Shown piece by piece: positions 1 through 64,000 of a DNA stretch of 64,000 nt (within the stretch, counting starts at the first letter, position 1; every line of letters begins with the position of its first letter). The position numbers and the translations under genes were made by a program. The notes under the pieces were generated by a model. The model was not told the origin of the DNA. It saw nothing but the letters and a program-made list of their open reading frames with translations, and made no database searches. Origin of the DNA: a bacterium (lineage in GTDB: Bacteria; Elusimicrobiota; Elusimicrobia; Elusimicrobiales; UBA9959); NCBI GenBank assembly GCA_021786295.1, contig JAJYNO010000029.1, positions 62,001 to 126,000 of the forward strand. The letters run 5' to 3'.

Positions 1-1
1 C

Positions 2-1573
2 ATGGCCGAATCGCTCGTTCTCGCGCTCGCGGTGCTGCTGGGGATGAGGGCGCGCTCGCGCTACTGGTTCTATCTGCTGAACGGGTTCACGCTGCTGCCG
101 CTCGCCTCTTTCGCGTTCGGCTACGACATAGCCGCCGACAAGGGCGTGCCCTTCTCCGAGTACGGCTGGGTGCTCGGGCTGCTTTCCCTGCTGGCGGCCC
201 AGACCTACGCCCAGGGCGAGGGGCCGCATTTCGCCAGCTGGAGCAGCGTCAGGGTGCGGCTCGTGTGGTTCGTTTCCTCCGTTTCGGCGTCGCTGCTGCT
301 GCTGCTCTACCTGATGCAGGACCTCGTCGCCAAGGACGCCTTCCGCCTCACCTCCTCCCTCTTCTTCGTGCTTTACGGCGCCTGGCTGATCGCCAATCTC
401 ATAGCCTTCAGGGTCTCGGAGGATATCAACGCTCTGCTCGAGGGGCTGGAGGGGCCTGGGCCGGCCGGCGGCGTAGGCTTCAGGCTGGTGGTTTCGGAGG
501 CGGAGCTCTTCGCGGAGAGGCTGAAAGCCGCCTACGCCACGATAAAGTTGCAGTCGCAGCTGGCCGCGCTGGCGGAGGTGTCTGCGCAGGTGGCCCACGA
601 CATACGCAGTCCTCTGGCCGCCCTGGATTCCGCCCTCAGGGACGTGCCGCAGCTCCCGGACGAGAAGCGCCTGCTGATACGCGGCGCCGCCGGCAGGATC
701 CGCGATATAGCCGAGGACCTGCTTGAGAAGAACGGCGGCCGCAGACGGCCCGAACCCTGCAGGCTCGCGGAACTGATAAGGACGGTTGTGGCGGAGAAAC
801 AGGCGCAGTTCCGGGGGCGCGGCGGGGTCGCAATCGTCTTCTCCGCCGGCCGGGACCAGGACGGCCTGCTGGCTGCGGCCGTTCCGGCTGACCTGGGCCG
901 CGTCCTCTCGAATCTGATAAACAACGGCGTGGAGGCGCTGCGGGGCGGCGGCACGGTGACGGTGTCGCTTTCCGCGGAGGGGGAAGAGGCCGTCGTCGCC
1001 GTCGGCGATACCGGCAGGGGCATTCCGCCGGAGGTGCTGGCTTCGCTTGGCCGCAGAGGAAAGACCTACGGCAAGGAGGGAGGCTCCGGCCTCGGGCTGT
1101 ACCACGCCATGACCACCGTGGAGAGCTGGGGCGGCAGGCTTTCCATGGATTCCGAACAGGGAAAAGGCACCACCGTGACGCTGAGGCTCACGCGGGTGCA
1201 GGCGCCGCCGAGCGCCGCCGCTGGGCCCGGGAAAAGAACGGGGAAGTGCGGCGCCAGGGCCGTGCTGCTGGACGACGACGCCCTGGTCAGGCTAAACTGG
1301 GGGGTCTCCGCCCGGTCCGCCGGAGTGGAGCTGGCGACGTACGAGAACGGAGAAGAACTCCTCTCGGGCTCCTCGGAACTGCCGGCCGACACCGCGTTCT
1401 ATATAGACTCCGAGCTGGGGGGCGGCGAGTCCGGGGTGGAAGTCGCCGCCAAGCTGCGCGAGAAAGGCTTTTCCGATATCACCATGGCCACCGGTTCCGG
1501 GCCCGAGAACTTCGCCAGTCTTCCGTGGCTCAAGGTCGCCGGCAAAGAGCCTCCCTGGGAGAGCGCCGGCTGA
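2..1573 (+). CDS. Membrane sensor histidine kinase with C-terminal receiver domain (5' end possibly cut)
   Basis: Signal-transducing kinase. Hydrophobic segments fill roughly residues 1-140. A HisKA helix follows with His199 in VAHDIRSPL, then the HATPase domain with N box (NLINNGVEAL), G1 (DTGRGI) and G2 (GGSGLGLYHAM). The last ~110 residues form a receiver-like domain: acidic DDD after VLL and Asp469 in YIDSEL as likely phosphoacceptor, making this a hybrid kinase. The first in-frame ATG is at base 2, and the protein begins inside a hydrophobic stretch with no visible upstream sequence, so the true N-terminus may lie outside the window. It stands alone before a glycosyltransferase gene; no partner regulator is adjacent. 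Confidence 0.85.
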   Translation: MAESLVLALAVLLGMRARSRYWFYLLNGFTLLPLASFAFGYDIAADKGVPFSEYGWVLGLLSLLAAQTYAQGEGPHFASWSSVRVRLVWFVSSVSASLLLLLYLMQDLVAKDAFRLTSSLFFVLYGAWLIANLIAFRVSEDINALLEGLEGPGPAGGVGFRLVVSEAELFAERLKAAYATIKLQSQLAALAEVSAQVAHDIRSPLAALDSALRDVPQLPDEKRLLIRGAAGRIRDIAEDLLEKNGGRRRPEPCRLAELIRTVVAEKQAQFRGRGGVAIVFSAGRDQDGLLAAAVPADLGRVLSNLINNGVEALRGGGTVTVSLSAEGEEAVVAVGDTGRGIPPEVLASLGRRGKTYGKEGGSGLGLYHAMTTVESWGGRLSMDSEQGKGTTVTLRLTRVQAPPSAAAGPGKRTGKCGARAVLLDDDALVRLNWGVSARSAGVELATYENGEELLSGSSELPADTAFYIDSELGGGESGVEVAAKLREKGFSDITMATGSGPENFASLPWLKVAGKEPPWESAG

Positions 1574-1636
1574 GCTCCGGCCTCCGCCGCGGTCCGTCCG
1601 ACGACCGTAGCCAGGCCGCGGCCGCCGGGTTTTTGC

Positions 1637-1642
1637 TATCAT
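1637..1642 (+). promoter_or_regulatory. Extended -10 (TGC-TATCAT) 6 nt before a start codon
   Basis: TGC precedes TATCAT, giving an extended -10. Only six bases separate it from the ATG at 1649, so transcription would begin at or next to the start codon (leaderless mRNA). No clear -35. Confidence 0.5.
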
Positions 1643-1648
1643 TCGTGG

Positions 1649-3496
1649 ATGAAACTTTCCCCGCGGCGGCTGCGCGCGCCGCTGGTCTTCCTGGCCGCGT
1701 TCGCGCTGCGGGCGGCGTTCCTGCTGCAGTGGCTGCGGCTGCCCTATCTCGGCGCTCTCAACTCCGATGCCTGGTCCTACGACAGGTGGGCCATGGCGAT
1801 AGCCCGCGGCGGCCTAGTCCGTTCAGCCGCCTTCTCGCAGTCGCCGCTCTATCCCTATCTTCTGGGGGGGGGTTACAGGCTCTTCGGGCATCATGTCGCG
1901 GGGGCGCTCTGGCTGCAGGTCCTGGCCGATTCGCTGACCTGCGTGCTGGCGATGAGGCTGGGCGAGCGCGCCTTCGGGGAGCGGGCGGGACTATGGACCG
2001 GACTGCTCGCGGCGTTCTACCGCCCGCTCATCTTCGCCGCGGCGGTCCCGGGAAAGGAGACCCTGGCCGTGCTGGCGGCCGCGGCGCTGGCGCTGCTGGC
2101 CCTGCGCGCGGCGGAGAGCGGCAGGAGGCGGGACTATTTCCTGGCCGGCCTGGCCTGCGGCCTGGGCGCGCTGCTGCGCACGAACATGCTCCTTCTGCTG
2201 CCGGCCGCGCTGCTGTGGGCATGGCCGCGGCGGCGCGCCGCCTTCTGGAAGTCCGCCGTCCTGCCCTCGGCGCTTGGCTGCGCGCTGGCGGTGCTGCCCG
2301 CCGCTCTGCACAACTGGGCCGCGAGCCGGGACTTCGTGCTGATAACGTCCAACGGCGGCTACACCTTCTACCTCGGCAACAATCCCTGCGCCACGGGCAC
2401 GCTCGCCTACCCGCCCGGCTTCAGCTCCAACCCGCTGCTGGAGGAGAGCCAGTCCGCCGCTTTCGCGGAAAAGGCCGAGGGACGCCAGCTCAAGCCGTCG
2501 GAGGTCTCGCGCTTCTGGCTGCGCAGGGGCCTGGCCTTCATCTCCGCCGAGCCGGCGCGCTGGGCGGTCCTAACCCTGAAGAAACTGTGGCTTTTCTGGA
2601 ACCGCTACGAGATACCCGACAATTACGACGTGCAGTTCGTGGCCGGCAATTTCCGCACCGTCCTCGGCTGGCCTCTTGCCTCTTTCGCTCTGGCCGGTTC
2701 CCTCGGGGCGCTGGGGCTGTTCTTCTGCCGGCCGCGCGGTCCCTCCGGCCTGCTGCTGTTCCTGTTCCTGGCCTATCTGGCCTCGCTGCTGCCTTTCCTG
2801 ATCGAGGACCGCTACCGCCTGCCGGCGCTGGCTTTCCTGCTGCCGCTGGCCGGCGGGGGGCTGGAGGCGCTGATAACCGCGGCGGGCCGGCGCTCCGTGT
2901 CAGGGATCCGGAGACAGTGCCTGTACGCCGCCCCCCTGGTCTTCGTCTGCCTGTCCCCGCCGCCGTTCGACCTGAAGTTCGCCGAGGGGGCCGGCTGGGG
3001 AAGGCTCGCGGCGATATACGCGTCGGAGGGGCGGCCACGCGAAGCCCTGGAGGCTTTCAGGCGCGCCGCCGGCCTGGACCCGGAGAGCCTGAACCAGTCC
3101 GCGGTCTACGCCGCCGCTGTCTCCCTGGCGGAGCTGGGCGACCCGGAAGGGGCGCTGAAGATGTACGGCGCCGGGCTGGCCGCTATCCCCGGCTCCGCGC
3201 TGCTGGCAGAAGGGCGGGGGGAGCTGCTGCTGAGGCTGGGCCGGAAGGCCGAAGGCGTTAAGGAACTGGAGCGCGCCGTACGGCTGGACCCGGAGCCGGG
3301 GGAGGAGTTCCGCCCGCTGTTCTACGCCTGCCTCGGGCAGGGGCTGGAGAAGAAGGCGCTGGACTACGGGAGGAGGGCCCTCTCCTTCGATCCGGGCGAC
3401 GCCGCCCTGGCCCGGGACCTGGCCGCGCTGGAGCTGCGCGCGGCGCGCGGCAGAAAAGGCGGGCGGTCCGCCGCCGGCGGCCCTTTGCGGCGCTAG
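1649..3496 (+). CDS. GT-C family glycosyltransferase (PMT/ArnT-like) with C-terminal TPR domain
   Basis: Multi-pass membrane protein of 615 aa. The first periplasmic loop has the acidic NSDAWSYDRWA stretch expected after TM1 in dolichyl-phosphate-mannose-type glycosyltransferases, followed by about ten hydrophobic helices to residue ~430 and the EDRYRLPALAF segment common in bacterial members. The last ~170 residues are tetratricopeptide repeats (REALEAFRRAAGLDPE, EGVKELERAVRLDPE). It would move a sugar from a polyprenyl-phosphate donor to a lipid or protein on the periplasmic side; the acceptor cannot be told. The ATG has a weak GTGG upstream and a -10 only six bases away. Fusion of a GT-C core to TPRs is found elsewhere, often near protein glycosylation. 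Confidence 0.8.
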   Translation: MKLSPRRLRAPLVFLAAFALRAAFLLQWLRLPYLGALNSDAWSYDRWAMAIARGGLVRSAAFSQSPLYPYLLGGGYRLFGHHVAGALWLQVLADSLTCVLAMRLGERAFGERAGLWTGLLAAFYRPLIFAAAVPGKETLAVLAAAALALLALRAAESGRRRDYFLAGLACGLGALLRTNMLLLLPAALLWAWPRRRAAFWKSAVLPSALGCALAVLPAALHNWAASRDFVLITSNGGYTFYLGNNPCATGTLAYPPGFSSNPLLEESQSAAFAEKAEGRQLKPSEVSRFWLRRGLAFISAEPARWAVLTLKKLWLFWNRYEIPDNYDVQFVAGNFRTVLGWPLASFALAGSLGALGLFFCRPRGPSGLLLFLFLAYLASLLPFLIEDRYRLPALAFLLPLAGGGLEALITAAGRRSVSGIRRQCLYAAPLVFVCLSPPPFDLKFAEGAGWGRLAAIYASEGRPREALEAFRRAAGLDPESLNQSAVYAAAVSLAELGDPEGALKMYGAGLAAIPGSALLAEGRGELLLRLGRKAEGVKELERAVRLDPEPGEEFRPLFYACLGQGLEKKALDYGRRALSFDPGDAALARDLAALELRAARGRKGGRSAAGGPLRR

Positions 3497-3513
3497 CCCC
3501 GATTACATATAAT
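3485..3513 (+). promoter_or_regulatory. Sigma-70-like promoter (TTGCGG-N17-TATAAT)
   Basis: A consensus -10 at 3508-3513 with a 17-base spacer to TTGCGG, which lies inside the end of the glycosyltransferase gene. It would give the aminopeptidase gene a ~30 nt leader containing its ribosome-binding site. Confidence 0.6.
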
Positions 3514-3550
3514 CAGGAAAGACGCGCAGCCGTGCCGCAGGAGGTGCCAC

Positions 3551-4756
3551 ATGAATGTCTTTTCCGCCCGACAGCTCGAAAAATACGCCGACTCGCTGCT
3601 CTGGGGCCTGACCACAGCCCACCGCAAGCCGTACGGGAAGTACGGGACCGTGCTCGTGCGCTGCGACCTGGGGGCCAAGGACCTCGGCGAACTGGTGCAC
3701 CGCCGCCTGGTGCAGCGCGGGTTCAACGTCGTGTTCAATTTCCTGCCGACGCCCGGCATAGAGCGCGATTTCTACAAATATTCCGACGAGAAACAGCGGG
3801 GCCTCCTCGGCGCCTGGGACAAGGCGCTCTACGAGAACCTGAACGGCTACGTCTATATCCACGCGCCGGCCTCGCTGACGCACCTGAAGGACATAGATCC
3901 AGAGCGGCAGTCGCAGGTGGCCATAGCCAGGAAGCCCCTCTTCGACATACGCAACAAGCGCGAGGAGAAGGGCCTTTTCGCCTGGACGCTGTGCACCTAC
4001 CCCACGGAGGAACTGGCCCGCCAGGCCAGGCTCTCCGTAAAGGAGTACGCCGCGCAGATCGCCAAGGCCTGCTACCTGAACGAGCCCGACCCGGCGAAGA
4101 AGTGGGCGCAGGTCTACAAGGAGAGCATGGCCATCAAGAAGTGGCTCAACGCGCTCCGCATCGATACCATCCGGACCGAGTCAGCCTCGATGGACTTCGA
4201 GGTGAAGCTCGGAGAGAAGCGCAGGTTCCTCGGCGTCAGCGGGCACAACATCCCCAGCTTCGAGATCTTCACCTCTCCGGACTGGCGCGGCACCAAAGGG
4301 GTTTACTACGCCAACCTGCCCACGTTCCGCGGCGGCAACTACGTGGAGAAGATCCGTCTAGAGTTCAAGGACGGCCGCGCGGTCAGGGTGTCAGCCGCGA
4401 AGGGCGACGAGTACGTCAAGAAGGTCGTCGCCACGGACCGCGGCGCCGCGCAGGTGGGCGAATACTCGCTGACGGACCGCCGGTTCTCCAAGATAGACAG
4501 GTTCATGGCCGACATCCTGTTCGACGAGAACCACGGCGGCAGGCACGGCAACTGCCATATCGCCATCGGCAGTTCCTATACCGACACCTTCGCCGGCGAC
4601 CCGGGCAGGCTAGATGGCGCCGCCAGGAAGCGCCTCGGCTACAACGACTCCGCGGTGCACTGGGACATGATCAACACCGAGGATAAGAAGGTCACCGCCA
4701 CGCTGAAGGACGGCAGGAAGGTCACTATCTATGAAAAAGGGAGCTTCAAGCGCTGA
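3551..4756 (+). CDS. Aminopeptidase, peptidase family M29
   Basis: Cytoplasmic dinuclear-metal aminopeptidase of 401 aa, close to the usual AmpS/AmpT length. Likely metal ligands visible in the C-terminal half are Glu304 (GEYSL), His332/His336 (HGNCHIAIG) and the terminal His370-x-Asp372 (HWDMI). Strong ribosome-binding site CAGGAGG upstream of the ATG. It is transcribed alone: a consensus promoter precedes it and a T-tailed hairpin follows. The likely role is peptide turnover. Confidence 0.85.
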   Translation: MNVFSARQLEKYADSLLWGLTTAHRKPYGKYGTVLVRCDLGAKDLGELVHRRLVQRGFNVVFNFLPTPGIERDFYKYSDEKQRGLLGAWDKALYENLNGYVYIHAPASLTHLKDIDPERQSQVAIARKPLFDIRNKREEKGLFAWTLCTYPTEELARQARLSVKEYAAQIAKACYLNEPDPAKKWAQVYKESMAIKKWLNALRIDTIRTESASMDFEVKLGEKRRFLGVSGHNIPSFEIFTSPDWRGTKGVYYANLPTFRGGNYVEKIRLEFKDGRAVRVSAAKGDEYVKKVVATDRGAAQVGEYSLTDRRFSKIDRFMADILFDENHGGRHGNCHIAIGSSYTDTFAGDPGRLDGAARKRLGYNDSAVHWDMINTEDKKVTATLKDGRKVTIYEKGSFKR

Positions 4757-4812
4757 GGCGCGGGCCCGGGGCTTGATTTCCGACGTGAAAATGTGATACT
4801 TTTACCAAGAGG

Positions 4813-4836
4813 GGCGGTCAAAGGGCCGCCTTTTTT
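4813..4836 (+). terminator. Rho-independent terminator
   Basis: Seven-base-pair stem (ggcggtc / ggccgcc, one G-T pair) with loop aaag followed by six T. Ends the aminopeptidase transcript. Confidence 0.8.
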
Positions 4837-4899
4837 GCGATTTAGGGATTGTACCCGCAGGCGCCTAAGCCGCGGGATATTAACAGGAGAAACAGTAAA

Positions 4900-5121
4900 A
4901 TGAAAAAGACAGTACTCTTCGCGCTGCCCCTGGCGGCGCTGTTCTGCGCGGTGGCCTGCAAGAAGCAGGAGGCCGCCGCTCCCGCGCCGGCCGCTAACGA
5001 GCAGGTAGCCGGCACCGCGACCGAGGCCGCCCCGGCCGCGGCCCAGACCGCCACGCCCGCGCCGGCCCCTGCGGCCGCCGCCAAGACCGAGGCGAAGCCC
5101 GCGGAAAAGAAGGGCAAGTAA
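4900..5121 (+). CDS. Small Ala/Pro-rich lipoprotein, function unknown
   Basis: 73 aa. An N-terminal Lys pair and hydrophobic segment end in AVACKK, a lipobox-like site, so the mature protein would be a lipid-anchored, very Ala/Pro-rich and low-complexity tail ending in Lys. The ATG is preceded by CAGGAGAAAC, a good ribosome-binding site, which favours this start over the longer in-frame one. Flanked on both sides by terminator hairpins, so it is an independent unit. No domain recognised; it could be an envelope spacer or linker protein. Confidence 0.7.
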   Translation: MKKTVLFALPLAALFCAVACKKQEAAAPAPAANEQVAGTATEAAPAAAQTATPAPAPAAAAKTEAKPAEKKGK

Positions 5122-5142
5122 GCCTTCTGTCCGCGCGGTCTG

Positions 5143-5176
5143 CCCGGCGTCCGCTTCGGCGGGCGCCGGGTCTTTT
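5143..5176 (+). terminator. Rho-independent terminator
   Basis: CCCGGCG / CGCCGGG arms with an inner TCCGC/GGCGG extension, followed by TCTTTT. Ends the small lipoprotein transcript. Confidence 0.75.
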
Positions 5177-5194
5177 ATAGGGAGAGGACGGGCC

Positions 5195-6460
5195 ATGAAA
5201 GCATTCTTCGCGTCGCTGACAACGGAGCGCGGGCGCCGCGTGGCGCCGGCCATGCTGTTCGCCGGCCTTTCGGCCGGTTTCCTGTTCGGCGGCTACGAGT
5301 TCATCCGCTCCAGCGCGGAGTCCATCTTCATAGGCCGTTTCGGCGCCGACGCCAAACCGTACGCGATGAGCTGCGTGCCGTTCCTGATGGCGCTCCTGAT
5401 ATACCTCTACGGCAGGCTGCTCTCCGCCGTCGGCGGAAAAAAAGCGATGGCAGTCTCGATGCTGGCCAGCTCAGCGTTCTTCCTCCTCGCTTTCCTTGGT
5501 CTGAGGGCCGGCGCCGGCGGGCCGCTGATCTTCCTGCTCTACGTCTTCAAGGAATCCTACGTCGTGGTCATAGCCGAGCAGTACTGGTCGTTCATCAACA
5601 GCACGCTGCGGGAGGAGGAAGGCAGGGCCTACAACGGCCCGGTGGCCGGCGTCGGGGCCATAGGACCGCTGACGGCGGGCTGGCTGGTGGAGCGCTTCGC
5701 CGTCTCCCTGCACACCGATTTTTTCGTGCTGCTGTCCGGCCTGGCGATGCTGCCGGCCCTGTGGCTCTTCTGGCTGGCCTACTCCAGGGCCGGCGAACCG
5801 GAGCCGGCCCCCGAAGAGGCGCACGGCAGGAAGGGGCACCTGCACCTGAGCATCCTGAAGGAGAACAGGACCGTCCTCTGCATAGCGCTGGTCGTCTTCG
5901 CCACCCAGGTCGTGGCCACGATGCTGGAACTGCGCTTCGCGCAGCTGGCGCAGGCCGCTTTCCCGGGGCTGGACCAGCGTACCGCCTTCTTCGGCGGGTT
6001 CTGGATGAAGGTGAACATGTTCTCGTTCACGATGCAGTTCCTGCTGACGCCGCTGCTGCTGCGCTACCTCCCCATACGCCGCATCCAGACGGCCATCCCG
6101 GCGGTGCACCTGGTCACGCTCGGCGCGCTGCTGTTCTATCCGCGGCTTTTTATAGCGGCGCTGGCCTTCCTGCTGTTCAAGGGGCTGGATTATTCTCTCT
6201 TCAGGGCCAGCAAGGAGACGCTGTACATCCCGTTCTCCTACGACACCCGCTACCGCGCCAAGCAGGTGGCCGAAGCCTTCACGTACCGCTTCTCCAAGGG
6301 GCTGACCGCGGCGCTGGTTTCGCTGGCCAGGGCCGCGGGGGAACTGCCGGCCGGGGCCTATCCCGGCACGGCCTTCCTGTTCGCGCTGGGCTGGATGGGC
6401 GCGGCCTTCCCGATGACGGCCGCGCGCGGGGCTTCCCCGGCGGGCGGGCCCCGCGCCTGA
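5195..6460 (+). CDS. NTT (Npt1/Npt2, ATP/ADP translocase) family nucleotide transporter
   Basis: Integral membrane protein of 421 aa with about 11-12 hydrophobic helices. Signatures resembling the NTP/NDP antiporter family are RSSAESIFIGR near the N-terminus, the FKESYVVVIAEQYWSF segment, and the C-terminal SKETLYIPFSYDTRYRAK followed by FTYRFSKG. The family exchanges nucleotides or related metabolites; in free-living bacteria the substrate is often unknown. AGGGAGAGGA upstream serves as ribosome-binding site. It converges on the PorV gene with an 11-base gap. A generic MFS carrier is the alternative call. Confidence 0.75.
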   Translation: MKAFFASLTTERGRRVAPAMLFAGLSAGFLFGGYEFIRSSAESIFIGRFGADAKPYAMSCVPFLMALLIYLYGRLLSAVGGKKAMAVSMLASSAFFLLAFLGLRAGAGGPLIFLLYVFKESYVVVIAEQYWSFINSTLREEEGRAYNGPVAGVGAIGPLTAGWLVERFAVSLHTDFFVLLSGLAMLPALWLFWLAYSRAGEPEPAPEEAHGRKGHLHLSILKENRTVLCIALVVFATQVVATMLELRFAQLAQAAFPGLDQRTAFFGGFWMKVNMFSFTMQFLLTPLLLRYLPIRRIQTAIPAVHLVTLGALLFYPRLFIAALAFLLFKGLDYSLFRASKETLYIPFSYDTRYRAKQVAEAFTYRFSKGLTAALVSLARAAGELPAGAYPGTAFLFALGWMGAAFPMTAARGASPAGGPRA

Positions 6461-6471
6461 TATCGCCGCGC

Positions 6472-7449
6472 TTATTCGAAAACGATAGTGGCCGAGATTC
6501 GGTGGACGGAGCCGAGGTCACCGAACGGGGAAAAGGAGTAGTCCAGCCTGTAATCGGTGTAGCGCAGGCCGCCGCCCATTGAGACGTTGCGGGTCCCGCC
6601 CAGGTCGGTTATGGCCCGCGTGTTGAACCCCGCGCGCAGCGCCGCGTCTATATCGCGGCTCACCGGGACGCTGAGCTCTCCTCCCATCGCCAGGAAGGGC
6701 AGCGAATCGCGGGGCGCGACTATGTCGCCGGTCAGGTTGAAATAGCTCCCCAGCTTCGTGAGGGTGCCCAGGCGCAGTATCATCGGCAGCGGAGAATCCT
6801 CCTTGTCGTAGCGCAGCGAGCCCATGATGTTCTGCGCCACCAGGCTGACGCGGAAGTTGTTGTCGAACATGTACGGCAGGTTGAGCCCGATGTCGGCGGA
6901 GACAGTGTTGTCTCCGGAGATTATCTTCGATTTTACGAATTTGCCCGTGGCGCCCAGCACGAAGCGGTCCTCTGGCTCCTCGTTGAAGCCGGTTATGTAG
7001 CAGGCGAAGCCCACGCTGATCTCGGTGTCGGAAGGGGAGAAGCTTCCCAGGTCCACGCCGCTGGCGTCGGTCTGCGTGATCTTGCCGTAATTCATGTACT
7101 TGAAGGCTACTCCCCAGGACCCGACCTCGCCGGCGTTCTCGGCGTAGGCCAGATAGTCGGCGTACGAGCCGGCCAGGTAGGGGGAGTGCATCATGGCCAT
7201 GGAGTTCTTCTTCACGTGGATCAGGCCGGCCGGGTTCCAGTCCAGCGCGAAGGCGTCGTCGGCGAGGGCTGCGTAGGCCTCTCCCATGGCGGCGCCGCGC
7301 GCGCCCATGGCTATCTTCAGGAACTGCGCGGCGGCAGTGCCGACGGAAGAGGAATCGTAGCCTGCGGCCGGCGCGGGGAGGGCCGGGGCGCAGAGCAGCA
7401 GCGCCGCTCCGGCCGCGGTCCTCAGGCGTTTCAAAGCCGCTCCCTTCAT
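6472..7449 (-). CDS. PorV/PorQ-family outer-membrane protein
   Basis: 325 aa with a signal peptide (hydrophobic run ending APAAG). The mature N-terminus carries the family hallmark FLKIAMGARGAAMGEAYAAL ... DAFALDWNPAGL, followed by alternating amphipathic strands and a terminal Phe-Glu, fitting an outer-membrane beta-barrel. In Bacteroidota, PorV shuttles type IX secretion cargo and PorQ helps attach it. It lies 16 bases downstream of, and in the same operon as, a large FN3 protein with a sorting-domain-like C-terminus, which fits a shuttle/cargo pair. Whether a type IX machine exists cannot be seen here. Confidence 0.8.
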   Translation of the reverse strand: MKGAALKRLRTAAGAALLLCAPALPAPAAGYDSSSVGTAAAQFLKIAMGARGAAMGEAYAALADDAFALDWNPAGLIHVKKNSMAMMHSPYLAGSYADYLAYAENAGEVGSWGVAFKYMNYGKITQTDASGVDLGSFSPSDTEISVGFACYITGFNEEPEDRFVLGATGKFVKSKIISGDNTVSADIGLNLPYMFDNNFRVSLVAQNIMGSLRYDKEDSPLPMILRLGTLTKLGSYFNLTGDIVAPRDSLPFLAMGGELSVPVSRDIDAALRAGFNTRAITDLGGTRNVSMGGGLRYTDYRLDYSFSPFGDLGSVHRISATIVFE

Positions 7450-7465
7450 AAAGTTCGCGCCATCC

Positions 7466-10400
7466 TCATCTTTCCACGGCCACCTTCAGGCTCCTGCTGC
7501 TCTTCTTGTCGGGGCTCTGCACGTAGGCTATGTACACTCCGCTGGCGGCCTCGCGCCCGTCCCGGTTGAGCCCGTCCCACTGCGCCATGCCGTTGATGTC
7601 GGCCTTCAGCTTCCTTACCAGCTCCCCCAGGAAAGTGTAGATCTTGATCTCGGAGTAGGGCGGCAGGTCAGAGAAGTGCATTACGCCGGTCACGGAGTTG
7701 GGGCGGTAGGGATTCGGGTAGACCTTGACCTCCGCCAGCCCCGCCGCCTGGCTGGTCTGCATCAGCTGGAAGGTGGAGAGATGCCAGGTCTGGGCCGTAA
7801 CCCTGCGCGCCGGCACGTCGGAAACCGAGGGCAGCGGGACCCAGACCCTGTCCGCCTCGTCGTAGAAAGCGAGCACCAGACGCGCCGGGTCTATGCCGGC
7901 CGGCAGGTCGGAGAGCCGGTATGGTACGGTTATCGTTATGGCCCCCAGCACGAGGGCTGGCGGGAAGTAGCCGATGGTGACGCCTATGCCGGTGGGCGTC
8001 AGGGCCGACACCGCCGAGGCCGGCCCTGCAAGGGTGGTGGTGGACGGGGAGAGGGTCAGCCTTGTGGCCCCGCCCAGAGCCCCGGGAGGGATATGCACGG
8101 AGATCTGGCCGTAGGAGGCGTCGAGCGTGACCACCGTGTCCTGCAGGGCGGGCGCGCTGCCAGTGGCGGAGAGCAGCGTCCTGGTGGAACCGAGGTCCAC
8201 AAAATCCGCCAGCGCGCCGGTCTGCCCGACGGCCTGCACGCGCAGCCAGTACTGCGTGTCTATCTGCAGGCCGGCCAGGGTGCAGGAGAGCCCCTGCACC
8301 AGGCAGGAGGAGCTTGAGACGCCGAAATCGGGGCCTGAAACGGTGTCCACGGAAGAAGCTTCCACGTAGTAGCGCGTGTCCGGGGAATTGCCGTCGGGGC
8401 CCCATGCCGCCGTGAAGCCGTCTATCATCATCTGGGCGGGCGGGAAGGTGGCGTCGGGCGGCAGCAGATAGGCCGTGGCCGGCAGGGTCAGCGCGGTGCC
8501 CAGCTGCACCGGCGGCTCCGTCGGCACGCCGGTCAGGTTGAGCGCCGAGACGCGCAGGTAGTAGCTGGTGTCGGAGAGCAGTCCGTAGAAGGTGGCGGAG
8601 AGGCCGAGCGTCACGGAGGAAAGGACGGTGCCGGAGAAGTCCTGTCCGGAGGAGACGGACACCAGGTAGAAGGTGCCCGGCTTGTTTAAGAAGCCGGCGG
8701 CGGCCCCGGAGGACCAGTTGACCGTCAGGCTGGAGACGCTTACGCCGGAGAACGGCATCACCCCGGGGTCGAAGGCCCCGGTGGCCATCGGGGAGAAGTC
8801 CAGCGCCTGCGTGGCGCGCCCCAGCCTGTTTATCGCCGTGGCGCGGGAGTAGTATGTCGTGTTCGGCAGCAGGCCCGAGAAAGTGACGGTGGTCAGCGCC
8901 ACGGTCTGCGGCGGCCGGGCGAAACTGTAGTCCGGATACGAGGACATCTCCACCATGTACCTGGTGTCGTCGGGGTTGCCGTTGGGTCCCCAGGTCAGCG
9001 TGAGCGAATCCGGGGTTATGCCGGCATAGGACTGCGAGGCGGGCTGGTTGGCCATCGTGGCGGTGTCCGGGGTGAAGGAGTAGTTGGCGTAACCTTCCAT
9101 GTTGACCGTGCCGGTCCTGAAATAGTAGCTGGTGTCCGGAGAGAGGCCGCTTATCGTGAGCCTGTCGCGCGAGATGTCCTCGGTGGAGGAGGAGAACAGC
9201 ACGGGGGAGAAGGCCGGGGAGGCCGCGGCCTGCAGAATGTAGGATTCTGCCGAGGAGCTCTGCGAGGTGCCGGCCAGGGGCGCCCAGGAGACGGTTACGC
9301 TGGACTGGTAAACGCCGGCGAAAGACAGGGCGGTCAGCGGCTGCGGCAGGGTCTGGCGGTAGCCGGGGACGGTGTTCGTGTAGACCGTGGCTCCGTTGTA
9401 GAGCGCTCCGGCCCTGAAATAGTAGGTCGTGTTGGGGTCCAGGCCGTTTATTATCAGGCCGGAGGCCGTGCCGCTCGGAGTGGAGGAACTGGCGTATATC
9501 GTATCGAAGTAGGGCGAGGCTGAGGCCTCGGCCACGTGGCCCTCGGCCGCTATGCCCGGGGTGAAGCTGACCGAGGCGCTGGAGCTCCAGACGGCGTTCA
9601 GCGCGACGTTGGTCAGGTCGCCGGGGAAGCCGGTATGGGTGGAGGGGAGCACGGTATAGTCCGGGGTATATTGCCAGTTGAGGGTGCCGAGGCGCAGGTA
9701 GTAAGTGTTGTTGGGTGCCAGGCCCTGCACCGTCAGCTGGCGCGCTGAGTCCGTCGGATAGACATCGTAGGTGGCGGAGGAGATCACTGCGCCGCCGGAG
9801 CCGAACGGGGAGGTGGAGGCTTCCAGGCGGTAGCCTTCGCAGGAGAACGCCTGCAGGTCCTGCGGCAGAGGGACGAACCCCACGGTTATCGCCTGAGGCT
9901 GCGCGTTCGCCCAGGCGACATCGGCATATATCGGCAGCGACAGCGTGACGGAGGAAAGGCTGGCGGTATAGTTGGGATCGCCTGCGGTGTTCAGCGAGGC
10001 GGCCCTGAAATAGTAGGTGGTATTGGGGTCCAGCGTGACTATCGTAAGGGTGCTGACCGACGCGTCGTAGGCGGAAGAGGACTGGATGGCGCCGTAGGAC
10101 CAGGACGGGTCGGCGGAGGCCTCCACCCTGTAGCCGTACGTCTCCCCGGGCCCGAGCGGGGTCCAGGTCAGACTGGCCGTTCCGGCCGTTACCGAAGACC
10201 TGGCGAGTCCCTGCGGTACGGCCGCGAGGGTGACGAAATAACGGATATCCGACATGTTAGGCGCGCCGGCCCAGTTCAGAGCCCCGGCCTTGTACCAGTA
10301 CCCGGTGTTGCGGGAGAGACCGGTAAAGCCGGCTGAAGAGACCGCGGGCGAAGGGGTGCCCCAGACGGACGGTGAGGTCAGGGTCGGGTCGTTCTGCAGT

Positions 10401-11143
10401 ATGACCTTGTAGCCTTCGGAGGTCATGGCCTGTACCGCCGGGTCGTAGACCGGGGTCCAGGAGATGGTGGCGCTGGTCTCGTGCACCTCCTCCGAGACTC
10501 CCGGAAGGGCCAGGGCCATGGTGGCGGTGGAGATGTACGGGGTGTACGGCGTGGCCGCCCCTGAAACGCCCACCGCCCGTACCTTGAAGTAGTAAGTGGT
10601 GTTGGCGTTCAGGCCGCCAAGGGTGGCCGGCGGGTAGCCGGGCATGGCGGAGGCAGAGGGGGAGAAGGACGAATTCAGGGCGTACTGCATCTCGTAAGCC
10701 GTCCACTCCGGATTCCCTCCGGTGTCCCAGCCCAGCCGCGCCGTGGCGGTGAAGGACGAATCCGACGTGAAATAGGACGGCACCGAGTACAGGGCGGAAG
10801 GGGCGGCCACCCAGGTGGCCGTGGAGGCCGTTTCGTAGGCCGAGTCCGGGGCAGACTGGCTTTTGACGCGGAAATAGTAGACCGTGTCCTGGCCGAGGCC
10901 GGTATAGGAGGTGGTGTTCGCGGAGAGGGCCCCGGTGGCGGTCTGCACCAGGAACAGCGGGTCCGTGGACAGGGCTACCGTGAAAGGCCCGCCTATGTTA
11001 TTCCAGGCGAAGGAAAGCGCGGAGAGCCCGGAAGCCGAGGTCTGGGGATCGAGCGTAGCGGCCGCCGGGGACGGCAGAACGGAGAAGACCGGCAGCAGCG
11101 CTGCGGCCAGCAGCTTGAATACGGTTCTTTGCCGCGGAAACAT
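7466..11143 (-). CDS. Large secreted protein: ten FN3 repeats, ZU5-like domain, C-terminal FlgD/T9SS-like sorting domain
   Basis: 1225 aa. A signal peptide (residues ~1-28) is followed by about ten fibronectin type III repeats of roughly 90 aa, each with a version of the strand motif L-x-P-N-T-T-Y-Y-F-R (e.g. GLNANTTYYFKVRAV, TLDPNTTYYFRAASLN, GLAPNNTYYLRLGTLN). Then comes a ZU5-like unit (GQISVHIPPGALGGATRL). The last ~90 residues (VKVYPNPYRPN ... EIKIYTFLGELVR ... WDGLNRDGREAASGVYIA) match FlgD-Ig/type A sorting-like domains. It is presumably an extracellular adhesin-like or surface protein. First gene of an operon with porV. The ATG has no ribosome-binding site and sits six bases after an extended -10. 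Confidence 0.85.
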   Translation of the reverse strand: MFPRQRTVFKLLAAALLPVFSVLPSPAAATLDPQTSASGLSALSFAWNNIGGPFTVALSTDPLFLVQTATGALSANTTSYTGLGQDTVYYFRVKSQSAPDSAYETASTATWVAAPSALYSVPSYFTSDSSFTATARLGWDTGGNPEWTAYEMQYALNSSFSPSASAMPGYPPATLGGLNANTTYYFKVRAVGVSGAATPYTPYISTATMALALPGVSEEVHETSATISWTPVYDPAVQAMTSEGYKVILQNDPTLTSPSVWGTPSPAVSSAGFTGLSRNTGYWYKAGALNWAGAPNMSDIRYFVTLAAVPQGLARSSVTAGTASLTWTPLGPGETYGYRVEASADPSWSYGAIQSSSAYDASVSTLTIVTLDPNTTYYFRAASLNTAGDPNYTASLSSVTLSLPIYADVAWANAQPQAITVGFVPLPQDLQAFSCEGYRLEASTSPFGSGGAVISSATYDVYPTDSARQLTVQGLAPNNTYYLRLGTLNWQYTPDYTVLPSTHTGFPGDLTNVALNAVWSSSASVSFTPGIAAEGHVAEASASPYFDTIYASSSTPSGTASGLIINGLDPNTTYYFRAGALYNGATVYTNTVPGYRQTLPQPLTALSFAGVYQSSVTVSWAPLAGTSQSSSAESYILQAAASPAFSPVLFSSSTEDISRDRLTISGLSPDTSYYFRTGTVNMEGYANYSFTPDTATMANQPASQSYAGITPDSLTLTWGPNGNPDDTRYMVEMSSYPDYSFARPPQTVALTTVTFSGLLPNTTYYSRATAINRLGRATQALDFSPMATGAFDPGVMPFSGVSVSSLTVNWSSGAAAGFLNKPGTFYLVSVSSGQDFSGTVLSSVTLGLSATFYGLLSDTSYYLRVSALNLTGVPTEPPVQLGTALTLPATAYLLPPDATFPPAQMMIDGFTAAWGPDGNSPDTRYYVEASSVDTVSGPDFGVSSSSCLVQGLSCTLAGLQIDTQYWLRVQAVGQTGALADFVDLGSTRTLLSATGSAPALQDTVVTLDASYGQISVHIPPGALGGATRLTLSPSTTTLAGPASAVSALTPTGIGVTIGYFPPALVLGAITITVPYRLSDLPAGIDPARLVLAFYDEADRVWVPLPSVSDVPARRVTAQTWHLSTFQLMQTSQAAGLAEVKVYPNPYRPNSVTGVMHFSDLPPYSEIKIYTFLGELVRKLKADINGMAQWDGLNRDGREAASGVYIAYVQSPDKKSSRSLKVAVER

Positions 11144-11149
11144 TGGTAT

Positions 11150-11158
11150 AGTCTAGCA
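11150..11158 (-). promoter_or_regulatory. Extended -10 (TGC-TAGACT) 6 nt before the FN3 gene start
   Basis: On the minus strand TGC-TAGACT is followed by six bases and then the ATG, predicting a leaderless message for the FN3-porV operon. Confidence 0.5.
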
Positions 11159-11233
11159 GAGCGCCTTTCAATCTCAATGACTAATATGTTACAGGGAACG
11201 GCGCGTTTGCGCGCCTCACGGTTTCTATTATAT

Positions 11234-11239
11234 TATAAT
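11234..11239 (+). promoter_or_regulatory. -10 element TATAAT in an AT-rich patch
   Basis: Consensus hexamer within a run of T and A, 28 bases before the start of the secreted DUF4185-like gene. Likely promoter of the propeller-buk-ptb operon. Confidence 0.45.
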
Positions 11240-11266
11240 TTTGAACCCGGTCAGCGGAGATGCCAT

Positions 11267-12376
11267 ATGCGGTCCCATGAGAATGCAGCGCTGGAGCTTG
11301 GCCGACGGCCCGGAGGCCGTCCGTACCTCCTGCTGGCCTGCCTGCTGCTGCCGGCCGCGGCCAGCGGGCAGGTCCCGGTCCTGCCCGCCTTCTCCGTCTC
11401 TTCCGGCACAGCCCTGCTTTCCGCCGCGGCCTCCACGGCGGCGCCGGTGGCGCAGGGCGGGAATTTCTCCATTCCGCTGCCGGACGGGCGCACCCTCTGG
11501 CTGCTCAACAACGTCTGGACCGGCAGGGAAAGACCCGACGGCCAGCCTGAGGTCTGGGGCATAATAGACGGGGCGGCCGCGCTGGCTCCCAGCACTTCGC
11601 CTTATTCCCAGGCCGGGCGCCTGGCCTTCGTCTCCGACGAGAACGGCTGGCCGCTGCCGCTGCTTTCCGGGGACCTGAAGGAATACAGCCAGGCGCGCAA
11701 GTTCTGGCCCAGCTCCGGGTTCTGCTCCGGCGGCCGCTGCTGCGCGTTCTATTCCATAATGAACAATTTCGGTCCGGACCCTTACGACTACTTCCGCGTC
11801 GGGCAGGGGGTGGCCTGTTCCGGGCGCCCGGCCGGTCCCTACGTCAAGGCGCGTTCCGGGGACGGTTACGCTTTCTGGAACGATATCGAGCCCGCCTTCG
11901 GCTCCGCGGCTTTTTCCGACGAGGACGGCTGGATCTACGTCTACGGCCGGGAGGAGACCTCGCCCGGAGAGTACTCCGCGCAGCTGGCCCGCGTCAGGCC
12001 GGACAAGCTGGCTTCGCGCGCGGATTATTCCTACTACAGCGCCGACGCCGGCAGCGTGCCGTGGACTTCTGACGTCTCCGCGGCCTCCGACGTGATCCCG
12101 GACATGCCGGAGGAGTTCTCCGTCTCGTACAACCAGGCCCTCGGCGCCTACCTGGCCGTGTATTCCGACCGCGGGACAGGCTCGCTCGCTGCCCGCCTGG
12201 CCCCTTACCCGTGGGGCCCCTGGAGCGGCCCGTCCGGACTGCTGGCCTGCGCGAAAGAAGATTACTGCTACGGAGGCAGGGAGCAGGCCGGCTTCGCCGC
12301 GGCGGGCGGGAGAAAGATCTTCGTTACGCTGGAAAAGAAGCATGTGCCGTACCTGTACGAGATAGATTTCGAATAG
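11267..12376 (+). CDS. Secreted DUF4185-like beta-propeller protein
   Basis: 369 aa. A signal peptide ends AAASGQ at about residue 35. The mature part has the repeat-like features of the DUF4185/glycosidase-like five-bladed propellers: DGRTLWLLNNVW, an A-x-S-type central strand, GWIYVYGREE, QLARVRPDKLASRADYSYYS and SYNQALGAYLAVYSDR ... PYPWGPWSGP. It is likely an extracellular carbohydrate-active or carbohydrate-binding protein, but no catalytic residues can be assigned. The start chosen has GCGGAG upstream and a signal peptide immediately after; longer in-frame starts would place extra residues before it. It is the first gene of a tight run with buk and ptb (10-base gap to buk). Confidence 0.6.
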   Translation: MRSHENAALELGRRPGGRPYLLLACLLLPAAASGQVPVLPAFSVSSGTALLSAAASTAAPVAQGGNFSIPLPDGRTLWLLNNVWTGRERPDGQPEVWGIIDGAAALAPSTSPYSQAGRLAFVSDENGWPLPLLSGDLKEYSQARKFWPSSGFCSGGRCCAFYSIMNNFGPDPYDYFRVGQGVACSGRPAGPYVKARSGDGYAFWNDIEPAFGSAAFSDEDGWIYVYGREETSPGEYSAQLARVRPDKLASRADYSYYSADAGSVPWTSDVSAASDVIPDMPEEFSVSYNQALGAYLAVYSDRGTGSLAARLAPYPWGPWSGPSGLLACAKEDYCYGGREQAGFAAAGGRKIFVTLEKKHVPYLYEIDFE

Positions 12377-12386
12377 GGGAAGGATT

Positions 12387-13505
12387 ATGGCCGAACACAA
12401 TATCCTCGTGATCAATCCAGGCTCCACCTCCGACGAGGTGAGCTATTTCCGCGGCGACAGCGAGGTCTTCCACAAGACCGTCCGCTACAGCCCCGACGAC
12501 CTTAAGCCTTACGAGCGCGAGAAGATAACGGCGCAGTTCGGCCTGCGCAGGCGCATGGCCCTGGAGGCGCTGAAGGAGCACGGCGTGGACCTGAAGGAGC
12601 TGCACGCCGTGATAGGCCGCGGCGGCCTGGTGAAGCCGATAGAGGGCGGCGTCTACGAGGTGACGGACGCCCTGCTCGCTGACCTCAGGGAGGGGGTGCT
12701 GGGCGACCATCCTTCGAACCTCGGCGGCATCATAGCCCGCGACATCGCCGGGCCCCTCGGCATAAAGGCCTTCATCGCCGACCCGGTGGTGGTCGACGAG
12801 ATGGAGCCGCTCGCCCGCTATTCCGGCATGCCGGAGAACCCGCGCATCTCCATCTTCCACGCTCTGAACCAGAAGCGGGTCGGCAGGCACGCGGCGGCCC
12901 AGCTGGGCAAGCCATACCGCGAGTGCCGTCTTATCGTCATGCACGGCGGCGGCGGGATCTCGGTGGGCGCGCACCTGAACGGGCGCGTCGTGGACGTCAA
13001 CAACGCGCTGAACGGCGACGGGCCGTTCACGCCGCAGCGCTCCGGCGGGGTGCCGGCGGGCGGGCTGGTCGGCATGTGCTTCTCGGGGAAGTACACCAAG
13101 CAGGACATGCTGCTAAAGCTGAAGGGCCGCGGCGGCCTGGTCGCCTACACCGGCACCTCCGACTGCATAGCGCTGGAAAAATATATCCTTACCGGGGAGG
13201 TAAAACCCGGCAGCGGCCTCGATCCGGCCAGGATCAGCCGCGAGAAGGCCAGGGAGGCCGTCTCGGCGATGGGCTACCAGATCTGCAAGGAGATAGGCGC
13301 GATGGCGGCCGTGCTGGAGGGCAAGGTGGACGCGATAGTGCTGACCGGCGGACTGGCCTACGACAAGGTCCTGGTCCCGGAGATAAAGCGGCGGGTCGGC
13401 TGGATAGCGCCGGTGCTGACCTACCCGGGCGGCGACGAGATGACCGCGCTGCGCGCGGCGGCGGAGATAGCCCTGAAGACCCCAGCCGCCGTCAAGAAAT
13501 ACTGA
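12387..13505 (+). CDS. buk: Butyrate kinase
   Basis: 372 aa; ASKHA-fold acyl kinase converting butyryl-phosphate plus ADP to butyrate plus ATP (EC 2.7.2.7). Seen: the N-terminal phosphate loop INPGSTSDEV, GRGGLVKPIEGGVY, the MHGGGGISVGAH glycine-rich motif, DVNNALNGDGPFTPQRSGG and the C-terminal LTGGLAYDK. Ribosome-binding site GGGGAAGG. The next gene encodes phosphate butyryltransferase, so together they make ATP from butyryl-CoA or a branched-chain acyl-CoA. Branched-chain substrates are a known alternative for this family. Confidence 0.93.
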   Translation: MAEHNILVINPGSTSDEVSYFRGDSEVFHKTVRYSPDDLKPYEREKITAQFGLRRRMALEALKEHGVDLKELHAVIGRGGLVKPIEGGVYEVTDALLADLREGVLGDHPSNLGGIIARDIAGPLGIKAFIADPVVVDEMEPLARYSGMPENPRISIFHALNQKRVGRHAAAQLGKPYRECRLIVMHGGGGISVGAHLNGRVVDVNNALNGDGPFTPQRSGGVPAGGLVGMCFSGKYTKQDMLLKLKGRGGLVAYTGTSDCIALEKYILTGEVKPGSGLDPARISREKAREAVSAMGYQICKEIGAMAAVLEGKVDAIVLTGGLAYDKVLVPEIKRRVGWIAPVLTYPGGDEMTALRAAAEIALKTPAAVKKY

Positions 13506-13537
13506 TCTCAGCCACAAAAACACAACGGAGGAAAACG

Positions 13538-14467
13538 ATGAAATTCAGGAACTTCGACGAGCTTTTAAGCATGGTGAAGGGCAGGACCAACCGCATTGTG
13601 GTGCCGGGCGCCAACAACGACGAGGTGCTGACCGCCTGCAAGATGGGCGTGGACCACGGGATCATCTCCGGCGGCATCCTGATCGGACCAAAGTCCCAGG
13701 TGCAGGAGATGGCGAAAAAGGTCGGCCTGAAGCTGGACATCTTCGAGCTGATGGACCTGTCCGACTACGCCGGGATCTGCAACACGGCCGTGGACCTGGT
13801 AAAGGCCGGGAAGGGGGACTTCCTCGTTAAGGGGCTCGTGGACACCAAGTTCTACATGAAGGCCATACTGCGCAAAGAGATAGGCGCGGTGGCCGAGGGC
13901 ACGGTGCTCTCGCACTTCGTGCTGTTCGAACTGGCCAACTACCACAAGCTCTTCGCCGTGACCGACGCGGCCATCATGATAACGCCCAACGTAGACCAGA
14001 AGGAGATGATAGTCAACAACGCGGTGGACATGATGCGCCAGCTGGGAGTGGAGAAGCCCAGCGTGGCCGTGGTCTGCCCGGTGGAGAAGGTCAACGAGAA
14101 GATCCCGAGCACGCTGGACGCGGCCGAGCTGGTAAAGCGCAACAGGGAGGGGAAGATAAAGAACTGCACGGTGGAGGGGCCGTACGACGTCTATATCTCC
14201 TTCTCAAAGGAGCTCGCGGCCGAGAAGGGCATCAAGGGAGCCGTGGTGCCGGGCAACACCGACATCGCGCTGTTCCCCAGTCTAGACAGCGGCAACCCGG
14301 TTTACAAGGCCATCTCGTTCTTCGGCGCCGGGATGAAGAGCGCCACGCTGCTGGCCGGCTCCAACATCCCCGTTATCCTGCCGTCGCGCACCGACAGCCC
14401 GATGACCAAGCTGCATTCCATAGCCCTTGCCTGCTTCCTGAAGGACCAGGCCCGGGTGACCGCCTGA
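13538..14467 (+). CDS. ptb: Phosphate butyryltransferase
   Basis: 309 aa, typical length. It transfers the butyryl (or branched acyl) group from CoA to phosphate, feeding butyrate kinase. Family features seen: [30 protein letters not shown], the AITDAA-like [17 protein letters not shown] and the C-terminal [14 protein letters not shown]. The ATG follows a perfect GGAGG at 7 bases; reading further upstream in this frame gives only the out-of-frame shadow of buk. Third gene of the operon, 32 bases after buk. Confidence 0.93.
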
Positions 14468-14483
14468 AGCGAGGAGGACCGAT

Positions 14484-14969
14484 ATGGCCTGGAACTTCCT
14501 GAAGAAACTGATAAACAAGGAAACCGAAAAAGAGGCGCAGAAGCCGGGGCACGCTCACCACGGGCGCGCCGCCGCTCCGGAGGAGAAGCCGGTCTCTCCT
14601 GTCCCGGCGGCCCCCGTTCAGGCGGCCCCGGCCGCCCCCGCCAGGGCGAAATCTCCGGCGGAGAAGACGGACGACGAGCTGGCCGCGGAGCTGGACAAGA
14701 TGTCCCCGGAGATCCTGTCCCAGGCCAAGGACCCGCAGATGCGGTCCCTGATCATAGGCATTTACCGCAAGATGCTGGTGGCCGGCGTGGACGTGACGGA
14801 CGACAAAGAAGTCAAAAAGTGGATGAAGAAGCATCCCGAGGTGCTCCGCGGCGGCGAAACGGTAAAAGTGGAGACCGTGCGGCGCGAGGAGCCCAAGGTG
14901 GGGCGCAACGATCCTTGCCCCTGCGGCTCCGGCAAGAAATACAAGAAGTGCTGCGGCGTCGGCAAATAG
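14484..14969 (+). CDS. SEC-C zinc-finger protein
   Basis: 161 aa. A charged N-terminal region is followed by a Pro/Ala-rich linker (residues ~30-55), a helical middle, and a C-terminal SEC-C motif ([19 protein letters not shown]) that binds zinc and in SecA contacts SecB and the ribosome. In stand-alone proteins its target is unknown. It is preceded by CGAGGAGG and ends the butyrate operon immediately before a strong terminator. Its presence in this operon gives no clear functional clue. Confidence 0.8.
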
Positions 14970-14991
14970 CCAGTCAGCCAAGAATAAAAAA

Positions 14992-15017
14992 CCCCGGCTT
15001 CCGCCGGGGTTTTTTTT
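14992..15017 (+). terminator. Rho-independent terminator
   Basis: Seven-base-pair CCCCGGC/GCCGGGG stem, loop ttcc, eight T. Ends the buk-ptb-SEC-C transcript. Confidence 0.9.
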
Positions 15018-15030
15018 ATCGCCCGCGTCC

Positions 15031-15867
15031 TCAATCCCACTTTACCGGGGCGGCTTCGGGGATTTCCACCGGTCCTATGGCCTTGGTCAGGCTCCTCTGC
15101 TGCTGGGTCAGGTCGGTGAAGTTCCCGAGCCCGTCCACGTTGTAGGCGAGCGTGCCTCCGTTTGTGGAGAAGGGGGTGGAGCGTATCCAGTTGAGCGAGG
15201 CCTGCAGGGCCGCGACCGGGGCCAGTTTGGTGCCGATGTTCATCGGGTCGGACATCCTGACGGCCAGGTCGAAATGCCAGCCCCACTTTATGTTGACGCT
15301 GACCGGCTGCACCGTGAAGTTGGTGATGTAGTGCCCGTGCACTTTCTGGTCCCCGCGCGCGGTCGTCCCGCCGGTGGCCTGCGCCACGTAGCCGGACATC
15401 GCCTTGCCGCCCGCGTCGCCGTAGTCCTCGGTGCCGCCGTAGTAGAAGGAGATCTTGTATTTTACGTCTATGACGTTGACGCCCATCAGGTTGGTGACGG
15501 TGTAGCGGTAGATCATCTCCTTGGGGCCTTTCCAGCCGGAGATGTTGCCCCAGTTGAAGGAGAATCCCGGGATTGCGCTGGCGTAGGCCGAGGTGTATGA
15601 GCCGCTGGGCGCGCCGCTGTTGATGACGCTCCAGGCGGCCATGCCCGCGTTGACCAGGCCGCCGGGGGCGCCGCGCTCCGCGGCCGTGTTGGCGACCGGC
15701 ATGACCGGGGGCACGGCCTCTCCGCCGGGGACGGAAGCGGTCAGGGAGGACGCTTCGCTCGCGACGGTGAAATAGTCCTTGTCAGAGGGGGCGGTCTGCG
15801 CGCTCAGGAACGGGGAGATCAGCGAAACTGCGGCGGCGAGAGCGAAGGCGGTTCTTGTGGTCTTCAT
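15031..15867 (-). CDS. Secreted protein of unknown function
   Basis: 278 aa. A clear signal peptide (MKTTRTAFALAAAVSLI ... SAQ). The mature part is rich in aromatic/Gly beta-type segments (SFNWGNISGWKG, YRYTVTNLMGVNVIDVKY, KISFYYGG, NIKWGWHFDLAVRM), suggesting a beta-sandwich or surface protein. No family recognised. The start is fixed by AGGAGGAAC just upstream and the signal peptide. Monocistronic, converging on the SEC-C operon terminator. Confidence 0.75.
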   Translation of the reverse strand: MKTTRTAFALAAAVSLISPFLSAQTAPSDKDYFTVASEASSLTASVPGGEAVPPVMPVANTAAERGAPGGLVNAGMAAWSVINSGAPSGSYTSAYASAIPGFSFNWGNISGWKGPKEMIYRYTVTNLMGVNVIDVKYKISFYYGGTEDYGDAGGKAMSGYVAQATGGTTARGDQKVHGHYITNFTVQPVSVNIKWGWHFDLAVRMSDPMNIGTKLAPVAALQASLNWIRSTPFSTNGGTLAYNVDGLGNFTDLTQQQRSLTKAIGPVEIPEAAPVKWD

Positions 15868-15884
15868 AGTTCCTCCTGACCTAT

Positions 15885-15913
15885 AGTCTAGCTTGCGCAT
15901 CTTGACGGCGCAA
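15885..15913 (-). promoter_or_regulatory. Promoter (TTGCGC-N17-TAGACT, minus strand)
   Basis: The -10 TAGACT is the same hexamer as before the FN3 gene. Spacing to TTGCGC is 17 bases. Unlike that gene, this transcript keeps a leader with a ribosome-binding site. Confidence 0.5.
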
Positions 15914-15968
15914 GGGGGTAAGGGCCCACCGGCGCCATAGGCCTGTCGGGTCGCGGCCCGGTAGGCCC

Positions 15969-15997
15969 TTGACAAAACAACCCCCGGCGTTTATCCT
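15969..15997 (+). promoter_or_regulatory. Sigma-70 promoter (TTGACA-N17-TATCCT)
   Basis: Perfect -35, optimal spacer and a near-consensus -10. It predicts a start near 16004 and a ~30 nt leader without a good ribosome-binding site for the kinase gene at 16036. Confidence 0.75.
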
Positions 15998-16035
15998 ATT
16001 GATGTCGCAGATAAGTGTATCCTTGCGTATCTATT

Positions 16036-18633
16036 ATGAGGAAGATACTTTCTGTAATTCCGTTATTTGCCCTGGCGCTGCTGCCGGCGGTGTCGTCCGC
16101 CGCGGAGGGCGGCGCCCAGGTCCCCGCAGTCTCCGTTCCGGGCCCGGCCCCCGTGCAGGTCCAGGACGGGGTGCCTCCGGAGACCGGAGTGCTGGGGAAG
16201 AGCGACATCGACGTCTTCCGCCTTAATACCGTGGATCATCCTATGGACTCGGCCCGGGCCCTGGTGCGCCTGCTCGGAGGCAAGACCCCGGAGGAGGCCG
16301 CGGATTTCCGGCGCCACAACTGCCACAAGATAGCCGAGCTGATGGTCTCCCTTGATAAGGAAGGAAAGGATGGGAAGGCGGACAGCGCGGACCTGCGGCA
16401 GGTGACGTCCGCTCTGGCCGGATACGATATCCGCACTCCGGAGGGGCGGGGGGCAGGCCCCATGCTCAGGATGTCCATGGTCCACGGCCCGGGCCGCATC
16501 GCGGCCGCCGACGGGGACGGCGATGCCGGGGACGGGCGCGCGCGAGTTGCGGACGGACCGCACCATTTCAAACCGAACGAGGTCGACGCGCTGGTGGACG
16601 TGGGGATGGCAGAGGAGTCCGGGGACAAGAAGAAGGCGGAACTGGCCCTGACCGCGGCCGTGCAGACCTACCCGGACAATCCCTCGGTGCGCACCGCGGC
16701 GGCGGACTACTACAACAGCAACAAGGATTTCTCCAAGGCGGAGAAGAACGCCTCCGAGGCTATACGCCTGGACGACAAGGATCCGGACGCCTACAAAGCG
16801 CGCGCGCTGGCCCGGGCCTCTCTTGACGACCGCAAGGGCGCAATAGCTGACATAAAGAGAGCGATGTCCATAGACCCGCAGGACGAGTCGGCCAGGGTGC
16901 TGGACGCGCTGCTGGAGAGCAAAAAGTCGGTGCCGACCCTTAAGTCCATCTCTTCGGTCGAAGAAATAAAGAAGGCCCTGGGCGGAGAGGAGGGGGCCGG
17001 GGACGTCGCCGCCGCCGGGGACGCCGGTTTCGGCTCCGTTCCCGGCGCCGCCGCCGGCGGGGCCGGTGACGGGGCCTCAGGCGCCTCGTCCCAAGGCCAG
17101 CCGGCTGCCGGCGAGGCCGTCCCGCCGGTACCGGATTTCGCCGCCTCGAGGGCCTATCTGAAAACTGCCGCGGTCAAGAACAACCTGGGGGATTACAAGA
17201 ACGCTGAACGCTACGCCACGATGGCCATCCAGGCGGACCCTTCCGACTACGAAGCCTACCTGGAGCGGGCCAACGCCTATAATTTCATGGGCCGCTATGA
17301 CGACGCGGTGCGCGACGCCAGCACGGTGATAGCCCGGCAGCCGGACAATATGCAGGCCTACAATATGCGCGCCTGGGCGCTTAACCGCAAGGGTCAGGCC
17401 GGCCCCGCCGTGAGCGACGCCAGCAGGGCTATAGACCTGAACCCGGGCTACGCGGACGCCTGGTTCAACAGGGCGCTGGCCTACCAGAAGCAGGGCGATT
17501 ACAAGCGGATGCTGGAGGATTTTAAACAGGCCGCCTCGCTGTCGGGGTCCTATTCCAGCCGCTATCAGGACGCGGTGGCCCAGTACGGGCCGCTCGTGCC
17601 GGCCTTCGCGGCCGAGGCCGCGCGCGGGGCGGCCGGCGGGAAAGCCGCCGGCGCGGCCCCCGCGGACGGCGGCAGCCCGCTGCGGCGTTTCCTCGTGCTG
17701 CTGTTCTTCACTCTCACCGGCGGCGGCCTGGTGGCGGCCGGCCTGCTGCATATCATGGCGGCCCGCACGGCGGAGCCCGGCAAGGCCGCTCCGCGCTCGA
17801 CCCACCCCGACGTGCTGTCGCCGTCCGTCTTCTACGAGGGCGTTGCCACCGGCAAATACAGGATAGAGCGCAAGCTGGGCGAGGGCGCGATGGGCGTGGT
17901 TTACGAGGCCACCGACCAGTCGCTGGGCCGCAAGGTCGCCATCAAGAAGATGGGCGACGAGATAAAGGTCAACGAGCGCGAGAAGCAGCGCTTCCTGGAA
18001 GAGGCGCGCACGGTGGCGCTGCTGCATCACCCCGGCATAGTGGAGATCTACACCATTTTCGAGGAGGAAGAGGACATCTACCTCGTTTTCGAGCACGTGG
18101 ACGGCATGACGCTGGACAAGCTGCTGGATAAGGAGTTGCGCGTCTCCCCCGACAAGGCCCTCGCGATGTTCCGCGAGGTCGCCGACGCGCTGGCCTACGC
18201 CCACTCCAAGAACGTCGTTCACCGGGACCTGAAGCTCTCCAATATCATGGTCTCCTCGGAAGGGTCGGTGAAGGTGATGGATTTCGGCTTGGCCAGCCGC
18301 GTGCGGGAGTCCATGGCCCGCCTCACCAACCGCGAGGTGGTCGGCTCGCCCGCCTACATGGCCCCGGAACAGGAGCTGGGCTCCGCCTCCGAGCAATCGG
18401 ACCTGTACTCGCTCGGGGTCTGCCTCTACGAGGCCCTGACCGGCGTGCTGCCATTCCCCGGTCCCGATTTCCACCAGCAGAAGAGCCGCCTGGCCTTCCA
18501 GCGCGTCTCCGAGGTCCTGCCCGGCCTGCCGAAGGCGGTAGACTCGGTCATAGAGCGCTGCCTGGCGCCTGAGCCGGAGAGCCGCTTCCGGAGCGCGGAA
18601 GAGTTCCGCCGCGCGCTGGACGAGATAGCGTAG
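16036..18633 (+). CDS. TPR-domain transmembrane Ser/Thr protein kinase
   Basis: 865 aa. A signal peptide or signal anchor (residues 1-22) precedes a ~530-residue region with several tetratricopeptide repeats (AEKNASEAIRLDDKDPDAYK, AERYATMAIQADPSDYEAYL, VSDASRAIDLNPGYADAWF). One membrane helix lies near 551-573, then a C-terminal Hanks-type kinase from ~605. Catalytic residues are intact: GEGAMGVVYEA loop, Lys637 (VAIKK), Asp731 (HRDLKLSN), Asp749 (DFG) and MAPEQ. Order is sensor first, kinase last, so the TPRs would be periplasmic and the kinase cytoplasmic, the reverse of PASTA kinases. The ATG was chosen because the hydrophobic leader starts there. Ends at a strong terminator. Confidence 0.88.
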   Translation: MRKILSVIPLFALALLPAVSSAAEGGAQVPAVSVPGPAPVQVQDGVPPETGVLGKSDIDVFRLNTVDHPMDSARALVRLLGGKTPEEAADFRRHNCHKIAELMVSLDKEGKDGKADSADLRQVTSALAGYDIRTPEGRGAGPMLRMSMVHGPGRIAAADGDGDAGDGRARVADGPHHFKPNEVDALVDVGMAEESGDKKKAELALTAAVQTYPDNPSVRTAAADYYNSNKDFSKAEKNASEAIRLDDKDPDAYKARALARASLDDRKGAIADIKRAMSIDPQDESARVLDALLESKKSVPTLKSISSVEEIKKALGGEEGAGDVAAAGDAGFGSVPGAAAGGAGDGASGASSQGQPAAGEAVPPVPDFAASRAYLKTAAVKNNLGDYKNAERYATMAIQADPSDYEAYLERANAYNFMGRYDDAVRDASTVIARQPDNMQAYNMRAWALNRKGQAGPAVSDASRAIDLNPGYADAWFNRALAYQKQGDYKRMLEDFKQAASLSGSYSSRYQDAVAQYGPLVPAFAAEAARGAAGGKAAGAAPADGGSPLRRFLVLLFFTLTGGGLVAAGLLHIMAARTAEPGKAAPRSTHPDVLSPSVFYEGVATGKYRIERKLGEGAMGVVYEATDQSLGRKVAIKKMGDEIKVNEREKQRFLEEARTVALLHHPGIVEIYTIFEEEEDIYLVFEHVDGMTLDKLLDKELRVSPDKALAMFREVADALAYAHSKNVVHRDLKLSNIMVSSEGSVKVMDFGLASRVRESMARLTNREVVGSPAYMAPEQELGSASEQSDLYSLGVCLYEALTGVLPFPGPDFHQQKSRLAFQRVSEVLPGLPKAVDSVIERCLAPEPESRFRSAEEFRRALDEIA

Positions 18634-18655
18634 CGGGGCTTTCCGCGGAACTCCG

Positions 18656-18683
18656 GGCCGGGGCGACCCGGCCGGTTTTTTTT
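18656..18683 (+). terminator. Rho-independent terminator
   Basis: GGCCGGG/CCCGGCC stem, loop gcga, eight T. The T run overlaps the stop of the convergent MarC gene. Confidence 0.85.
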
Positions 18684-19308
18684 ATGGCAGGAAGGCTTTC
18701 TTGACGCCGTCTATTATGAACTGCACGGCTATGGCCGCCAGGATCAGGCCCATCAGGCGGGTGGTGATGTTCATCGCTATCGGGTTTATCTTCGGGGCCT
18801 TCTTTATGGCCACGCGGAAGATGTAGTAGGAGACTGTCCCTACCAGGACGAAGAGCGCGAACAGCACGCCGTCGTAGGCCAGGTTCTTCGCCTTTGACTC
18901 CAGCAGGATGGCCGTGGTGATGGCGCCGGGGCCGGAGAGCATCGGTATGGCCAGCGGCGTGATGGAGACGTCGGTCTTGGCGACGCCCTCCGCCTTCTCC
19001 TCCTCGGTCTCGTGCACCTCGGAGCGCCTTGCGCGCAGGCTGTCCAGCGAGACCAGCAGCAGCAGCAGGCCGCCGGCCATCTGGAAGGCGGGGATCGTTA
19101 TCCCGAAGAACCTGAAGAGCGTGTTGCCGGTGGCCGCGAAGACCATCAGCACTCCGGTGGCGGTGACGCAGGCGGTGCGGGCCATCCTCATGCGCTCCGC
19201 CGCCGTGTTCTGCGGCGTCATCGCGAAGAAGGTAGGGACCGCCCCCAGCGGGTTGATGATCGCGAACAGGGAGCCCGCGCTCATCAGGGCGAAGTTCAGC
19301 ATTTCCAT
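18682..19308 (-). CDS. MarC/YhgN family integral membrane protein
   Basis: About 208 aa with six predicted helices. The family signature FAIINPLGAVPTFFAMTP is at the N-terminus, with ITPLAIPMLSGPGAITTAI in the middle. Despite the name, the family is not a proven drug-resistance factor; transport of small molecules is suspected. The start is ambiguous: GTG 19314, ATG 19308 or ATG 19302. A minus-strand TATACT ends eight bases before 19308, which would make the message leaderless; AGGTGA nine bases before 19302 argues for the shorter form if it is transcribed. Confidence 0.85.
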   Translation of the reverse strand: MEMLNFALMSAGSLFAIINPLGAVPTFFAMTPQNTAAERMRMARTACVTATGVLMVFAATGNTLFRFFGITIPAFQMAGGLLLLLVSLDSLRARRSEVHETEEEKAEGVAKTDVSITPLAIPMLSGPGAITTAILLESKAKNLAYDGVLFALFVLVGTVSYYIFRVAIKKAPKINPIAMNITTRLMGLILAAIAVQFIIDGVKKAFLP

Positions 19309-19316
19309 GGTCACCT

Positions 19317-19322
19317 AGTATA
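19317..19322 (-). promoter_or_regulatory. -10 element TATACT 8 nt before the marC-like start
   Basis: The hexamer on the minus strand sits so near the ATG at 19308 that little or no leader would be transcribed. Confidence 0.4.
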
Positions 19323-19380
19323 TAAATTAGCGCGCTCCCGGAGGAAGCCCCCGCGCGGGCTCTCCGCCGGCAAAAATCGG

Positions 19381-19386
19381 TATAAT
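19381..19386 (+). promoter_or_regulatory. -10 element TATAAT upstream of tdh
   Basis: Consensus hexamer giving a ~35 nt leader that contains AAGGAGA. No obvious -35. Confidence 0.55.
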
Positions 19387-19426
19387 GTAGGGGACGGCCA
19401 GAGCGCCGTTCCCAAGGAGAATTTCC

Positions 19427-20458
19427 ATGAAAGCACTTGTGAAAGCCAAACCGGAGAAAGGCCTGTGGCTCCAGGACGTGCCGGAGCCGGAGGTGGGGGA
19501 CAACGAGGTCCTGATAAAGATACGGAAGACCGCCATCTGCGGCACCGACATCCACATCTACGAGTGGAACGATTGGGCCCAGAAGACGATCCCGGTGCCG
19601 ATGCACGTCGGGCACGAGTTCGTGGGCGAGATAGCCGGGCTGGGCAGGGCAGTGAAAGGCCACTTCGTAGGGGAGCGCGTCTCGGGCGAGGGGCACATCG
19701 TCTGCGGCCACTGCCGCAACTGCAAGGCGGGCAACCGCCACCTCTGCATCAACACCAAGGGCGTCGGCGTCAACCGGCCCGGAGCGTTCGCCGAGTACCT
19801 GGCCATTCCGGCCGAGAACGTCTTCTCCATCCCTGAGGGCGTTACCGACGACGAGGCCGCGATCCTCGATCCGCTCGGCAACGCAGTGCACACCGCGCTG
19901 GCCTTCGATATGGTCGGCGAGGACGTGCTGATAACCGGAGCGGGCCCGATAGGCATCATGGCCGGCGCGATCTCCCGCCACATAGGCGCGCGCCACGTCG
20001 TGATAACCGACATCAACGACTACCGCATGGACCTGGCCCGCAAGCTGGGGATAAAGACCGTTGTGGATTCCCGCAGGGAGAAGCTGCCCGACGTGATGCG
20101 CGGGCTGAAGATGACCGAGGGCTTCGACGTGGGCCTGGAGATGAGCGGCAGCGCGCAGGCCTTCAACGACATGCTGGCCAACGTCAAGATGGGCGCGAAC
20201 ATCGCGCTGCTGGGCATCCTGCCGCCCAACACCACGATACCGTGGGGCAGCGTCATCTTCAAGGCGCTGACCCTTAAGTGCATCTACGGCCGCAAGATCT
20301 TCGAGACCTGGTACAAGATGTGCGCCATGCTGACGAGCGGCCTGGACATCAAGCCCGTCATCACCCACCACTTCCCGGTCAAGGACTTCAAGGAGGGCTT
20401 CGAGATCATGGCCTCCGGCAGGTCCGGCAAGATCATCCTGGACTGGACCGGTCGCTGA
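19427..20458 (+). CDS. tdh: L-threonine 3-dehydrogenase
   Basis: 343 aa zinc-dependent medium-chain dehydrogenase oxidising L-threonine to 2-amino-3-ketobutyrate with NAD+ (EC 1.1.1.103). Catalytic zinc residues are Cys38 ([15 protein letters not shown]), His63 and Glu64 (VGHEF); the structural zinc site is Cys93/96/99/107. The nucleotide fold has GAGPIGIMA. The IYEWNDWA and VCGHCRNC segments match Tdh closely, unlike sorbitol or alcohol dehydrogenases. Ribosome-binding site AAGGAGA. No kbl (2-amino-3-ketobutyrate ligase) gene is adjacent. Ends at a long hairpin. Confidence 0.92.
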
Positions 20459-20483
20459 GGCGGCAGCCCCGCAGTCCCGGCCC

Positions 20484-20510
20484 GGAAGGCGCGGCTCTGC
20501 CGCGCCTTCC
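20484..20510 (+). terminator. Strong hairpin, probable terminator of tdh
   Basis: Eleven-base-pair perfect stem (ggaaggcgcgg/ccgcgccttcc) with a five-base loop. Only GCTTT follows, so the T tract is weak. Confidence 0.6.
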
Positions 20511-20527
20511 GCTTTCCGGGAGGCCGG

Positions 20528-20770
20528 TCAGCGCAGCTCCCAGAGGCCCGCGTGCAGTCTTTTGTCCGTGGCGCGGCTCATGCCGCAGGCGTAGGCCCCG
20601 CCGCCCGGGGCCGCGGTAACATAATAGATCCTGCCCTCCCGGCCGGCGGCCAGGGATACCCCGCGAATGGCCGCGAGCGCGAAAGCCTCTCCGACGTCGC
20701 CGTTCCCGGAGGGCAGATCGCGGAATTTCCAGACGCCCCCGGAGCGCAGGCCCAGCATTGCCCTTCCCAC
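20528..20770 (-). CDS. Short hypothetical protein, possibly a remnant of a larger propeller-like gene
   Basis: 80 aa from a GTG preceded by GAAGGGAAG. The protein-like composition continues upstream of the GTG to an in-frame stop at about 20838 (segment GFRYEKGEGKTT), and the pattern W-K-F-R-D-L ... AAIRGVSLAAGREGRIYYV ... GGGAYACGM looks like two blades of a beta-propeller. There is no signal peptide and no promoter of its own. It may be a decayed 3' end of a secreted protein gene or a short functional gene. Confidence 0.35.
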   Translation of the reverse strand: MGRAMLGLRSGGVWKFRDLPSGNGDVGEAFALAAIRGVSLAAGREGRIYYVTAAPGGGAYACGMSRATDKRLHAGLWELR

Positions 20771-20840
20771 GGTGGTCTTCCCTTCGCCCTTCTCGTAGCG
20801 GAACCCGGCCAGCGGCCGCTAACCCGGGCCGCCCGCAGTT

Positions 20841-20849
20841 TGGTATACT
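20841..20849 (+). promoter_or_regulatory. Extended -10 promoter (TGG-TATACT)
   Basis: Lies 24 bases before the TPR lipoprotein start. The leader begins near an AAAAGGAT that may act as ribosome-binding site. Confidence 0.5.
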
Positions 20850-20873
20850 CGTAAAAGGATCTTCGGATCTGTC

Positions 20874-22166
20874 ATGGAACGTCACGATGGTCTTTCTGCG
20901 GCCCGCGGGGCCGCCGCTTCGCCTTCCCGGCGCCCCGTGCGCGTGGGCCTCCTCGCCTGCGCCGCGCTGGCCGCGCTGCTGCTTTCGGGCTGCGGCCCGC
21001 TGAAGCGGAAGGCCGCGGAATATTACCTGGGTCGGGCTCGCGTAACGGCCGAAATCCGGAACCCTTCCGGCCGGCAGCTGCGCAAGGCTTTCGACGACGT
21101 AGGCCGCGCGCTGGACTACGAGCCCGGCTCCGCGCTGGCCGTGGACCTGCTGGTGCGCCTTTCCGATTCCTCCTCCCGGGCCGGCTTCGCCGGCGCCCAG
21201 GACCTGGAGCCGGCCGCGCTGAAAAAGGCGCTGAGGGGGGCCCCTCTCAACTGGCACGCCAGGGCGGCCCTTATAGATTTCTTCGCTTCCCGCGGCGATA
21301 CCGGGGGGCTGGAGGCCATGGCCTCCCAGGCCGAGGCTTACGCCTCTTCCTCCTCGCCGGACGTCAGGTACTGCGCCCTGCTGGCCGTTCTGGACGCCAG
21401 AGCCTCGGCCCTGCCCTGGGTGGAGAACGAGGGCTTCCTGAGCCTCAACGTCTCGCCCGACACCCTTTTCGAGAAGGCCGCGGCCTACCAGTCGCTGGCC
21501 GACGGGATCGTAAAGCCGAAGGCCGAAGCCGACAGGATGGCCGCCTCCGATCCCTCTGTAAGGAAAGCGGCGCCTGACGAACTGGCGTCGGCGGCCGAGG
21601 TGGCCGTTTCCGACGCGCTGAAGGACCCGGCCGAGGCCGTGGCGGTCTCCTCCTTCAACGCGCGGGCCGCGTCCGACCCTTCCTTCAGGAAGGCCGTGGC
21701 CATGACGGTGCAGGGCAACGCCGCCCTCGTAAAGAAGGATTATTCCCAGGCCAGGGCCTTCTACCAGGCCGCGCTGAACTACTTCCCCGGCCTGGTCGAC
21801 GCCCGGCGCCAGCTGGCGGAGACGGATTTCCAGGAAGGCGCCGCCCTCGCGGCGGCCGGGCAGGACAAAAAGGCGGCTTCCAGGCTGCTCTACAAGGCTT
21901 ACGCCGGTTCCGACGCAGTGATCCGCGAGGCCGGGGAGACCGGCAGCCTTATCCCGTTCACCTCGCGCTCCAAGTTCCTGGGGCAAGCCTACGCGCTTAA
22001 GGCCGCCGACCTGGCCGCGCTGCGCGCCGTGGAGGGCCGGAGACTCCGGAATACGGAGAGGCTGCGGGCCGAATTCAAGGAGGCGCTCGAAGAGGCCGTC
22101 AAACTGGACCCGGAGGGGAGCCTGGCCCGGGACCTGCTTGAACGCTATACCAAGGACGGTTTCTGA
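20874..22166 (+). CDS. TPR-containing lipoprotein, function unknown
   Basis: 430 aa. A charged N-terminal region, then a hydrophobic run ending in the lipobox LLLSGC, with Cys40 as lipidation site. The mature protein is almost entirely helical with TPR-like pairs (QLRKAFDDVGRALDYEPGS, DYSQARAFYQAALNYFPGLVDAR, EFKEALEEAVKLDPEGSLAR). It probably anchors in the envelope and scaffolds another protein. The adjoining downstream secreted protein, 28 bases on, is the likeliest partner by operon position. Confidence 0.75.
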   Translation: MERHDGLSAARGAAASPSRRPVRVGLLACAALAALLLSGCGPLKRKAAEYYLGRARVTAEIRNPSGRQLRKAFDDVGRALDYEPGSALAVDLLVRLSDSSSRAGFAGAQDLEPAALKKALRGAPLNWHARAALIDFFASRGDTGGLEAMASQAEAYASSSSPDVRYCALLAVLDARASALPWVENEGFLSLNVSPDTLFEKAAAYQSLADGIVKPKAEADRMAASDPSVRKAAPDELASAAEVAVSDALKDPAEAVAVSSFNARAASDPSFRKAVAMTVQGNAALVKKDYSQARAFYQAALNYFPGLVDARRQLAETDFQEGAALAAAGQDKKAASRLLYKAYAGSDAVIREAGETGSLIPFTSRSKFLGQAYALKAADLAALRAVEGRRLRNTERLRAEFKEALEEAVKLDPEGSLARDLLERYTKDGF

Positions 22167-22194
22167 GACCCCGGCTTGCCGCCGGGACCGGCAT

Positions 22195-22890
22195 ATGAGA
22201 CCAGGCCGCGACCTCCCGACGTTGGGGCTGCTGGCGGCGGGCGCGCTGTTCTGCTTCTGCGGCCCGAGGGCCGCCGCGCAGGAACCGTCGGTCTCCAGCG
22301 CCACCTATCCGGCGCCCAGCCCTCTTTTCCTGACTTTTTCCAAGGACTCCAAGGATTCCAGGGTCGGGCTGGACTACAAGGTAAGGTGGGACTTCTCGGA
22401 CCTGCGCTCGCTGCGGCCGGGGTTCGACCTGATCTATTCCGGACTTAGGGCCGCGGAGAACTGGGATATCACGGACAACACCAGGCTCGACTATTACGGT
22501 TTCAGGACCAATCCCTGGCGCCTGGTCATCGGGAAAAAGAAGGAGACCGTCCTTGAGCCGGAGAGGACTAAGGACGGCTCCGTGATCATGAAGGCGACCC
22601 CCGAGTACCGCAAGCGCCTGCGCCTGTCCCTCTCGCCGCTGGTGGACGACCTCAGGCGCAATTTCGACGAGGACCTGCGCGGCTTCCTGCTGAAGAGCGC
22701 CATGTCCGGCGCTCCCGGCGTTTCGCGGGGCTGGGAAAGCGCCGGGGACAAGGGGCGCAGGGCCTTCGTCGGGGACGTGCTCTCGCTCGGCATCTGGGAC
22801 TACGATCTGCCGGTGGTGAAGCAGGCCGGAGAGGGGCTGGAGTACCTTGAAGGCAGCAGCGTCACCGCCAGGACCGAAGATAACCGCTGA
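22195..22890 (+). CDS. Secreted protein of unknown function
   Basis: 231 aa. Signal peptide ending RAAAQ. The mature part (SPLFLTFSKDSKDSRVGLDY, LRPGFDLIYSGLRAAENWDI, YYGFRTNPWRLVIGKKKE) has no recognisable domain; the FRTNPWRLVIGKK segment looks like a beta hairpin. It follows the TPR lipoprotein without a good ribosome-binding site, so it is probably cotranscribed. It converges on the PEP-binding gene with a 12-base gap and no visible terminator. Confidence 0.6.
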   Translation: MRPGRDLPTLGLLAAGALFCFCGPRAAAQEPSVSSATYPAPSPLFLTFSKDSKDSRVGLDYKVRWDFSDLRSLRPGFDLIYSGLRAAENWDITDNTRLDYYGFRTNPWRLVIGKKKETVLEPERTKDGSVIMKATPEYRKRLRLSLSPLVDDLRRNFDEDLRGFLLKSAMSGAPGVSRGWESAGDKGRRAFVGDVLSLGIWDYDLPVVKQAGEGLEYLEGSSVTARTEDNR

Positions 22891-22902
22891 GGGCCCTTCC
22901 CG

Positions 22903-25854
22903 CTACAGGCCCACGGCGCCGCGCCCCTCCGAGCCGTCTATGCGGATGTCCAGAGGCTCGGCGAAGCGGAGATGGCGGATATAAGAGAGTTCCGTCACCG
23001 GCGGCTGCTCCTCTATCTTCTCCCAGTTTATGAAGGCCTCCGGTCCGGTCTCGTTTATCGTCAGGTAGCCGAGGCCGAGGGACGTCACGTTGTGGAAGAA
23101 ATGGGTGCCGTACGACGGGTCGACCGAGAAGTCCCCGTAGGCGCATTCGATGATGACCCTGGAATTGGAGATGTGGTGCCACTTCACGGGTATGCCGAGG
23201 TTCGGATCGCTGGAGCCCCAGCGCCCGGGCCCTATGACTATATAGGGTCTCCTCTCCCCGCCCAGTCGCGCGTTCAGCGCCCCTATCTCCTCGGCGATCT
23301 CGCGCGTCTTCAGCGGGCTGAACTTCTCCGGTATCACGTAGACCAGGTCGCGCACGTCCTTTATGGCCCCGTTGCCCAGGGCCTGCGCGCTCTGGCATAG
23401 CAGCGAGTCGCGCCGCATGTCCCGGAGAGAGACCTTCTTGACCGGACTGCGCGAGACCATGGGCCGCATCTGCAGGATATTGAAGACGGCGAGGCCGGAG
23501 ACGGGGTCGTAGTCGCAGGCGAACTCCATCTCGATATTGGCTCCCATGGCCTCCTTGCCCAGCGCCGCCAGCGCGTTCAGGATCTCGGAGAGCGGCAGCA
23601 CCCCGTTCTTGAGTATCGGCGCGAACGTGACGAGCCGCCGCCCCGGGTTCGAGATCCCGTCGTAGACCCTGTCGTCCTGGGCGGAGTAGGTGGAGCCCGC
23701 CAGCTCCAGCGTGCCGTCGGCCTCTGCCTCCTCCACTCCCGCTTCCGCCAGCCCGGGCTCCTCGTCGAACGCGACGCGTTCTCCGGCGCCCCCTGTCTTC
23801 AGCGCGATGAACTTCTTCTGCGAGTTGGCCAGGAAATCGGCTATCGTCGAGAACTGGTGCAGGTTCTGCGGATGCGCGGGCGAGAAGCGCAGCGCGTCGT
23901 GGCCCTCCACGATGGTCTTGCCAAGGCCGAGGGCGATGTGCGCTATGGGCTCCTCGGCCTCGAGCGGAGGCACCGGGTAGTAGTTGTAGGACTGCATCAC
24001 CCCGGAGAAGGCCGGGTAGAAGCGGCCGCCGTCCCCGTAGCTCCTCCCGACCACTCGCTGCACCGCCACGGCCATCTTCTCCTCGTCTATCAGCAGCGGG
24101 TTCAGTTTCCGGTAGGCGCGCGCCTCCTGCGAGAAGACGGAGGCGTAGACGAATTTTATCGCGCGGGACAGCTCCTCCAGCCTGCGCGCCGGGTCAGGGG
24201 AGTCGTTCGGCAGCATGTAGGTCTTGTAGACGCCCGCGAAGGGCTGAGTCTTGGAATCCTCCAGCAGCGAGGAGGAGCGCACCGCCAGCGGCCCCTTGAA
24301 TTTCGCGGCCAGGGCCTCCAGGTCGCGCAGGACGTAGTCCGGCAGGCGCGCCCTTTCGAAGAGCGCCGCGGTCTCGGCGTTGGTGTGGTTCTCGTTCAGC
24401 TGCGAGTCGAGCCCGTTCTGCTCCATGAAGAAGTCGAAGACGTCGGAGCCTATCACCACCGTGTTCGGCACCCTCACCGTCACTCCGGGCCAGCGGTCCT
24501 CCAGGTCGGTCTTACTGAGCAGGAAGTCCACGAACGCCAGGCCCCTTGCCTTGCCGCCGATGGAACCCGAGCCTATCTTCGAGAGCGGGGCCGAGTCGTC
24601 GAAGAGCTTGCGGTCGAACTTCAGCACGGTGCCCAGCTGCGTGCGGTAGATGAACTGGTGCATCGTCTCTATCAGGTACTTGCGCAGCTGCTCCGGGTTG
24701 TCGAACTCCGAGATCTTCTTGGGCCGCAGGTGGTAGGCCATCTCGAACTCGGTGCGCGCGAACAGCCATTTGGAGAAATGGTTGCGCCCGGCGTGGTAGA
24801 GCACGGATTCTATCGGGACGACCTTCAGCAGCTTCAGCATAGTGCCCAGGTCGGAGGCGCGCGCCAGCTCCGCGCCGCTCTTGTCCGAGAAGACGAAGTC
24901 GCCGAAGCCGAAGTAGCGCACGATGAACGCGCGCAGCTGCTTGGAGAGGTCGGGCGCGGCCTTGTGCATGAACGAGGCCTCCAGCGCGCCGGCGGTGCGG
25001 GCGTGGGCCGCGCTGGAGGACTGCAGCAGCACCGGCATGTCCGGGATATCCGCCTTTATGCGGCGGGCGAGCTCCAGGCCGGCCTCGGGGCTGACGGCGC
25101 CGTCCTTCGGGTATTCTATGTCGGTTATCACCCCGAGGAGGTTGGCTTTGTACTTCTCGTAGAGGGCCCAGGCCTCCTCGTAGGTGCTGCAGAACAGCAC
25201 CTTCGGGCGGGCCTTCAGGCGCAGCATCTTCTTGGCCGGGTTCAGCTCCTCGGCCATGACTATCTGCGTCTGCTTCATCAGCTCGGAGTAGATCGTGGGC
25301 AGGTAGGAGGAGTAGAATTTTATGTTGTCCTCCACCAGCAGCACGGCCTGCACTCCCACCTTGGCGTCGTGCTCGAAGTTGCGGCCGTCCTCTATGATGT
25401 TGATGATGGCCGAAAAAATGCGCGTGTCCCCGCTCCACAGGTAGACGCCGTCCGCCAGCGCGCAGGTCTCCCCGGAGATGTTCTTGATGTCCTGGATATT
25501 GAACGAGAGCAGCACTACCGGCAGCTTCGGCCGGCCGGCCTTGAGCCTGCGGAAGAAGTCCGCCATGTCCGTCTCGCCGACCTGGATCATCGCTATCACC
25601 AGGTCGTAGGAGCCGTTCTCCAGCTTTTCCATCGCCTTCTCCGCGGTCGAGACCCTGGTTATGGTCGGCGCCGAGCGCGGAGAGGAGTCCAGCATCTCCC
25701 CGAAGAGCGCCTCGTTCAGCCGTTCGTCGTCGGCCAGCAGGAAGGAGTCGTAGAGCGAGGCCACCAGCAGGACGTTCTTTATCCTCTGGGGCATCAGTTT
25801 CTCGAAGCCGCCGAATTCCATCTCGTAGTCGCCGGTTCTCTTGGTAGTAGGCAT
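22903..25854 (-). CDS. Receiver-domain / PEP-pyruvate-binding (PPDK N-like) protein
   Basis: 983 aa. Residues ~15-140 form a degenerate receiver (the usual phosphoacceptor strand reads [11 protein letters not shown]). Residues ~165-320 form a second receiver with its site kept (VITDIEYP, then LLQSSS and MHKAAP). The C-terminal ~550 residues are an ATP-grasp PEP synthase/PPDK N-domain ([48 protein letters not shown]). The swivelling phosphohistidine domain and the PEP-binding barrel of true PEP synthases are absent, so it cannot make PEP by the normal route. Its role is unknown, possibly a signal-controlled phosphotransfer or nucleotide-binding protein. Start: a -10 (TAGAAT) seven bases before ATG 25854; a shorter in-frame ATG lies at 25820. 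Confidence 0.8.
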
Positions 25855-25861
25855 ACGTCCT

Positions 25862-25867
25862 ATTCTA
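25862..25867 (-). promoter_or_regulatory. -10 element TAGAAT 7 nt before a start codon
   Basis: Minus-strand hexamer preceded by TTTG. The short distance to the ATG implies a leaderless transcript for the receiver/PEP-binding gene. Confidence 0.5.
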
Positions 25868-25913
25868 CAAATTTCCCGGCGCGCCGCCGTCCGGGCCGTG
25901 CCGGCGCCGGGTG

Positions 25914-25942
25914 TTGCCAAAGAAAATCTATAGTTTTATAAT
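25914..25942 (+). promoter_or_regulatory. Sigma-70 promoter (TTGCCA-N17-TATAAT)
   Basis: Near-consensus promoter with optimal spacing, giving serC a ~28 nt leader that holds CCAGGAGA. Confidence 0.75.
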
Positions 25943-25976
25943 ATACTTCGTACAGAGGCAGCCCAGGAGAAACCTA

Positions 25977-27155
25977 ATGGAAAAACCTTCCGTGAAACCC
26001 AAGTGCCCCAACTTTTCCTCCGGCCCGTGCGCCAAGCGCCCCGGCTGGACCGTCGACGCGCTCAAGGACGCGCTCGTGGGCCGCTCCCACCGCTCCAAGG
26101 AGGGTAAGGCCCGCCTGCAGGAAGTCTCCGACCGCATGAAGAAAGTGCTGAACCTGCCCGCCGACTACCGCATAGGCGTCGTGGCCGGCTCGGACACCGG
26201 CGCCGTCGAGCTGGCGATGTGGTCCATGCTCGGGCCCCGGCCAGTCGACATCTTCGGCTGGGAGTCGTTCAGCAAGGGCTGGATCACCGACGCGGTGAAG
26301 TACCTGAAGCTCCCGAAGGTCAACGAGTACAAGGCCGACTACGGCAAGCTGCCGGACCTGAAGAAGGCCGACCCGAAGAACGACATCGTCTTCACCTGGA
26401 ACGGCACCACCTCCGGAGTGAAAGTGCCGAACCTGGACTGGCTGCCGAAGGACCACGAGGGCGTCGTGATCTGCGACGCGACCTCCGGCGTGTTCGCGAT
26501 GGACATAGACTTCACGAAGCTCGACGTCGTGACGTTCTCCTGGCAGAAGGTGCTCGGCGGAGAGGCCGCGCACGGGGTGATCATCCTGTCGCCGCGCGCC
26601 GTCAGGCGCATGGAGGAGCAGAACTCCAGGATAACGTGGCCGATGCCCAAGATCTTCCGCCTCGTCGACGAGAAGAAGCTCGCCCCCGGCGAGCTGGAGT
26701 ACAGCACGATCAACACCCCGTCGATGCTCTGCGTCGAGGACGCGATAGACGCGCTTAAGTGGGCCGAGAGGATAGGCGGGCTGCCCGCGCTCGTGAGGCG
26801 CTCCACCTCCAACCTGGCGGCGTTCGAGAAGTGGGCCGCGAAGTCCGACTGGATAGACTTCCTCGCCGAGAGCAAGGAGATCCGCTCCAACACCTCGGTC
26901 TGCTTCAAGATAAAGGCCGAGTGGTTCCAGAAGCTCTCCGACGAGGAGAAGACCAAGGCCGCCAAGAAGATCACCTCGCTGCTGGACAAGGAGGGGGCCG
27001 CGAAGGACATCAACTCCTACGGCAAGGCCCCTGCCGGCATCCGCGTCTGGTGCGGCGCAACCGTCGAGACCTCCGACATAGAGGCGCTGATCCCGTGGCT
27101 CGACTGGGCCTACGGCCAGGTCGCGAAAGAATACTCCAAGGAGGCCGTAAAATGA
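25977..27155 (+). CDS. serC: Phosphoserine aminotransferase
   Basis: 392 aa PLP enzyme converting 3-phosphohydroxypyruvate plus glutamate to phosphoserine (EC 2.6.1.52). It begins with the family's [13 protein letters not shown] and has [45 protein letters not shown] and the PLP lysine Lys191 in [13 protein letters not shown]. The form resembles the Methanosarcina/alphaproteobacterial-type SerC rather than the E. coli type. Ribosome-binding site CCAGGAGA. It overlaps serA by four bases (ATGA), so the two are translationally coupled. Confidence 0.92.
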
Positions 27156-28102
27156 GCAAGGTACTGATAGCCGACAAGGCGGACCCTCTCTGCGAGAAGA
27201 CGCTGAAGGACCGCGGCCTCGAGGCCGTCGTGAAGACCGGCATGAAGCCCGAGGAGCTGAGGGCCTTCGTGGCGCCGTTCGACGCGATCATCGTGCGCTC
27301 GGCCAGCAAGATCACGAAAGAGATCATAGAGGCGGCGAAGAACCTGAAGGCGGTAGCCCGCGCCGGAGCCGGCGTGGACAACATAGACATCCCGGCCGCC
27401 ACCGAGAAAAAGGTGCTGGTGATGAACACGCCGTTCGGCAACACGGTCTCCACCGCCGAGCACGCGATAGCGATGATGATGGCGCTCGCGCGCCACATTC
27501 CGCAGGCCAACGCCTCAACGCACGCCGGCAAGTGGGAGAAGAGCAAGTTCGAGGGCGTCGAGCTGACCGGCAAGACGCTCGGCGTCGTGGGATGCGGCAA
27601 CATCGGCTCCGTGGTCGCGGACCGCGCGAAGGGCCTGAGGATGAACGTGCTGGCCTTCGACCCGGCGATGAAGCCGGAGCGCGCCGGGGAGCTCGGAGTG
27701 ACGCTGGTCCCGCTGGACGAGCTGTACGCCAAGTCCGACTTCATCACCTACCACGTGACGATCAATCCCAACACCAAGGGCATGATCAACAAGGGCGCGA
27801 TAGCCAAGATGAAGAAGGGCGTGCGCCTGATCAACTGCGCGCGCGGCGCGATCATGGTGGAGGCGGACATCAAGGCGGCCGTGGAGAGCGGCCAGATCGC
27901 CGGCGCGGCCGTGGACGTCTACGCCGAGGAGCCGCCGCAGAACCACCCGTTCTTCGGGATGGAGAGGATCATCTGCACGCCGCACATCGCGGCGTCCACC
28001 AAGGACGCTCAGGTGACGGTGGCCGTGCAGGCGGCCGAGCAGATCGCCGACTATCTGCTGGAAGGCAAGCGCAAGCACGCCGTCAACGGCGACAAGGTGT
28101 AG
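27152..28102 (+). CDS. serA: D-3-phosphoglycerate dehydrogenase, short form
   Basis: 316 aa NAD-dependent D-2-hydroxyacid dehydrogenase, first step of serine synthesis (EC 1.1.1.95). Seen: [25 protein letters not shown], the dinucleotide motif [37 protein letters not shown] and the catalytic-histidine segment TPHIAAST. It stops after the catalytic domains: there is no ACT or ASB domain, so classical serine feedback through an ACT domain is not expected. AAGGAGG lies within the end of serC. Confidence 0.92.
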
Positions 28103-28116
28103 CCTTGCCGCCCCCG

Positions 28117-28150
28117 GCCCGGGACCGGCTTTCGTGTCCCGGGCTTGTTT
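28117..28150 (+). terminator. Rho-independent terminator after serA
   Basis: Nine-base-pair GCCCGGGAC/GTCCCGGGC stem with a ten-base loop, then TTGTTT. Confidence 0.7.
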
Positions 28151-28193
28151 CCTGAATCTGCTCTTTTCATTGTTCGCGTTCCCGGTCCGTCAC

Positions 28194-28305
28194 GGGTATG
28201 GACCCGTCGGGCACGCGGTCGCGCACACCGTGCGCGCCGCTCGTCTCTCCCTCGCCGCGCTATGCAAGCGGCTTCGGTCCGAGACGACCCTCCGGATCCA
28301 TACCC
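28194..28305 (+). repeat. Intergenic repeat, copy 1 of 3
   Basis: Shares long stretches with the minus strand of 55643-55743 and a shorter core with 58998-59130. Internal hairpin GCGCAC-acc-GTGCGC; the core CGCGCTATGCAAGC follows. Outer arms gggtatgga and tccataccc are perfect inverted repeats. Lies between the serA terminator and the DUF1015 gene; the remaining gap (28306-28435) holds no gene I can support. Confidence 0.6.
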
Positions 28306-28435
28306 GCGCCGATCCCGGGATATTCCTGATGCCTTAAGATTTTATGGTGGAGGGGTGGCGAGAATGTGCGTGACCCCGTGCCTGACGAGGGGAATACTCG
28401 ACAGGACCCTGCACCCTGCATGAGAGGACGAAAAC

Positions 28436-29692
28436 ATGGCTAAACTTCCGCTTTTTTCACCTATATACGGCATAAGGCCGGCGCCGGGCAGGGCGCAGGA
28501 GATCATAGCGCCGCCGTACGACGTGCTGGACTCCGACGAGGCCCGCGAGCTGGCCAAGGGCAAGCCCAACAGCTTCCTGCACGTTTCCAAGGCGGAGATA
28601 GACCTGCCGCCAGGCACCGACGTGCACAGCGAGGCGGTCTACCTGAAGGCCGCGGAGAACTTCGAACGGATGCTGAAGGACGGCCTGCTGGTGCGGGAGA
28701 GCAAGCCCTCTTTCTACGTCTACCGCCTGAAGATGGGCGAGCACGTGCAGACCGGCCTGATGGTGGGCGCCTGCGTGGACGACTACGACGCCGGCCGCAT
28801 CCGCAAGCACGAGTTCACGCGGCCCGTGAAAGAGGACGACCGCGTGAACCAGATAAAGTACGTGAAGGCCCAGACCGGCCCCGGCATCATAGCCTACAAG
28901 CAGGTGCCGGAGATCGACGCCGTCATCAAGAAGAACGTGAAGAAGGAGCCGCTGTTCTCCGCGACCGGCCCCGGCGGCGTGATCCACACGCTGTGGCTGA
29001 TCGACGACGACGCCGATATCAAGGCGGTCTCCGACGCCTCCGAGCGGCAGAAGACCGTCTACATAGCCGACGGCCACCACAGGAGCGCCGCGGCCAGCCG
29101 CGTCAAGAAGCTCATGGCGGAGTCGCGCGGCGCCGCCCACAGGGGCGACGAGCCGTACAACGTCTACCTCGCGGCCGCCTTCCCGGTGAACGAGATGAGG
29201 ATCTGGGACTACAACCGCGTCGTGAAGGACCTCAACGGCCTCGCGCCGGAGAAGTTCCTCTCCGAGCTGAAGAAGAGCTTCTCCGTCGCCGAAGTGAAGG
29301 GCCGGGCGAAGCCGGCCGCCCGCCGCGAGTTCGGCCTGTACCTGGGCGGCAAATGGTACCTGCTCAAACCCGCCGTGAAGACCCCCGCAAAAGAGGAGGA
29401 CCCGGTGAAGGCGCTCGACGTCAGCGTGCTCTCCGACCTGGTGCTCGACCGGCTCCTCGGCATCAAGGACCTGCGCAAGAGCGACAGGGTGGATTTCGTG
29501 GGCGGCATCCGCGGCCTGGGCGAGCTGGAGAAGCGCGTGAACTCCGGGGAGATGGCGGCGGCCTTCGCGCTGTTCCCCACCTCGCTCGACGAACTGATCA
29601 GCGTGGCCGACGACAACCAGATCATGCCGCCGAAATCCACCTGGTTCGAGCCGAAGCTGGCGGACGGCCTGGTGTCCAACCCGCTGCTCTGA
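28436..29692 (+). CDS. DUF1015 family protein (serine-biosynthesis-linked)
   Basis: 418 aa. The N-terminus (IYGIRPAPGRAQEIIAPPYDVLD) and the central YIADGHHRSAAASRV motif are characteristic of DUF1015; the latter resembles ParB/Srx-type nucleotide-binding loops such as that of the archaeal serine kinase SerK. Cytoplasmic, no membrane segments. It sits just after serC-serA, with AGAGGACG as ribosome-binding site, as the family often does. No phosphoserine phosphatase is in the window, so a role in the phosphoserine-to-serine step is an inference from position and fold, not demonstrated by sequence. Confidence 0.8.
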   Translation: MAKLPLFSPIYGIRPAPGRAQEIIAPPYDVLDSDEARELAKGKPNSFLHVSKAEIDLPPGTDVHSEAVYLKAAENFERMLKDGLLVRESKPSFYVYRLKMGEHVQTGLMVGACVDDYDAGRIRKHEFTRPVKEDDRVNQIKYVKAQTGPGIIAYKQVPEIDAVIKKNVKKEPLFSATGPGGVIHTLWLIDDDADIKAVSDASERQKTVYIADGHHRSAAASRVKKLMAESRGAAHRGDEPYNVYLAAAFPVNEMRIWDYNRVVKDLNGLAPEKFLSELKKSFSVAEVKGRAKPAARREFGLYLGGKWYLLKPAVKTPAKEEDPVKALDVSVLSDLVLDRLLGIKDLRKSDRVDFVGGIRGLGELEKRVNSGEMAAAFALFPTSLDELISVADDNQIMPPKSTWFEPKLADGLVSNPLL

Positions 29693-29721
29693 GCGGCGGC
29701 CGCGGCGGCTGAACAAGGACG

Positions 29722-30801
29722 ATGCTCAAGAAGCTCTGGGATATCTTCTTCGGGACCAAGGGCCGGGCCATGTTCTCCGGGCTGGTCTGTTTCGGCCTGG
29801 TCTCAGAGGCCGAACTGCTGACCCACAGGCATATCTCCATAGATGTCTTCTATTTCCTTCCTATCTTCATCTTCACCTGGTTCGGCAGCCGCCGCCAGGG
29901 GCTGCTGATCTCCGCCGCCGGCCTGGTGGTGTGGCTGCTGGACGAACGTCTGGATATGGGCCACATCCTGGACCATCTCCACATCATCATCTGGAATAGC
30001 CTCGTGCGCCTGTCCTTCTTCGGCGTGACGGTGGTGCTGCTGGACCAGGTCAAGGTGCTGCTGGCCAGGGAACGTTCGGTCTCCAGGCTGAAATCGGCCA
30101 TGATCCACACCGTCAGCCACGAGTTCAACAACGCTTTGACCGGTCTGTCGGCCGGCTTGTTCCTGCTGAAGGAGACCGACCGGGCGGCCGGGGACGGAAC
30201 GCGCGCCCAGCTCTATTCCGCCATGGAGGCCTCGCAGCACAAGCTGTCGCTCTACGTCAAGAACATCCTCAACGAGGCCCGCATGGAGGAGGGCCGCTTC
30301 AGGATAGAGAAGCGGCCGCTGGCGCTCAGGGAGCTGGCGGAGGGGGCGGTGGAGTCGCTCGCGGAACTGTTGCAGCAGAAGAAGCTCCGGCTCACGAAGG
30401 TCTTCCCTGAAAGACCGCTGTTCGTGGACGCCGACTATGAGGCCCTGTCGCTGGTGATAAGCAACATCCTCGGCAATTCGGTCAAGTACACCAGTGAAGG
30501 CGGGAGCATCCGGATAAAGGTGGAGGAAAGCGGGGACGGCAGCAAGGTGATCTTCTCGGTCTCCGACACCGGAATAGGGATCTCGCTGGAGGAGATGGAG
30601 AAGATAACCTCCGGCTTCTACCGCACCCAGGCGGGCCAGTCCGCGGCCGCCGGCTTTGGGCTGGGCCTGCGGATAACCAACGAGCTGCTCGGCCTGCACG
30701 GCAGCACGCTGCAGATCTCCAGCGAGAAGGGGAAGGGCTCCAGGTTCTTCTTCGAACTGCCTGTCTATCGGCCGGCTCCGGAACGGGGGAAGAAGGGCTG
30801 A
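29722..30801 (+). CDS. Membrane sensor histidine kinase
   Basis: 359 aa. An N-terminal sensor of about four hydrophobic helices (ISIDVFYFLPIFIFTWFG pattern), then HisKA with His133 in SHEFNNALTGL, and HATPase with SNILGNSVKYT (N box), DTGIGI and GFGLGL. The residue after the histidine region lacks the usual proline (HELR-P type), as in the related kinase at 62320. AAGGACG upstream. A single-domain response regulator follows 64 bases downstream on the same strand and is the probable partner. Confidence 0.9.
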   Translation: MLKKLWDIFFGTKGRAMFSGLVCFGLVSEAELLTHRHISIDVFYFLPIFIFTWFGSRRQGLLISAAGLVVWLLDERLDMGHILDHLHIIIWNSLVRLSFFGVTVVLLDQVKVLLARERSVSRLKSAMIHTVSHEFNNALTGLSAGLFLLKETDRAAGDGTRAQLYSAMEASQHKLSLYVKNILNEARMEEGRFRIEKRPLALRELAEGAVESLAELLQQKKLRLTKVFPERPLFVDADYEALSLVISNILGNSVKYTSEGGSIRIKVEESGDGSKVIFSVSDTGIGISLEEMEKITSGFYRTQAGQSAAAGFGLGLRITNELLGLHGSTLQISSEKGKGSRFFFELPVYRPAPERGKKG

Positions 30802-30865
30802 CCGGCCCGCCTTTGGCTAAGGCCGCGCATCTTTTATACAATGAGAGACGGAGCCCGTACCGCTT

Positions 30866-31291
30866 ATGGCGCATAAGATACTTATAGTCGACGACGAGGA
30901 GAACGTGCTGTTCGTGGTGAAGCAGGCCCTTGCCGCCCACTGCGAGGTCCTCACCGCGCAGAACGGCGAAGCCGCGATAGATATCGTCAAGAAAGAGAAG
31001 CCGGCCTTCGTTTTCCTGGACATCTCGATGCCCGGCATGTCCGGCATAGCCGTGCTGGAACGCATCCGCGCGCTGGGGACCATGCCCGTGGTCTGGATGC
31101 TGACCGGGGACGAGGACCTGGAAACGGCAGCTTTCACGCTGAAAGGCGGCGCGAGCGGCTACCTGACCAAGCCCTTCGACGTGGACAGGCTGCGCTCCGT
31201 GGTCCTGAACGCGCTCTCCGAACTGGAGAACGCCGCCCAGCACCGCCCTCCGGAAGAGAAGCCCTGGCGCGTCAAGAAACAAAAACAGTGA
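30866..31291 (+). CDS. Single-domain response regulator (CheY-like)
   Basis: 141 aa. Receiver fold with the acidic pair Asp9/Asp10, phosphoacceptor Asp52 (FVFLDISMPGMSG), switch Thr in WMLTGDED and Lys in YLTKPFD. After residue ~125 there is only a short basic tail (WRVKKQKQ), no DNA-binding domain, so the output must be by protein contact. It lacks a close ribosome-binding site; a TATACA hexamer lies upstream. Overlaps the next gene by four bases (GTGA). Confidence 0.9.
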   Translation: MAHKILIVDDEENVLFVVKQALAAHCEVLTAQNGEAAIDIVKKEKPAFVFLDISMPGMSGIAVLERIRALGTMPVVWMLTGDEDLETAAFTLKGGASGYLTKPFDVDRLRSVVLNALSELENAAQHRPPEEKPWRVKKQKQ

Positions 31292-31986
31292 GCGCCGGGC
31301 CGGATTTTTCGCGCTTCGCCCCGCGCCAGCTGGCCGCGCTGCGCCGGCTGGACACCCCGCGCAAGGTCCAGGATTTCCTGGACTACGGCCTGGCCTACAA
31401 CGATTCCGCAGAGGACACCTGTTTTTCCCCGCTGGAAGTGCTGCGGCGCGGCAAGGCCCACTGCCTCGAAGGTGCCCTGCTGGCGGCGGCCGCGTTCCTG
31501 CTGCACGGCCGCAGGGCCCTGCTGCTGGACCTCAGGGCCGGCGCGCGGGACGACGATCACGTGATAGCCCCCTTCACCGAGAACGGGCGCTGGGGGGCGG
31601 TGGCGCAGTCCCATTTCTGCGGCCTGCGCTACCGCGAACCGGTGTACGCCTCAGTCGCGGAGCTGGCCCGCAGCTACTTCGAGTTCTACTACAACAGCGC
31701 AGGAGAGAAGACGCTGCGCGAGTTCTCGGCCCCGCTGCCGGTTACCGCGCTCAGGCCGGAATGGCTCTATTCCCCTAAGGACGTCTTCTTCGTAAGCAGG
31801 GAACTCGACGGGCGGCGGCATTACGGCATCCTGGGCCCCGTCCGCGAGGAGGAACTGCGCCCGGCCGATTCCCTGCTGAGGGAGGCGGAACTGCTGGGCG
31901 GTTCCCGCGCGCCGCTTGTGCGCCGCCGCCCGAAACCCTATGCCGCGATCAAAAGGAGGGCCGGACATGGGCGCCCCGTCAGATAA
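31288..31986 (+). CDS. Transglutaminase-like protein, function unknown
   Basis: 232 aa. GTG start overlapping the TGA of the response regulator, so translation is coupled. A central segment with Cys59 (GKAHCLEGALLAAAAFLLHG), then His91 (DDDHVIAPF) and YREPVYASVAELARSYFEFYYN, fits the Cys-His order of the transglutaminase/papain-like fold. The C-terminus is basic (RRRPKPYAAIKRR). It might be a peptidase-like or regulatory partner of the preceding regulator. The fold call is from the pattern only. Confidence 0.55.
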   Translation: MSAGPDFSRFAPRQLAALRRLDTPRKVQDFLDYGLAYNDSAEDTCFSPLEVLRRGKAHCLEGALLAAAAFLLHGRRALLLDLRAGARDDDHVIAPFTENGRWGAVAQSHFCGLRYREPVYASVAELARSYFEFYYNSAGEKTLREFSAPLPVTALRPEWLYSPKDVFFVSRELDGRRHYGILGPVREEELRPADSLLREAELLGGSRAPLVRRRPKPYAAIKRRAGHGRPVR

Positions 31987-32314
31987 CCCGGAGGGAACGC
32001 CGCAGGCGGCCTGCTGGTCCTGCGGCGCCCCGATAGACCCGGGCGACAACTATTGCCGCCGCTGCGGCATGGGCCAGGGCGCCCATGTCCCGTGGCAGTA
32101 CAAGCATTGGGGGGTCTTGGCGGTAACGCTGCTGGGCCTGGGGCCGTTCAGCCTTTTCTATCTCTGGCGCTCGCCGGTCATTTCGCGGGCGGCCAAGACA
32201 GTCTATACCCTGGCCATACTGCTGGGCACCCTGCTGGTCATAGTCTGGCTCCGCCACGTCTGGGAGTTCTGGCGCTCCGCCTTCTCCGGCATGGGCGGGG
32301 TGCAGCTTTACTGA
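31967..32314 (+). CDS. Zinc-ribbon membrane protein
   Basis: 115 aa. The N-terminus has a C-x2-C ... C-x2-C ribbon (CWSCGAPIDPGDNYCRRCG, residues ~14-32), followed by two hydrophobic helices (WGVLAVTLLGLGPFSLFYLW and a TVYTLAILLGTLLVIVW-type helix). ATG preceded by AAAGGAGGG; it overlaps the end of the preceding gene by 20 bases in another frame. Similar zinc-ribbon plus two-TM proteins are common and uncharacterised. Confidence 0.7.
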   Translation: MGAPSDNPEGTPQAACWSCGAPIDPGDNYCRRCGMGQGAHVPWQYKHWGVLAVTLLGLGPFSLFYLWRSPVISRAAKTVYTLAILLGTLLVIVWLRHVWEFWRSAFSGMGGVQLY

Positions 32315-32321
32315 GGTGCGC

Positions 32322-32873
32322 ATGAACAAGGTCCTCGACGTCATAAAGAGCCGCCGCAGCATACGCAGATACCTGCCGGACCCGCTCGGCCAGGAGGAGC
32401 TGGACGCTATACTGGAGGCCGGAGCCTACGCGCCCAGCGCCCACAACGACCAGCCCTGGCATTTCACCGTCATACGGAACAGGGAGCTCATAGACCGCAT
32501 CAGCCGCGTTTCAAAGGAACGGATGGCGGCCCAGGACACGGGCTGGATCCGGGAGATGGGGCGCAAAGAGGATTTCCATCTTTTCTACCACGCTCCGGCG
32601 GTGGTGGTGGTCTCCATGCGCCGGGACGCGCTGAGCCCGCTGGTGGACTGCTCCGCCGCGATAGAGAACATGCTGCTGGCGGCCGAGAGCCTGGACGTAG
32701 GCTCCTGCTGGATAGGCCTGGCCGGCTACTGGTTCTCGCTCAGGGACGAGGTGGCCCGCCTCGGCCTGCCGGAAGGCTACGAGCCCTGCTACGCCGTGGC
32801 GCTGGGCCGGAAAGGTCATCGCCCTTCCCGCGCGCTGCCGCGCAAGGCGCCGCCGCCCTCGTTCATAGACTAG
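32322..32873 (+). CDS. Nitroreductase-family FMN protein
   Basis: 183 aa. The N-terminal SRRSIRRYLPDPL with conserved Arg pair for FMN phosphate, the AGAYAPSAHNDQPWHF active-site stretch, ENMLLAAESLDVGSCWIG and a C-terminal ALGRKGHRP match the nitroreductase fold. It probably reduces a quinone, nitro compound or flavin with NAD(P)H; the substrate is unknown. GAGGTG overlaps the upstream stop, indicating cotranscription with the zinc-ribbon gene. Confidence 0.87.
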   Translation: MNKVLDVIKSRRSIRRYLPDPLGQEELDAILEAGAYAPSAHNDQPWHFTVIRNRELIDRISRVSKERMAAQDTGWIREMGRKEDFHLFYHAPAVVVVSMRRDALSPLVDCSAAIENMLLAAESLDVGSCWIGLAGYWFSLRDEVARLGLPEGYEPCYAVALGRKGHRPSRALPRKAPPPSFID

Positions 32874-32912
32874 GCGCTCCGCCTCCAGGCGCGGCCTGCC
32901 TCCATCCCTGCC

Positions 32913-32941
32913 TTGACAGCCGCAGGAACGTGCACTATACA
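32913..32941 (+). promoter_or_regulatory. Sigma-70 promoter (TTGACA-N17-TATACA)
   Basis: Consensus -35 and optimal spacer in a 350-base intergenic stretch. Its transcript starts near 32948 and soon meets the hairpin CGCGAT-N11-ATCGCG followed by TTCCTTGT. No gene directly follows. Confidence 0.6.
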
Positions 32942-33032
32942 TGCACGCCTCGCGATAGCCGGGCGCCATCGCGTTCCTTGTCCCCGGCGCTAATGGATGC
33001 TTTTGAATCCCCCCCACCAGTGTCGAGGTATC

Positions 33033-33061
33033 TTGAAAATCCGGGAACCGCGCAGTATACT
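33033..33061 (+). promoter_or_regulatory. Second promoter (TTGAAA-N17-TATACT)
   Basis: Near-consensus promoter 120 bases after the first. It would transcribe the small open frame at 33084 and the PEBP gene with a ~155 nt leader. Confidence 0.65.
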
Positions 33062-33083
33062 ATTCAAAACGCCCGGGGGGCTT

Positions 33084-33155
33084 ATGTGGTGGCGGCACAC
33101 AGAAGGCGATCGCGCAGCGCGTTTGTCGCTTGCCGCATTGTTCTGTCTATTCTAA
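33084..33155 (+). CDS. Possible 23-residue leader peptide
   Basis: ATG preceded by GGGGGG, reading MWWRHTEGDRAAR then a hydrophobic end SLAALFCLF. It lies ~16 bases after the predicted start of the second promoter's transcript, upstream of the PEBP gene. It could be a small membrane peptide, a leader peptide or chance. Confidence 0.25.
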   Translation: MWWRHTEGDRAARLSLAALFCLF

Positions 33156-33224
33156 ACTGAAAAATTAGCCCGCTTAATTCTGCCGACACAACCGTTTTGA
33201 GATCTCCTGGCGGAGGGGGGAACT

Positions 33225-33806
33225 ATGAAAAGGACTGCAGTTTTTATCTGCCTGGCCGTGCTGGCCGCCTGCGCGGCGCAGGGCGGAGCGGCTAAAAATA
33301 GAGCGGCCGGAAAAGGGGGGGGCATGAAAACATTGAAGGTGACCAGCCCGGCTTTCGCCGGCGGCGGCTACATACCGGCGAAGTACGCCTGCGGCGGGGA
33401 GGACGTCTCTCCGGCGCTCAGGTGGGAGGGCGCGCCTTCCGGGACCAGAAGTTTCGCCGTGATAATGGAGGACCCGGACGCCCCGGCAGGCACCTGGGTG
33501 CACTGGGTGCTGTTCGACATCCCCGCGTCCGCGGGCGGGCTGCCGGGGGCCCTGCCGAAGGAGGACGTGCTGCGGGACGGCTCCAGGCACGGCCTCTGCT
33601 GGGGCGTGAACGAGGACGACTTCAGCCGCATAGGCTATTACGGCCCCTGCCCTCCCCCGGGCAAGCCGCACCATTATCATTTCACGGTGTACGCCCTGGA
33701 CATAGCTCCCGGCCTGCCTGCCGGCACGCCTAAAGGCGCCCTGCTGGACGCCATGAAGGGGCATATACTGGCGCAGGGCGAGCTGGTGGGGCTCTATAAA
33801 AGGTAA
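33225..33806 (+). CDS. YbhB/YbcL-type PEBP (Raf-kinase-inhibitor-like) lipoprotein
   Basis: 193 aa. Hydrophobic leader with lipobox LAAC, a short linker, then a phosphatidylethanolamine-binding protein fold: YACGGEDVSPALRWEGAP, FAVIMEDPDAPAGTWVHWVLFDIP, the GYYGPCPPPGKPHHYHF ligand pocket and VYALD. Bacterial members are small envelope or cytoplasmic proteins of uncertain role. Ribosome-binding site GGAGGGGGG. A separate internal ATG (MKTLKV) could make a leaderless cytoplasmic form. No clean terminator follows; a 7-bp GGCCCAA/TTGGGCC arm pair and a T7 run lie at 33815-33877. Confidence 0.85.
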   Translation: MKRTAVFICLAVLAACAAQGGAAKNRAAGKGGGMKTLKVTSPAFAGGGYIPAKYACGGEDVSPALRWEGAPSGTRSFAVIMEDPDAPAGTWVHWVLFDIPASAGGLPGALPKEDVLRDGSRHGLCWGVNEDDFSRIGYYGPCPPPGKPHHYHFTVYALDIAPGLPAGTPKGALLDAMKGHILAQGELVGLYKR

Positions 33807-33914
33807 ACGGGGCCGTCTGGGCCCAAGAACCCGGAAAAAAGAGGGACCTTTGGGCCTGTTCCTGCCGCGGTTTTTTTCATAGCATATAAGCGCGGGGGTA
33901 CAGTGGAGAGCGCT

Positions 33915-34112
33915 ATGACGATGACCTGCAACTTCGAAAAGGACGACCACGACGCGCGCAGAGAGGAGAAGCTCATCCTCCGGCTGCCCCCGGTGCGGGA
34001 GATAGGCGCGGATACGCCCGCCATAAAACCCGCGAGGCACGGCGCCTACCTGTGGCTGGCCGGCCGCGGCCGCCGGGCCCATAAGAGCTGGCGGGAAGGC
34101 TCGCTCAACTGA
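33915..34112 (+). CDS. Small hypothetical protein
   Basis: 65 aa, charged and basic (FEKDDHDARREEKLILRLPP ... RGRRAHKSWREG). The ATG is six bases after GGAG; a GTG 12 bases upstream is an alternative start. A TATAAG hexamer and a T7 run precede it, and a good terminator follows, so the frame fills an independent transcript. No domain recognised. Confidence 0.4.
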   Translation: MTMTCNFEKDDHDARREEKLILRLPPVREIGADTPAIKPARHGAYLWLAGRGRRAHKSWREGSLN

Positions 34113-34151
34113 GCCGCCGGCGAGACCTGCGGTACGCCTGAAGAGACGTCC

Positions 34152-34176
34152 CGGCCCTTGAAACGGGGCCGTTTTT
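34152..34176 (+). terminator. Rho-independent terminator
   Basis: CGGCCC/GGGCCG stem with an eight-base loop and five T. Confidence 0.7.
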
Positions 34177-34201
34177 CACCCATAATATTAGCGGAGGGAC
34201 T

Positions 34202-34819
34202 ATGAAGACGCTCATAGCGGCGCTGCTTTTGTGCGTCCCCGCGCTTTCGGCGGCCGCGGAGCCGGACGGTCTGGCCGTCTACAAGCGGCTGGCCGGGGAA
34301 CTGCTGAAAGGCTGTACCGGCGCCGATCACAAGGTCGGGGTGGCGAATTTCACCTATACCGACGGCCGCAAGTCCGAAGACGGGGACGTGGTGTCGGAGC
34401 GCCTTACCACGGAACTGGTGCGCCTCGGCAAGTTCAGGGTGACCGAGCGCAAGGACGTACAGCAGGTCTTCGCCGAGCTGAAGCTCCAGGCTTCCGGCGC
34501 CATGGACGAGGATTCGGTCAGGAACGTCGGCCGGATGGTCGGCGCTGACCTGCTGATACTCGGCACGCTCTCTGAGCTTTCGGACGGGCGTATCGAGGTC
34601 AACGCGCGCCTGGTGGACGTGGCCTCGGGCGAGATCGTTAACGCGGTCAGGGTGAAGGTCCGCAAGGACTGGCGGGGCAGGCCGGACGGAGCCGGGGACG
34701 GACGGGTGGAGTTCAGAAAGGACGAGAAGCTGGAGCAGTACGACAAGGCCATCCGCAAGTACATGGACGAGAAGGCCGGCCAGCAGCACAGCGTGGTCAA
34801 GGAGCCGCCGTCGTTCTAG
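34202..34819 (+). CDS. Periplasmic FlgO/CsgG-like protein
   Basis: 205 aa. Signal peptide ending LSAAA. The mature protein carries the FlgO/CsgG-type domain: HKVGVANFTYTDG, DVVSERLTTELVRLGKFRV, ERKDVQQVFAELKLQASG, GRMVGADLLILGTLSEL and VNARLVDVASGEIV. Proteins of this fold are outer-membrane or periplasmic assembly factors. Strong GGAGGG ribosome-binding site. It stands alone, convergent with the DUF2914 gene. Confidence 0.78.
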   Translation: MKTLIAALLLCVPALSAAAEPDGLAVYKRLAGELLKGCTGADHKVGVANFTYTDGRKSEDGDVVSERLTTELVRLGKFRVTERKDVQQVFAELKLQASGAMDEDSVRNVGRMVGADLLILGTLSELSDGRIEVNARLVDVASGEIVNAVRVKVRKDWRGRPDGAGDGRVEFRKDEKLEQYDKAIRKYMDEKAGQQHSVVKEPPSF

Positions 34820-34855
34820 CTGGTTCCGAGCGGTCTGCGGCGCAGGAGCCTTCGC

Positions 34856-34901
34856 AAAAAAGAACCCCGACGCCGGCCCCGTCGAGGGCCGAGTCGGGGT
34901 T
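34856..34901 (-). terminator. Rho-independent terminator of the DUF2914 gene
   Basis: Nine-base-pair AACCCCGAC/GTCGGGGTT arms with an inner GGCC-type stem; six T on the minus strand. Confidence 0.8.
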
Positions 34902-34920
34902 CCAGTTCCCGGCTGCGCGC

Positions 34921-35505
34921 TTACTTCGAGCCGGTCTGGGCGGCTTTCGCCGGGGCGGTCTTTTCCGGAGCGGCCTTTTCAGGGGCCGGCTTTTCCTCCG
35001 GCTGCGTTCCGGCCTTGGCGGCTGGAGCCGCCTCTGGGGTGACGGTGAACTCGGAGGAGGCCAGCACGGCCCCGTCCTCGTCCTGCACCTCCACTTTCCA
35101 GCTGCCGGGCCTGACTAGCTTGGAACTCCACACCCTGTAAGGGCTGCCGTTTATCGCCAGCTCCACCTCGGCGACCTTCTTTCCGTCCGCGTAGTAGACG
35201 TGCTTTATTTTGGCGGGAACGCTCTCCGCGGTGACCCTGGTCCAGGTGAAGACGTTCTTCGTGTCCGCGGGAAAGGTCGCGGCCTCTCCCTGCGGGGTCC
35301 TGTTCTCTACCGAGGAAGCTATCACCAGCTTGTCCACCTTCACCGCCGGCGCCGCCGGCTTCTGCGCCTGTTGTTCCGCCTTCGCGGCGGCGGGCGCGGT
35401 TCCCTGCGTCCCGGGCTTCGCGGCCGGCTGGGCCGCAGCGCCCGTCTGGGCGTAGAGCGCGCCGGACGCCGCCAGCAGGGCGGACATCAGAATGTATTTT
35501 TTCAT
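34921..35505 (-). CDS. Secreted DUF2914 protein
   Basis: 194 aa. Signal peptide ending ALYAQ, an Ala/Pro/Gln-rich linker, then DUF2914 at residues ~60-155: SSVENRTPQGEAATFPAD, NVFTWTRV, IKHVYYADGKKVAEVEL, YRVWSSKLVRPGSWKVEV. A Pro/Ala/Lys tail follows. The domain is typical of periplasmic proteins of delta-proteobacteria and relatives; function unknown. Monocistronic. Confidence 0.8.
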   Translation of the reverse strand: MKKYILMSALLAASGALYAQTGAAAQPAAKPGTQGTAPAAAKAEQQAQKPAAPAVKVDKLVIASSVENRTPQGEAATFPADTKNVFTWTRVTAESVPAKIKHVYYADGKKVAEVELAINGSPYRVWSSKLVRPGSWKVEVQDEDGAVLASSEFTVTPEAAPAAKAGTQPEEKPAPEKAAPEKTAPAKAAQTGSK

Positions 35506-35578
35506 AGGTTCGGTCTCCCCTTAACTCGATATCTGCGACTTCAGTTCCATTGTACAAAAAGTGAGGGGCGGGCGGCCC

Positions 35579-36373
35579 TCAGGCGAGGCCGAGGAGGTCC
35601 TTCACGGCCCCGGCCAGGACGCCCGGGGTGACCGGTTTCTTGAGGACCATCACGTTCGGGCCCTTCTCCAGGTCGGCCACCGAGGCCGGGGAGGCCGTGC
35701 AGAAAAGCACCGGGGCGGGGGAGGCGAGCTGCACGCGCAGGCGCTCGAAGACCTTCCTGCCGCCGCCGGCCGGCATGTCCACGTCGAGCACGACCAGCGC
35801 AGGCCTGAAATCCTGGAACAGCGTGACGGCCCCGCTGGCGTCCTCGGCCTTGCGCACTTCGAAACCGGCCTTGGAAAGGATCTCGGTATAGAGCTCCAGG
35901 ATGGCCGGGTCGTCGTCCACCACCAGTATTTTCAGGCCGGGACCGTCCCGGCGCTCCGTCTTTCCCGGCGGCGGCGCCGGGGCGGGCGGTCTCTGTTCCT
36001 GCGGCGTGCCGAAGTGCCGCGGCAGCAGGCGCTTCACCTCGGCCAGCAGCGCCTCGGGCGGCGTCGGCTTGGGCAGGAAGGAGGCGTTATGCAGGTTCTT
36101 GAGGCTGCGCGGCAGCAGCTCCGGCTTGCCGGTGGAAAAGATTATAGGCACCGGGTCGTGCAGGCGGACGCGCAGCGTGTCGAAGACGTGCATGCCGCCT
36201 CCGGCGGGGATGTTGAGGTCCAGCACTATCAGGTCCGCCTTGAACTGCTGCTGCAGCGTTATGGCGGACAAAGCGTCCTCGGCGGTCCTCACCTCGAAAC
36301 CCGCCTCGGTAAAGAATTCCCTGTAGAAATCCAGTATGGCCGGGTTGTCCTCTACCGCGAGAATCTTTATCAT
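35579..36373 (-). CDS. Tandem receiver protein (REC-REC) without output domain
   Basis: 264 aa. Two complete receivers joined by a Pro-rich linker. REC1: EDN acidic cluster, VLDLNIPAGGG phosphoacceptor, FSTGKPE, PKPTPPE. REC2: VVDDDPAILE, VVLDVDMPAGGG, CTASPAS, LKKPVTPG. Both keep Asp and Lys. REC1 is close to the receiver protein at 38701 (shared AGFEVRTAED, QQQFKAD, LNIP-GGG, PIIFSTGKPE), so these are paralogues. The start is chosen at MIKILAVEDN; no ribosome-binding site is close, and a TATCAT -10 lies about 55 bases upstream. Confidence 0.88.
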   Translation of the reverse strand: MIKILAVEDNPAILDFYREFFTEAGFEVRTAEDALSAITLQQQFKADLIVLDLNIPAGGGMHVFDTLRVRLHDPVPIIFSTGKPELLPRSLKNLHNASFLPKPTPPEALLAEVKRLLPRHFGTPQEQRPPAPAPPPGKTERRDGPGLKILVVDDDPAILELYTEILSKAGFEVRKAEDASGAVTLFQDFRPALVVLDVDMPAGGGRKVFERLRVQLASPAPVLFCTASPASVADLEKGPNVMVLKKPVTPGVLAGAVKDLLGLA

Positions 36374-36545
36374 CGTCCGGGTCCGGGGCGGGCCGGTGCG
36401 GCCGGGTTCCGCGCCCTTTTCAAATGATACAAAACAAACGGCCCCGCCGGCGCCGCGTTCTTGCCGGCCCGGGTTTGCCACGGCCGTCCCTGGAGTGCTA
36501 ACATTTCGCTGGGAAGCCGGCCGCCGGCCGGCTGTAGGAGGGTAC

Positions 36546-38324
36546 ATGCAAAAGCTGTCCAATTCCTCCGTGGCGGCGCTGCTGTCGGAGATGGCCTCCC
36601 TGCTGGAGCTGGAAGGAGGGGACTATTTCCGCGTGCGCGCCTACCAGAAGGCTGCGCAGATAATAGCCGGGCTGCCGGAAGAGGCCGTCTCGCTGCCGCA
36701 AGTGCGGCTGACCGGGATACGCGGGATAGGCAAGGGGATAGCTTCGCATCTGGCGCGGATAGCCGTCTCCGGGACTTTCCCGGAGCTAGAGGAGATGCGC
36801 CGGAAAGTGCCGCGCGGCCTGCTGGAGCTGCTCGGGGTGGAGGGCATCGGCCCCAGGCGGGCCCGCCTGCTCTACGACAGGCTGGGCGTGGATTCCGTGG
36901 CGAAGCTCAAGGAGAAGGCCCTGGCCGGAGAGCTGAGGGAACTGGAAGGCTTCGGCCCTAAGGTGGAGGAGAACATAAAGGCATCCGTGGCCTCGCCTTC
37001 GGCCGGCACGACGGAGCGGACCCTCTGGTGGGAGGCCCTGCGCCTGGCCGAAGCGCTGCTGCCGCGCGTGGCGGAACTGGGCGGGGAAAAGCCTGCCTAT
37101 GCGGGCAGCCTGCGCCGGGGCAGGGAGACCGTGGGCGACATAGACATGGTCTGCTGCGGCCGCATGGACGGGACGCTGATCGCCAAGTTCTCCAGGCTGC
37201 CGGAAGTGCTGCGGGTGCTGGCCGCGGGGGAGACCAGGGCCTCCGTAGTGCTGCGTTCCGGGCTGCAGTGCGACCTGCGGGTGGTGCCGGAGGCGTCCTA
37301 CGGGGCGGCGCTGAGCTATTTCACCGGGTCCAAGGAGCACAACGTGCGGCTGCGCGAGCGCGCCCTGAAGCGCGGCCTGACCCTGAGCGAGTACGGCCTT
37401 TTCAGGCTTAAGGATAAGGGGCGGAAGAGGCCGGTGGCCTCGCGCACGGAAGAGGACGTCTACCGCGCGCTCGGCCTCGACTATATCCCGCCAGAGCTGC
37501 GGGAGGCCGGCGGCGAGATAGAACTGGCCGCGAGGGGGGCGCTGCCCAGGCTGGTGGAGATGGGGGACATAAAGGGGGATTTCCACAACCACACCTCTCT
37601 CTCCGACGGCGCTGACTCCATGCGGGACATGCTGGCCGCGGCCGGCGGGCTCGGCCTGGAGTGGACCTTCCTGGGCGACCACTCCAGTTCGCTCGGCGTG
37701 GCGCGCGGCCTGGATTTCAAGGCCTACGAGAAGAGCCGCGGGGAGCTGGTAGCTCTCTCCGCCGAGCTCGGCGTCGCGGCCGCCCGCTCCATAGAGATGG
37801 AGGTGGACAGGAACGGCGCGCTGGAATTCCCGGCGGAGGAGATCGGGCGGGTGGACCTGGTCGTGGCCGCGGTCCATTCCGCCCTGAAACGCGAGCCGCA
37901 GCGCCGCCTGCTGGAGGCCATGAAGAACCCCTGCTCCGACATCATAGCCCATGCCTCAGGCAGGCAGCTGGGCCGGCGCGACCCGGCCCCGCTTGACTAC
38001 GACGAACTGTTCGCGGCGGCCGCCGCCTCCGGCACGGCTTTCGAGATAAACGGGCAGCCGGAACGGCAGGACCTCTCCGACGTCGCCGCGCGCCGTGCCA
38101 GGGACGCGGGAGTGAAGATAGCGCTCACCACCGACGCGCATTCCGCCGCCCAGCTGGCCTACCTGCGCCAGTCCCTGACCGTGGCGCGCCGCGCCGGCCT
38201 GACCAGAAAGGACGTGCTCAATTCGCTGAGCTTCGGGGAGATCCGGGAGTGGGTGAGGTCCCGCCGCGCCAAAGCGGGCCGCCTGGCTTCCGCGAAGGGA
38301 CGGGACCTGAAAAGCCGCGGATAG
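36546..38324 (+). CDS. polX: DNA polymerase X family protein with PHP domain
   Basis: 592 aa. The N-terminal 8-kDa/HhH region (LELEGGDYFRVRAYQKAA, TGIRGIGKGIASHL, VEGIGPRRARLL) is followed by the Pol beta-like palm with AGSLRRG (Ser188), Asp198 and Asp200 in DIDMV and Asp243 (QCDLRVV). From ~346 comes the PHP hydrolase domain with HNHTSLSDG, GDHSSSLG, IIAHASGRQ and TTDAHS. This is the standard bacterial PolX layout for gap filling in base-excision repair with 3'-5' exonuclease in the PHP part. GTAGGAGGG ribosome-binding site. Confidence 0.93.
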   Translation: MQKLSNSSVAALLSEMASLLELEGGDYFRVRAYQKAAQIIAGLPEEAVSLPQVRLTGIRGIGKGIASHLARIAVSGTFPELEEMRRKVPRGLLELLGVEGIGPRRARLLYDRLGVDSVAKLKEKALAGELRELEGFGPKVEENIKASVASPSAGTTERTLWWEALRLAEALLPRVAELGGEKPAYAGSLRRGRETVGDIDMVCCGRMDGTLIAKFSRLPEVLRVLAAGETRASVVLRSGLQCDLRVVPEASYGAALSYFTGSKEHNVRLRERALKRGLTLSEYGLFRLKDKGRKRPVASRTEEDVYRALGLDYIPPELREAGGEIELAARGALPRLVEMGDIKGDFHNHTSLSDGADSMRDMLAAAGGLGLEWTFLGDHSSSLGVARGLDFKAYEKSRGELVALSAELGVAAARSIEMEVDRNGALEFPAEEIGRVDLVVAAVHSALKREPQRRLLEAMKNPCSDIIAHASGRQLGRRDPAPLDYDELFAAAAASGTAFEINGQPERQDLSDVAARRARDAGVKIALTTDAHSAAQLAYLRQSLTVARRAGLTRKDVLNSLSFGEIREWVRSRRAKAGRLASAKGRDLKSRG

Positions 38325-38347
38325 CCGCTGCAAGGGTCCGGCGGGCG

Positions 38348-38671
38348 TCAGTCGGTTTCCCGGCCGCGCGGCGCCGCCTGCTGGTAGCGCTGGATAAGGT
38401 CGCGGACGGCCACCGCGTCCTCTTTGGCGTGGCCGTGGCTGAGTATCGGGTCGGTGCCGCCGCTGGATTCTATGCGGATGTCGGCCCAGATCAGGCCGGT
38501 CCGGATGCTGACGGAGGCCACCTTCGAGATGGAGATGGTCTCCTCGTCCGAGCCTATCAGCCGCGGCTTGACGCGCGTGACCCTCTCCGGGGTGAGCTCC
38601 AGGCGCACCGGGAAGAAGAGATTCCCCGCCGTCCAGCGGCTGGCCGTGAAGACGTGCTTTTCCTCTGTCAT
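38348..38671 (-). CDS. Small PH-like domain protein
   Basis: 107 aa. The pattern FPVRLELTPERVTRVKP, SISKVASVSIRTGLIWADIRIESSGG and a C-terminal helix resembles bacterial pleckstrin-homology-like proteins. GAGGG precedes the ATG. It follows the receiver gene at 38701 by about 30 bases on the same strand, suggesting an operon. Role unknown. Confidence 0.6.
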   Translation of the reverse strand: MTEEKHVFTASRWTAGNLFFPVRLELTPERVTRVKPRLIGSDEETISISKVASVSIRTGLIWADIRIESSGGTDPILSHGHAKEDAVAVRDLIQRYQQAAPRGRETD

Positions 38672-38700
38672 TTTTCCCTCAGGCCAGGGCTTGGCCCGCC

Positions 38701-39168
38701 TCAGCGGGGGAACCTCGGCGGAGGGGGCGGGTTCGGGTTCATAGGCCTGTCGCCGGCGGCCGGCTTTGGCGCCGGAGGAGGAGGAGGAGCGGCCTGCGCG
38801 GGGGCGGCCGGCCTGCCGCCGCCCAGCTGCTTGCGCACCTCGGCCATCAGCACGTCCGGGTCGGTCGGCTTGCGCAGGGCCGAGACGTTCACCATTTTGG
38901 AGAGGTCTCCGAGCGTCTCAGGCTTGCCGGTGGAGAAGATTATCGGGACCAGGTCGCGCTGCGCGCGCAAAGTCTCGTAGACGAAAAGCCCGCCGCCGCC
39001 GGGGATGTTCAGGTCCTGCAGGATAACGTCGGCCTTGAACTGCTGCTGCATGTTGATAGCCGCCGGCGCCGTGTCGGCCGTGCGCACCTCGAAACCGGCG
39101 TCCTCGAAGAACTCCTTGGAAAAATCCACTATCGCCGGGATGTCGTCAACCACCAGTATCTTGGGCAT
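38701..39168 (-). CDS. Single receiver protein with Pro-rich tail
   Basis: 155 aa. Receiver with VVDDIPAIVDF, QDLNIPGGGG and FSTGKPE, then KPTDPD. The stretch before the phosphoacceptor reads VILQDLN, with Gln where a hydrophobic residue is usual. A Pro/Ala tail (PPPPPAPKPAAGDRPMNPNP) replaces any output domain. Closely related to REC1 of the gene at 35579. GGAGGG ribosome-binding site and a TATCAT-like -10 upstream. Confidence 0.87.
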   Translation of the reverse strand: MPKILVVDDIPAIVDFSKEFFEDAGFEVRTADTAPAAINMQQQFKADVILQDLNIPGGGGLFVYETLRAQRDLVPIIFSTGKPETLGDLSKMVNVSALRKPTDPDVLMAEVRKQLGGGRPAAPAQAAPPPPPAPKPAAGDRPMNPNPPPPPRFPR

Positions 39169-39192
39169 AAATTCCCTCCGCTACTATGATAC

Positions 39193-39235
39193 CAAAAACG
39201 AAAGAAGAGGGCGGAACTTGCGTTCCGCCCTCTTC
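39193..39235 (-). terminator. Rho-independent terminator of gdhA
   Basis: Fourteen-base-pair perfect stem (39204-39217 with 39222-39235), loop four, T-rich tail TTTCGTTTTT on the minus strand. Confidence 0.88.
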
Positions 39236-39258
39236 GTCAGGCGCTGGGCAGGGACTTC

Positions 39259-40644
<1,386 letters not shown>

Positions 40645-40703
40645 AAGTTCCTTCCTTTTATCGTTTCTGAGGTGTGCTTGTTTAAAACAGAACTGAAAGC
40701 CGA

Positions 40704-40740
40704 TAGGTTTATATTACAAACCTAAAAGAGGCATTGTCAA
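40704..40740 (-). promoter_or_regulatory. gdhA promoter (TTGACA-N18-TAATAT) with inverted-repeat operator
   Basis: The -35 is at 40735-40740 and the -10 at 40711-40716. The inverted repeat TAGGTTT-N7-AAACCTA (40704-40724) covers the -10 and would block RNA polymerase if bound by a dimeric repressor. Confidence 0.7.
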
Positions 40741-40812
40741 CAAGGCCAAAACCCCGTAAATCCGACGTAAGAACTCCGATTTCAAGGCGCCGCCTTTCGT
40801 CTTTTTTTAAGG

Positions 40813-40818
40813 TAGAAT
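40813..40818 (+). promoter_or_regulatory. -10 element TAGAAT 8 nt before a start codon
   Basis: Followed by CTTATCTC and then ATG, with no ribosome-binding site; predicts a leaderless message for the DMT transporter. Confidence 0.5.
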
Positions 40819-40826
40819 CTTATCTC

Positions 40827-41843
40827 ATGAGCACGCTGTACGCCCTTTCCGCCGCGCTGCTTTTCGCCGTCTCCGTGCCGGCCGGGAAGCTGCTGCTGGC
40901 TCACCTGCGTCCGCTGCAGCTCTCCGCCCTGTGCTACGCCGGCTCGGCCCTCGGGCTTCTGCTCTGGCGCGCTTTCGCGGGGCGCCGTCCGGAAGGCCGG
41001 CTTGAGCGGCGCGACCTGCCGTACGTGGCCGGCTTCACGCTGGCGGGCGGGGTGCTGGCCCCGCTGCTGCTTTTTACGGGCCTGGGCCGCGCCTCCTCCG
41101 CTTCCGCCTCGATGCTGCTGAACTTCGAGCTGGTCTTCACTTCCCTGATAGCCGTGCTGGCGTTCGGGGAGAGGGGGGGCTGGCGGCTCTGGAGCGCGGC
41201 GGCGCTGGTGACGGCCGGCGGGCTGGCGCTCTCCGGCGGCGCCGCCGGGGCGGAGGAGGGGACGGTCCTGGTGCTGGGAGCGGCCCTGATGTGGGGTCTG
41301 GACAACAACCTGACCGCGCGGGTGTCGCTGAAGGACCCGGTCCCGCTGGCCGCCCTGAAGGGCCTGGCCGGCGGGCTCATAAACGGGGCGCTCGCGCTGT
41401 ACGCCGGCGGTCCCTTTCCGCGGGCCGGCTGGGCGGCGGCGGCCCTCGCGCTGGGGGCGCTCAGCTACGGCGCGAGCCTGGCGCTCCTGATACTGGCCAT
41501 GCGCGGGCTCGGGGCCTCCCGCGCGGGAGCGTTCTTCGGCTCGTACCCGTTCCTGGGCGCGGCGCTGGGCGTGCTGCTGCTGGGCGAGCCGGCCTCCTGG
41601 CGGCTGCTGCTGGCCGGGGGGCTGATGCTGTCAGCCTTCCTGCTGCTGGCTTCGGAGACGCACGCTCACTCCCACCGCCACGAGGCCCTGGAGCACGACC
41701 ATCTGCACGCGCACGGGGACGGCCACCACGGGCATTCGCACTCGGCGTCCCAGCCCGGGCCGCATTCCCACCGGCATCGCCACGAGCCGCTGGAGCATGC
41801 GCACGCGCATTCCTCCGACGCGCACCACCTCCACGCGCATTGA
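40827..41843 (+). CDS. EamA/DMT-family transporter with His-rich C-terminal tail
   Basis: 338 aa. Ten hydrophobic helices in two EamA halves (LYALSAALLFAVSVPAGK ... ; GTVLVLGAALMWGLDNNLTA ...) with the internal ASSASASMLLNFELVFT and SRAGAFFGSYPFLGAALGVL pairs. After helix 10 a cytosolic tail of ~63 residues has 23 histidines, arranged in two similar blocks (HSHRHEALEHDHLHAH and HSHRHRHEPLEHAHAH). That suggests metal binding, so the substrate may be a divalent-metal-related compound, but this is inference. No ribosome-binding site; a -10 hexamer ends eight bases before the ATG. Confidence 0.85.
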   Translation: MSTLYALSAALLFAVSVPAGKLLLAHLRPLQLSALCYAGSALGLLLWRAFAGRRPEGRLERRDLPYVAGFTLAGGVLAPLLLFTGLGRASSASASMLLNFELVFTSLIAVLAFGERGGWRLWSAAALVTAGGLALSGGAAGAEEGTVLVLGAALMWGLDNNLTARVSLKDPVPLAALKGLAGGLINGALALYAGGPFPRAGWAAAALALGALSYGASLALLILAMRGLGASRAGAFFGSYPFLGAALGVLLLGEPASWRLLLAGGLMLSAFLLLASETHAHSHRHEALEHDHLHAHGDGHHGHSHSASQPGPHSHRHRHEPLEHAHAHSSDAHHLHAH

Positions 41844-41863
41844 ACGCTTGAGCGTTTATTGAT

Positions 41864-41892
41864 GTGACTTGGGTTGTTTAATTTCCTATACT
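41864..41892 (+). promoter_or_regulatory. Promoter (GTGACT-N17-TATACT)
   Basis: Strong -10, partial -35. Precedes the membrane protein gene at 41923 with a ~25 nt leader lacking a ribosome-binding site. Confidence 0.5.
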
Positions 41893-41922
41893 AGAAAAGA
41901 CGCCCCGGGCCATAGACGCGCT

Positions 41923-43569
41923 ATGCGAAATAAACTGCTGATCCTCACCGCTCTGCTGCTGACGCTGCGCCTCGGCGGATCCGCCGGGGAGTTCACGGAC
42001 AAAGGCGGCACGATAGCCGTGGATCTCCCAGCGGGGTGGACAGCCGGCAAGAGCGACGACCGCACAGTTACGCTCCGGGTGGAGCGGGGGCGCGCCTTCG
42101 TGGAGTTCTCCAAGCAGGATTCCGAACTGGGCGATTATTATCTCAAGGCCCGCGTCAAGGAGCAGGTGGACGCGCTGCGCTCCAAGGGTACCTCCCTGTC
42201 CGGGGAAGTCTCCGGCGTCAGCCTGCACGGAAAGGGCGCCGCTTATTACACGTCTTACGAGTCCATGGGGGCCGAGGCGTACATCGCTTTCTTTACCTAC
42301 AATTCCGCCTCCTACGCCATCTCGGCCTACGGCATGGACGGCTCCGAGTTCAGGGGCATGCTGGCCAGTCTGCGCCAGCCTGGGGAGAAGATAGAACTGC
42401 CCAAGCCGAGGCGGCGCCTGGCGCGCCGAGCGCGGCGGGAAGAGAGGCGCGAGCCCGAAGAGGCGGCGCAGGTCTTCAGCGTGGGGCAGTCTTCCTCCGG
42501 GGAGGTCGAGGCCTCCTCCGGCATACTGAACGCTTTCGCGCCTGTCTCCACCGCGGCCGCGGCTGCCGCGGTGTCCTCCGGCTGCGCTGTTTCGGCTTCC
42601 TCCGCCCCCGTTCCCTCCGCGGGAAAGGGGCTTCTCGGGGCCCTGGCTAAAACAGAGAGCGGAGAGGCCGGCCTTCCTCCCTACGTCAGGCGCAAGCCTC
42701 TGCCCTTCGCCTTCTGGGCCGTTCTGATAGCGCTCTGGATAGCCGGTTCGCTCGCGGCCAGGTCCGCCGCTGCCGCTTACAAGAACCCGAAGCTGCCTCC
42801 GCCCCCGTCCGATGTTCCGCCCGACTTCTTCTTCCCGTTCCTGATCACCAGGTACTCCACCTCGAGGGAGGTCGCCTACCAGATAGTCACGCGGCAGAAG
42901 CAGCAGCTGCTGGCCGAGTACGCGACCGGGTACGAGGTCTTCATCGCCTCGGCCGTGTACGGCGCGCTGCTCTTCCACGTGGCCTGGAGCGCGATGGCGC
43001 TGACCGGCAGCGCCGGCGCGGTGACCGGGGCCCTGCTCGGCGTCCCGCTGATAGGCCGCGCGCTGGCCTCCTTCCCGGAGGCCGTCTTCCTGATACCGCT
43101 GGGCGTCGGCCTTTCCAAGTATATGTCCGCGAAGCCGGCGCTGCAGCTGACGGACGCGCAGTCCAACCTGGTGATGGAGGTCAAGCCGGAGGGGGGGTAC
43201 GGTCTGATCCGCGACGGCGCTGGCAAGGAGGTCGCCAGGCTGGTGAAAAAAGGCACCTTCATGTACCGCTACTGGGAGTTCGTGGACACGGACAACCTGG
43301 TGGTCTTCTCCATCCGCGACGACTTCCCGAAAGGCTACCTGCTGAGCAAGCTCTTCGGCAGCCTCGGCGGCGCGCTGCGCTCGCGCTACGGCATCTTCGC
43401 GCAGGACAGGCGGGCCGGCTTCGTGTTCCTCGACCCGACTTCTCAGGACCGCTTCCAGATACACGTGGACTTCGCCTTCGCAAGGCTGGGCCACCCGGCC
43501 CAGATACTGGCGGCGGTGCTTTACGTGGTCTCCAGGGAGAAGGACCCGCCTTACCCGTCCCCGTTCTGA
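41923..43569 (+). CDS. Membrane protein with PsbP-like N-terminal part and LURP/scramblase-like C-terminal domain
   Basis: 548 aa. Signal peptide (MRNKLLILTALLLTLRLGGSA), then a ~150-residue domain (GTIAVDLPAGWTAG, RAFVEFSKQDSELGDYYLK, YISAYG-like YAISAYGMDG) of the PsbP/DUF1795 kind. A Ser/Ala-rich linker and a membrane helix near residue 265 follow, then a further hydrophobic region. The C-terminal ~120 residues resemble the tubby-like beta-barrel of LURP/phospholipid scramblase proteins (QSNLVMEVKPEGGYGLIR, GTFMYRYWEFVDTDNLVVFSI, YGIFAQDRRAGFVFLD, RFQIHVDF). Domain calls are by pattern only. It precedes the RNA methylase by 11 bases, in an apparent operon. Confidence 0.6.
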   Translation: MRNKLLILTALLLTLRLGGSAGEFTDKGGTIAVDLPAGWTAGKSDDRTVTLRVERGRAFVEFSKQDSELGDYYLKARVKEQVDALRSKGTSLSGEVSGVSLHGKGAAYYTSYESMGAEAYIAFFTYNSASYAISAYGMDGSEFRGMLASLRQPGEKIELPKPRRRLARRARREERREPEEAAQVFSVGQSSSGEVEASSGILNAFAPVSTAAAAAAVSSGCAVSASSAPVPSAGKGLLGALAKTESGEAGLPPYVRRKPLPFAFWAVLIALWIAGSLAARSAAAAYKNPKLPPPPSDVPPDFFFPFLITRYSTSREVAYQIVTRQKQQLLAEYATGYEVFIASAVYGALLFHVAWSAMALTGSAGAVTGALLGVPLIGRALASFPEAVFLIPLGVGLSKYMSAKPALQLTDAQSNLVMEVKPEGGYGLIRDGAGKEVARLVKKGTFMYRYWEFVDTDNLVVFSIRDDFPKGYLLSKLFGSLGGALRSRYGIFAQDRRAGFVFLDPTSQDRFQIHVDFAFARLGHPAQILAAVLYVVSREKDPPYPSPF

Positions 43570-43580
43570 CGGCGTGAACC

Positions 43581-44309
43581 ATGACGACCGAGATCCTTTT
43601 CGGCATAAACACTGCGGAGGAGGTCCTCAGGGCCGGGCGCAGGCGCGTGCTGCGCCTGGCCGTGCTGCGCGGTGAGGGCGGGCCGCGCATAAAGGCGCTG
43701 GCCGGGCTGGCCCGCAGCCGTGGTGTCGCCGTGGAGTTCTGCGACCAGCGCGTGCTGGCCAAGCTCGCCGCCGGCGGCAATCACCAGGGGGTTGTGATAG
43801 AGGCCGAACCGCTGAAGAAGCTCTCCCTTGAAGAGGCGCTCGCGCTGGAGAGCGACCCGAAAAAAACGGTCTGGGCCGGGCTGGACGGCATTACCGACCC
43901 GATGAACCTTGGCGCCATAATACGTTCCGCGGCCTGCTTCGGCGTTTCGACCGTCGTTCTGCCGGAGCGCAGGTCCGCCGGGCTCACTCCGGCGGCTCAG
44001 AAGACGGCCTCCGGCGCGGCCGAGCGCGTTAACGTCGTGGAGGTGGTGAACCTCAACCAGACCATCCTCAGGCTGAAGGAAAAGGGGTTCTGGGTATACG
44101 GCCTGGACATGGGGGGAAAGCCGCTGTCCCGGGTCGACTTCGCGCTGCCGGCCTTCATCGTCATCGGGTCCGAGGGCGAGGGGCTCCATCAGAAGACCGG
44201 GGAGCATTGCGACGAGCTGGTGTCTATCCCGCAGAAGGGCGGGGTGGAGAGCCTGAACGCAAGCAACGCCGCCGCGGTGGCCTTCTACGAACTTTCCAAA
44301 AAACTGTAG
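43581..44309 (+). CDS. rlmB: SpoU/TrmH-family rRNA 2'-O-methyltransferase (RlmB-like)
   Basis: 242 aa, typical RlmB length. The N-terminal substrate-binding domain (GINTAEEVLRAG ... GGNHQGVVIEAEP) is followed by the knotted SPOUT domain with motif 1 DGITDPMNLGAIIRSAACFG, motif 2 IVIGSEGEGL and motif 3 SIPQKGGVESLNASNAAAVAFYEL. The family methylates 23S rRNA G2251 or a tRNA position using S-adenosylmethionine. The NHQG and SLNAS-type segments favour RlmB over TrmH. Confidence 0.88.
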   Translation: MTTEILFGINTAEEVLRAGRRRVLRLAVLRGEGGPRIKALAGLARSRGVAVEFCDQRVLAKLAAGGNHQGVVIEAEPLKKLSLEEALALESDPKKTVWAGLDGITDPMNLGAIIRSAACFGVSTVVLPERRSAGLTPAAQKTASGAAERVNVVEVVNLNQTILRLKEKGFWVYGLDMGGKPLSRVDFALPAFIVIGSEGEGLHQKTGEHCDELVSIPQKGGVESLNASNAAAVAFYELSKKL

Positions 44310-44328
44310 CGCGGCGCGCCCCGGCGGA

Positions 44329-44413
44329 CATAAAGACAACGCGGGCACTCGCCCGCGCTGTCTCCCTCAAAGTTATGGAGCGGAAAGCGACCGTCGATAA
44401 GGTGTTCCGCTCC
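44329..44413 (-). ncRNA. Candidate small RNA (about 85 nt) with own promoter and terminator
   Basis: Predicted to start at 44413, six bases after a TATACT. The 5' end folds at once into a hairpin with nine perfect pairs (GGAGCGGAA with TTCCGCTCC, 44377-44413). A 13-base single-stranded linker containing AACTTTGAGGG follows. The 3' hairpin (44334-44363; AGACA-a-CGCGGGC / GCCCGCG-c-TGTCT) is followed by TTTAT, a terminator-like end. No open frame of note. It lies between rlmB (convergent) and the MltA gene, and resembles no RNA family I recognise. Confidence 0.55.
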
Positions 44414-44419
44414 GAAAAT

Positions 44420-44447
44420 AGTATAGCAGATAATCCTGGTTTGTCAA
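44420..44447 (-). promoter_or_regulatory. Consensus promoter (TTGACA-N16-TATACT) of the small RNA
   Basis: Perfect -35 and a five-of-six -10 on the minus strand, with no minus-strand protein gene downstream before rlmB's antisense. Confidence 0.7.
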
Positions 44448-44498
44448 GGGGTGCGCTATTGACGCGTCAATAGGCGCCTCTCGTCTGCCGGGGGCGGC

Positions 44499-45767
44499 CT
44501 ATTTCAGGACGAAGAGGTAGAGCTCGCCGGGGGCCTTCATGGCGGAGGCCTCCGTTTCAGCGGCCTCCCCCGAGCCCCAGAAGAGGTCCACGCGGCCGGG
44601 GCCGCGTATGGCGGAGCCGGTGTCCTCGGTGGCCACGAAACGGCTGAAATCGCGGAAGCTCAGGCCTGAGGCGCCGGCCACCGGGCGTCGGGACTTGAGC
44701 AGGCCGAAAAGGCCAAGCGGTATGTACTTGGGATCTATCGCTACGGAGCGGCCGGGAGTGAGGGCCCGGCCCATGGCGCCGTAAGGGCTGCCGTCCTTCG
44801 GCATGCGTCTGAAATAGACGTAGCGGGGGTCCAGGTCGGTCAGGCGCTCTTCGCGGGGGCCCTGGGAGGCGAGGTAGCCTATGAAGTCCTTGAACGACAT
44901 CGCCGGTACCTCGCCGCAGTCCATCAGCAGTTTCTGGACGCTGCGGTAGGGCCAGCCGTTGGCCCCGTCGAAGCCGGCGCGGATGTAATCGCCGTCGGGG
45001 AAGCGCAGCACGCCGGAGCCCTGTATCTGCAGCAGCATGATCTGCGCCGGGTGCGCCGACCAGACCAGTTCGAGTCCCTTGCCGGAGAGCGCGCCGGCGT
45101 GCACCTGCTGCGTGGAGTAGTGGCGCACCAGTTTCCCGTCCGGGCCGTAGCGGCCGTAATCAAAATCCACTCCCATGGCGGGGGTGGTCTTTATGAGGTC
45201 CGGCGGGCGCAGGTATACGGGGTATTTGTGCTCCGCGTCCGGCGCGGCGGTGACAGGGATCTCCGCCTCGTAATAGCCGGTTATGACCGTCTTGCCGGTG
45301 CCGTCGTCGGCCGAAGCGCGGTAGATCCTGAAGCGGCTCTCAAGCGCCTTACGCAGTTCTTCCGGAGAGAGGCGCGCCGAGAAGAGGTCCGCCAGGGCCT
45401 GCATGGTGGCGCGCATGCGCGGGGCGTCGTAGGTGTCAGTGCCTATCCTTATCTCCGCCGAATCCGGGCGCGAGCGCCAGTAGGCCGCGTCGTCCGAGAG
45501 CGCCCGGAGCAGGCCGGCCCTGTCCAGGTCGTCGGCCGGCAGCGGCAGCAGGGCGGGGTCTACGGGGGAGACCTCCCTGACGGCCGGGGGGTCGTAATAG
45601 CCCTCCCCTGCCCGCAGGGCGGCCAGTCTGGGGCAGGCGTTCAGGGTGTCGGCCGGGGCGCCGGAAGCCGGCGCGGACGCGGGGGCGTCGGCCGGGGCGT
45701 ACCAGGCGTTCCTGCAGAAGCCGGCGGAGGGCAGCAGTAAAGCGAGGAGGAAAGCGGCCGCCTTCAT
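44499..45767 (-). CDS. mltA: Membrane-bound lytic murein transglycosylase A (MltA)
   Basis: 422 aa. Signal peptide (MKAAAFLLALLLPSAGF). The MltA barrel is recognisable from ITGYYEAEIPVT, KYPVYLRPPDL, LVWSAHPAQIMLLQIQGSGVL and NGWPYRSVQKLLMD. The terminal 3D domain has ATEDTGSAIRGPGRVDLFWGSG with its catalytic Asp pattern. It cleaves peptidoglycan to 1,6-anhydro products. There is no clean lipobox, so it may be periplasmic. The start is fixed by the signal peptide; a TAGTAT hexamer ends seven bases before it and there is no ribosome-binding site. Confidence 0.88.
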   Translation of the reverse strand: MKAAAFLLALLLPSAGFCRNAWYAPADAPASAPASGAPADTLNACPRLAALRAGEGYYDPPAVREVSPVDPALLPLPADDLDRAGLLRALSDDAAYWRSRPDSAEIRIGTDTYDAPRMRATMQALADLFSARLSPEELRKALESRFRIYRASADDGTGKTVITGYYEAEIPVTAAPDAEHKYPVYLRPPDLIKTTPAMGVDFDYGRYGPDGKLVRHYSTQQVHAGALSGKGLELVWSAHPAQIMLLQIQGSGVLRFPDGDYIRAGFDGANGWPYRSVQKLLMDCGEVPAMSFKDFIGYLASQGPREERLTDLDPRYVYFRRMPKDGSPYGAMGRALTPGRSVAIDPKYIPLGLFGLLKSRRPVAGASGLSFRDFSRFVATEDTGSAIRGPGRVDLFWGSGEAAETEASAMKAPGELYLFVLK

Positions 45768-45774
45768 AATCAGA

Positions 45775-45780
45775 ATACTA
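45775..45780 (-). promoter_or_regulatory. -10 element TAGTAT 7 nt before mltA
   Basis: Followed by TCTGATT and then ATG; predicts a leaderless message. Confidence 0.45.
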
Positions 45781-45835
45781 CATAATGGGTCCGGGGAAAT
45801 CAATACCGGCGGCGCCAGGACCCGGCCCGGAAACG

Positions 45836-46108
45836 TCAGAATCGGAGGACCGACGCTATTTCCAGCAGGTCGTTCTCGTTCAGCGGGCGGTCCTCTTCGG
45901 CCAGCCACTCTGCCCGCAGCAGCGGCTTCCAGGCGGTCTCGGCGGAGATGCGCCCTATCAGTTCCCCTCGGCTGCGCAGCTCGAAGAACTGCCTTGTCCC
46001 TGATGCCCCGGTGCCCCAGTCCGGACGCCTGTAGATGAACACCGTCTCCCCGTCGGCCCGCTCGGCGCGGTAGCCCCCGCACATCCACTCCCTGATATTC
46101 CAACCCAT
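45836..46108 (-). CDS. Small hypothetical protein
   Basis: 90 aa, with a compact soluble composition (IREWMCGGYRAERADGETVF, RQFFELRSRGELIGRIS, EEDRPLNENDLLEIASVL). Preceded by GGGGGTGG, a strong ribosome-binding site. It follows another small frame (46136-46330) by 27 bases, so the two may form an operon. No domain recognised. Confidence 0.5.
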   Translation of the reverse strand: MGWNIREWMCGGYRAERADGETVFIYRRPDWGTGASGTRQFFELRSRGELIGRISAETAWKPLLRAEWLAEEDRPLNENDLLEIASVLRF

Positions 46109-46135
46109 AACCCACCCCCGTGAGCCTGCCGGGAT

Positions 46136-46330
46136 TCAGCGCAGGGCGCAAGCGGCTTCCACGGCCGCCCGTTCCTGCCCGGCGGCGGAAGCCTGCCAGA
46201 GCTTCAAAGAAAGGAAGATCTCGGCCGCGGGGCCGGCGCCGAGCATATAGATCCTAAGGCTTCCCCTGAGCCTGCCGTCCAGGAAGCCGGCCTTCGCGCT
46301 GATTATAGATCTGTGCCTTCTGTTGGTCAT
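46136..46330 (-). CDS. Small hypothetical protein
   Basis: 64 aa, basic N-terminus (MTNRRHRSIISAKAGFLDGR) and a helical Ala-rich rest. No ribosome-binding site; the extended -10 TGC-TATGCT ends six bases before the ATG, the spacing seen at other genes here. No domain recognised. Confidence 0.4.
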   Translation of the reverse strand: MTNRRHRSIISAKAGFLDGRLRGSLRIYMLGAGPAAEIFLSLKLWQASAAGQERAAVEAACALR

Positions 46331-46336
46331 ACCGAT

Positions 46337-46345
46337 AGCATAGCA
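46337..46345 (-). promoter_or_regulatory. Extended -10 (TGC-TATGCT) 6 nt before a start codon
   Basis: Minus strand; predicts a leaderless transcript for the small gene at 46330. Confidence 0.4.
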
Positions 46346-46457
46346 GACCAACCCGACAAGGGGCTGTCGCGTTCCCGTGTCCGTTCCCGGCCCCCGGGGG
46401 GCGGGCGGGGCATTCCTTATATATTGACGCTCCCGGAAGGAGCGGGGCGCGGCGGGC

Positions 46458-47402
46458 TTATTTCCCGAGGTAGGCGGCTATGCGCGTTTTGACCTCTGCG
46501 CGCAGGGACTCGGGGGAAACTATCGTTATCTCCGGCATCCAGTGCAGCACCAGCGGGACCACCTCCATCGGGTGGCGGATGACGGCCTTAACGGTGACGG
46601 AGCCGTCGGCCGCTGGTCTCGAGATCTTCTGGCCAGGCAGGATCTCCTTGCTGCGCAGGAAATCCGCGGCGGCGCCTTCGGCGCGCAGCGTGACCGGGGT
46701 TTTCCTGCCTTCGTTGACGCCCCAGATCGTCGTGGCCGTGCCTATTATCCCCTTTATCGTCTCCGGCGGCGGAGGCGGGAACTCCTCTGGGAGTATCTCC
46801 AGCTTCCGGATGCGGTCCACGCGGAACTTCGGGTACTCGCCGGCGCGGCCGCCGTCCACCGAGGCCATCATATAGAAGAAGTTTTCGCTGGCCAATATCT
46901 TGACCGGGCAGAGCACGCGCTCCTTCTCTCCCGCGGCGGAGACGTAGCGCACCTTGAGCTTCTTGGTCTGCTCTATGGCGAAAACGATGTCTTCGTAGAA
47001 CTTGCGCGTCAGCGGGTTAAGCGCGCGCGGACCCACGGCGTAGAACGGGGAGTCCGACGGGGAGGACGCGGTGGCTCGTTCGAAGATCTTGTCGAAGGCG
47101 TCCTTGATGGCCCCGCCCATGCCTCCGGCCATCTCGCGCATCAGCACCAGCACCGAGAGCTGCTCGCTGGACAGGTTGTAGCTCTTGAGGGACACCCCTC
47201 CGGCGAAGGCGTAGACGCCCTTCTGCGGGTTGTCCAGGTGGAAACCGGTCACGTTTATGCGCTCCAGGTCGCGCTGTATGGAGCGTTCCGTCACGCCGAA
47301 CTCGGCCGCCAGGTCCGCCACCCGCACGGGCCCCTCGTTGAGCTTGTTGAGTATGTTCAGGACCCTGAAATATTTCTTGTCGCCGGAATCTTTCTGGTAC
47401 AT
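46458..47402 (-). CDS. WYL-domain transcriptional regulator
   Basis: 314 aa. N-terminal DeoR-like winged helix-turn-helix (KYFRVLNILNKLNEGPVRVADLAAEFGVTERSIQRDLERI), then a central WYL domain (KKLKVRYVSAAGEKERVLCPVKI, FYMMASVDGG, FRVDRIRKLEIL) and a WCX-type C-terminal part (VTLRAEGAAADFL, VTVKAVIRHPMEVVPLVLHW). WYL regulators sense small ligands or nucleic acids, often around stress or defence genes. Ribosome-binding site GGGGGAGG and TATAAT upstream. The target is not visible; the divergent tRNA promoter is about 60 bases away. Confidence 0.88.
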   Translation of the reverse strand: MYQKDSGDKKYFRVLNILNKLNEGPVRVADLAAEFGVTERSIQRDLERINVTGFHLDNPQKGVYAFAGGVSLKSYNLSSEQLSVLVLMREMAGGMGGAIKDAFDKIFERATASSPSDSPFYAVGPRALNPLTRKFYEDIVFAIEQTKKLKVRYVSAAGEKERVLCPVKILASENFFYMMASVDGGRAGEYPKFRVDRIRKLEILPEEFPPPPPETIKGIIGTATTIWGVNEGRKTPVTLRAEGAAADFLRSKEILPGQKISRPAADGSVTVKAVIRHPMEVVPLVLHWMPEITIVSPESLRAEVKTRIAAYLGK

Positions 47403-47425
47403 GCCTCCCCCTTGAGAACGGTTAC

Positions 47426-47431
47426 ATTATA
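47426..47431 (-). promoter_or_regulatory. -10 element TATAAT of the WYL regulator gene
   Basis: Minus strand, 24 bases before the start codon; no convincing -35. Confidence 0.5.
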
Positions 47432-47465
47432 TAATTTAAAGGAAGAGCCGGGTATACGGCCTTCC

Positions 47466-47494
47466 TTGACTGCGGACGGCCAAATAAATATAAT
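47466..47494 (+). promoter_or_regulatory. Sigma-70 promoter (TTGACT-N17-TATAAT) of the tRNA-tuf cluster
   Basis: Near-perfect promoter with optimal spacing, transcription start near 47501, upstream of tRNA-Gly, tRNA-Thr and tuf. Confidence 0.8.
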
Positions 47495-47548
47495 TTACTC
47501 TCCGCAGGCGTAACGGCCCGCGGTAGTTTTGCCGGTTCTTTGAACTTT

Positions 47549-47619
47549 GCGGGCGTAGTTCAATGGTAGAACGTCTGCCTTCCAAGCAGATCACGTGGGT
47601 TCGATTCCCATCGCCCGCT
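47549..47619 (+). tRNA. tRNA-Gly (anticodon TCC)
   Basis: Cloverleaf: acceptor GCGGGCG/CGCCCGC, anticodon stem TCTGC/GCAGA with loop CTTCCAA, T loop GGTTCGATTCC. CCA is not encoded. Confidence 0.95.
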
Positions 47620-47795
47620 CTCGCTGTGGTTTGGCTCCGCATTCCTCTTAGGAGGGGTTCAGCGGGCGCGTCGCCTAGAGGCGAAAGCGCCAGCGACGAT
47701 GAAACGGGGAACCGCAGTTTCCCCTTGCGGGGCACCCGGCCGAAGAAGGCCGGGCGGTTAATCCGTCTCGCGCAGCAGCGCGAGGCGCGACAAAT
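47620..47795 (+). other. Hairpin-rich spacer between two tRNA genes
   Basis: No gene seen. Three short hairpins are visible: TCGCC-taga-GGCGA, CCGGCC-gaaga-GGCCGG and CTCGCGC-agca-GCGCGAG. They may guide processing of the tRNA precursor. Confidence 0.4.
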
Positions 47796-47868
47796 GCTGG
47801 GGTAGCTCAGCTGGTAGAGCATCTCCATGGTAAGGAGAAGGTCGTGGGTTCAATCCCCATCCCCAGCT
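47796..47868 (+). tRNA. tRNA-Thr (anticodon GGT)
   Basis: Acceptor GCTGGGG/CCCCAGC, anticodon stem TCTCC/GGAGA with loop ATGGTAA, T loop GGTTCAATCC. CCA is not encoded. Confidence 0.95.
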
Positions 47869-47926
47869 TTCATATTTGAAGCGTCAAGCGTGATTTCAGA
47901 ATAGACTAAGTTCAGGAGAGACCAAA

Positions 47927-49123
<1,197 letters not shown>

Positions 49124-49133
49124 CCGGCCTTGC

Positions 49134-49163
49134 GGCGGCGGTCCCTTTCACGGGGCCGCCGCC
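49134..49163 (+). other. Hairpin between tuf and rpmG
   Basis: Twelve-base-pair stem (GGCGGCGG with CCGCCGCC, extended by four pairs), loop six, no T tract. Possible processing site or attenuator. Confidence 0.5.
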
Positions 49164-49187
49164 GGCCGATTTCAACGGAGTCTTATA

Positions 49188-49343
49188 ATGGCTGAAAGAA
49201 TACACATCACCTTGGGCTGCACGGTCTGCAAGAACAAGAACTACCACTACGCCAGGGGCAAGAAGAAGGAGTTCAAGATCGAACTCATGAAGTTCTGCCG
49301 CAAGTGCGGCAAGCAGACCCCGCACAAGGAAGTGAAGTCCTGA
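49188..49343 (+). CDS. rpmG: 50S ribosomal protein bL33, zinc-binding form
   Basis: 51 aa. MAERIHITLGCTVCKNKNYH then RKCG: two C-x2-C pairs (CTVC, CRKC), the zinc-bearing (C+) type. ACGGAG upstream of the ATG. Lies between tuf and tRNA-Trp, the usual bacterial place. Confidence 0.93.
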   Translation: MAERIHITLGCTVCKNKNYHYARGKKKEFKIELMKFCRKCGKQTPHKEVKS

Positions 49344-49352
49344 TATTAAGAC

Positions 49353-49426
49353 GGGAGCGTCGGTTAACGGTAAACCAGCGGTCTCCAAAACCGCAACTGA
49401 GGGTTCGATTCCTTCCGCTCCCGCCA
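49353..49426 (+). tRNA. tRNA-Trp (anticodon CCA)
   Basis: Acceptor GGGAGCG/CGCTCCC, anticodon stem GCGGT/ACCGC with loop CTCCAAA, T loop GGTTCGATTCC. CCA end is encoded, unlike the two other tRNAs. Confidence 0.95.
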
Positions 49427-49464
49427 AGATTTGGAGCCGCCCCCCGCGGCCGGACAACGGGCTT

Positions 49465-49653
49465 ATGAACAAATACACCGGTTTTCTTAAGGAAGTCTGG
49501 GAGGAGCTGGGCAAGGTCACCTGGCTGAACCGCAAGGACGTGGTCAGCTCCACGATAGCGGTGAGCGTCGTGGTGATACTTGTGGCCATCTATGTGAGCG
49601 GGGTGGACGTGGTGCTGCAGGCCGCGCTCAGGGCCATACTGGGAGGCCGATAA
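49465..49653 (+). CDS. secE: Preprotein translocase subunit SecE
   Basis: 62 aa single-span form. The amphipathic FLKEVWEELGKVTWLNRKDV motif precedes one membrane helix (STIAVSVVVILVAIYV). Part of the SecYEG channel. No clear ribosome-binding site; its message is probably released by tRNA-Trp processing. The stop overlaps the nusG start by one base (TAATG). Confidence 0.93.
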   Translation: MNKYTGFLKEVWEELGKVTWLNRKDVVSSTIAVSVVVILVAIYVSGVDVVLQAALRAILGGR

Positions 49654-50186
49654 TGGCAGACAAGGCTTGGTACGTCATACACACCCGCACGGGTTTCGAG
49701 GACAGGGTCTTCAAGACCCTGCAGGCCAAGGCCGACTCCCCGGAGTTCGCGGGCCGCATCGCGCAGGTCCTGATCCCCACCGAGGACGTGATGCAGGTCA
49801 AGAACAACCAGAAGAAGGTCTCGAAGCGCAAATTCTTTCCCGGCTACGTGCTGGTCAACATGGAGCTCGACAGCAACACCTATTGGGCCATCCGCGCGGT
49901 GCAGGGCGTCAGCGGCTTCCTGGGCGACCCGAAGCCGGTGGCGATGGGCGAGGAGGAGGTGCAGCAGATACTGGAGCTGCAGAACTCCACCAGCGCCGAG
50001 AAGCCCAAGCCGGCCGTGCAGTTCGAGAAGGGCGAGAACGTGCGCATCGTCGAGGGGCCGTTCAAGCACTTCATGGGCCTCGTGGAGGACGTCAACGAGG
50101 CGAAGGCCAAGCTGCGCGTCACCGTTACCGTTTTCGACCGCCCCACCCCGGTGGAGCTGGATTTTCTGCAGGTAGAGAAAGTATAA
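49653..50186 (+). CDS. nusG: Transcription termination/antitermination factor NusG
   Basis: 177 aa. N-terminal NGN domain (KAWYVIHTRTGFEDRVFKTL, KFFPGYVLVNMELD, VQGVSGFLGDPKPV) and C-terminal KOW domain (FEKGENVRIVEGPFKHFMGLVEDVN). It binds RNA polymerase and links it to the ribosome or Rho. Translationally coupled to secE. Confidence 0.95.
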   Translation: MADKAWYVIHTRTGFEDRVFKTLQAKADSPEFAGRIAQVLIPTEDVMQVKNNQKKVSKRKFFPGYVLVNMELDSNTYWAIRAVQGVSGFLGDPKPVAMGEEEVQQILELQNSTSAEKPKPAVQFEKGENVRIVEGPFKHFMGLVEDVNEAKAKLRVTVTVFDRPTPVELDFLQVEKV

Positions 50187-50297
50187 GTCTAAGGCCGCGC
50201 GCTTCCGCGGCTTAAGGGTGTCCGTCGTTACGCGGAGATCCCGGACAGATCAGAAAGGAGAGTTTAAGGAAAACAGGAATCCTTAAATCTTGTCATC

Positions 50298-50732
50298 ATG
50301 GCTAAAGTAAAAGCGGTAAAGACCTTCATAAAGCTCCAGATACCGGCCGGCTCGGCCAATCCCGCGCCGCCCGTAGGCCCCGCGCTCGGTCAGCACGGCG
50401 TCAACATCATGGACTTCTGCAAGCAGTTCAACGAGAAGACCCGCAAGCTCGAACAGGGCGTGCGCATCCCCGTCGTCATCACCGTGTACGAGGACCGCAG
50501 CTTCTCCTTCATCACGAAGATGCCGCCGATGTCGGTGCTCGTGCTGAAGGCCGCCGGCCTCGCCAAGGGTTCCAGCACCCCCAACAAGGAGAAGGTGGGC
50601 AAGCTGACGCTCAAGCAGGTGGAGGAAGTGGCCAGGCAGAAGCTGCCCGACCTCAACACCAAGGACGTCAAGCAGGCGATGGAGATGGTGAAGGGCACCG
50701 CCCGCAGCATGGGCGTGGACATCGTCCAGTAA
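50298..50732 (+). CDS. rplK: 50S ribosomal protein uL11
   Basis: 144 aa. [30 protein letters not shown] with the conserved Pro-rich N-terminal motif, [17 protein letters not shown] and the C-terminal rRNA-binding half. The 110-base leader holds AAAGGAGAG but 30 bases from the ATG, and a small GCCGCG/CGCGGC hairpin, so a processed or regulated leader is possible. Forms the GTPase-associated region with 23S rRNA. Confidence 0.94.
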
Positions 50733-50760
50733 ATTCGCCGCATAACGGCGGAAATGGAGG

Positions 50761-50788
50761 GAGCGGGGACCGCAAGGCCCCCGCGCTC
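50761..50788 (+). other. Hairpin in the rplK-rplA gap
   Basis: GAGCG-GGG ... CCC-CGCTC stem with one bulge, just before the rplA ribosome-binding site. It could take part in L1 autoregulation, but no L1-site consensus was checked. Confidence 0.35.
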
Positions 50789-50804
50789 GCACCTCGAGGA
50801 GAAA

Positions 50805-51497
50805 ATGATGGGAAAAAGGATAGCGAACATAAGGAAAGGCATTGACCTCTCCAGGCAGTACAGCGTAAAGGAGGCCGTGGCGCTCGTCAAGAAGAACGCC
50901 AACGCCAAGTTCGACGAGACCGTGGAAGTGCACCTGAAGCTGGGCATCGACGTCAAGCAGAGCGACCAGCAGGTGCGCAGCACCGTGGCGCTGCCGCACG
51001 GCACCGGCAAGACCAAGAAGATAGCCGTCATCGCCAAGGGCGATAAGGTCAAGGAGGCCGAGACCGCGGGCGCCGACGTGTTCGGCGGGCAGGACCTGAT
51101 AGACAAGATCTTCGGCGGGTTCATGGACTTCGAGATCCTCGTCGTGACCCCGGATATGATGAAGGACGCCGCCAAGCTCGGCAAGACGCTGGGCCCCAAG
51201 GGCCTGATGCCCAACCCGAAGAGCGGCACCGTGACCTTCGACATCGCCAAGACCGTCAAGGAACTCAAGGCCGGTCGCATCGAGTTCAAGGCCGATCCGC
51301 AGGGTATCGTGCACGCCATCGCCGGCAAGGTTTCGTTCCCTGAAGAGAAACTGGCCGAGAACGTGCAGGCCGTGATAGACGCCGTGCTGAAGGTGAAGCC
51401 TTCCGCTTCCAAGGGCGTCTACATGCAGTCCGTGTTCGTGTCGTCCTCCATGGGGGCGGGTATCCCCGTGGCCGTGGAGCAGAAAACCGCCGCTTAA
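50805..51497 (+). CDS. rplA: 50S ribosomal protein uL1
   Basis: 230 aa. RQYSVKEAVALVKKNANAKFDET, the GTGKTKKIAV loop, LGKTLGPKGLMPNPKSGTVT and SSSMGAGIPV are all conserved. Two adjacent ATGs follow GAGGAGA; the first gives a better spacing. Ends at a strong terminator, so rplJ and rplL are not in this transcript. Confidence 0.94.
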   Translation: MMGKRIANIRKGIDLSRQYSVKEAVALVKKNANAKFDETVEVHLKLGIDVKQSDQQVRSTVALPHGTGKTKKIAVIAKGDKVKEAETAGADVFGGQDLIDKIFGGFMDFEILVVTPDMMKDAAKLGKTLGPKGLMPNPKSGTVTFDIAKTVKELKAGRIEFKADPQGIVHAIAGKVSFPEEKLAENVQAVIDAVLKVKPSASKGVYMQSVFVSSSMGAGIPVAVEQKTAA

Positions 51498-51509
51498 GGC
51501 GTGAAAAGA

Positions 51510-51536
51510 CCCGCCGGAGACCCCGGCGGGTTTTTT
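51510..51536 (+). terminator. Rho-independent terminator after rplA
   Basis: Eight-base-pair CCCGCCGG/CCGGCGGG stem, loop five, six T. Ends the ribosomal transcript before hppA. Confidence 0.9.
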
Positions 51537-51559
51537 AAATAAAAACCAGAGGGGAAAAA

Positions 51560-53953
<2,394 letters not shown>

Positions 53954-53976
53954 AAAGGTCTGCTGCGTCCAACGGG

Positions 53977-54007
53977 AAATCCCCGCTCCGGCGGGGATTT
54001 TCTTTTA
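53977..54007 (+). terminator. Rho-independent terminator of hppA
   Basis: Ten-base-pair AAATCCCCGC/GCGGGGATTT stem, loop tccg, T-rich tail. Confidence 0.88.
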
Positions 54008-54400
54008 TAGGCCTCTAGCGTTTGCCGAATGCAAGTTCGGGGTCCTGCCGCCCGGACCGCTTTTCCGGTCCAGCCGCTACACCCATCCCCTGCTAGGAAA
54101 GGCGAGAAGCACCACTCTGTTCACCTTCCGCGGCTGTCCCGTAAAACCGGCCCGTGCGTCACCCCTCCAACTATTCCGGCGAAGTCCCGTTACATCCTAA
54201 AATCGCTATCCCCATAATAGATGGGGACGCTGCTTCCTAACTTCCAAACTTGAAGAACGAACGAAAGAAAATATAAAGTTATGGGGGTATTCCGGGGACA
54301 CAATGCTTAATTCTAATTGGATGAAGTAACGCGTAAGTAGCCGGTTTTTAGGGTGGTGAAATTGGGGGTGTCTCTTCAGAAATCACTTTGGGAGGGAAAT
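54008..54400. other. Gene-free, AT-richer stretch
   Basis: No gene can be supported. Composition drops visibly from ~54200 on. Two similar segments, GGGGACGCTGCTTCCTAA near 54223 and GGGGACACAATGCTTAAT near 54295, flank a short AT-rich core. They might be remnants of a small mobile element, but no transposase is seen. Confidence 0.35.
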
Positions 54401-54997
54401 ATGAGGATTTGGAATATGTCTTGGATATGTCTGTCGGCTATGCTTTTGTTCGCGTTGGGGACGGGATTCGCGCAGGAGGGCGGGATAAAGGGGTGGACAT
54501 TGGCCGGTTCGGCGCCGAAGTCGTATTCGGTCTTCAAGGACAGGACCGAACAGCATGAGAAACATAATACTATAGTGCTGCGGTCGATAGAGAACGTGAC
54601 CGATAATTTTGGGACAGTTATGCAGATGGTCCAGGCCAAGAAGTTCCGCGGCAAGCGGGTAATGCTGTCGGGTTATATCAGGGCGAAGGACGTCAAGGGC
54701 GATGCCGGGTTGTGGATGCGCGTGGACGGGGCGAACGATGTTATGCTGGCGTTCGACAACATGAGCAGCCGTCCCATTGTCGGCACGGAGCCGTGGAGGA
54801 AGTACGAGGTGGTGCTGGACGTGCCGCAGGTGGAGAGCAAGGATATAGCTTTCGGCGCGAGGCTTTACGGGAGCGGCCAGCTCTGGATCAGCGGTCTGCG
54901 GCTTCGTGCGGTGAGCAGGGCCGTTAAATGCACCGCGCCTCAGGTGGCGGACCCGAAACGGCTTCCGGAAGCCCCGGTCAACATGGACTTCGATTGA
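54401..54997 (+). CDS. Secreted protein with carbohydrate-binding-like jelly-roll domain
   Basis: 198 aa. Signal peptide ending GTGFAQ. The mature domain (SVFKDRTEQHEKHNTIVLRSI, RGKRVMLSGYIRAKDVKGDAGLWMRVDG, PIVGTEPWRKYEVVLDVPQ, IAFGARLYGSGQLWISGLRL) resembles the beta-sandwich found C-terminal to AraC-type regulators and in some sugar-binding proteins. Strong GGGAGGG ribosome-binding site. Its 5' half is richer in A and T than the neighbouring genes and uses many third-position A/T codons, a hint of acquisition from outside. Confidence 0.65.
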   Translation: MRIWNMSWICLSAMLLFALGTGFAQEGGIKGWTLAGSAPKSYSVFKDRTEQHEKHNTIVLRSIENVTDNFGTVMQMVQAKKFRGKRVMLSGYIRAKDVKGDAGLWMRVDGANDVMLAFDNMSSRPIVGTEPWRKYEVVLDVPQVESKDIAFGARLYGSGQLWISGLRLRAVSRAVKCTAPQVADPKRLPEAPVNMDFD

Positions 54998-55055
54998 TGG
55001 AACGGGAATGGACGCTGCGTCCCGGCTTCCCGGCTTTTGCGGATCGGGGCTGGCA

Positions 55056-55253
55056 TTATTGGGCTTTAGGCCCGGGCTCTTTGGCGGCGCCGGTCGGGCG
55101 GGGAAGGGGGCCGGTCTGGCTTGAGCGGCGGTAGCTCTCGAGCTTGCTGCGCAGGCGCAGGGCGGGGACGCCGTCCTCTGTTCCGGCGTCGGCAAGCGTT
55201 ATAATTTTCTTAAGGCCTATCGGGACATGAACGGGTTTATCAGCGGATTCCAT
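55056..55253 (-). CDS. Small hypothetical protein
   Basis: 65 aa (MESADKPVHVPIGLKKIITL ... ALRLRSKLESYRRSSQ). Preceded by GGGGGGAAAT, with a TATCAT hexamer further up. No domain recognised; the composition is plausible for a small soluble protein but the call rests mainly on the ribosome-binding site. Confidence 0.35.
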   Translation of the reverse strand: MESADKPVHVPIGLKKIITLADAGTEDGVPALRLRSKLESYRRSSQTGPLPRPTGAAKEPGPKAQ

Positions 55254-55342
55254 ATTTCCCCCCGATGATATTGAGGCATATTTCTGGCTCCCTGGCCATA
55301 CGCTGTTCCGGCTAATCCGAACCGGGCAGGAGGGGACCGGGG

Positions 55343-55612
55343 TCAGCCAGCGGAGCTGCCGCCGGAGCCGATGGCGCCGATGATGATGAAAGGGATGCCG
55401 GTCATGGTGAGGAGCGGGAAGATGCGGTACGCTTCGCCGTGCCAGAGGAAGCCGGGGCCGCCGTCCGGAAGGAGCATCATGAGGGCGAAGGAGAGGGCGC
55501 AGACAGCGGATGAGAGGAAAAGCAGCAGCCGCCAGAATACCGACGCACGCCGGCGCGGACGTTGCTGATGTTCATCCTGATAATCATCCAAAAAACACGT
55601 GCCTGAGGTCAA
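55343..55612 (-). CDS. Small membrane protein, function unknown
   Basis: Up to 89 aa with two hydrophobic helices (FWRLLLFLSSAVCALSFALM and IFPLLTMTGIPFIIIGAIG) joined by a short loop. The only starts near the N-terminus are TTG codons, and no ribosome-binding site is obvious, so the beginning is uncertain. Lies beside the repeat at 55643. Confidence 0.4.
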   Translation of the reverse strand: MTSGTCFLDDYQDEHQQRPRRRASVFWRLLLFLSSAVCALSFALMMLLPDGGPGFLWHGEAYRIFPLLTMTGIPFIIIGAIGSGGSSAG

Positions 55613-55642
55613 ACCCGCAGGTTATGGATAGCGGGGCGCGGC

Positions 55643-55743
55643 GGGGGATGGGTCCGGAAGGCCGTCCCGGACTGAAGGCGCTTGCGTAGCGCGCCGAGGG
55701 GGGGACGAGCGGCGCGAACGGTGTTCTCGACCGCGTGCCTGAC
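55643..55743 (-). repeat. Intergenic repeat, copy 2 of 3
   Basis: Minus strand aligns with 28194-28305 over about 100 bases (shared GGCACGCGGTCG, GCGCCGCTCGTC, GCGCGCTA-GCAAGCG). The small hairpin reads GAAC-acc-GTTC here against GCAC-acc-GTGC in the other copies, a compensatory change. Confidence 0.6.
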
Positions 55744-55815
55744 GAAGACATTCCCCTGCCAGCCCCGCTTGGACGGCCGGGCGAGAATTTACGCCGGGAG
55801 GGGCGGGGGATTTTG

Positions 55816-55821
55816 TATTAT
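55816..55821 (+). promoter_or_regulatory. -10 element TATTAT 8 nt before a start codon
   Basis: Preceded by TTTTG and followed by AGGGATAC and the ATG at 55830; a nearly leaderless start is predicted. The AGGGA would lie at the extreme 5' end. Confidence 0.45.
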
Positions 55822-55829
55822 AGGGATAC

Positions 55830-56579
55830 ATGTTCTGGGCCAAGAAGATAATGGAGGCTTTCGTGCTGCCGCCGGGGATAATGGTGGTGGCGCTGGCCGG
55901 GCTGGCTTTTTACCTGCGTAAAAAGGCGCGGACCGGGGCCGTCGTCTGCCTGGCGCTGGCCGCGCTGGTCTGGGTAGGCACCTCCAAGGTCTTTTCCGAC
56001 GCCATAATGGCCCCGCTTGAGAACGCCTACCCCACGCCCTCTAAGCCTAAGGGCGACGTCATAGTCCTGCTCTGCGGCGGCTTCCGCGGAGGGGGCAACC
56101 TCTATTCGGCTTCGGAGCGCCTGGCCCCGGCCACGCTCGAGCGCGCCGCCGCCGCCTATAAGCTCTACCAGGACACCAAGCTCCCCATCCTCGTCTCAGG
56201 CGGCGCCCCGTTCTCGGCCGAGCCGGAGGCCGAGGCCGCCGCCGCCTGGCTGCGGGAGCTGGGTGTGCCGCAGGACAAACTGCTGGCCGAGAAATCCTCC
56301 CGCGACACGTTCGAGAACGCGGAATACACCGTTAAGCTCTGCCGCGAGAGGGGTTTCAGGCGGATAATACTCCTCACGTCCGCCTATCACATCCCGCGGG
56401 CCGTGATGCTCTTCAGAAAGGAGGGCGGCGTGGAGATAACGCCTTTTCCGGTGGCGCGCAGGTCAGGCGGGCCGCGTTTCATCAGCGACTGGCTGCCCGG
56501 CAGGGACCTGGACGCCCGGCTCGCGATAAACGAGTATTTCGGCATTGTTTACTACCGGCTGTATTACCTGTTCTTGTAG
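55830..56579 (+). CDS. YdcF/ElyC-family (DUF218) envelope protein
   Basis: 249 aa. Two N-terminal membrane helices (FVLPPGIMVVALAGLAFYL; VCLALAALVWVGTSK), then the DUF218 domain: DVIVLLCGGF, LERAAAAYKLYQDTKLPILVSGG, LGVPQDKLLAEKSSRDTFENAEYT, IILLTSAYHIPRAVMLFRKEG, and the NEYFGIVYYRL end. ElyC affects lipid-carrier use in peptidoglycan synthesis in E. coli; the function here is inferred by family. Confidence 0.85.
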   Translation: MFWAKKIMEAFVLPPGIMVVALAGLAFYLRKKARTGAVVCLALAALVWVGTSKVFSDAIMAPLENAYPTPSKPKGDVIVLLCGGFRGGGNLYSASERLAPATLERAAAAYKLYQDTKLPILVSGGAPFSAEPEAEAAAAWLRELGVPQDKLLAEKSSRDTFENAEYTVKLCRERGFRRIILLTSAYHIPRAVMLFRKEGGVEITPFPVARRSGGPRFISDWLPGRDLDARLAINEYFGIVYYRLYYLFL

Positions 56580-56599
56580 CGCCCGAAAAAATGTAGAAT
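56571..56599 (+). promoter_or_regulatory. Promoter candidate (TTCTTG-N17-TAGAAT) before infC
   Basis: The -35 overlaps the end of the ElyC-like gene. It gives infC a ~57 nt leader. Confidence 0.45.
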
Positions 56600-56662
56600 A
56601 TTGATTTCGGGACGATAGCCCGCGGGCGGCGCCGCCGCCTTAAAGCCAGAGGAGGGAATAGT

Positions 56663-57250
56663 TTGTACAACGACAAGAGAGTAAGGATCAACCGCTATAT
56701 TACGGCCCCGCAGGTTCGCCTGATAGACATGCACGGGACCATGCTCGGCATCAAGCCGCTCATAGAAGCCCAGAACATGGCGCGCGGCGCCGGCCTCGAC
56801 CTCGTGGAGATCTCCCCGCAGGCCCAGCCGCCGGTCTGCAAGGTGATGGACTTCAACAAGTTCCTCTACGAGAAGGAAAAGCAGGACCGTGAGAACCGCA
56901 AGAAACAGAAGGCCGGCCAGCTCAAGGAGATCCGCCTGAACCCCCGCATCGCCAGCCACGACCTGCAGACGAAGGTCAAGCATATCGAGGAATTCCTGAA
57001 GGAACACAACAAGGTGCGCGTCACGGTGGTGTTCCGCGGCCGCGAGAACCAGCACCGCAACCTCGGAGAGGAGATCCTGATGTCCATAAAGGACAATCTC
57101 TCCGGAGTCGGCGTGATAGAGGGCAGGCCGCAGCTTATGGGCAACCGCATGAGCATCATGCTGGCTCCGACGCACGCGACCAAGCAGCACCAGCCCGGCG
57201 CGCCGCAGCAGCCTGGCCCGGCGCCGAAGCCGGCCGCCCCAGGGGTCTGA
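56663..57250 (+). CDS. infC: Translation initiation factor IF-3
   Basis: 195 aa. N-domain (NRYITAPQVRLIDMHGTMLGI, ALDLVEI-like GLDLVEISPQAQPPVCKVMDFNKFLYEKEK) and C-domain (KEIRLNPRIASHDLQTK, VRVTVVFRGREN) are complete, followed by a Gln/Pro-rich tail. The start is TTG eight bases after AGGAGGG; infC commonly uses a non-ATG start, which allows IF-3 to control its own translation. Heads infC-rpmI-rplT-pheS-pheT. Confidence 0.95.
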   Translation: MYNDKRVRINRYITAPQVRLIDMHGTMLGIKPLIEAQNMARGAGLDLVEISPQAQPPVCKVMDFNKFLYEKEKQDRENRKKQKAGQLKEIRLNPRIASHDLQTKVKHIEEFLKEHNKVRVTVVFRGRENQHRNLGEEILMSIKDNLSGVGVIEGRPQLMGNRMSIMLAPTHATKQHQPGAPQQPGPAPKPAAPGV

Positions 57251-57305
57251 GGCTTCCCAACCGGTCCAGGAAATTATATAATAGACAGGATAAAGCGAGA
57301 AAACT

Positions 57306-57509
57306 ATGCCTAAAATGAAATCCCACAGCGGCGCCAAGAAGAGATTCAAGAAGACTTCTTCCGGCAAATGGCTGCACCGGAAAGCCGGCCTGCGCCACCT
57401 GCTGACCCCGATGTCCGCCAAGCGGGGCCGCACCCTGCGCACCGCGAAGGTGGAGGAGAAGAACTCCGCGGAGGGCCGCGTTCTCAAGAAGTACCTGCCC
57501 TACGAATAA
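57306..57509 (+). CDS. rpmI: 50S ribosomal protein bL35
   Basis: 67 aa: [40 protein letters not shown]. Weak ribosome-binding site (AAAGCGAGA). A TATAAT at 57277-57282 in the infC-rpmI gap could be an internal promoter. Confidence 0.95.
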
Positions 57510-57551
57510 TACTACCAGAGGAGCCGCGGCCCACGGGCGCGGAGCAGCGAT

Positions 57552-57917
57552 ATGAGAATAAAATACAGCGTAGCGCGCAACAAGCGCAAGAAGAAGATCT
57601 TAAAGCTCTCCAAGGGCTACTACGGCAACAAGGGCAACCGCCTGCGCCAGGCCAAGCAGCAGGTGGACAAGTCCCTGACCACCGCCTACATCCACCGCCG
57701 CGACAAGAAGGGCGATATCCGCCAGCTGTGGATAGTCCGCCTGAACGCGGCCGCCCGCGAGGAGGGACTCTCCTACAGCCGTTTCATGGACGGCCTGAAG
57801 AAGGCCAACATCGTCCTGAACCGCAAGATGCTGTCGGAGATGGCCATCCGCGATCCACAGTCTTTCAAGCAGCTCGCCGAGATAGCTAAGAAAGCGGTCG
57901 CCGCCCCGGCGAAGTAA
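57552..57917 (+). CDS. rplT: 50S ribosomal protein bL20
   Basis: 121 aa: SVARNKRKKKILKLSKGYYGNKGN, AYIHRRDKKGDIRQLWIVRLNAAAR, SRFMDGLKKANI. Follows rpmI as in most bacteria, where L20 represses this operon; no repression site could be assigned. Confidence 0.95.
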   Translation: MRIKYSVARNKRKKKILKLSKGYYGNKGNRLRQAKQQVDKSLTTAYIHRRDKKGDIRQLWIVRLNAAAREEGLSYSRFMDGLKKANIVLNRKMLSEMAIRDPQSFKQLAEIAKKAVAAPAK

Positions 57918-57926
57918 GGGACTTCC

Positions 57927-58973
57927 GTGAACGCCACGGAATGGAAGGAGAAACTGTCCGCAATACGGGACAGTTTCTCCGTTTCTATAGCCAATAAGCC
58001 AGCCGAGAACCCGGAGGCTCTGGAACTGCGCTTCCTGGGGCGCAAGGGAGAACTGGCGCTGCTCCTGCGGGACCTGAAAGACATCCCGCTGGAGGAGCGC
58101 AGGGCCCTTGGCGCGCTGGGCAACTCCGCCAAGGCCGAGATGGAGGCCAGGCTCTCCGAGCTCAAGGGCGCCGCTCCCGCGGCCGGACCCGCCGCGCCCG
58201 GGATAGACCTGACGCTTCCGGGCCTGCCCTATCCCAAGGGCAGCCTGCACCCGCTGACCATCACGATGAACCGCCTGGCCGAAGGCTTTCTGAAGCTGGG
58301 CTTCACGATGTCCGACGGGCCGCTGGTCGAGGACGATTACCATAATTTCGAGGCGCTGAACTTCCCTCCTTTCCACCCGGCCCGCGACATGCAGGACACG
58401 TTCTACGTGGACGTCAAGGACGCCGCCGGCAAGGACATGCTGCTGCGCACGCACACCTCGCCGGTGCAGATCCGGTCGATGGAGAAGCAGGAGCCGCCTA
58501 TACGCGTCTTCCACACCGGCCGCGTGTTCCGCTCGGAGGCCGTGGACGCCAGCCATTCGTTCACGTTCCACCAGATAGAGGGACTTTACGTGGACAAGGG
58601 CGTGAGCATGGCGGACCTGAAGTGGACGGTGGACACGTTCATGAAGGACCTGTTCGGCACGGGCGTGAAGACGCGCTTCAACCCGTCGTATTTCCCGTTC
58701 GTGGAGCCAGGCGCGGAAGTGGATATGAGCTGCGTTTTCTGCAAGAGCGGCTCCGGGCGCTGTCCGGTGTGCAAGGGCACTGGCTGGCTGGAAGTGATGG
58801 GCGCAGGGCTGGTGCACCCCAACGTGCTGAAGGCCTGCAGGTACGACCCCGCCAAGTGGAGCGGGTTCGCTTTCGGCGCGGGCATTGAGCGCTTCGCGAT
58901 GCTGCTGTTCGGCATCAGCGACATGCGCATGCTCTACGAGAACGACCTGCGGGTGCTGAAGCAGGTTGCCTAG
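57927..58973 (+). CDS. pheS: Phenylalanyl-tRNA synthetase alpha subunit
   Basis: 348 aa catalytic subunit. GTG start nine bases after rplT, with AAGGGA upstream. A helical N-terminal arm, then the class II core: HPLTITMNRLAEGFLKLGF, HNFEALNFPPFHPARDMQDTF (motif 1 region), LRTHTSPVQIRSM, RVFRSEAVDASHSFTFHQIEG (motif 2), a four-cysteine knuckle CVFCKSGSGRCPVCKG, and motif 3 GAGIERFAMLLFGI. Confidence 0.95.
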   Translation: MNATEWKEKLSAIRDSFSVSIANKPAENPEALELRFLGRKGELALLLRDLKDIPLEERRALGALGNSAKAEMEARLSELKGAAPAAGPAAPGIDLTLPGLPYPKGSLHPLTITMNRLAEGFLKLGFTMSDGPLVEDDYHNFEALNFPPFHPARDMQDTFYVDVKDAAGKDMLLRTHTSPVQIRSMEKQEPPIRVFHTGRVFRSEAVDASHSFTFHQIEGLYVDKGVSMADLKWTVDTFMKDLFGTGVKTRFNPSYFPFVEPGAEVDMSCVFCKSGSGRCPVCKGTGWLEVMGAGLVHPNVLKACRYDPAKWSGFAFGAGIERFAMLLFGISDMRMLYENDLRVLKQVA

Positions 58974-58997
58974 CTTCTACGGGGGCGGTTTCGCCAA

Positions 58998-59130
58998 GGA
59001 TGCCGGAACGCGGAACCGCCGTCACTGCAGTGGCCTGTGGCCACCCGCACACCGTGCTCGCGCCTGCCCGTCCCGGCCCTCGCGCTATGCAAGCTCGGGC
59101 CTCCGACAGGCTTCCGCTAACCCGGCATCC
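58998..59130 (+). repeat. Intergenic repeat, copy 3 of 3 (divergent)
   Basis: Shares GCACACCGTGC, then CTCGCGCTATGCAAGC with copies 1 and 2. Flanked by its own perfect nine-base inverted repeat (ggatgccgg and ccggcatcc), different in sequence from the arms of copy 1. A second inverted pair GGCGGTT/AACCGCC overlaps the left end. It fills most of the pheS-pheT gap. Confidence 0.5.
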
Positions 59131-59167
59131 TCGTCGAAACCTTAACGTGTTCTAAAGAAGAAAAGAT

Positions 59168-61555
59168 ATGAAGATCCTTTATTCTTGGCTGGGTGATTTC
59201 CTGGAGAACCCTCCGCCGCCGCAGGAGCTGGCGGCGAAGCTGGGGCGCATCGGGCTGAAGGTGGAGGGGGTAGAGAAGACCGGAGCCTCTTTTACTGGCG
59301 TCTGCGTGGGACGGATCGAGAAGATAGACCGGCACCCGAACGCGGACAAACTCTCGCTGGTGGACGTGAACGACGGCAGTGGCGTGATGCGCGTGGTCTG
59401 CGGCGCCAGGAACATAGCCGTGGGGCAGAAGATCCCGTTCGCGAAGGTGGGGGCGAAGCTCGCCGAAGGGGAGCTCAAGAAGGCCAAGATCCGCGGCGTG
59501 GAGTCCGAGGGGATGATCTGTTCCGCTGAGGAGCTAGGTCTGGACGGCTACGACAATTCCGGTATCCTGGTGCTGCCGGAGGATTCCGCGGTAGGCGCCG
59601 ACGCGGCGACGCTCTTCCCCAGGGCGGACCACGTGCTCGAGCTGGAGATCCTGCCCAACCAGGCCCACTGCCTGTCGCACTACGCGCTGGCGCGCGAGCT
59701 TTCCGTCTTCTACGGCCTCAAGCTGAAGGAGCCCTCCGCCGCAAAGACGGAGGCCGGCGGGACGGCCGTCCCGGTGGAGATAAAGGTGCCGGAGACGTGT
59801 CCCCGGTACGTGGCCGCGGTGCTAAAGGGCGTTAAAGGCGCCAGGACCCCCGAGTGGATGGCCTCCCGCCTGCGCGCGATAGGCTCCAACCCGAAGGGCA
59901 ATATCCTGATAGACGGCTCCAATTACGTTATGTACGAGCTGGGCCAGCCCACGCACTGCTTCGACATAGCCAAGCTCTCCGGCCCCAGGATCGTAGTCCG
60001 CCGCGCCATGCCGGGCGAGATGCTGAAGACCCTGGACGGCAGGGACCTGAAGCTGGACCCGGGTATGATGGTGATCGCCGACTCCTCCAGGCCGGTCGCT
60101 CTGGCCGGCGTGATGGGCGGTCTGGACTCGTCGGTCTCGGACGGGACCGACGCCGTGCTGATAGAGTCGGCGCGGTTCGATCCTCCCACGGTGCGGCTGG
60201 CCTCCAGGACCAGCGGCATCAAGAGCGAGTCGTCCTACCGTTTCGAGCGCGGCACCGACCCGGAACTGCCGGCGAAGGCGGCGCGCAGGCTGGCCGGCCT
60301 TATACTGGAGGCCGCCCCCGGCGCCGCGGCGGAGCAGTTCGCGGACAACTGCCCGGTGAAGTACCAGCCGGCGGAAATAACGGTAGAGCCGGCGAAGATA
60401 AATTCCATACTCGGCACCGGCATAGCCGACGGAGAGATAGCGGCCTGCCTCAGGGCTTTTCAGCCGGACCTGAAGGATTCCAGGCCGTGGAACTTCGTGC
60501 CGCCCTCCTACCGCCAGGACATAGAGGGGATCTGCGACGTGGCGGAGGAAGTCGCCCGCTACGTCGGCTACGATGTTATCCCGTCGGTCTCCGCCATGCC
60601 GATGCTCCCTTCGTCCCCTACCCAGCAGTGGACGGCCGCCTCCGAGCTGAAGGCTTCGCTGGCGGGGCTCGGCTTCAGCGAGGTCTTCAACTACGATTTC
60701 GTCTCGGCCAGGGAACTGGGCGCCTGCGGGCTGGCCCCGGAGACAGCGCTGGAGGTGAAGAACCCGCTCTCCGCTGATTACCAGTACCTGCGGCCGTCGC
60801 TGCTGCCGGGCCTGCTGAAGACGCTGCGCTACAACCTCAACCGCGGCCGCGAGACCGCGCTGATCTTCGAGACCGGCACCGCCTACGCCCGCAGGGACGG
60901 CGGCAGGGCGGAGAACGTCGTCTGCGCCGGCCTGATGTACGGCCCTCTCCCCGAAGGCGGCTCCTGGCTGGGAGGCGGGGCCGCGTCGGACTTCTACCAG
61001 CTCAAGGGCGTGACCACCCGCCTCTTCGCCGGCAAGGGCGGCTTCCGCTACGAGAAGCCGCAGAACGCGCCGGCCTATTTCCAGCCGGGCCGCTGCCTGG
61101 AGATGAGGCTCGGGGGGGCGTCAGCCGGCTATCTGGGCAATATCGCTCCGGCTGTGGCTTCGGCCTGCGACCTGAAGGACGGGGAGATCCTCTGTTTCGA
61201 GGTCCCGGTGGGCGCTCTGGCCGCGGCCGGCAAGGCCGAGTTCTGGCAGAGGGTGGCAAGGATCAAGCCGGTCTCCCCGTTCCCGCACAGCTGGCGCGAT
61301 CTTTCCGTCGTGCTGGAGGAACGGCACGAGTGGAGCGAACTAGAGCGCTCCTTCTCAGGAGTGCAGGACCTCGCTTCGGCCAGGCTGATGGACGTCTACA
61401 AGGGCAAGAACATCCCGGCCGGCCACCGCAGCCTCACGATACGCTTCACGTTCTCCTCGATGGAGAAAACCCTGAACGACGCCGACGTGAGCGCCCGCAT
61501 GGCCTCCATACTGGACAGGCTGACCAGGAGTTTCGGCGCGAGGCTGAGGTCCTGA
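59168..61555 (+). CDS. pheT: Phenylalanyl-tRNA synthetase beta subunit
   Basis: 795 aa. N-terminal tRNA-binding OB domain (VGRIEKIDRHPNADKLSLVDV, VVCGARNI), B3/B4 editing domain (YVMYELGQPTHCFDIAKL), B5 domain, pseudo-catalytic class II core (ETALIFETGTAYARRD), and the C-terminal anticodon-binding FDX-ACB domain (KPVSPFPHSWRDLSVVLEE ... MDVYKGKNIPAGHRSLTIRF). Separated from pheS by a repeat-filled 194-base gap, wider than is usual, so it may have its own promoter. Confidence 0.95.
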   Translation: MKILYSWLGDFLENPPPPQELAAKLGRIGLKVEGVEKTGASFTGVCVGRIEKIDRHPNADKLSLVDVNDGSGVMRVVCGARNIAVGQKIPFAKVGAKLAEGELKKAKIRGVESEGMICSAEELGLDGYDNSGILVLPEDSAVGADAATLFPRADHVLELEILPNQAHCLSHYALARELSVFYGLKLKEPSAAKTEAGGTAVPVEIKVPETCPRYVAAVLKGVKGARTPEWMASRLRAIGSNPKGNILIDGSNYVMYELGQPTHCFDIAKLSGPRIVVRRAMPGEMLKTLDGRDLKLDPGMMVIADSSRPVALAGVMGGLDSSVSDGTDAVLIESARFDPPTVRLASRTSGIKSESSYRFERGTDPELPAKAARRLAGLILEAAPGAAAEQFADNCPVKYQPAEITVEPAKINSILGTGIADGEIAACLRAFQPDLKDSRPWNFVPPSYRQDIEGICDVAEEVARYVGYDVIPSVSAMPMLPSSPTQQWTAASELKASLAGLGFSEVFNYDFVSARELGACGLAPETALEVKNPLSADYQYLRPSLLPGLLKTLRYNLNRGRETALIFETGTAYARRDGGRAENVVCAGLMYGPLPEGGSWLGGGAASDFYQLKGVTTRLFAGKGGFRYEKPQNAPAYFQPGRCLEMRLGGASAGYLGNIAPAVASACDLKDGEILCFEVPVGALAAAGKAEFWQRVARIKPVSPFPHSWRDLSVVLEERHEWSELERSFSGVQDLASARLMDVYKGKNIPAGHRSLTIRFTFSSMEKTLNDADVSARMASILDRLTRSFGARLRS

Positions 61556-61556
61556 C

Positions 61557-61793
61557 ATGAAGCGCAAGCTCAGCGGCGTCTGCGCGAGGGAGGTCTCTTT
61601 CCGCGTGCGGGGAGGGCGGCTGACAGGAGTGTCTTTTTCCAGCGGCTGTCCCGGGAATCTGAAGGCGCTGTCGCTGCTGCTGGAGGGGATGCCGGTCAAG
61701 GACGCGGTCCTGAAGCTCAAAGGCATAACCTGCGGCAGCAGGCCGACCTCATGCTCGGACCAGCTGGCCCGGGCGCTGGAGAGCGTTCTCTGA
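61557..61793 (+). CDS. TSCPD-domain protein
   Basis: 78 aa, starting one base after the pheT stop (TGACATG). LSGVCAREVSFRVRGGRLTGVSFSSGCPGNLKALSLLLEGM and ITCGSRPTSCSDQLARAL match the TSCPD fold found in a ribonucleotide-reductase-linked domain and as stand-alone proteins (TIGR03905-like). Four cysteines could bind metal. Function unknown. Ends the pheT transcript before a terminator. Confidence 0.8.
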   Translation: MKRKLSGVCAREVSFRVRGGRLTGVSFSSGCPGNLKALSLLLEGMPVKDAVLKLKGITCGSRPTSCSDQLARALESVL

Positions 61794-61815
61794 ACCTTGG
61801 GCGGGTCCAGGGCGG

Positions 61816-61839
61816 GCCGGGCGAAGGCCCGGCTTTTTT
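61816..61839 (+). terminator. Rho-independent terminator
   Basis: GCCGGGC/GCCCGGC stem, loop gaag, six T. Ends the pheT-TSCPD transcript. Confidence 0.85.
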
Positions 61840-62215
61840 ATTTCCCGCCGCCGCCGGATAAAAATCTTTCAGCGGTCTCCTTCAACTGCCGGTGGTCGAA
61901 AGGCTTGTACAGGACGGCGTCGTAATTGCGCCCCGGGAGGCGGCGCATCACCTGTTCCTCGCTCAGGCCGGTCACGATTATGATCCTTACCTCCGGGTGG
62001 TTCTCCCTTACGTATTCTGCCAGGGAATAGCCAGGCTCCCCGGGCAGTATCAGGTCAAGGAACATCAGTTCCGGCACCTTTCCCGCCTTCAGATATCCGA
62101 GAGCCGACTCGACGTTGTCCACTGAGACTATTTCCTCGTGGCCGAGATATTTCAGCGTCTCCTTGACGAGGAAACGCACGGAAAGATCGTCTTCTACCAC
62201 CATGAACGATGACAT
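61838..62215 (-). CDS. Single-domain response regulator
   Basis: 125 aa. Receiver with EDD acidic cluster, FLDLILPGEPG phosphoacceptor, VTGLSEE and YKPFDHRQ (conserved Lys). No output domain; the protein ends in GGGGK. GGGAGGG lies 13 bases before the first ATG; a second ATG (MVVEDD) is an alternative start. Divergent from the histidine kinase at 62320, its likely partner. Confidence 0.9.
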   Translation of the reverse strand: MSSFMVVEDDLSVRFLVKETLKYLGHEEIVSVDNVESALGYLKAGKVPELMFLDLILPGEPGYSLAEYVRENHPEVRIIIVTGLSEEQVMRRLPGRNYDAVLYKPFDHRQLKETAERFLSGGGGK

Positions 62216-62307
62216 AGCTCTGATACCCTCCCCCGCGGGCCGGCCTTAGCGGCCGGCGGGGTTATTATACCAATAAACCCGCGGCCGCGAGCCGCGCCGG
62301 AAAGTGA

Positions 62308-62313
62308 TAGAAT
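62308..62313 (+). promoter_or_regulatory. Extended -10 (TGA-TAGAAT) 6 nt before a start codon
   Basis: Followed by ATCCGC and ATG; predicts a leaderless kinase message. Confidence 0.5.
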
Positions 62314-62319
62314 ATCCGC

Positions 62320-63369
62320 ATGCGCAGGGGTTTTTTCAGGTACTTGGAGAACCACAAGGCCGTAGTCTGGGCCCTCATCATCGCGCTGCTGGCTTTGGTA
62401 GGCTGGGCGGACTACGCGCTTGGCTACGAGATCAGCGTCTCTTTCTTCTATCTTTTCCCGGTCGCGCTGGCGGCCTGGTTCATAGGCGCCCCCACAGGCC
62501 TGGTGGTCTCCGTGGCCGCGGGCGTTATCTGGCACCTGACGGACATCGATTCCGGGCACGTGTACAGTTCCGAGGCGATCGCCTACTGGAACGCCCTGGC
62601 CAGGGTCCTTTTCTTCTCCGTCACGGCGGTCTCGCTCTGCAGAATAAGGCGGTTCATGTTCCGCGAGCGCCGGCTGGCGGCTCTGAAGTCCGAGATGGTC
62701 TCGCTGGTCAGCCACGAAGTGAGCAACGCGCTGGTAGCCATAAGCCTAGCCTCCAACCTGCTGGAGGAGGAGGAGGGTGAGAACATCGCCCCGAACCGCA
62801 AGAAGTTCTACGCCATAATGGCCGAGACCAGGGGCAAGCTGTCGAGACTGGTCAAGACCTTCCTGGCCAAGGCGAGGCTGGAGTCCGGGAAGTTCGGGCT
62901 GGAACTGCAGAGGGTGGAACTGCGCCGGCTGGTGGACGGACTGCTGGCCCCGCTCGACGTGCTGGCCGACGAGAAGGGGGTGTCAGTGACGACCTCCTTC
63001 CCCGCGGAGATCGTCCCCGTGAAATGCGACCCGGACGTGATAGGCCTGGTAATAGGGAACCTGATAGGCAACGGCGTGAAGTATACGCCGCGAGGCGGCA
63101 AAGTGTCGATAACCGTCTCCGAGCCGGGCGCGGACGGGCAGGTGGAGGTCTCGGTCAGGGACACCGGCATAGGGATAGCGCGCGAAGAGATAAAAAAAGT
63201 GCTCACCGGCTTTTACCGGACCGAGACCGCGGCCAAAGAAGCGGCGGGCTTCGGCATAGGGCTGAAGGCTTCGCGGGAGTTCCTCGAGGCGCACGGCAGC
63301 GTCCTGATGGCGGAAAGCGAGCCGGGGCGGGGGTCGCGGTTCTATTTCCGCCTGCCGGTCTGGAAATAG
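62320..63369 (+). CDS. Membrane sensor histidine kinase
   Basis: 349 aa, a paralogue of the kinase at 29722. About four N-terminal helices carry the ISVSFFYLFPVALAAWFIG pattern. HisKA His132 sits in SHEVSNALVAI (no proline after the box). HATPase: GNLIGNGVKYT, DTGIGI, GFGIGL. ATG directly after an extended -10 with no ribosome-binding site. The divergent single-domain receiver at 61838 is the probable partner; sharing of the sensor type between the two kinases suggests related signals. Confidence 0.9.
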   Translation: MRRGFFRYLENHKAVVWALIIALLALVGWADYALGYEISVSFFYLFPVALAAWFIGAPTGLVVSVAAGVIWHLTDIDSGHVYSSEAIAYWNALARVLFFSVTAVSLCRIRRFMFRERRLAALKSEMVSLVSHEVSNALVAISLASNLLEEEEGENIAPNRKKFYAIMAETRGKLSRLVKTFLAKARLESGKFGLELQRVELRRLVDGLLAPLDVLADEKGVSVTTSFPAEIVPVKCDPDVIGLVIGNLIGNGVKYTPRGGKVSITVSEPGADGQVEVSVRDTGIGIAREEIKKVLTGFYRTETAAKEAAGFGIGLKASREFLEAHGSVLMAESEPGRGSRFYFRLPVWK

Positions 63370-63412
63370 AGGCAGGCTGTCCGGCGCTGTCTCCGTTCCC
63401 CGCATTGTTTAC

Positions 63413-63418
63413 TATAAT
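63413..63418 (+). promoter_or_regulatory. -10 element TATAAT 6 nt before a start codon
   Basis: Perfect hexamer followed by TTATCA and the ATG at 63425; leaderless transcript predicted for the coiled-coil/ZapA pair. Confidence 0.55.
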
Positions 63419-63424
63419 TTATCA

Positions 63425-63691
63425 ATGCACAACCGCATCAGGAGCCTGGAGAAGCTCGTCTCCGACGCCTCCGTTCTCATAGCGCGGCTGCGGGAGGAGA
63501 ACGAGGTCCTCAGGAAGCAGGTGGAACTGCTGGGCGCGGAGCGCGGCAAGTCCGCCTCGGGGAACGCCGCCGCGCGGGAGCTGGCCGATTTCAAGGCCAG
63601 GGTGCGCCGCCGGCTGGAGCGCATCTGCGCCAGGATAGAGAGGGGGGACGAGCTGCAGCCGGGCCTGTTCGGGGAAGACGATGAACAGTAA
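63425..63691 (+). CDS. Small coiled-coil protein (ZapB-like by position)
   Basis: 88 aa. A continuous coiled coil (SLEKLVSDASVLIARLREEN, EVLRKQVELLGAERG), then a charged helix (FKARVRRRLERICARIERGD). It overlaps a ZapA-like gene by 11 bases. A coiled-coil partner next to zapA often takes the place of ZapB in division-ring bundling; this role is inferred from position only. Confidence 0.65.
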   Translation: MHNRIRSLEKLVSDASVLIARLREENEVLRKQVELLGAERGKSASGNAAARELADFKARVRRRLERICARIERGDELQPGLFGEDDEQ

Positions 63692-64000
63692 CGATTTCGA
63701 GCGGAAGATCTGCAACCGCGTCATAAAGTTCCCGGGAGTGGACGGCCTCTCGGCGCTTGAGATGGAGGGCATAGTAAGCCAGGTAGAGGAGAAGATAAAG
63801 ACGATAGAGAGCAGGCTGAAGATAGCCGATTCCTCCAAGCTTGCCATCCTGGCCGCCTACGACTTCGCGGCGGAGCTTTACAACCTGAGGCAGAGGTCCG
63901 AGACCAACCAGACGGCCGATTCCAAGAAGATCGACGAGCTGGTAGAAAAGCTGCGCAAAACCCTGGGAGAGGAAGCCCTGGAACCGCCCAGAGAGCACCT
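63681..64000 (+). CDS. ZapA-like cell division protein (cut by window end)
   Basis: At least 106 aa; no stop before the window edge. RVIKFPGVDGLSALEMEGIV, VSQVEEKIKTIESRL, then SSKLAILAAYDFAAELYNLRQR match the ZapA pattern (the LAVLAALNIADEL-type helix). ZapA binds and bundles FtsZ. Translation starts within the end of the coiled-coil gene, so the two are coupled. Confidence 0.75.
   Translation, partial: MNSNDFERKICNRVIKFPGVDGLSALEMEGIVSQVEEKIKTIESRLKIADSSKLAILAAYDFAAELYNLRQRSETNQTADSKKIDELVEKLRKTLGEEALEPPREH

What the first reader, a model, noticed from the sequence alone, without database searches (positions are those of the whole stretch)
1637..63427. Ten genes with a -10 hexamer 6-8 nt before the start codon and no ribosome-binding site
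TANNNT-type -10 elements end 6-8 bases before the start at 1649 (TATCAT), 11143 (TAGACT), 19308 (TATACT), 25854 (TAGAAT), 40827 (TAGAAT), 45767 (TAGTAT), 46330 (TATGCT), 55830 (TATTAT), 62320 (TAGAAT) and 63425 (TATAAT). Four have the TGn extension. Polymerase normally starts about 7 bases after the -10, so these messages would begin at the start codon. Other first genes in the window have clear GGAGG-type sites, so two start modes coexist. Leaderless genes are known in actinobacteria, Deinococcus and archaea; a high share here would be notable for this lineage.
Basis: partly seen in the sequence, partly recalled or inferred. Interest (0 to 1): 0.8.

Follow-up and report, generated by a model that had tools for sequence, protein, structure and literature searches.

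The report
Leaderless genes in an Elusimicrobiota genome
A small but real fraction of genes in this little-studied group of bacteria carry their promoter right up against the start codon, so their messages probably begin at the first codon with no ribosome-binding site; this way of starting genes is known from other bacteria, and here several genes have kept it across related species.

Summary
All ten TANNNT hexamers are where stated and end 6-8 nt before an ATG. The genome belongs to the Elusimicrobiota, judged by named relatives. In 628 kb of it, TANNNT sites 6-8 nt before 228 operon-first genes number 35 against 17.0 expected, and 29 against 14.6 without the window; shuffling a 429-kb sample gives 7.6 +/- 2.6 against 26. 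Genes with the site rarely have a Shine-Dalgarno (SD) core (2 of 34, against 90 of 194 other first genes), and E. coli shows no such peak. Across a genus the -10 stays 6-8 nt from the ATG while flanking DNA diverges: MltA 19 of 19, PPDK-like 18 of 21, EamA 15 of 18, MarC 11 of 13, a 64-aa ORF 7 of 7. It is weaker for DUF218 (10 of 19) and mostly absent in homologues of the gene at 1649 (2 of 9). Best explanation: leaderless transcription, as in Actinobacteria and Deinococcus. The share is modest (excess about 8% of first genes). Relatives in the class show the same peak; outside it the signal is weak. No 5' ends were measured. New member of a known kind.

The parts
1637..1642 (+). -10 TATCAT, 6 nt before ATG 1649 (PMT_2/TPR protein, 615 aa), TGn extension
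   Evidence: only 2 of 9 homologues have a -10 at this spacing
11150..11155 (-). -10 TAGACT, 6 nt before ATG 11143 (fn3 protein, 1225 aa), TGn extension, TTGAGA 16 bp upstream
   Evidence: conservation not tested
19317..19322 (-). -10 TATACT, 8 nt before ATG 19308 (MarC family)
   Evidence: 11 of 13 genus orthologues, own included, at 6-8 nt
25862..25867 (-). -10 TAGAAT, 7 nt before ATG 25854 (response regulator + PPDK_N, 983 aa)
   Evidence: 18 of 21, own included, at 6-8 nt
40813..40818 (+). -10 TAGAAT, 8 nt before ATG 40827 (EamA transporter)
   Evidence: 15 of 18, own included, at 6-8 nt
45775..45780 (-). -10 TAGTAT, 7 nt before ATG 45767 (MltA/3D protein)
   Evidence: 19 of 19, own included, at 6-8 nt
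45798..45803 (-). -35-like TTGATT, 17 bp upstream of the MltA -10, visible in most aligned orthologues
46337..46342 (-). -10 TATGCT, 6 nt before ATG 46330, TGn extension
   Evidence: 7 of 7 copies, own included, at exactly 6 nt
46136..46330 (-). conserved small ORF, 64 aa, no Pfam match at E<=1
55816..55821 (+). -10 TATTAT, 8 nt before ATG 55830 (DUF218 protein)
   Evidence: 10 of 19, own included, at 6-8 nt, 13 of 19 at 5-9 nt
62308..62313 (+). -10 TAGAAT, 6 nt before ATG 62320 (histidine kinase), TGn extension
   Evidence: 3 of 3 closest copies, own included, at 6 nt
63413..63418 (+). -10 TATAAT, 6 nt before ATG 63425 (88-aa protein)
   Evidence: identical 15-nt string in the nearest relative G009

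Best explanation
These are leaderless genes. Housekeeping-type RNA polymerase recognises a -10 element of the form T-rich/TGn + TA(T/G)AAT placed 6-8 nt before the ATG, usually without a good -35, and starts transcription on or within about two bases of the A of the ATG. The mRNA has no SD site and is translated by recognition of the 5'-terminal AUG. Many other genes use ordinary leaders with SD sites. Shown here: the position, the -10 consensus, the near-exclusion with SD cores, the rarity before operon-internal genes and the conservation. Inferred: polymerase use, the 5' end and the mode of translation.
For: Positional peak at 6-8 nt: 35 sites in 228 first genes against 17.0 expected (P 9e-5), and 29 against 14.6 without the window; E. 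coli treated the same way, 2 against 4.9. Shuffles 26 against 7.6 +/- 2.6. Nearly exclusive with SD: 2 with and 32 without, against 90 and 104 in other first genes (Fisher P 2e-6), while TANNNT at 25-27 nt shows no such link (P 0.77). Operon-internal genes 4 of 198. Only T, A and T were fixed in the search, yet free positions 4 and 5 are 76% and 70% A in 50 sites, against 43% and 50% in 30 distal control sites. Footprint: over 586 divergent pairs the hexamer and the five columns before it are 60-100% identical, the 25 columns further upstream 23-49%. The hexamer keeps 6-8 nt from the ATG in MltA 19/19, PPDK 18/21, EamA 15/18, MarC 11/13, HK 3/3, DUF218 10/19 and the 64-aa ORF 7/7.
Against: No RNA data. 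Homologues of the gene at 1649 mostly lack the feature (2 of 9), as do 6 of 19 DUF218 orthologues even at 5-9 nt. Some sites lie at 9-13 nt (MarC L032 at 11, PPDK L296 at 13), which would leave a few leader bases. At most two of the ten have a recognisable -35. The site is not confined to clear first genes: 13 of 121 genes with a same-strand gap of 20-79 nt also have it without SD. Hexamer identity is partly built in, because rows were anchored on TANNNT; the free middle columns (65, 80, 96%) and the flank are the informative ones. Starts that were not ATG were moved to an ATG within three codons before counting, so 92 of 93 ATG starts there is not independent evidence; one DUF218 row (L087) stayed on a misplaced start. 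SD cores also occur in 1 of 19 MltA, 3 of 19 DUF218 and 1 of 21 PPDK rows. About half of the sites counted at 6-8 nt are expected by chance, so single sites without conservation are uncertain.
Confidence: 0.87

Rival explanations
1. The -10 elements are real, but transcription starts a few bases upstream, leaving a very short leader (2-6 nt) that is too short for an SD but not strictly zero.
For: Spacing varies among orthologues, for example MarC 6, 7, 8, 9 and 11 nt.
Against: The mode is 6-7 nt, which puts +1 on or one base before the A; in family f7, 12 of 65 first genes sit at exactly 6 nt against 1.2 expected.
Confidence: 0.1
2. The TANNNT strings are a by-product of AT-rich, weakly structured start regions (or S1-binding tracts) that help SD-less translation; real promoters lie further upstream.
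For: The bases just before the hexamer are T-rich; published work notes that AT-rich biases near starts may have either cause (PMC5397173, passages read).
Against: Other A/T templates of the same shape are less enriched or depleted at this place (0.30-1.62, against 2.07 for TANNNT, in this genome); free positions take the sigma-70 -10 consensus; operon-internal starts rarely have it (4 of 198).
Confidence: 0.05
3. The start codons are misassigned, so the -10 only appears to touch the ORF; true starts lie downstream with ordinary leaders.
For: Of 77 E. coli genes recovered, the start caller agrees with annotation in 59. Four of the ten genes have an SD-preceded in-frame start downstream: 55830 at codon 12, 46330 at 29, 63425 at 33, 19308 at 42.
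Against: Between this genome and G009, codons 2-30 of five of the genes show substitutions mostly at third positions (16, 10, 39), though MltA alone does not (3, 4, 3); most orthologous proteins align from residues 1-5.
Confidence: 0.04

Closest known systems
TA-led leaderless genes of bacteria (Zheng et al. 2011, PMC3160421; passages read)
   Same: TANNNT with its first T about 12 bp before the start, equal to a gap of 6 nt; SD genes coexist; the paper argues that only the proximal gene of an operon can be leaderless.
   Different: Elusimicrobiota are not named in the passages read (the table has an 'Other Bacteria' row that may include one); that paper finds little information in the middle positions of high-GC genomes, here they still favour A; the share here is modest.
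-10 motif adjacent to ORFs in Deinococcus-Thermus (PMC12340547; passages read)
   Same: Same two-motif upstream landscape (-10 motif or RBS motif); there tested by mutation and reporters.
   Different: There about 30% of ORFs on average; here an excess of about 8% of first genes. Different phylum; function not tested here.
Leaderless mRNAs of mycobacteria (PMC4633059, PMC3898074; search listing and abstract starts only)
   Same: Leaderless and SD messages in one high-GC genome.
   Different: There shown by 5'-end and profiling data; here by sequence only.

Membership tests
Bacterial leaderless (-10-adjacent) genes | TANNNT -10 ending about 6 nt before the start codon, above chance | tested here: met
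   35 against 17.0 in 228 first genes, P 9e-5; 29 against 14.6 without the window; shuffles 26 against 7.6
Bacterial leaderless (-10-adjacent) genes | No Shine-Dalgarno site in these genes, while other genes have one | tested here: met
   2 of 34 with SD core against 90 of 194 other first genes; 16S tail keeps the anti-SD (complement of the strand printed)
Bacterial leaderless (-10-adjacent) genes | Mainly operon-first genes | tested here: met
   First 34 of 228, internal 4 of 198; but 13 of 121 with same-strand gaps of 20-79 nt, whose operon status is unclear
Bacterial leaderless (-10-adjacent) genes | Position conserved among orthologues | tested here: met
   Met for MltA, PPDK, EamA, MarC, HK and the 64-aa ORF, partly for DUF218; not met for the gene at 1649, 2 of 9; 11143 not tested
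Bacterial leaderless (-10-adjacent) genes | mRNA 5' end at or within a few nt of the start codon | not testable with these tools
   Needs dRNA-seq
Bacterial leaderless (-10-adjacent) genes | The hexamer drives transcription (mutational test) | not testable with these tools
   Needs reporters
Clade with a high leaderless share (as Deinococcus-Thermus) | A share of roughly 20-40% of genes | tested here: not met
   Raw 49 of 547 genes; excess about 8% of first genes. Misplaced starts make this a low estimate

The most novel reading that the evidence does not exclude
Leaderless expression is an old, selected trait of the class Elusimicrobia: particular genes (the MltA transglycosylase, a PPDK-like protein, an EamA transporter, MarC and a 64-aa protein) have been kept leaderless across a whole genus, which suggests that starting without a leader is itself useful for them, for instance by responding to the state of the ribosome or initiation factors.
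Probability: 0.35. Interest if true: 0.5.

Novelty: new member of a known kind. Interest (0 to 1): 0.36.

Why it matters
Gene finders tuned to SD sites can misplace starts and miss small genes such as the 64-aa ORF in such genomes. The result adds a phylum of mostly uncultured bacteria to those with evidence for two start modes, and gives gene families with a clear, testable prediction for 5'-end mapping. Retention of the arrangement at the same genes across a genus makes it possible to ask whether it is selected or neutral.

Tried and rejected
PF04560 was tried as a marker but has no match in this assembly, so a MarC scan served for taxonomy. A class-only distribution was considered and not claimed: outside the class the pooled count at exactly 6 nt is 17 against 7.2 (P 1e-3), but at 6-8 nt 26 against 21.6 (P 0.2), and none of the three genomes exceeds its shuffles (84, 268 and 219 of 300 reach the observed value, smaller samples). 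Enrichment of the window was considered: 8 of 60 window genes against 41 of 487 elsewhere have -10 at 6-8 nt and no SD; no test was made and none is claimed.

Literature: 'leaderless' with 'elusimicrobi' gave two papers. PMC10783764 (passages) names Elusimicrobia in an anti-SD table among the places shown; PMC7448276 (passages) holds both words in unrelated places. A search for any two of Elusimicrobi, transcription start site, Shine-Dalgarno (12 of 451 listed) listed nothing on promoters of this phylum. The GeneMarkS-2 paper is not held, so its genome list was not checked; PMC9581028 was read in passages.

Rows dropped before counts: genes without 60 nt of upstream sequence or with N there. 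Loci left out of the footprint: MarC L036-L052 and MltA L076-L082 (distant matches); MltA L072-L075 (match begins at query residue 19 or later); DUF218 L102-L103 (partial); HK L107-L133; EamA L282 (partial) and L283-L287 (about 40% identity). For PPDK, 20 of 22 relatives with full-length matches were fetched. Named MarC relatives L138, L141 and L142 were read (nearest sites at 6, 9 and 15 nt) but not counted; the other named Elusimicrobia or 'bacterium' MarC loci were not used. For the 64-aa ORF, 19 MltA loci were searched (own included); 12 gave no match from residue 1, but those loci hold only 1500 nt or less on each side, so absence there says little.
Full report
What was checked. The window is contig C10, 62001-126000, of a 2.3-Mb, 37-contig assembly that is 79% complete. 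Among 22 named loci for its MarC protein, six are Elusimicrobia MAGs (74-86% identity), three closer or similar hits are MAGs titled only 'bacterium' (87-96%), and the rest are Verrucomicrobia (49-58%), so I place it in the Elusimicrobiota. The 16S gene keeps a standard anti-SD tail, so SD-led translation is available.

The ten sites. Every hexamer is present at the stated place and ends 6-8 nt before an ATG; four have TGn. Nine of these starts were chosen independently by a gene finder that uses coding statistics and a start-codon prior but no upstream motif. The tenth, 46330, opens a 64-aa ORF that the finder missed. Translated search of 19 held MltA loci, own included, finds relatives aligned from residue 1 in six others (39-48% identity), and 7 of 7 copies, own included, have TATGCT exactly 6 nt before the ATG.

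Is it more than chance? In 628 kb of this genome (547 usable genes, 228 operon-first, 198 operon-internal) the TANNNT count at 6-8 nt is 35 against 17.0 expected from positions 12-45 (P 9e-5); without the window it is 29 against 14.6 (P 5.5e-4). Dinucleotide shuffling of the first 429-kb sample gives 7.6 +/- 2.6 against 26, with 0 of 300 shuffles as high. Shuffling does not control for AT-rich start regions, so eight A/T templates were compared: TANNNT stands at 2.07 times its shifted-window mean in this genome and 1.97 in class relatives; the next highest are 1.62 (ATNNNA) and 1.49 (AANNNA) here and 1.23 in the relatives. Three 50-kb stretches of E. coli K-12 treated the same way show 2 against 4.9. 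The finder's starts agree with annotation in 59 of 77 recovered E. coli genes (83 CDS listed, from two of the three stretches), so misplaced starts blur the peak.

Anatomy. Genes with the -10 at 6-8 nt rarely have an SD core (2 of 34, against 90 of 194 other first genes; Fisher P 2e-6), while TANNNT at 25-27 nt shows no such relation (P 0.77). The same exclusion reaches P below 0.05 in G018, G108, G033, G157, G056 and G049, but not in G166 (P 0.16) or G065 (P 0.29). In 50 sites from three genomes of the same family the unconstrained fourth and fifth positions are A in 76% and 70%, with T-rich bases before the hexamer; 30 distal control sites show 43% and 50%. Start codons of the -10-only first genes in the 429-kb sample are ATG in 22 of 24. 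A -35 is recognisable in the MltA promoter (TTGATT, 17 bp) and perhaps at 11143 (TTGAGA, 16 bp); the other eight differ from TTGACA at four positions. Genes with a same-strand gap of 20-79 nt, whose operon status is unclear, have the site without SD in 13 of 121.

Conservation. Orthologues were taken from up to 24 other genomes of the genus. The -10 lies 6-8 nt from the aligned ATG in MltA 19 of 19, PPDK-like 18 of 21, EamA 15 of 18, MarC 11 of 13, histidine kinase 3 of 3 and DUF218 10 of 19, own genome included. One of the ten DUF218 rows (L087) was counted from a misplaced start; read from a GTG two codons upstream its -10 would sit at 7 nt (my reading). In the same upstream regions, each 3-nt window from 18 nt outward holds at most one such site per family; windows at 12-17 nt hold up to 7 (EamA), by eye mostly in the AT-rich block just before the hexamer. 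Over 586 divergent pairs the hexamer and the five columns before it are 60-100% identical, against 23-49% in the 25 columns further upstream; hexamer positions 1, 2 and 6 are 100% by construction. For the gene at 1649, nine homologues were read and two have the element, both at an ATG about 16-17 codons before the aligned start, so that site is recent or chance. The gene at 11143 was not tested. The 63425 site is identical in the nearest relative, G009, which is weak evidence because the two are so close.

Extent. Other genomes of the class, pooled over five samples and four families: 61 sites against 31.5 (P 2e-6), and at exactly 6 nt 36 against 10.5 (P 6e-10). One family (G166) has 12 sites in 65 first genes at exactly 6 nt against 1.2 expected. 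A 1,643,562-base single-contig genome of another family of the same order (G033) has 15 in 82 against 4.9 at exactly 6 nt, though at 6-8 nt only 21 against 14.6 (P 0.07). G033's length matches that of Elusimicrobium minutum as I recall; no call confirms it. G018 has 16 against 8.3 (P 0.01), G108 4 against 1.3 (P 0.045), and G157 7 against 3.7 (P 0.08). Against shuffles of the smaller first samples, 0, 0, 2, 1 and 7 of 300 reach the observed count in G018, G033, G108, G166 and G157. Three genomes outside the class give 26 against 21.6 at 6-8 nt (P 0.2) but 17 against 7.2 at exactly 6 nt (P 1e-3), and do not exceed shuffles.

How it most likely works. Polymerase with the main sigma factor binds the -10 (often with T-rich or TGn extension), starts about 7 nt downstream, and so begins the mRNA at or next to the AUG, which the ribosome recognises directly. 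These steps are inferred from work in other bacteria. The share is modest: an excess of 7.9% of first genes by this strict pattern, and 49 of 547 genes raw with no SD. Published averages are 39.4% of genes for Deinococcus-Thermus and 19.2% for Actinobacteria (PMC3160421, passages).

Known or new. The phenomenon is established (PMC3160421, PMC12340547; passages read). I found no report for Elusimicrobiota in the searches, which cover open-licence papers only and, a listing of 12 of 451; Zheng's survey may include one genome under 'Other Bacteria'. I therefore file it as a new member of a known kind.

Noticed in passing
46354-46369 (-), and upstream of the same ORF in L056, L063, L067, L068, L071: An inverted repeat (CGACA...TGTCG) sits over the -35 region of the leaderless 64-aa gene; by eye it keeps pairing while its outer bases change among relatives. 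It could be an operator or the terminator of the gene before it.
   Followed up: partly
46136-46330 (-): A conserved 64-aa protein with no Pfam match at E<=1, missed by coding-statistics gene finding.
   Followed up: partly
45798-45803 (-) and MltA orthologues L053-L071: Most MltA promoter regions conserve TTGATTT..CTCAA, a -35-like hexamer within a short inverted repeat; the window's own copy and a few others lack the second half.
   Followed up: no
G000 assembly: No match to the RNA polymerase beta-subunit family PF04560 in this 79%-complete assembly, presumably a gap in the assembly.
   Followed up: no
G166 (family f7) sample, L188-L194 and L244-L250: This family places the -10 at exactly 6 nt (12 of 13 sites at 6-8 nt) with G in 58% of 12 sites at -14, a tighter spacing than in the window's genus.
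   Followed up: partly
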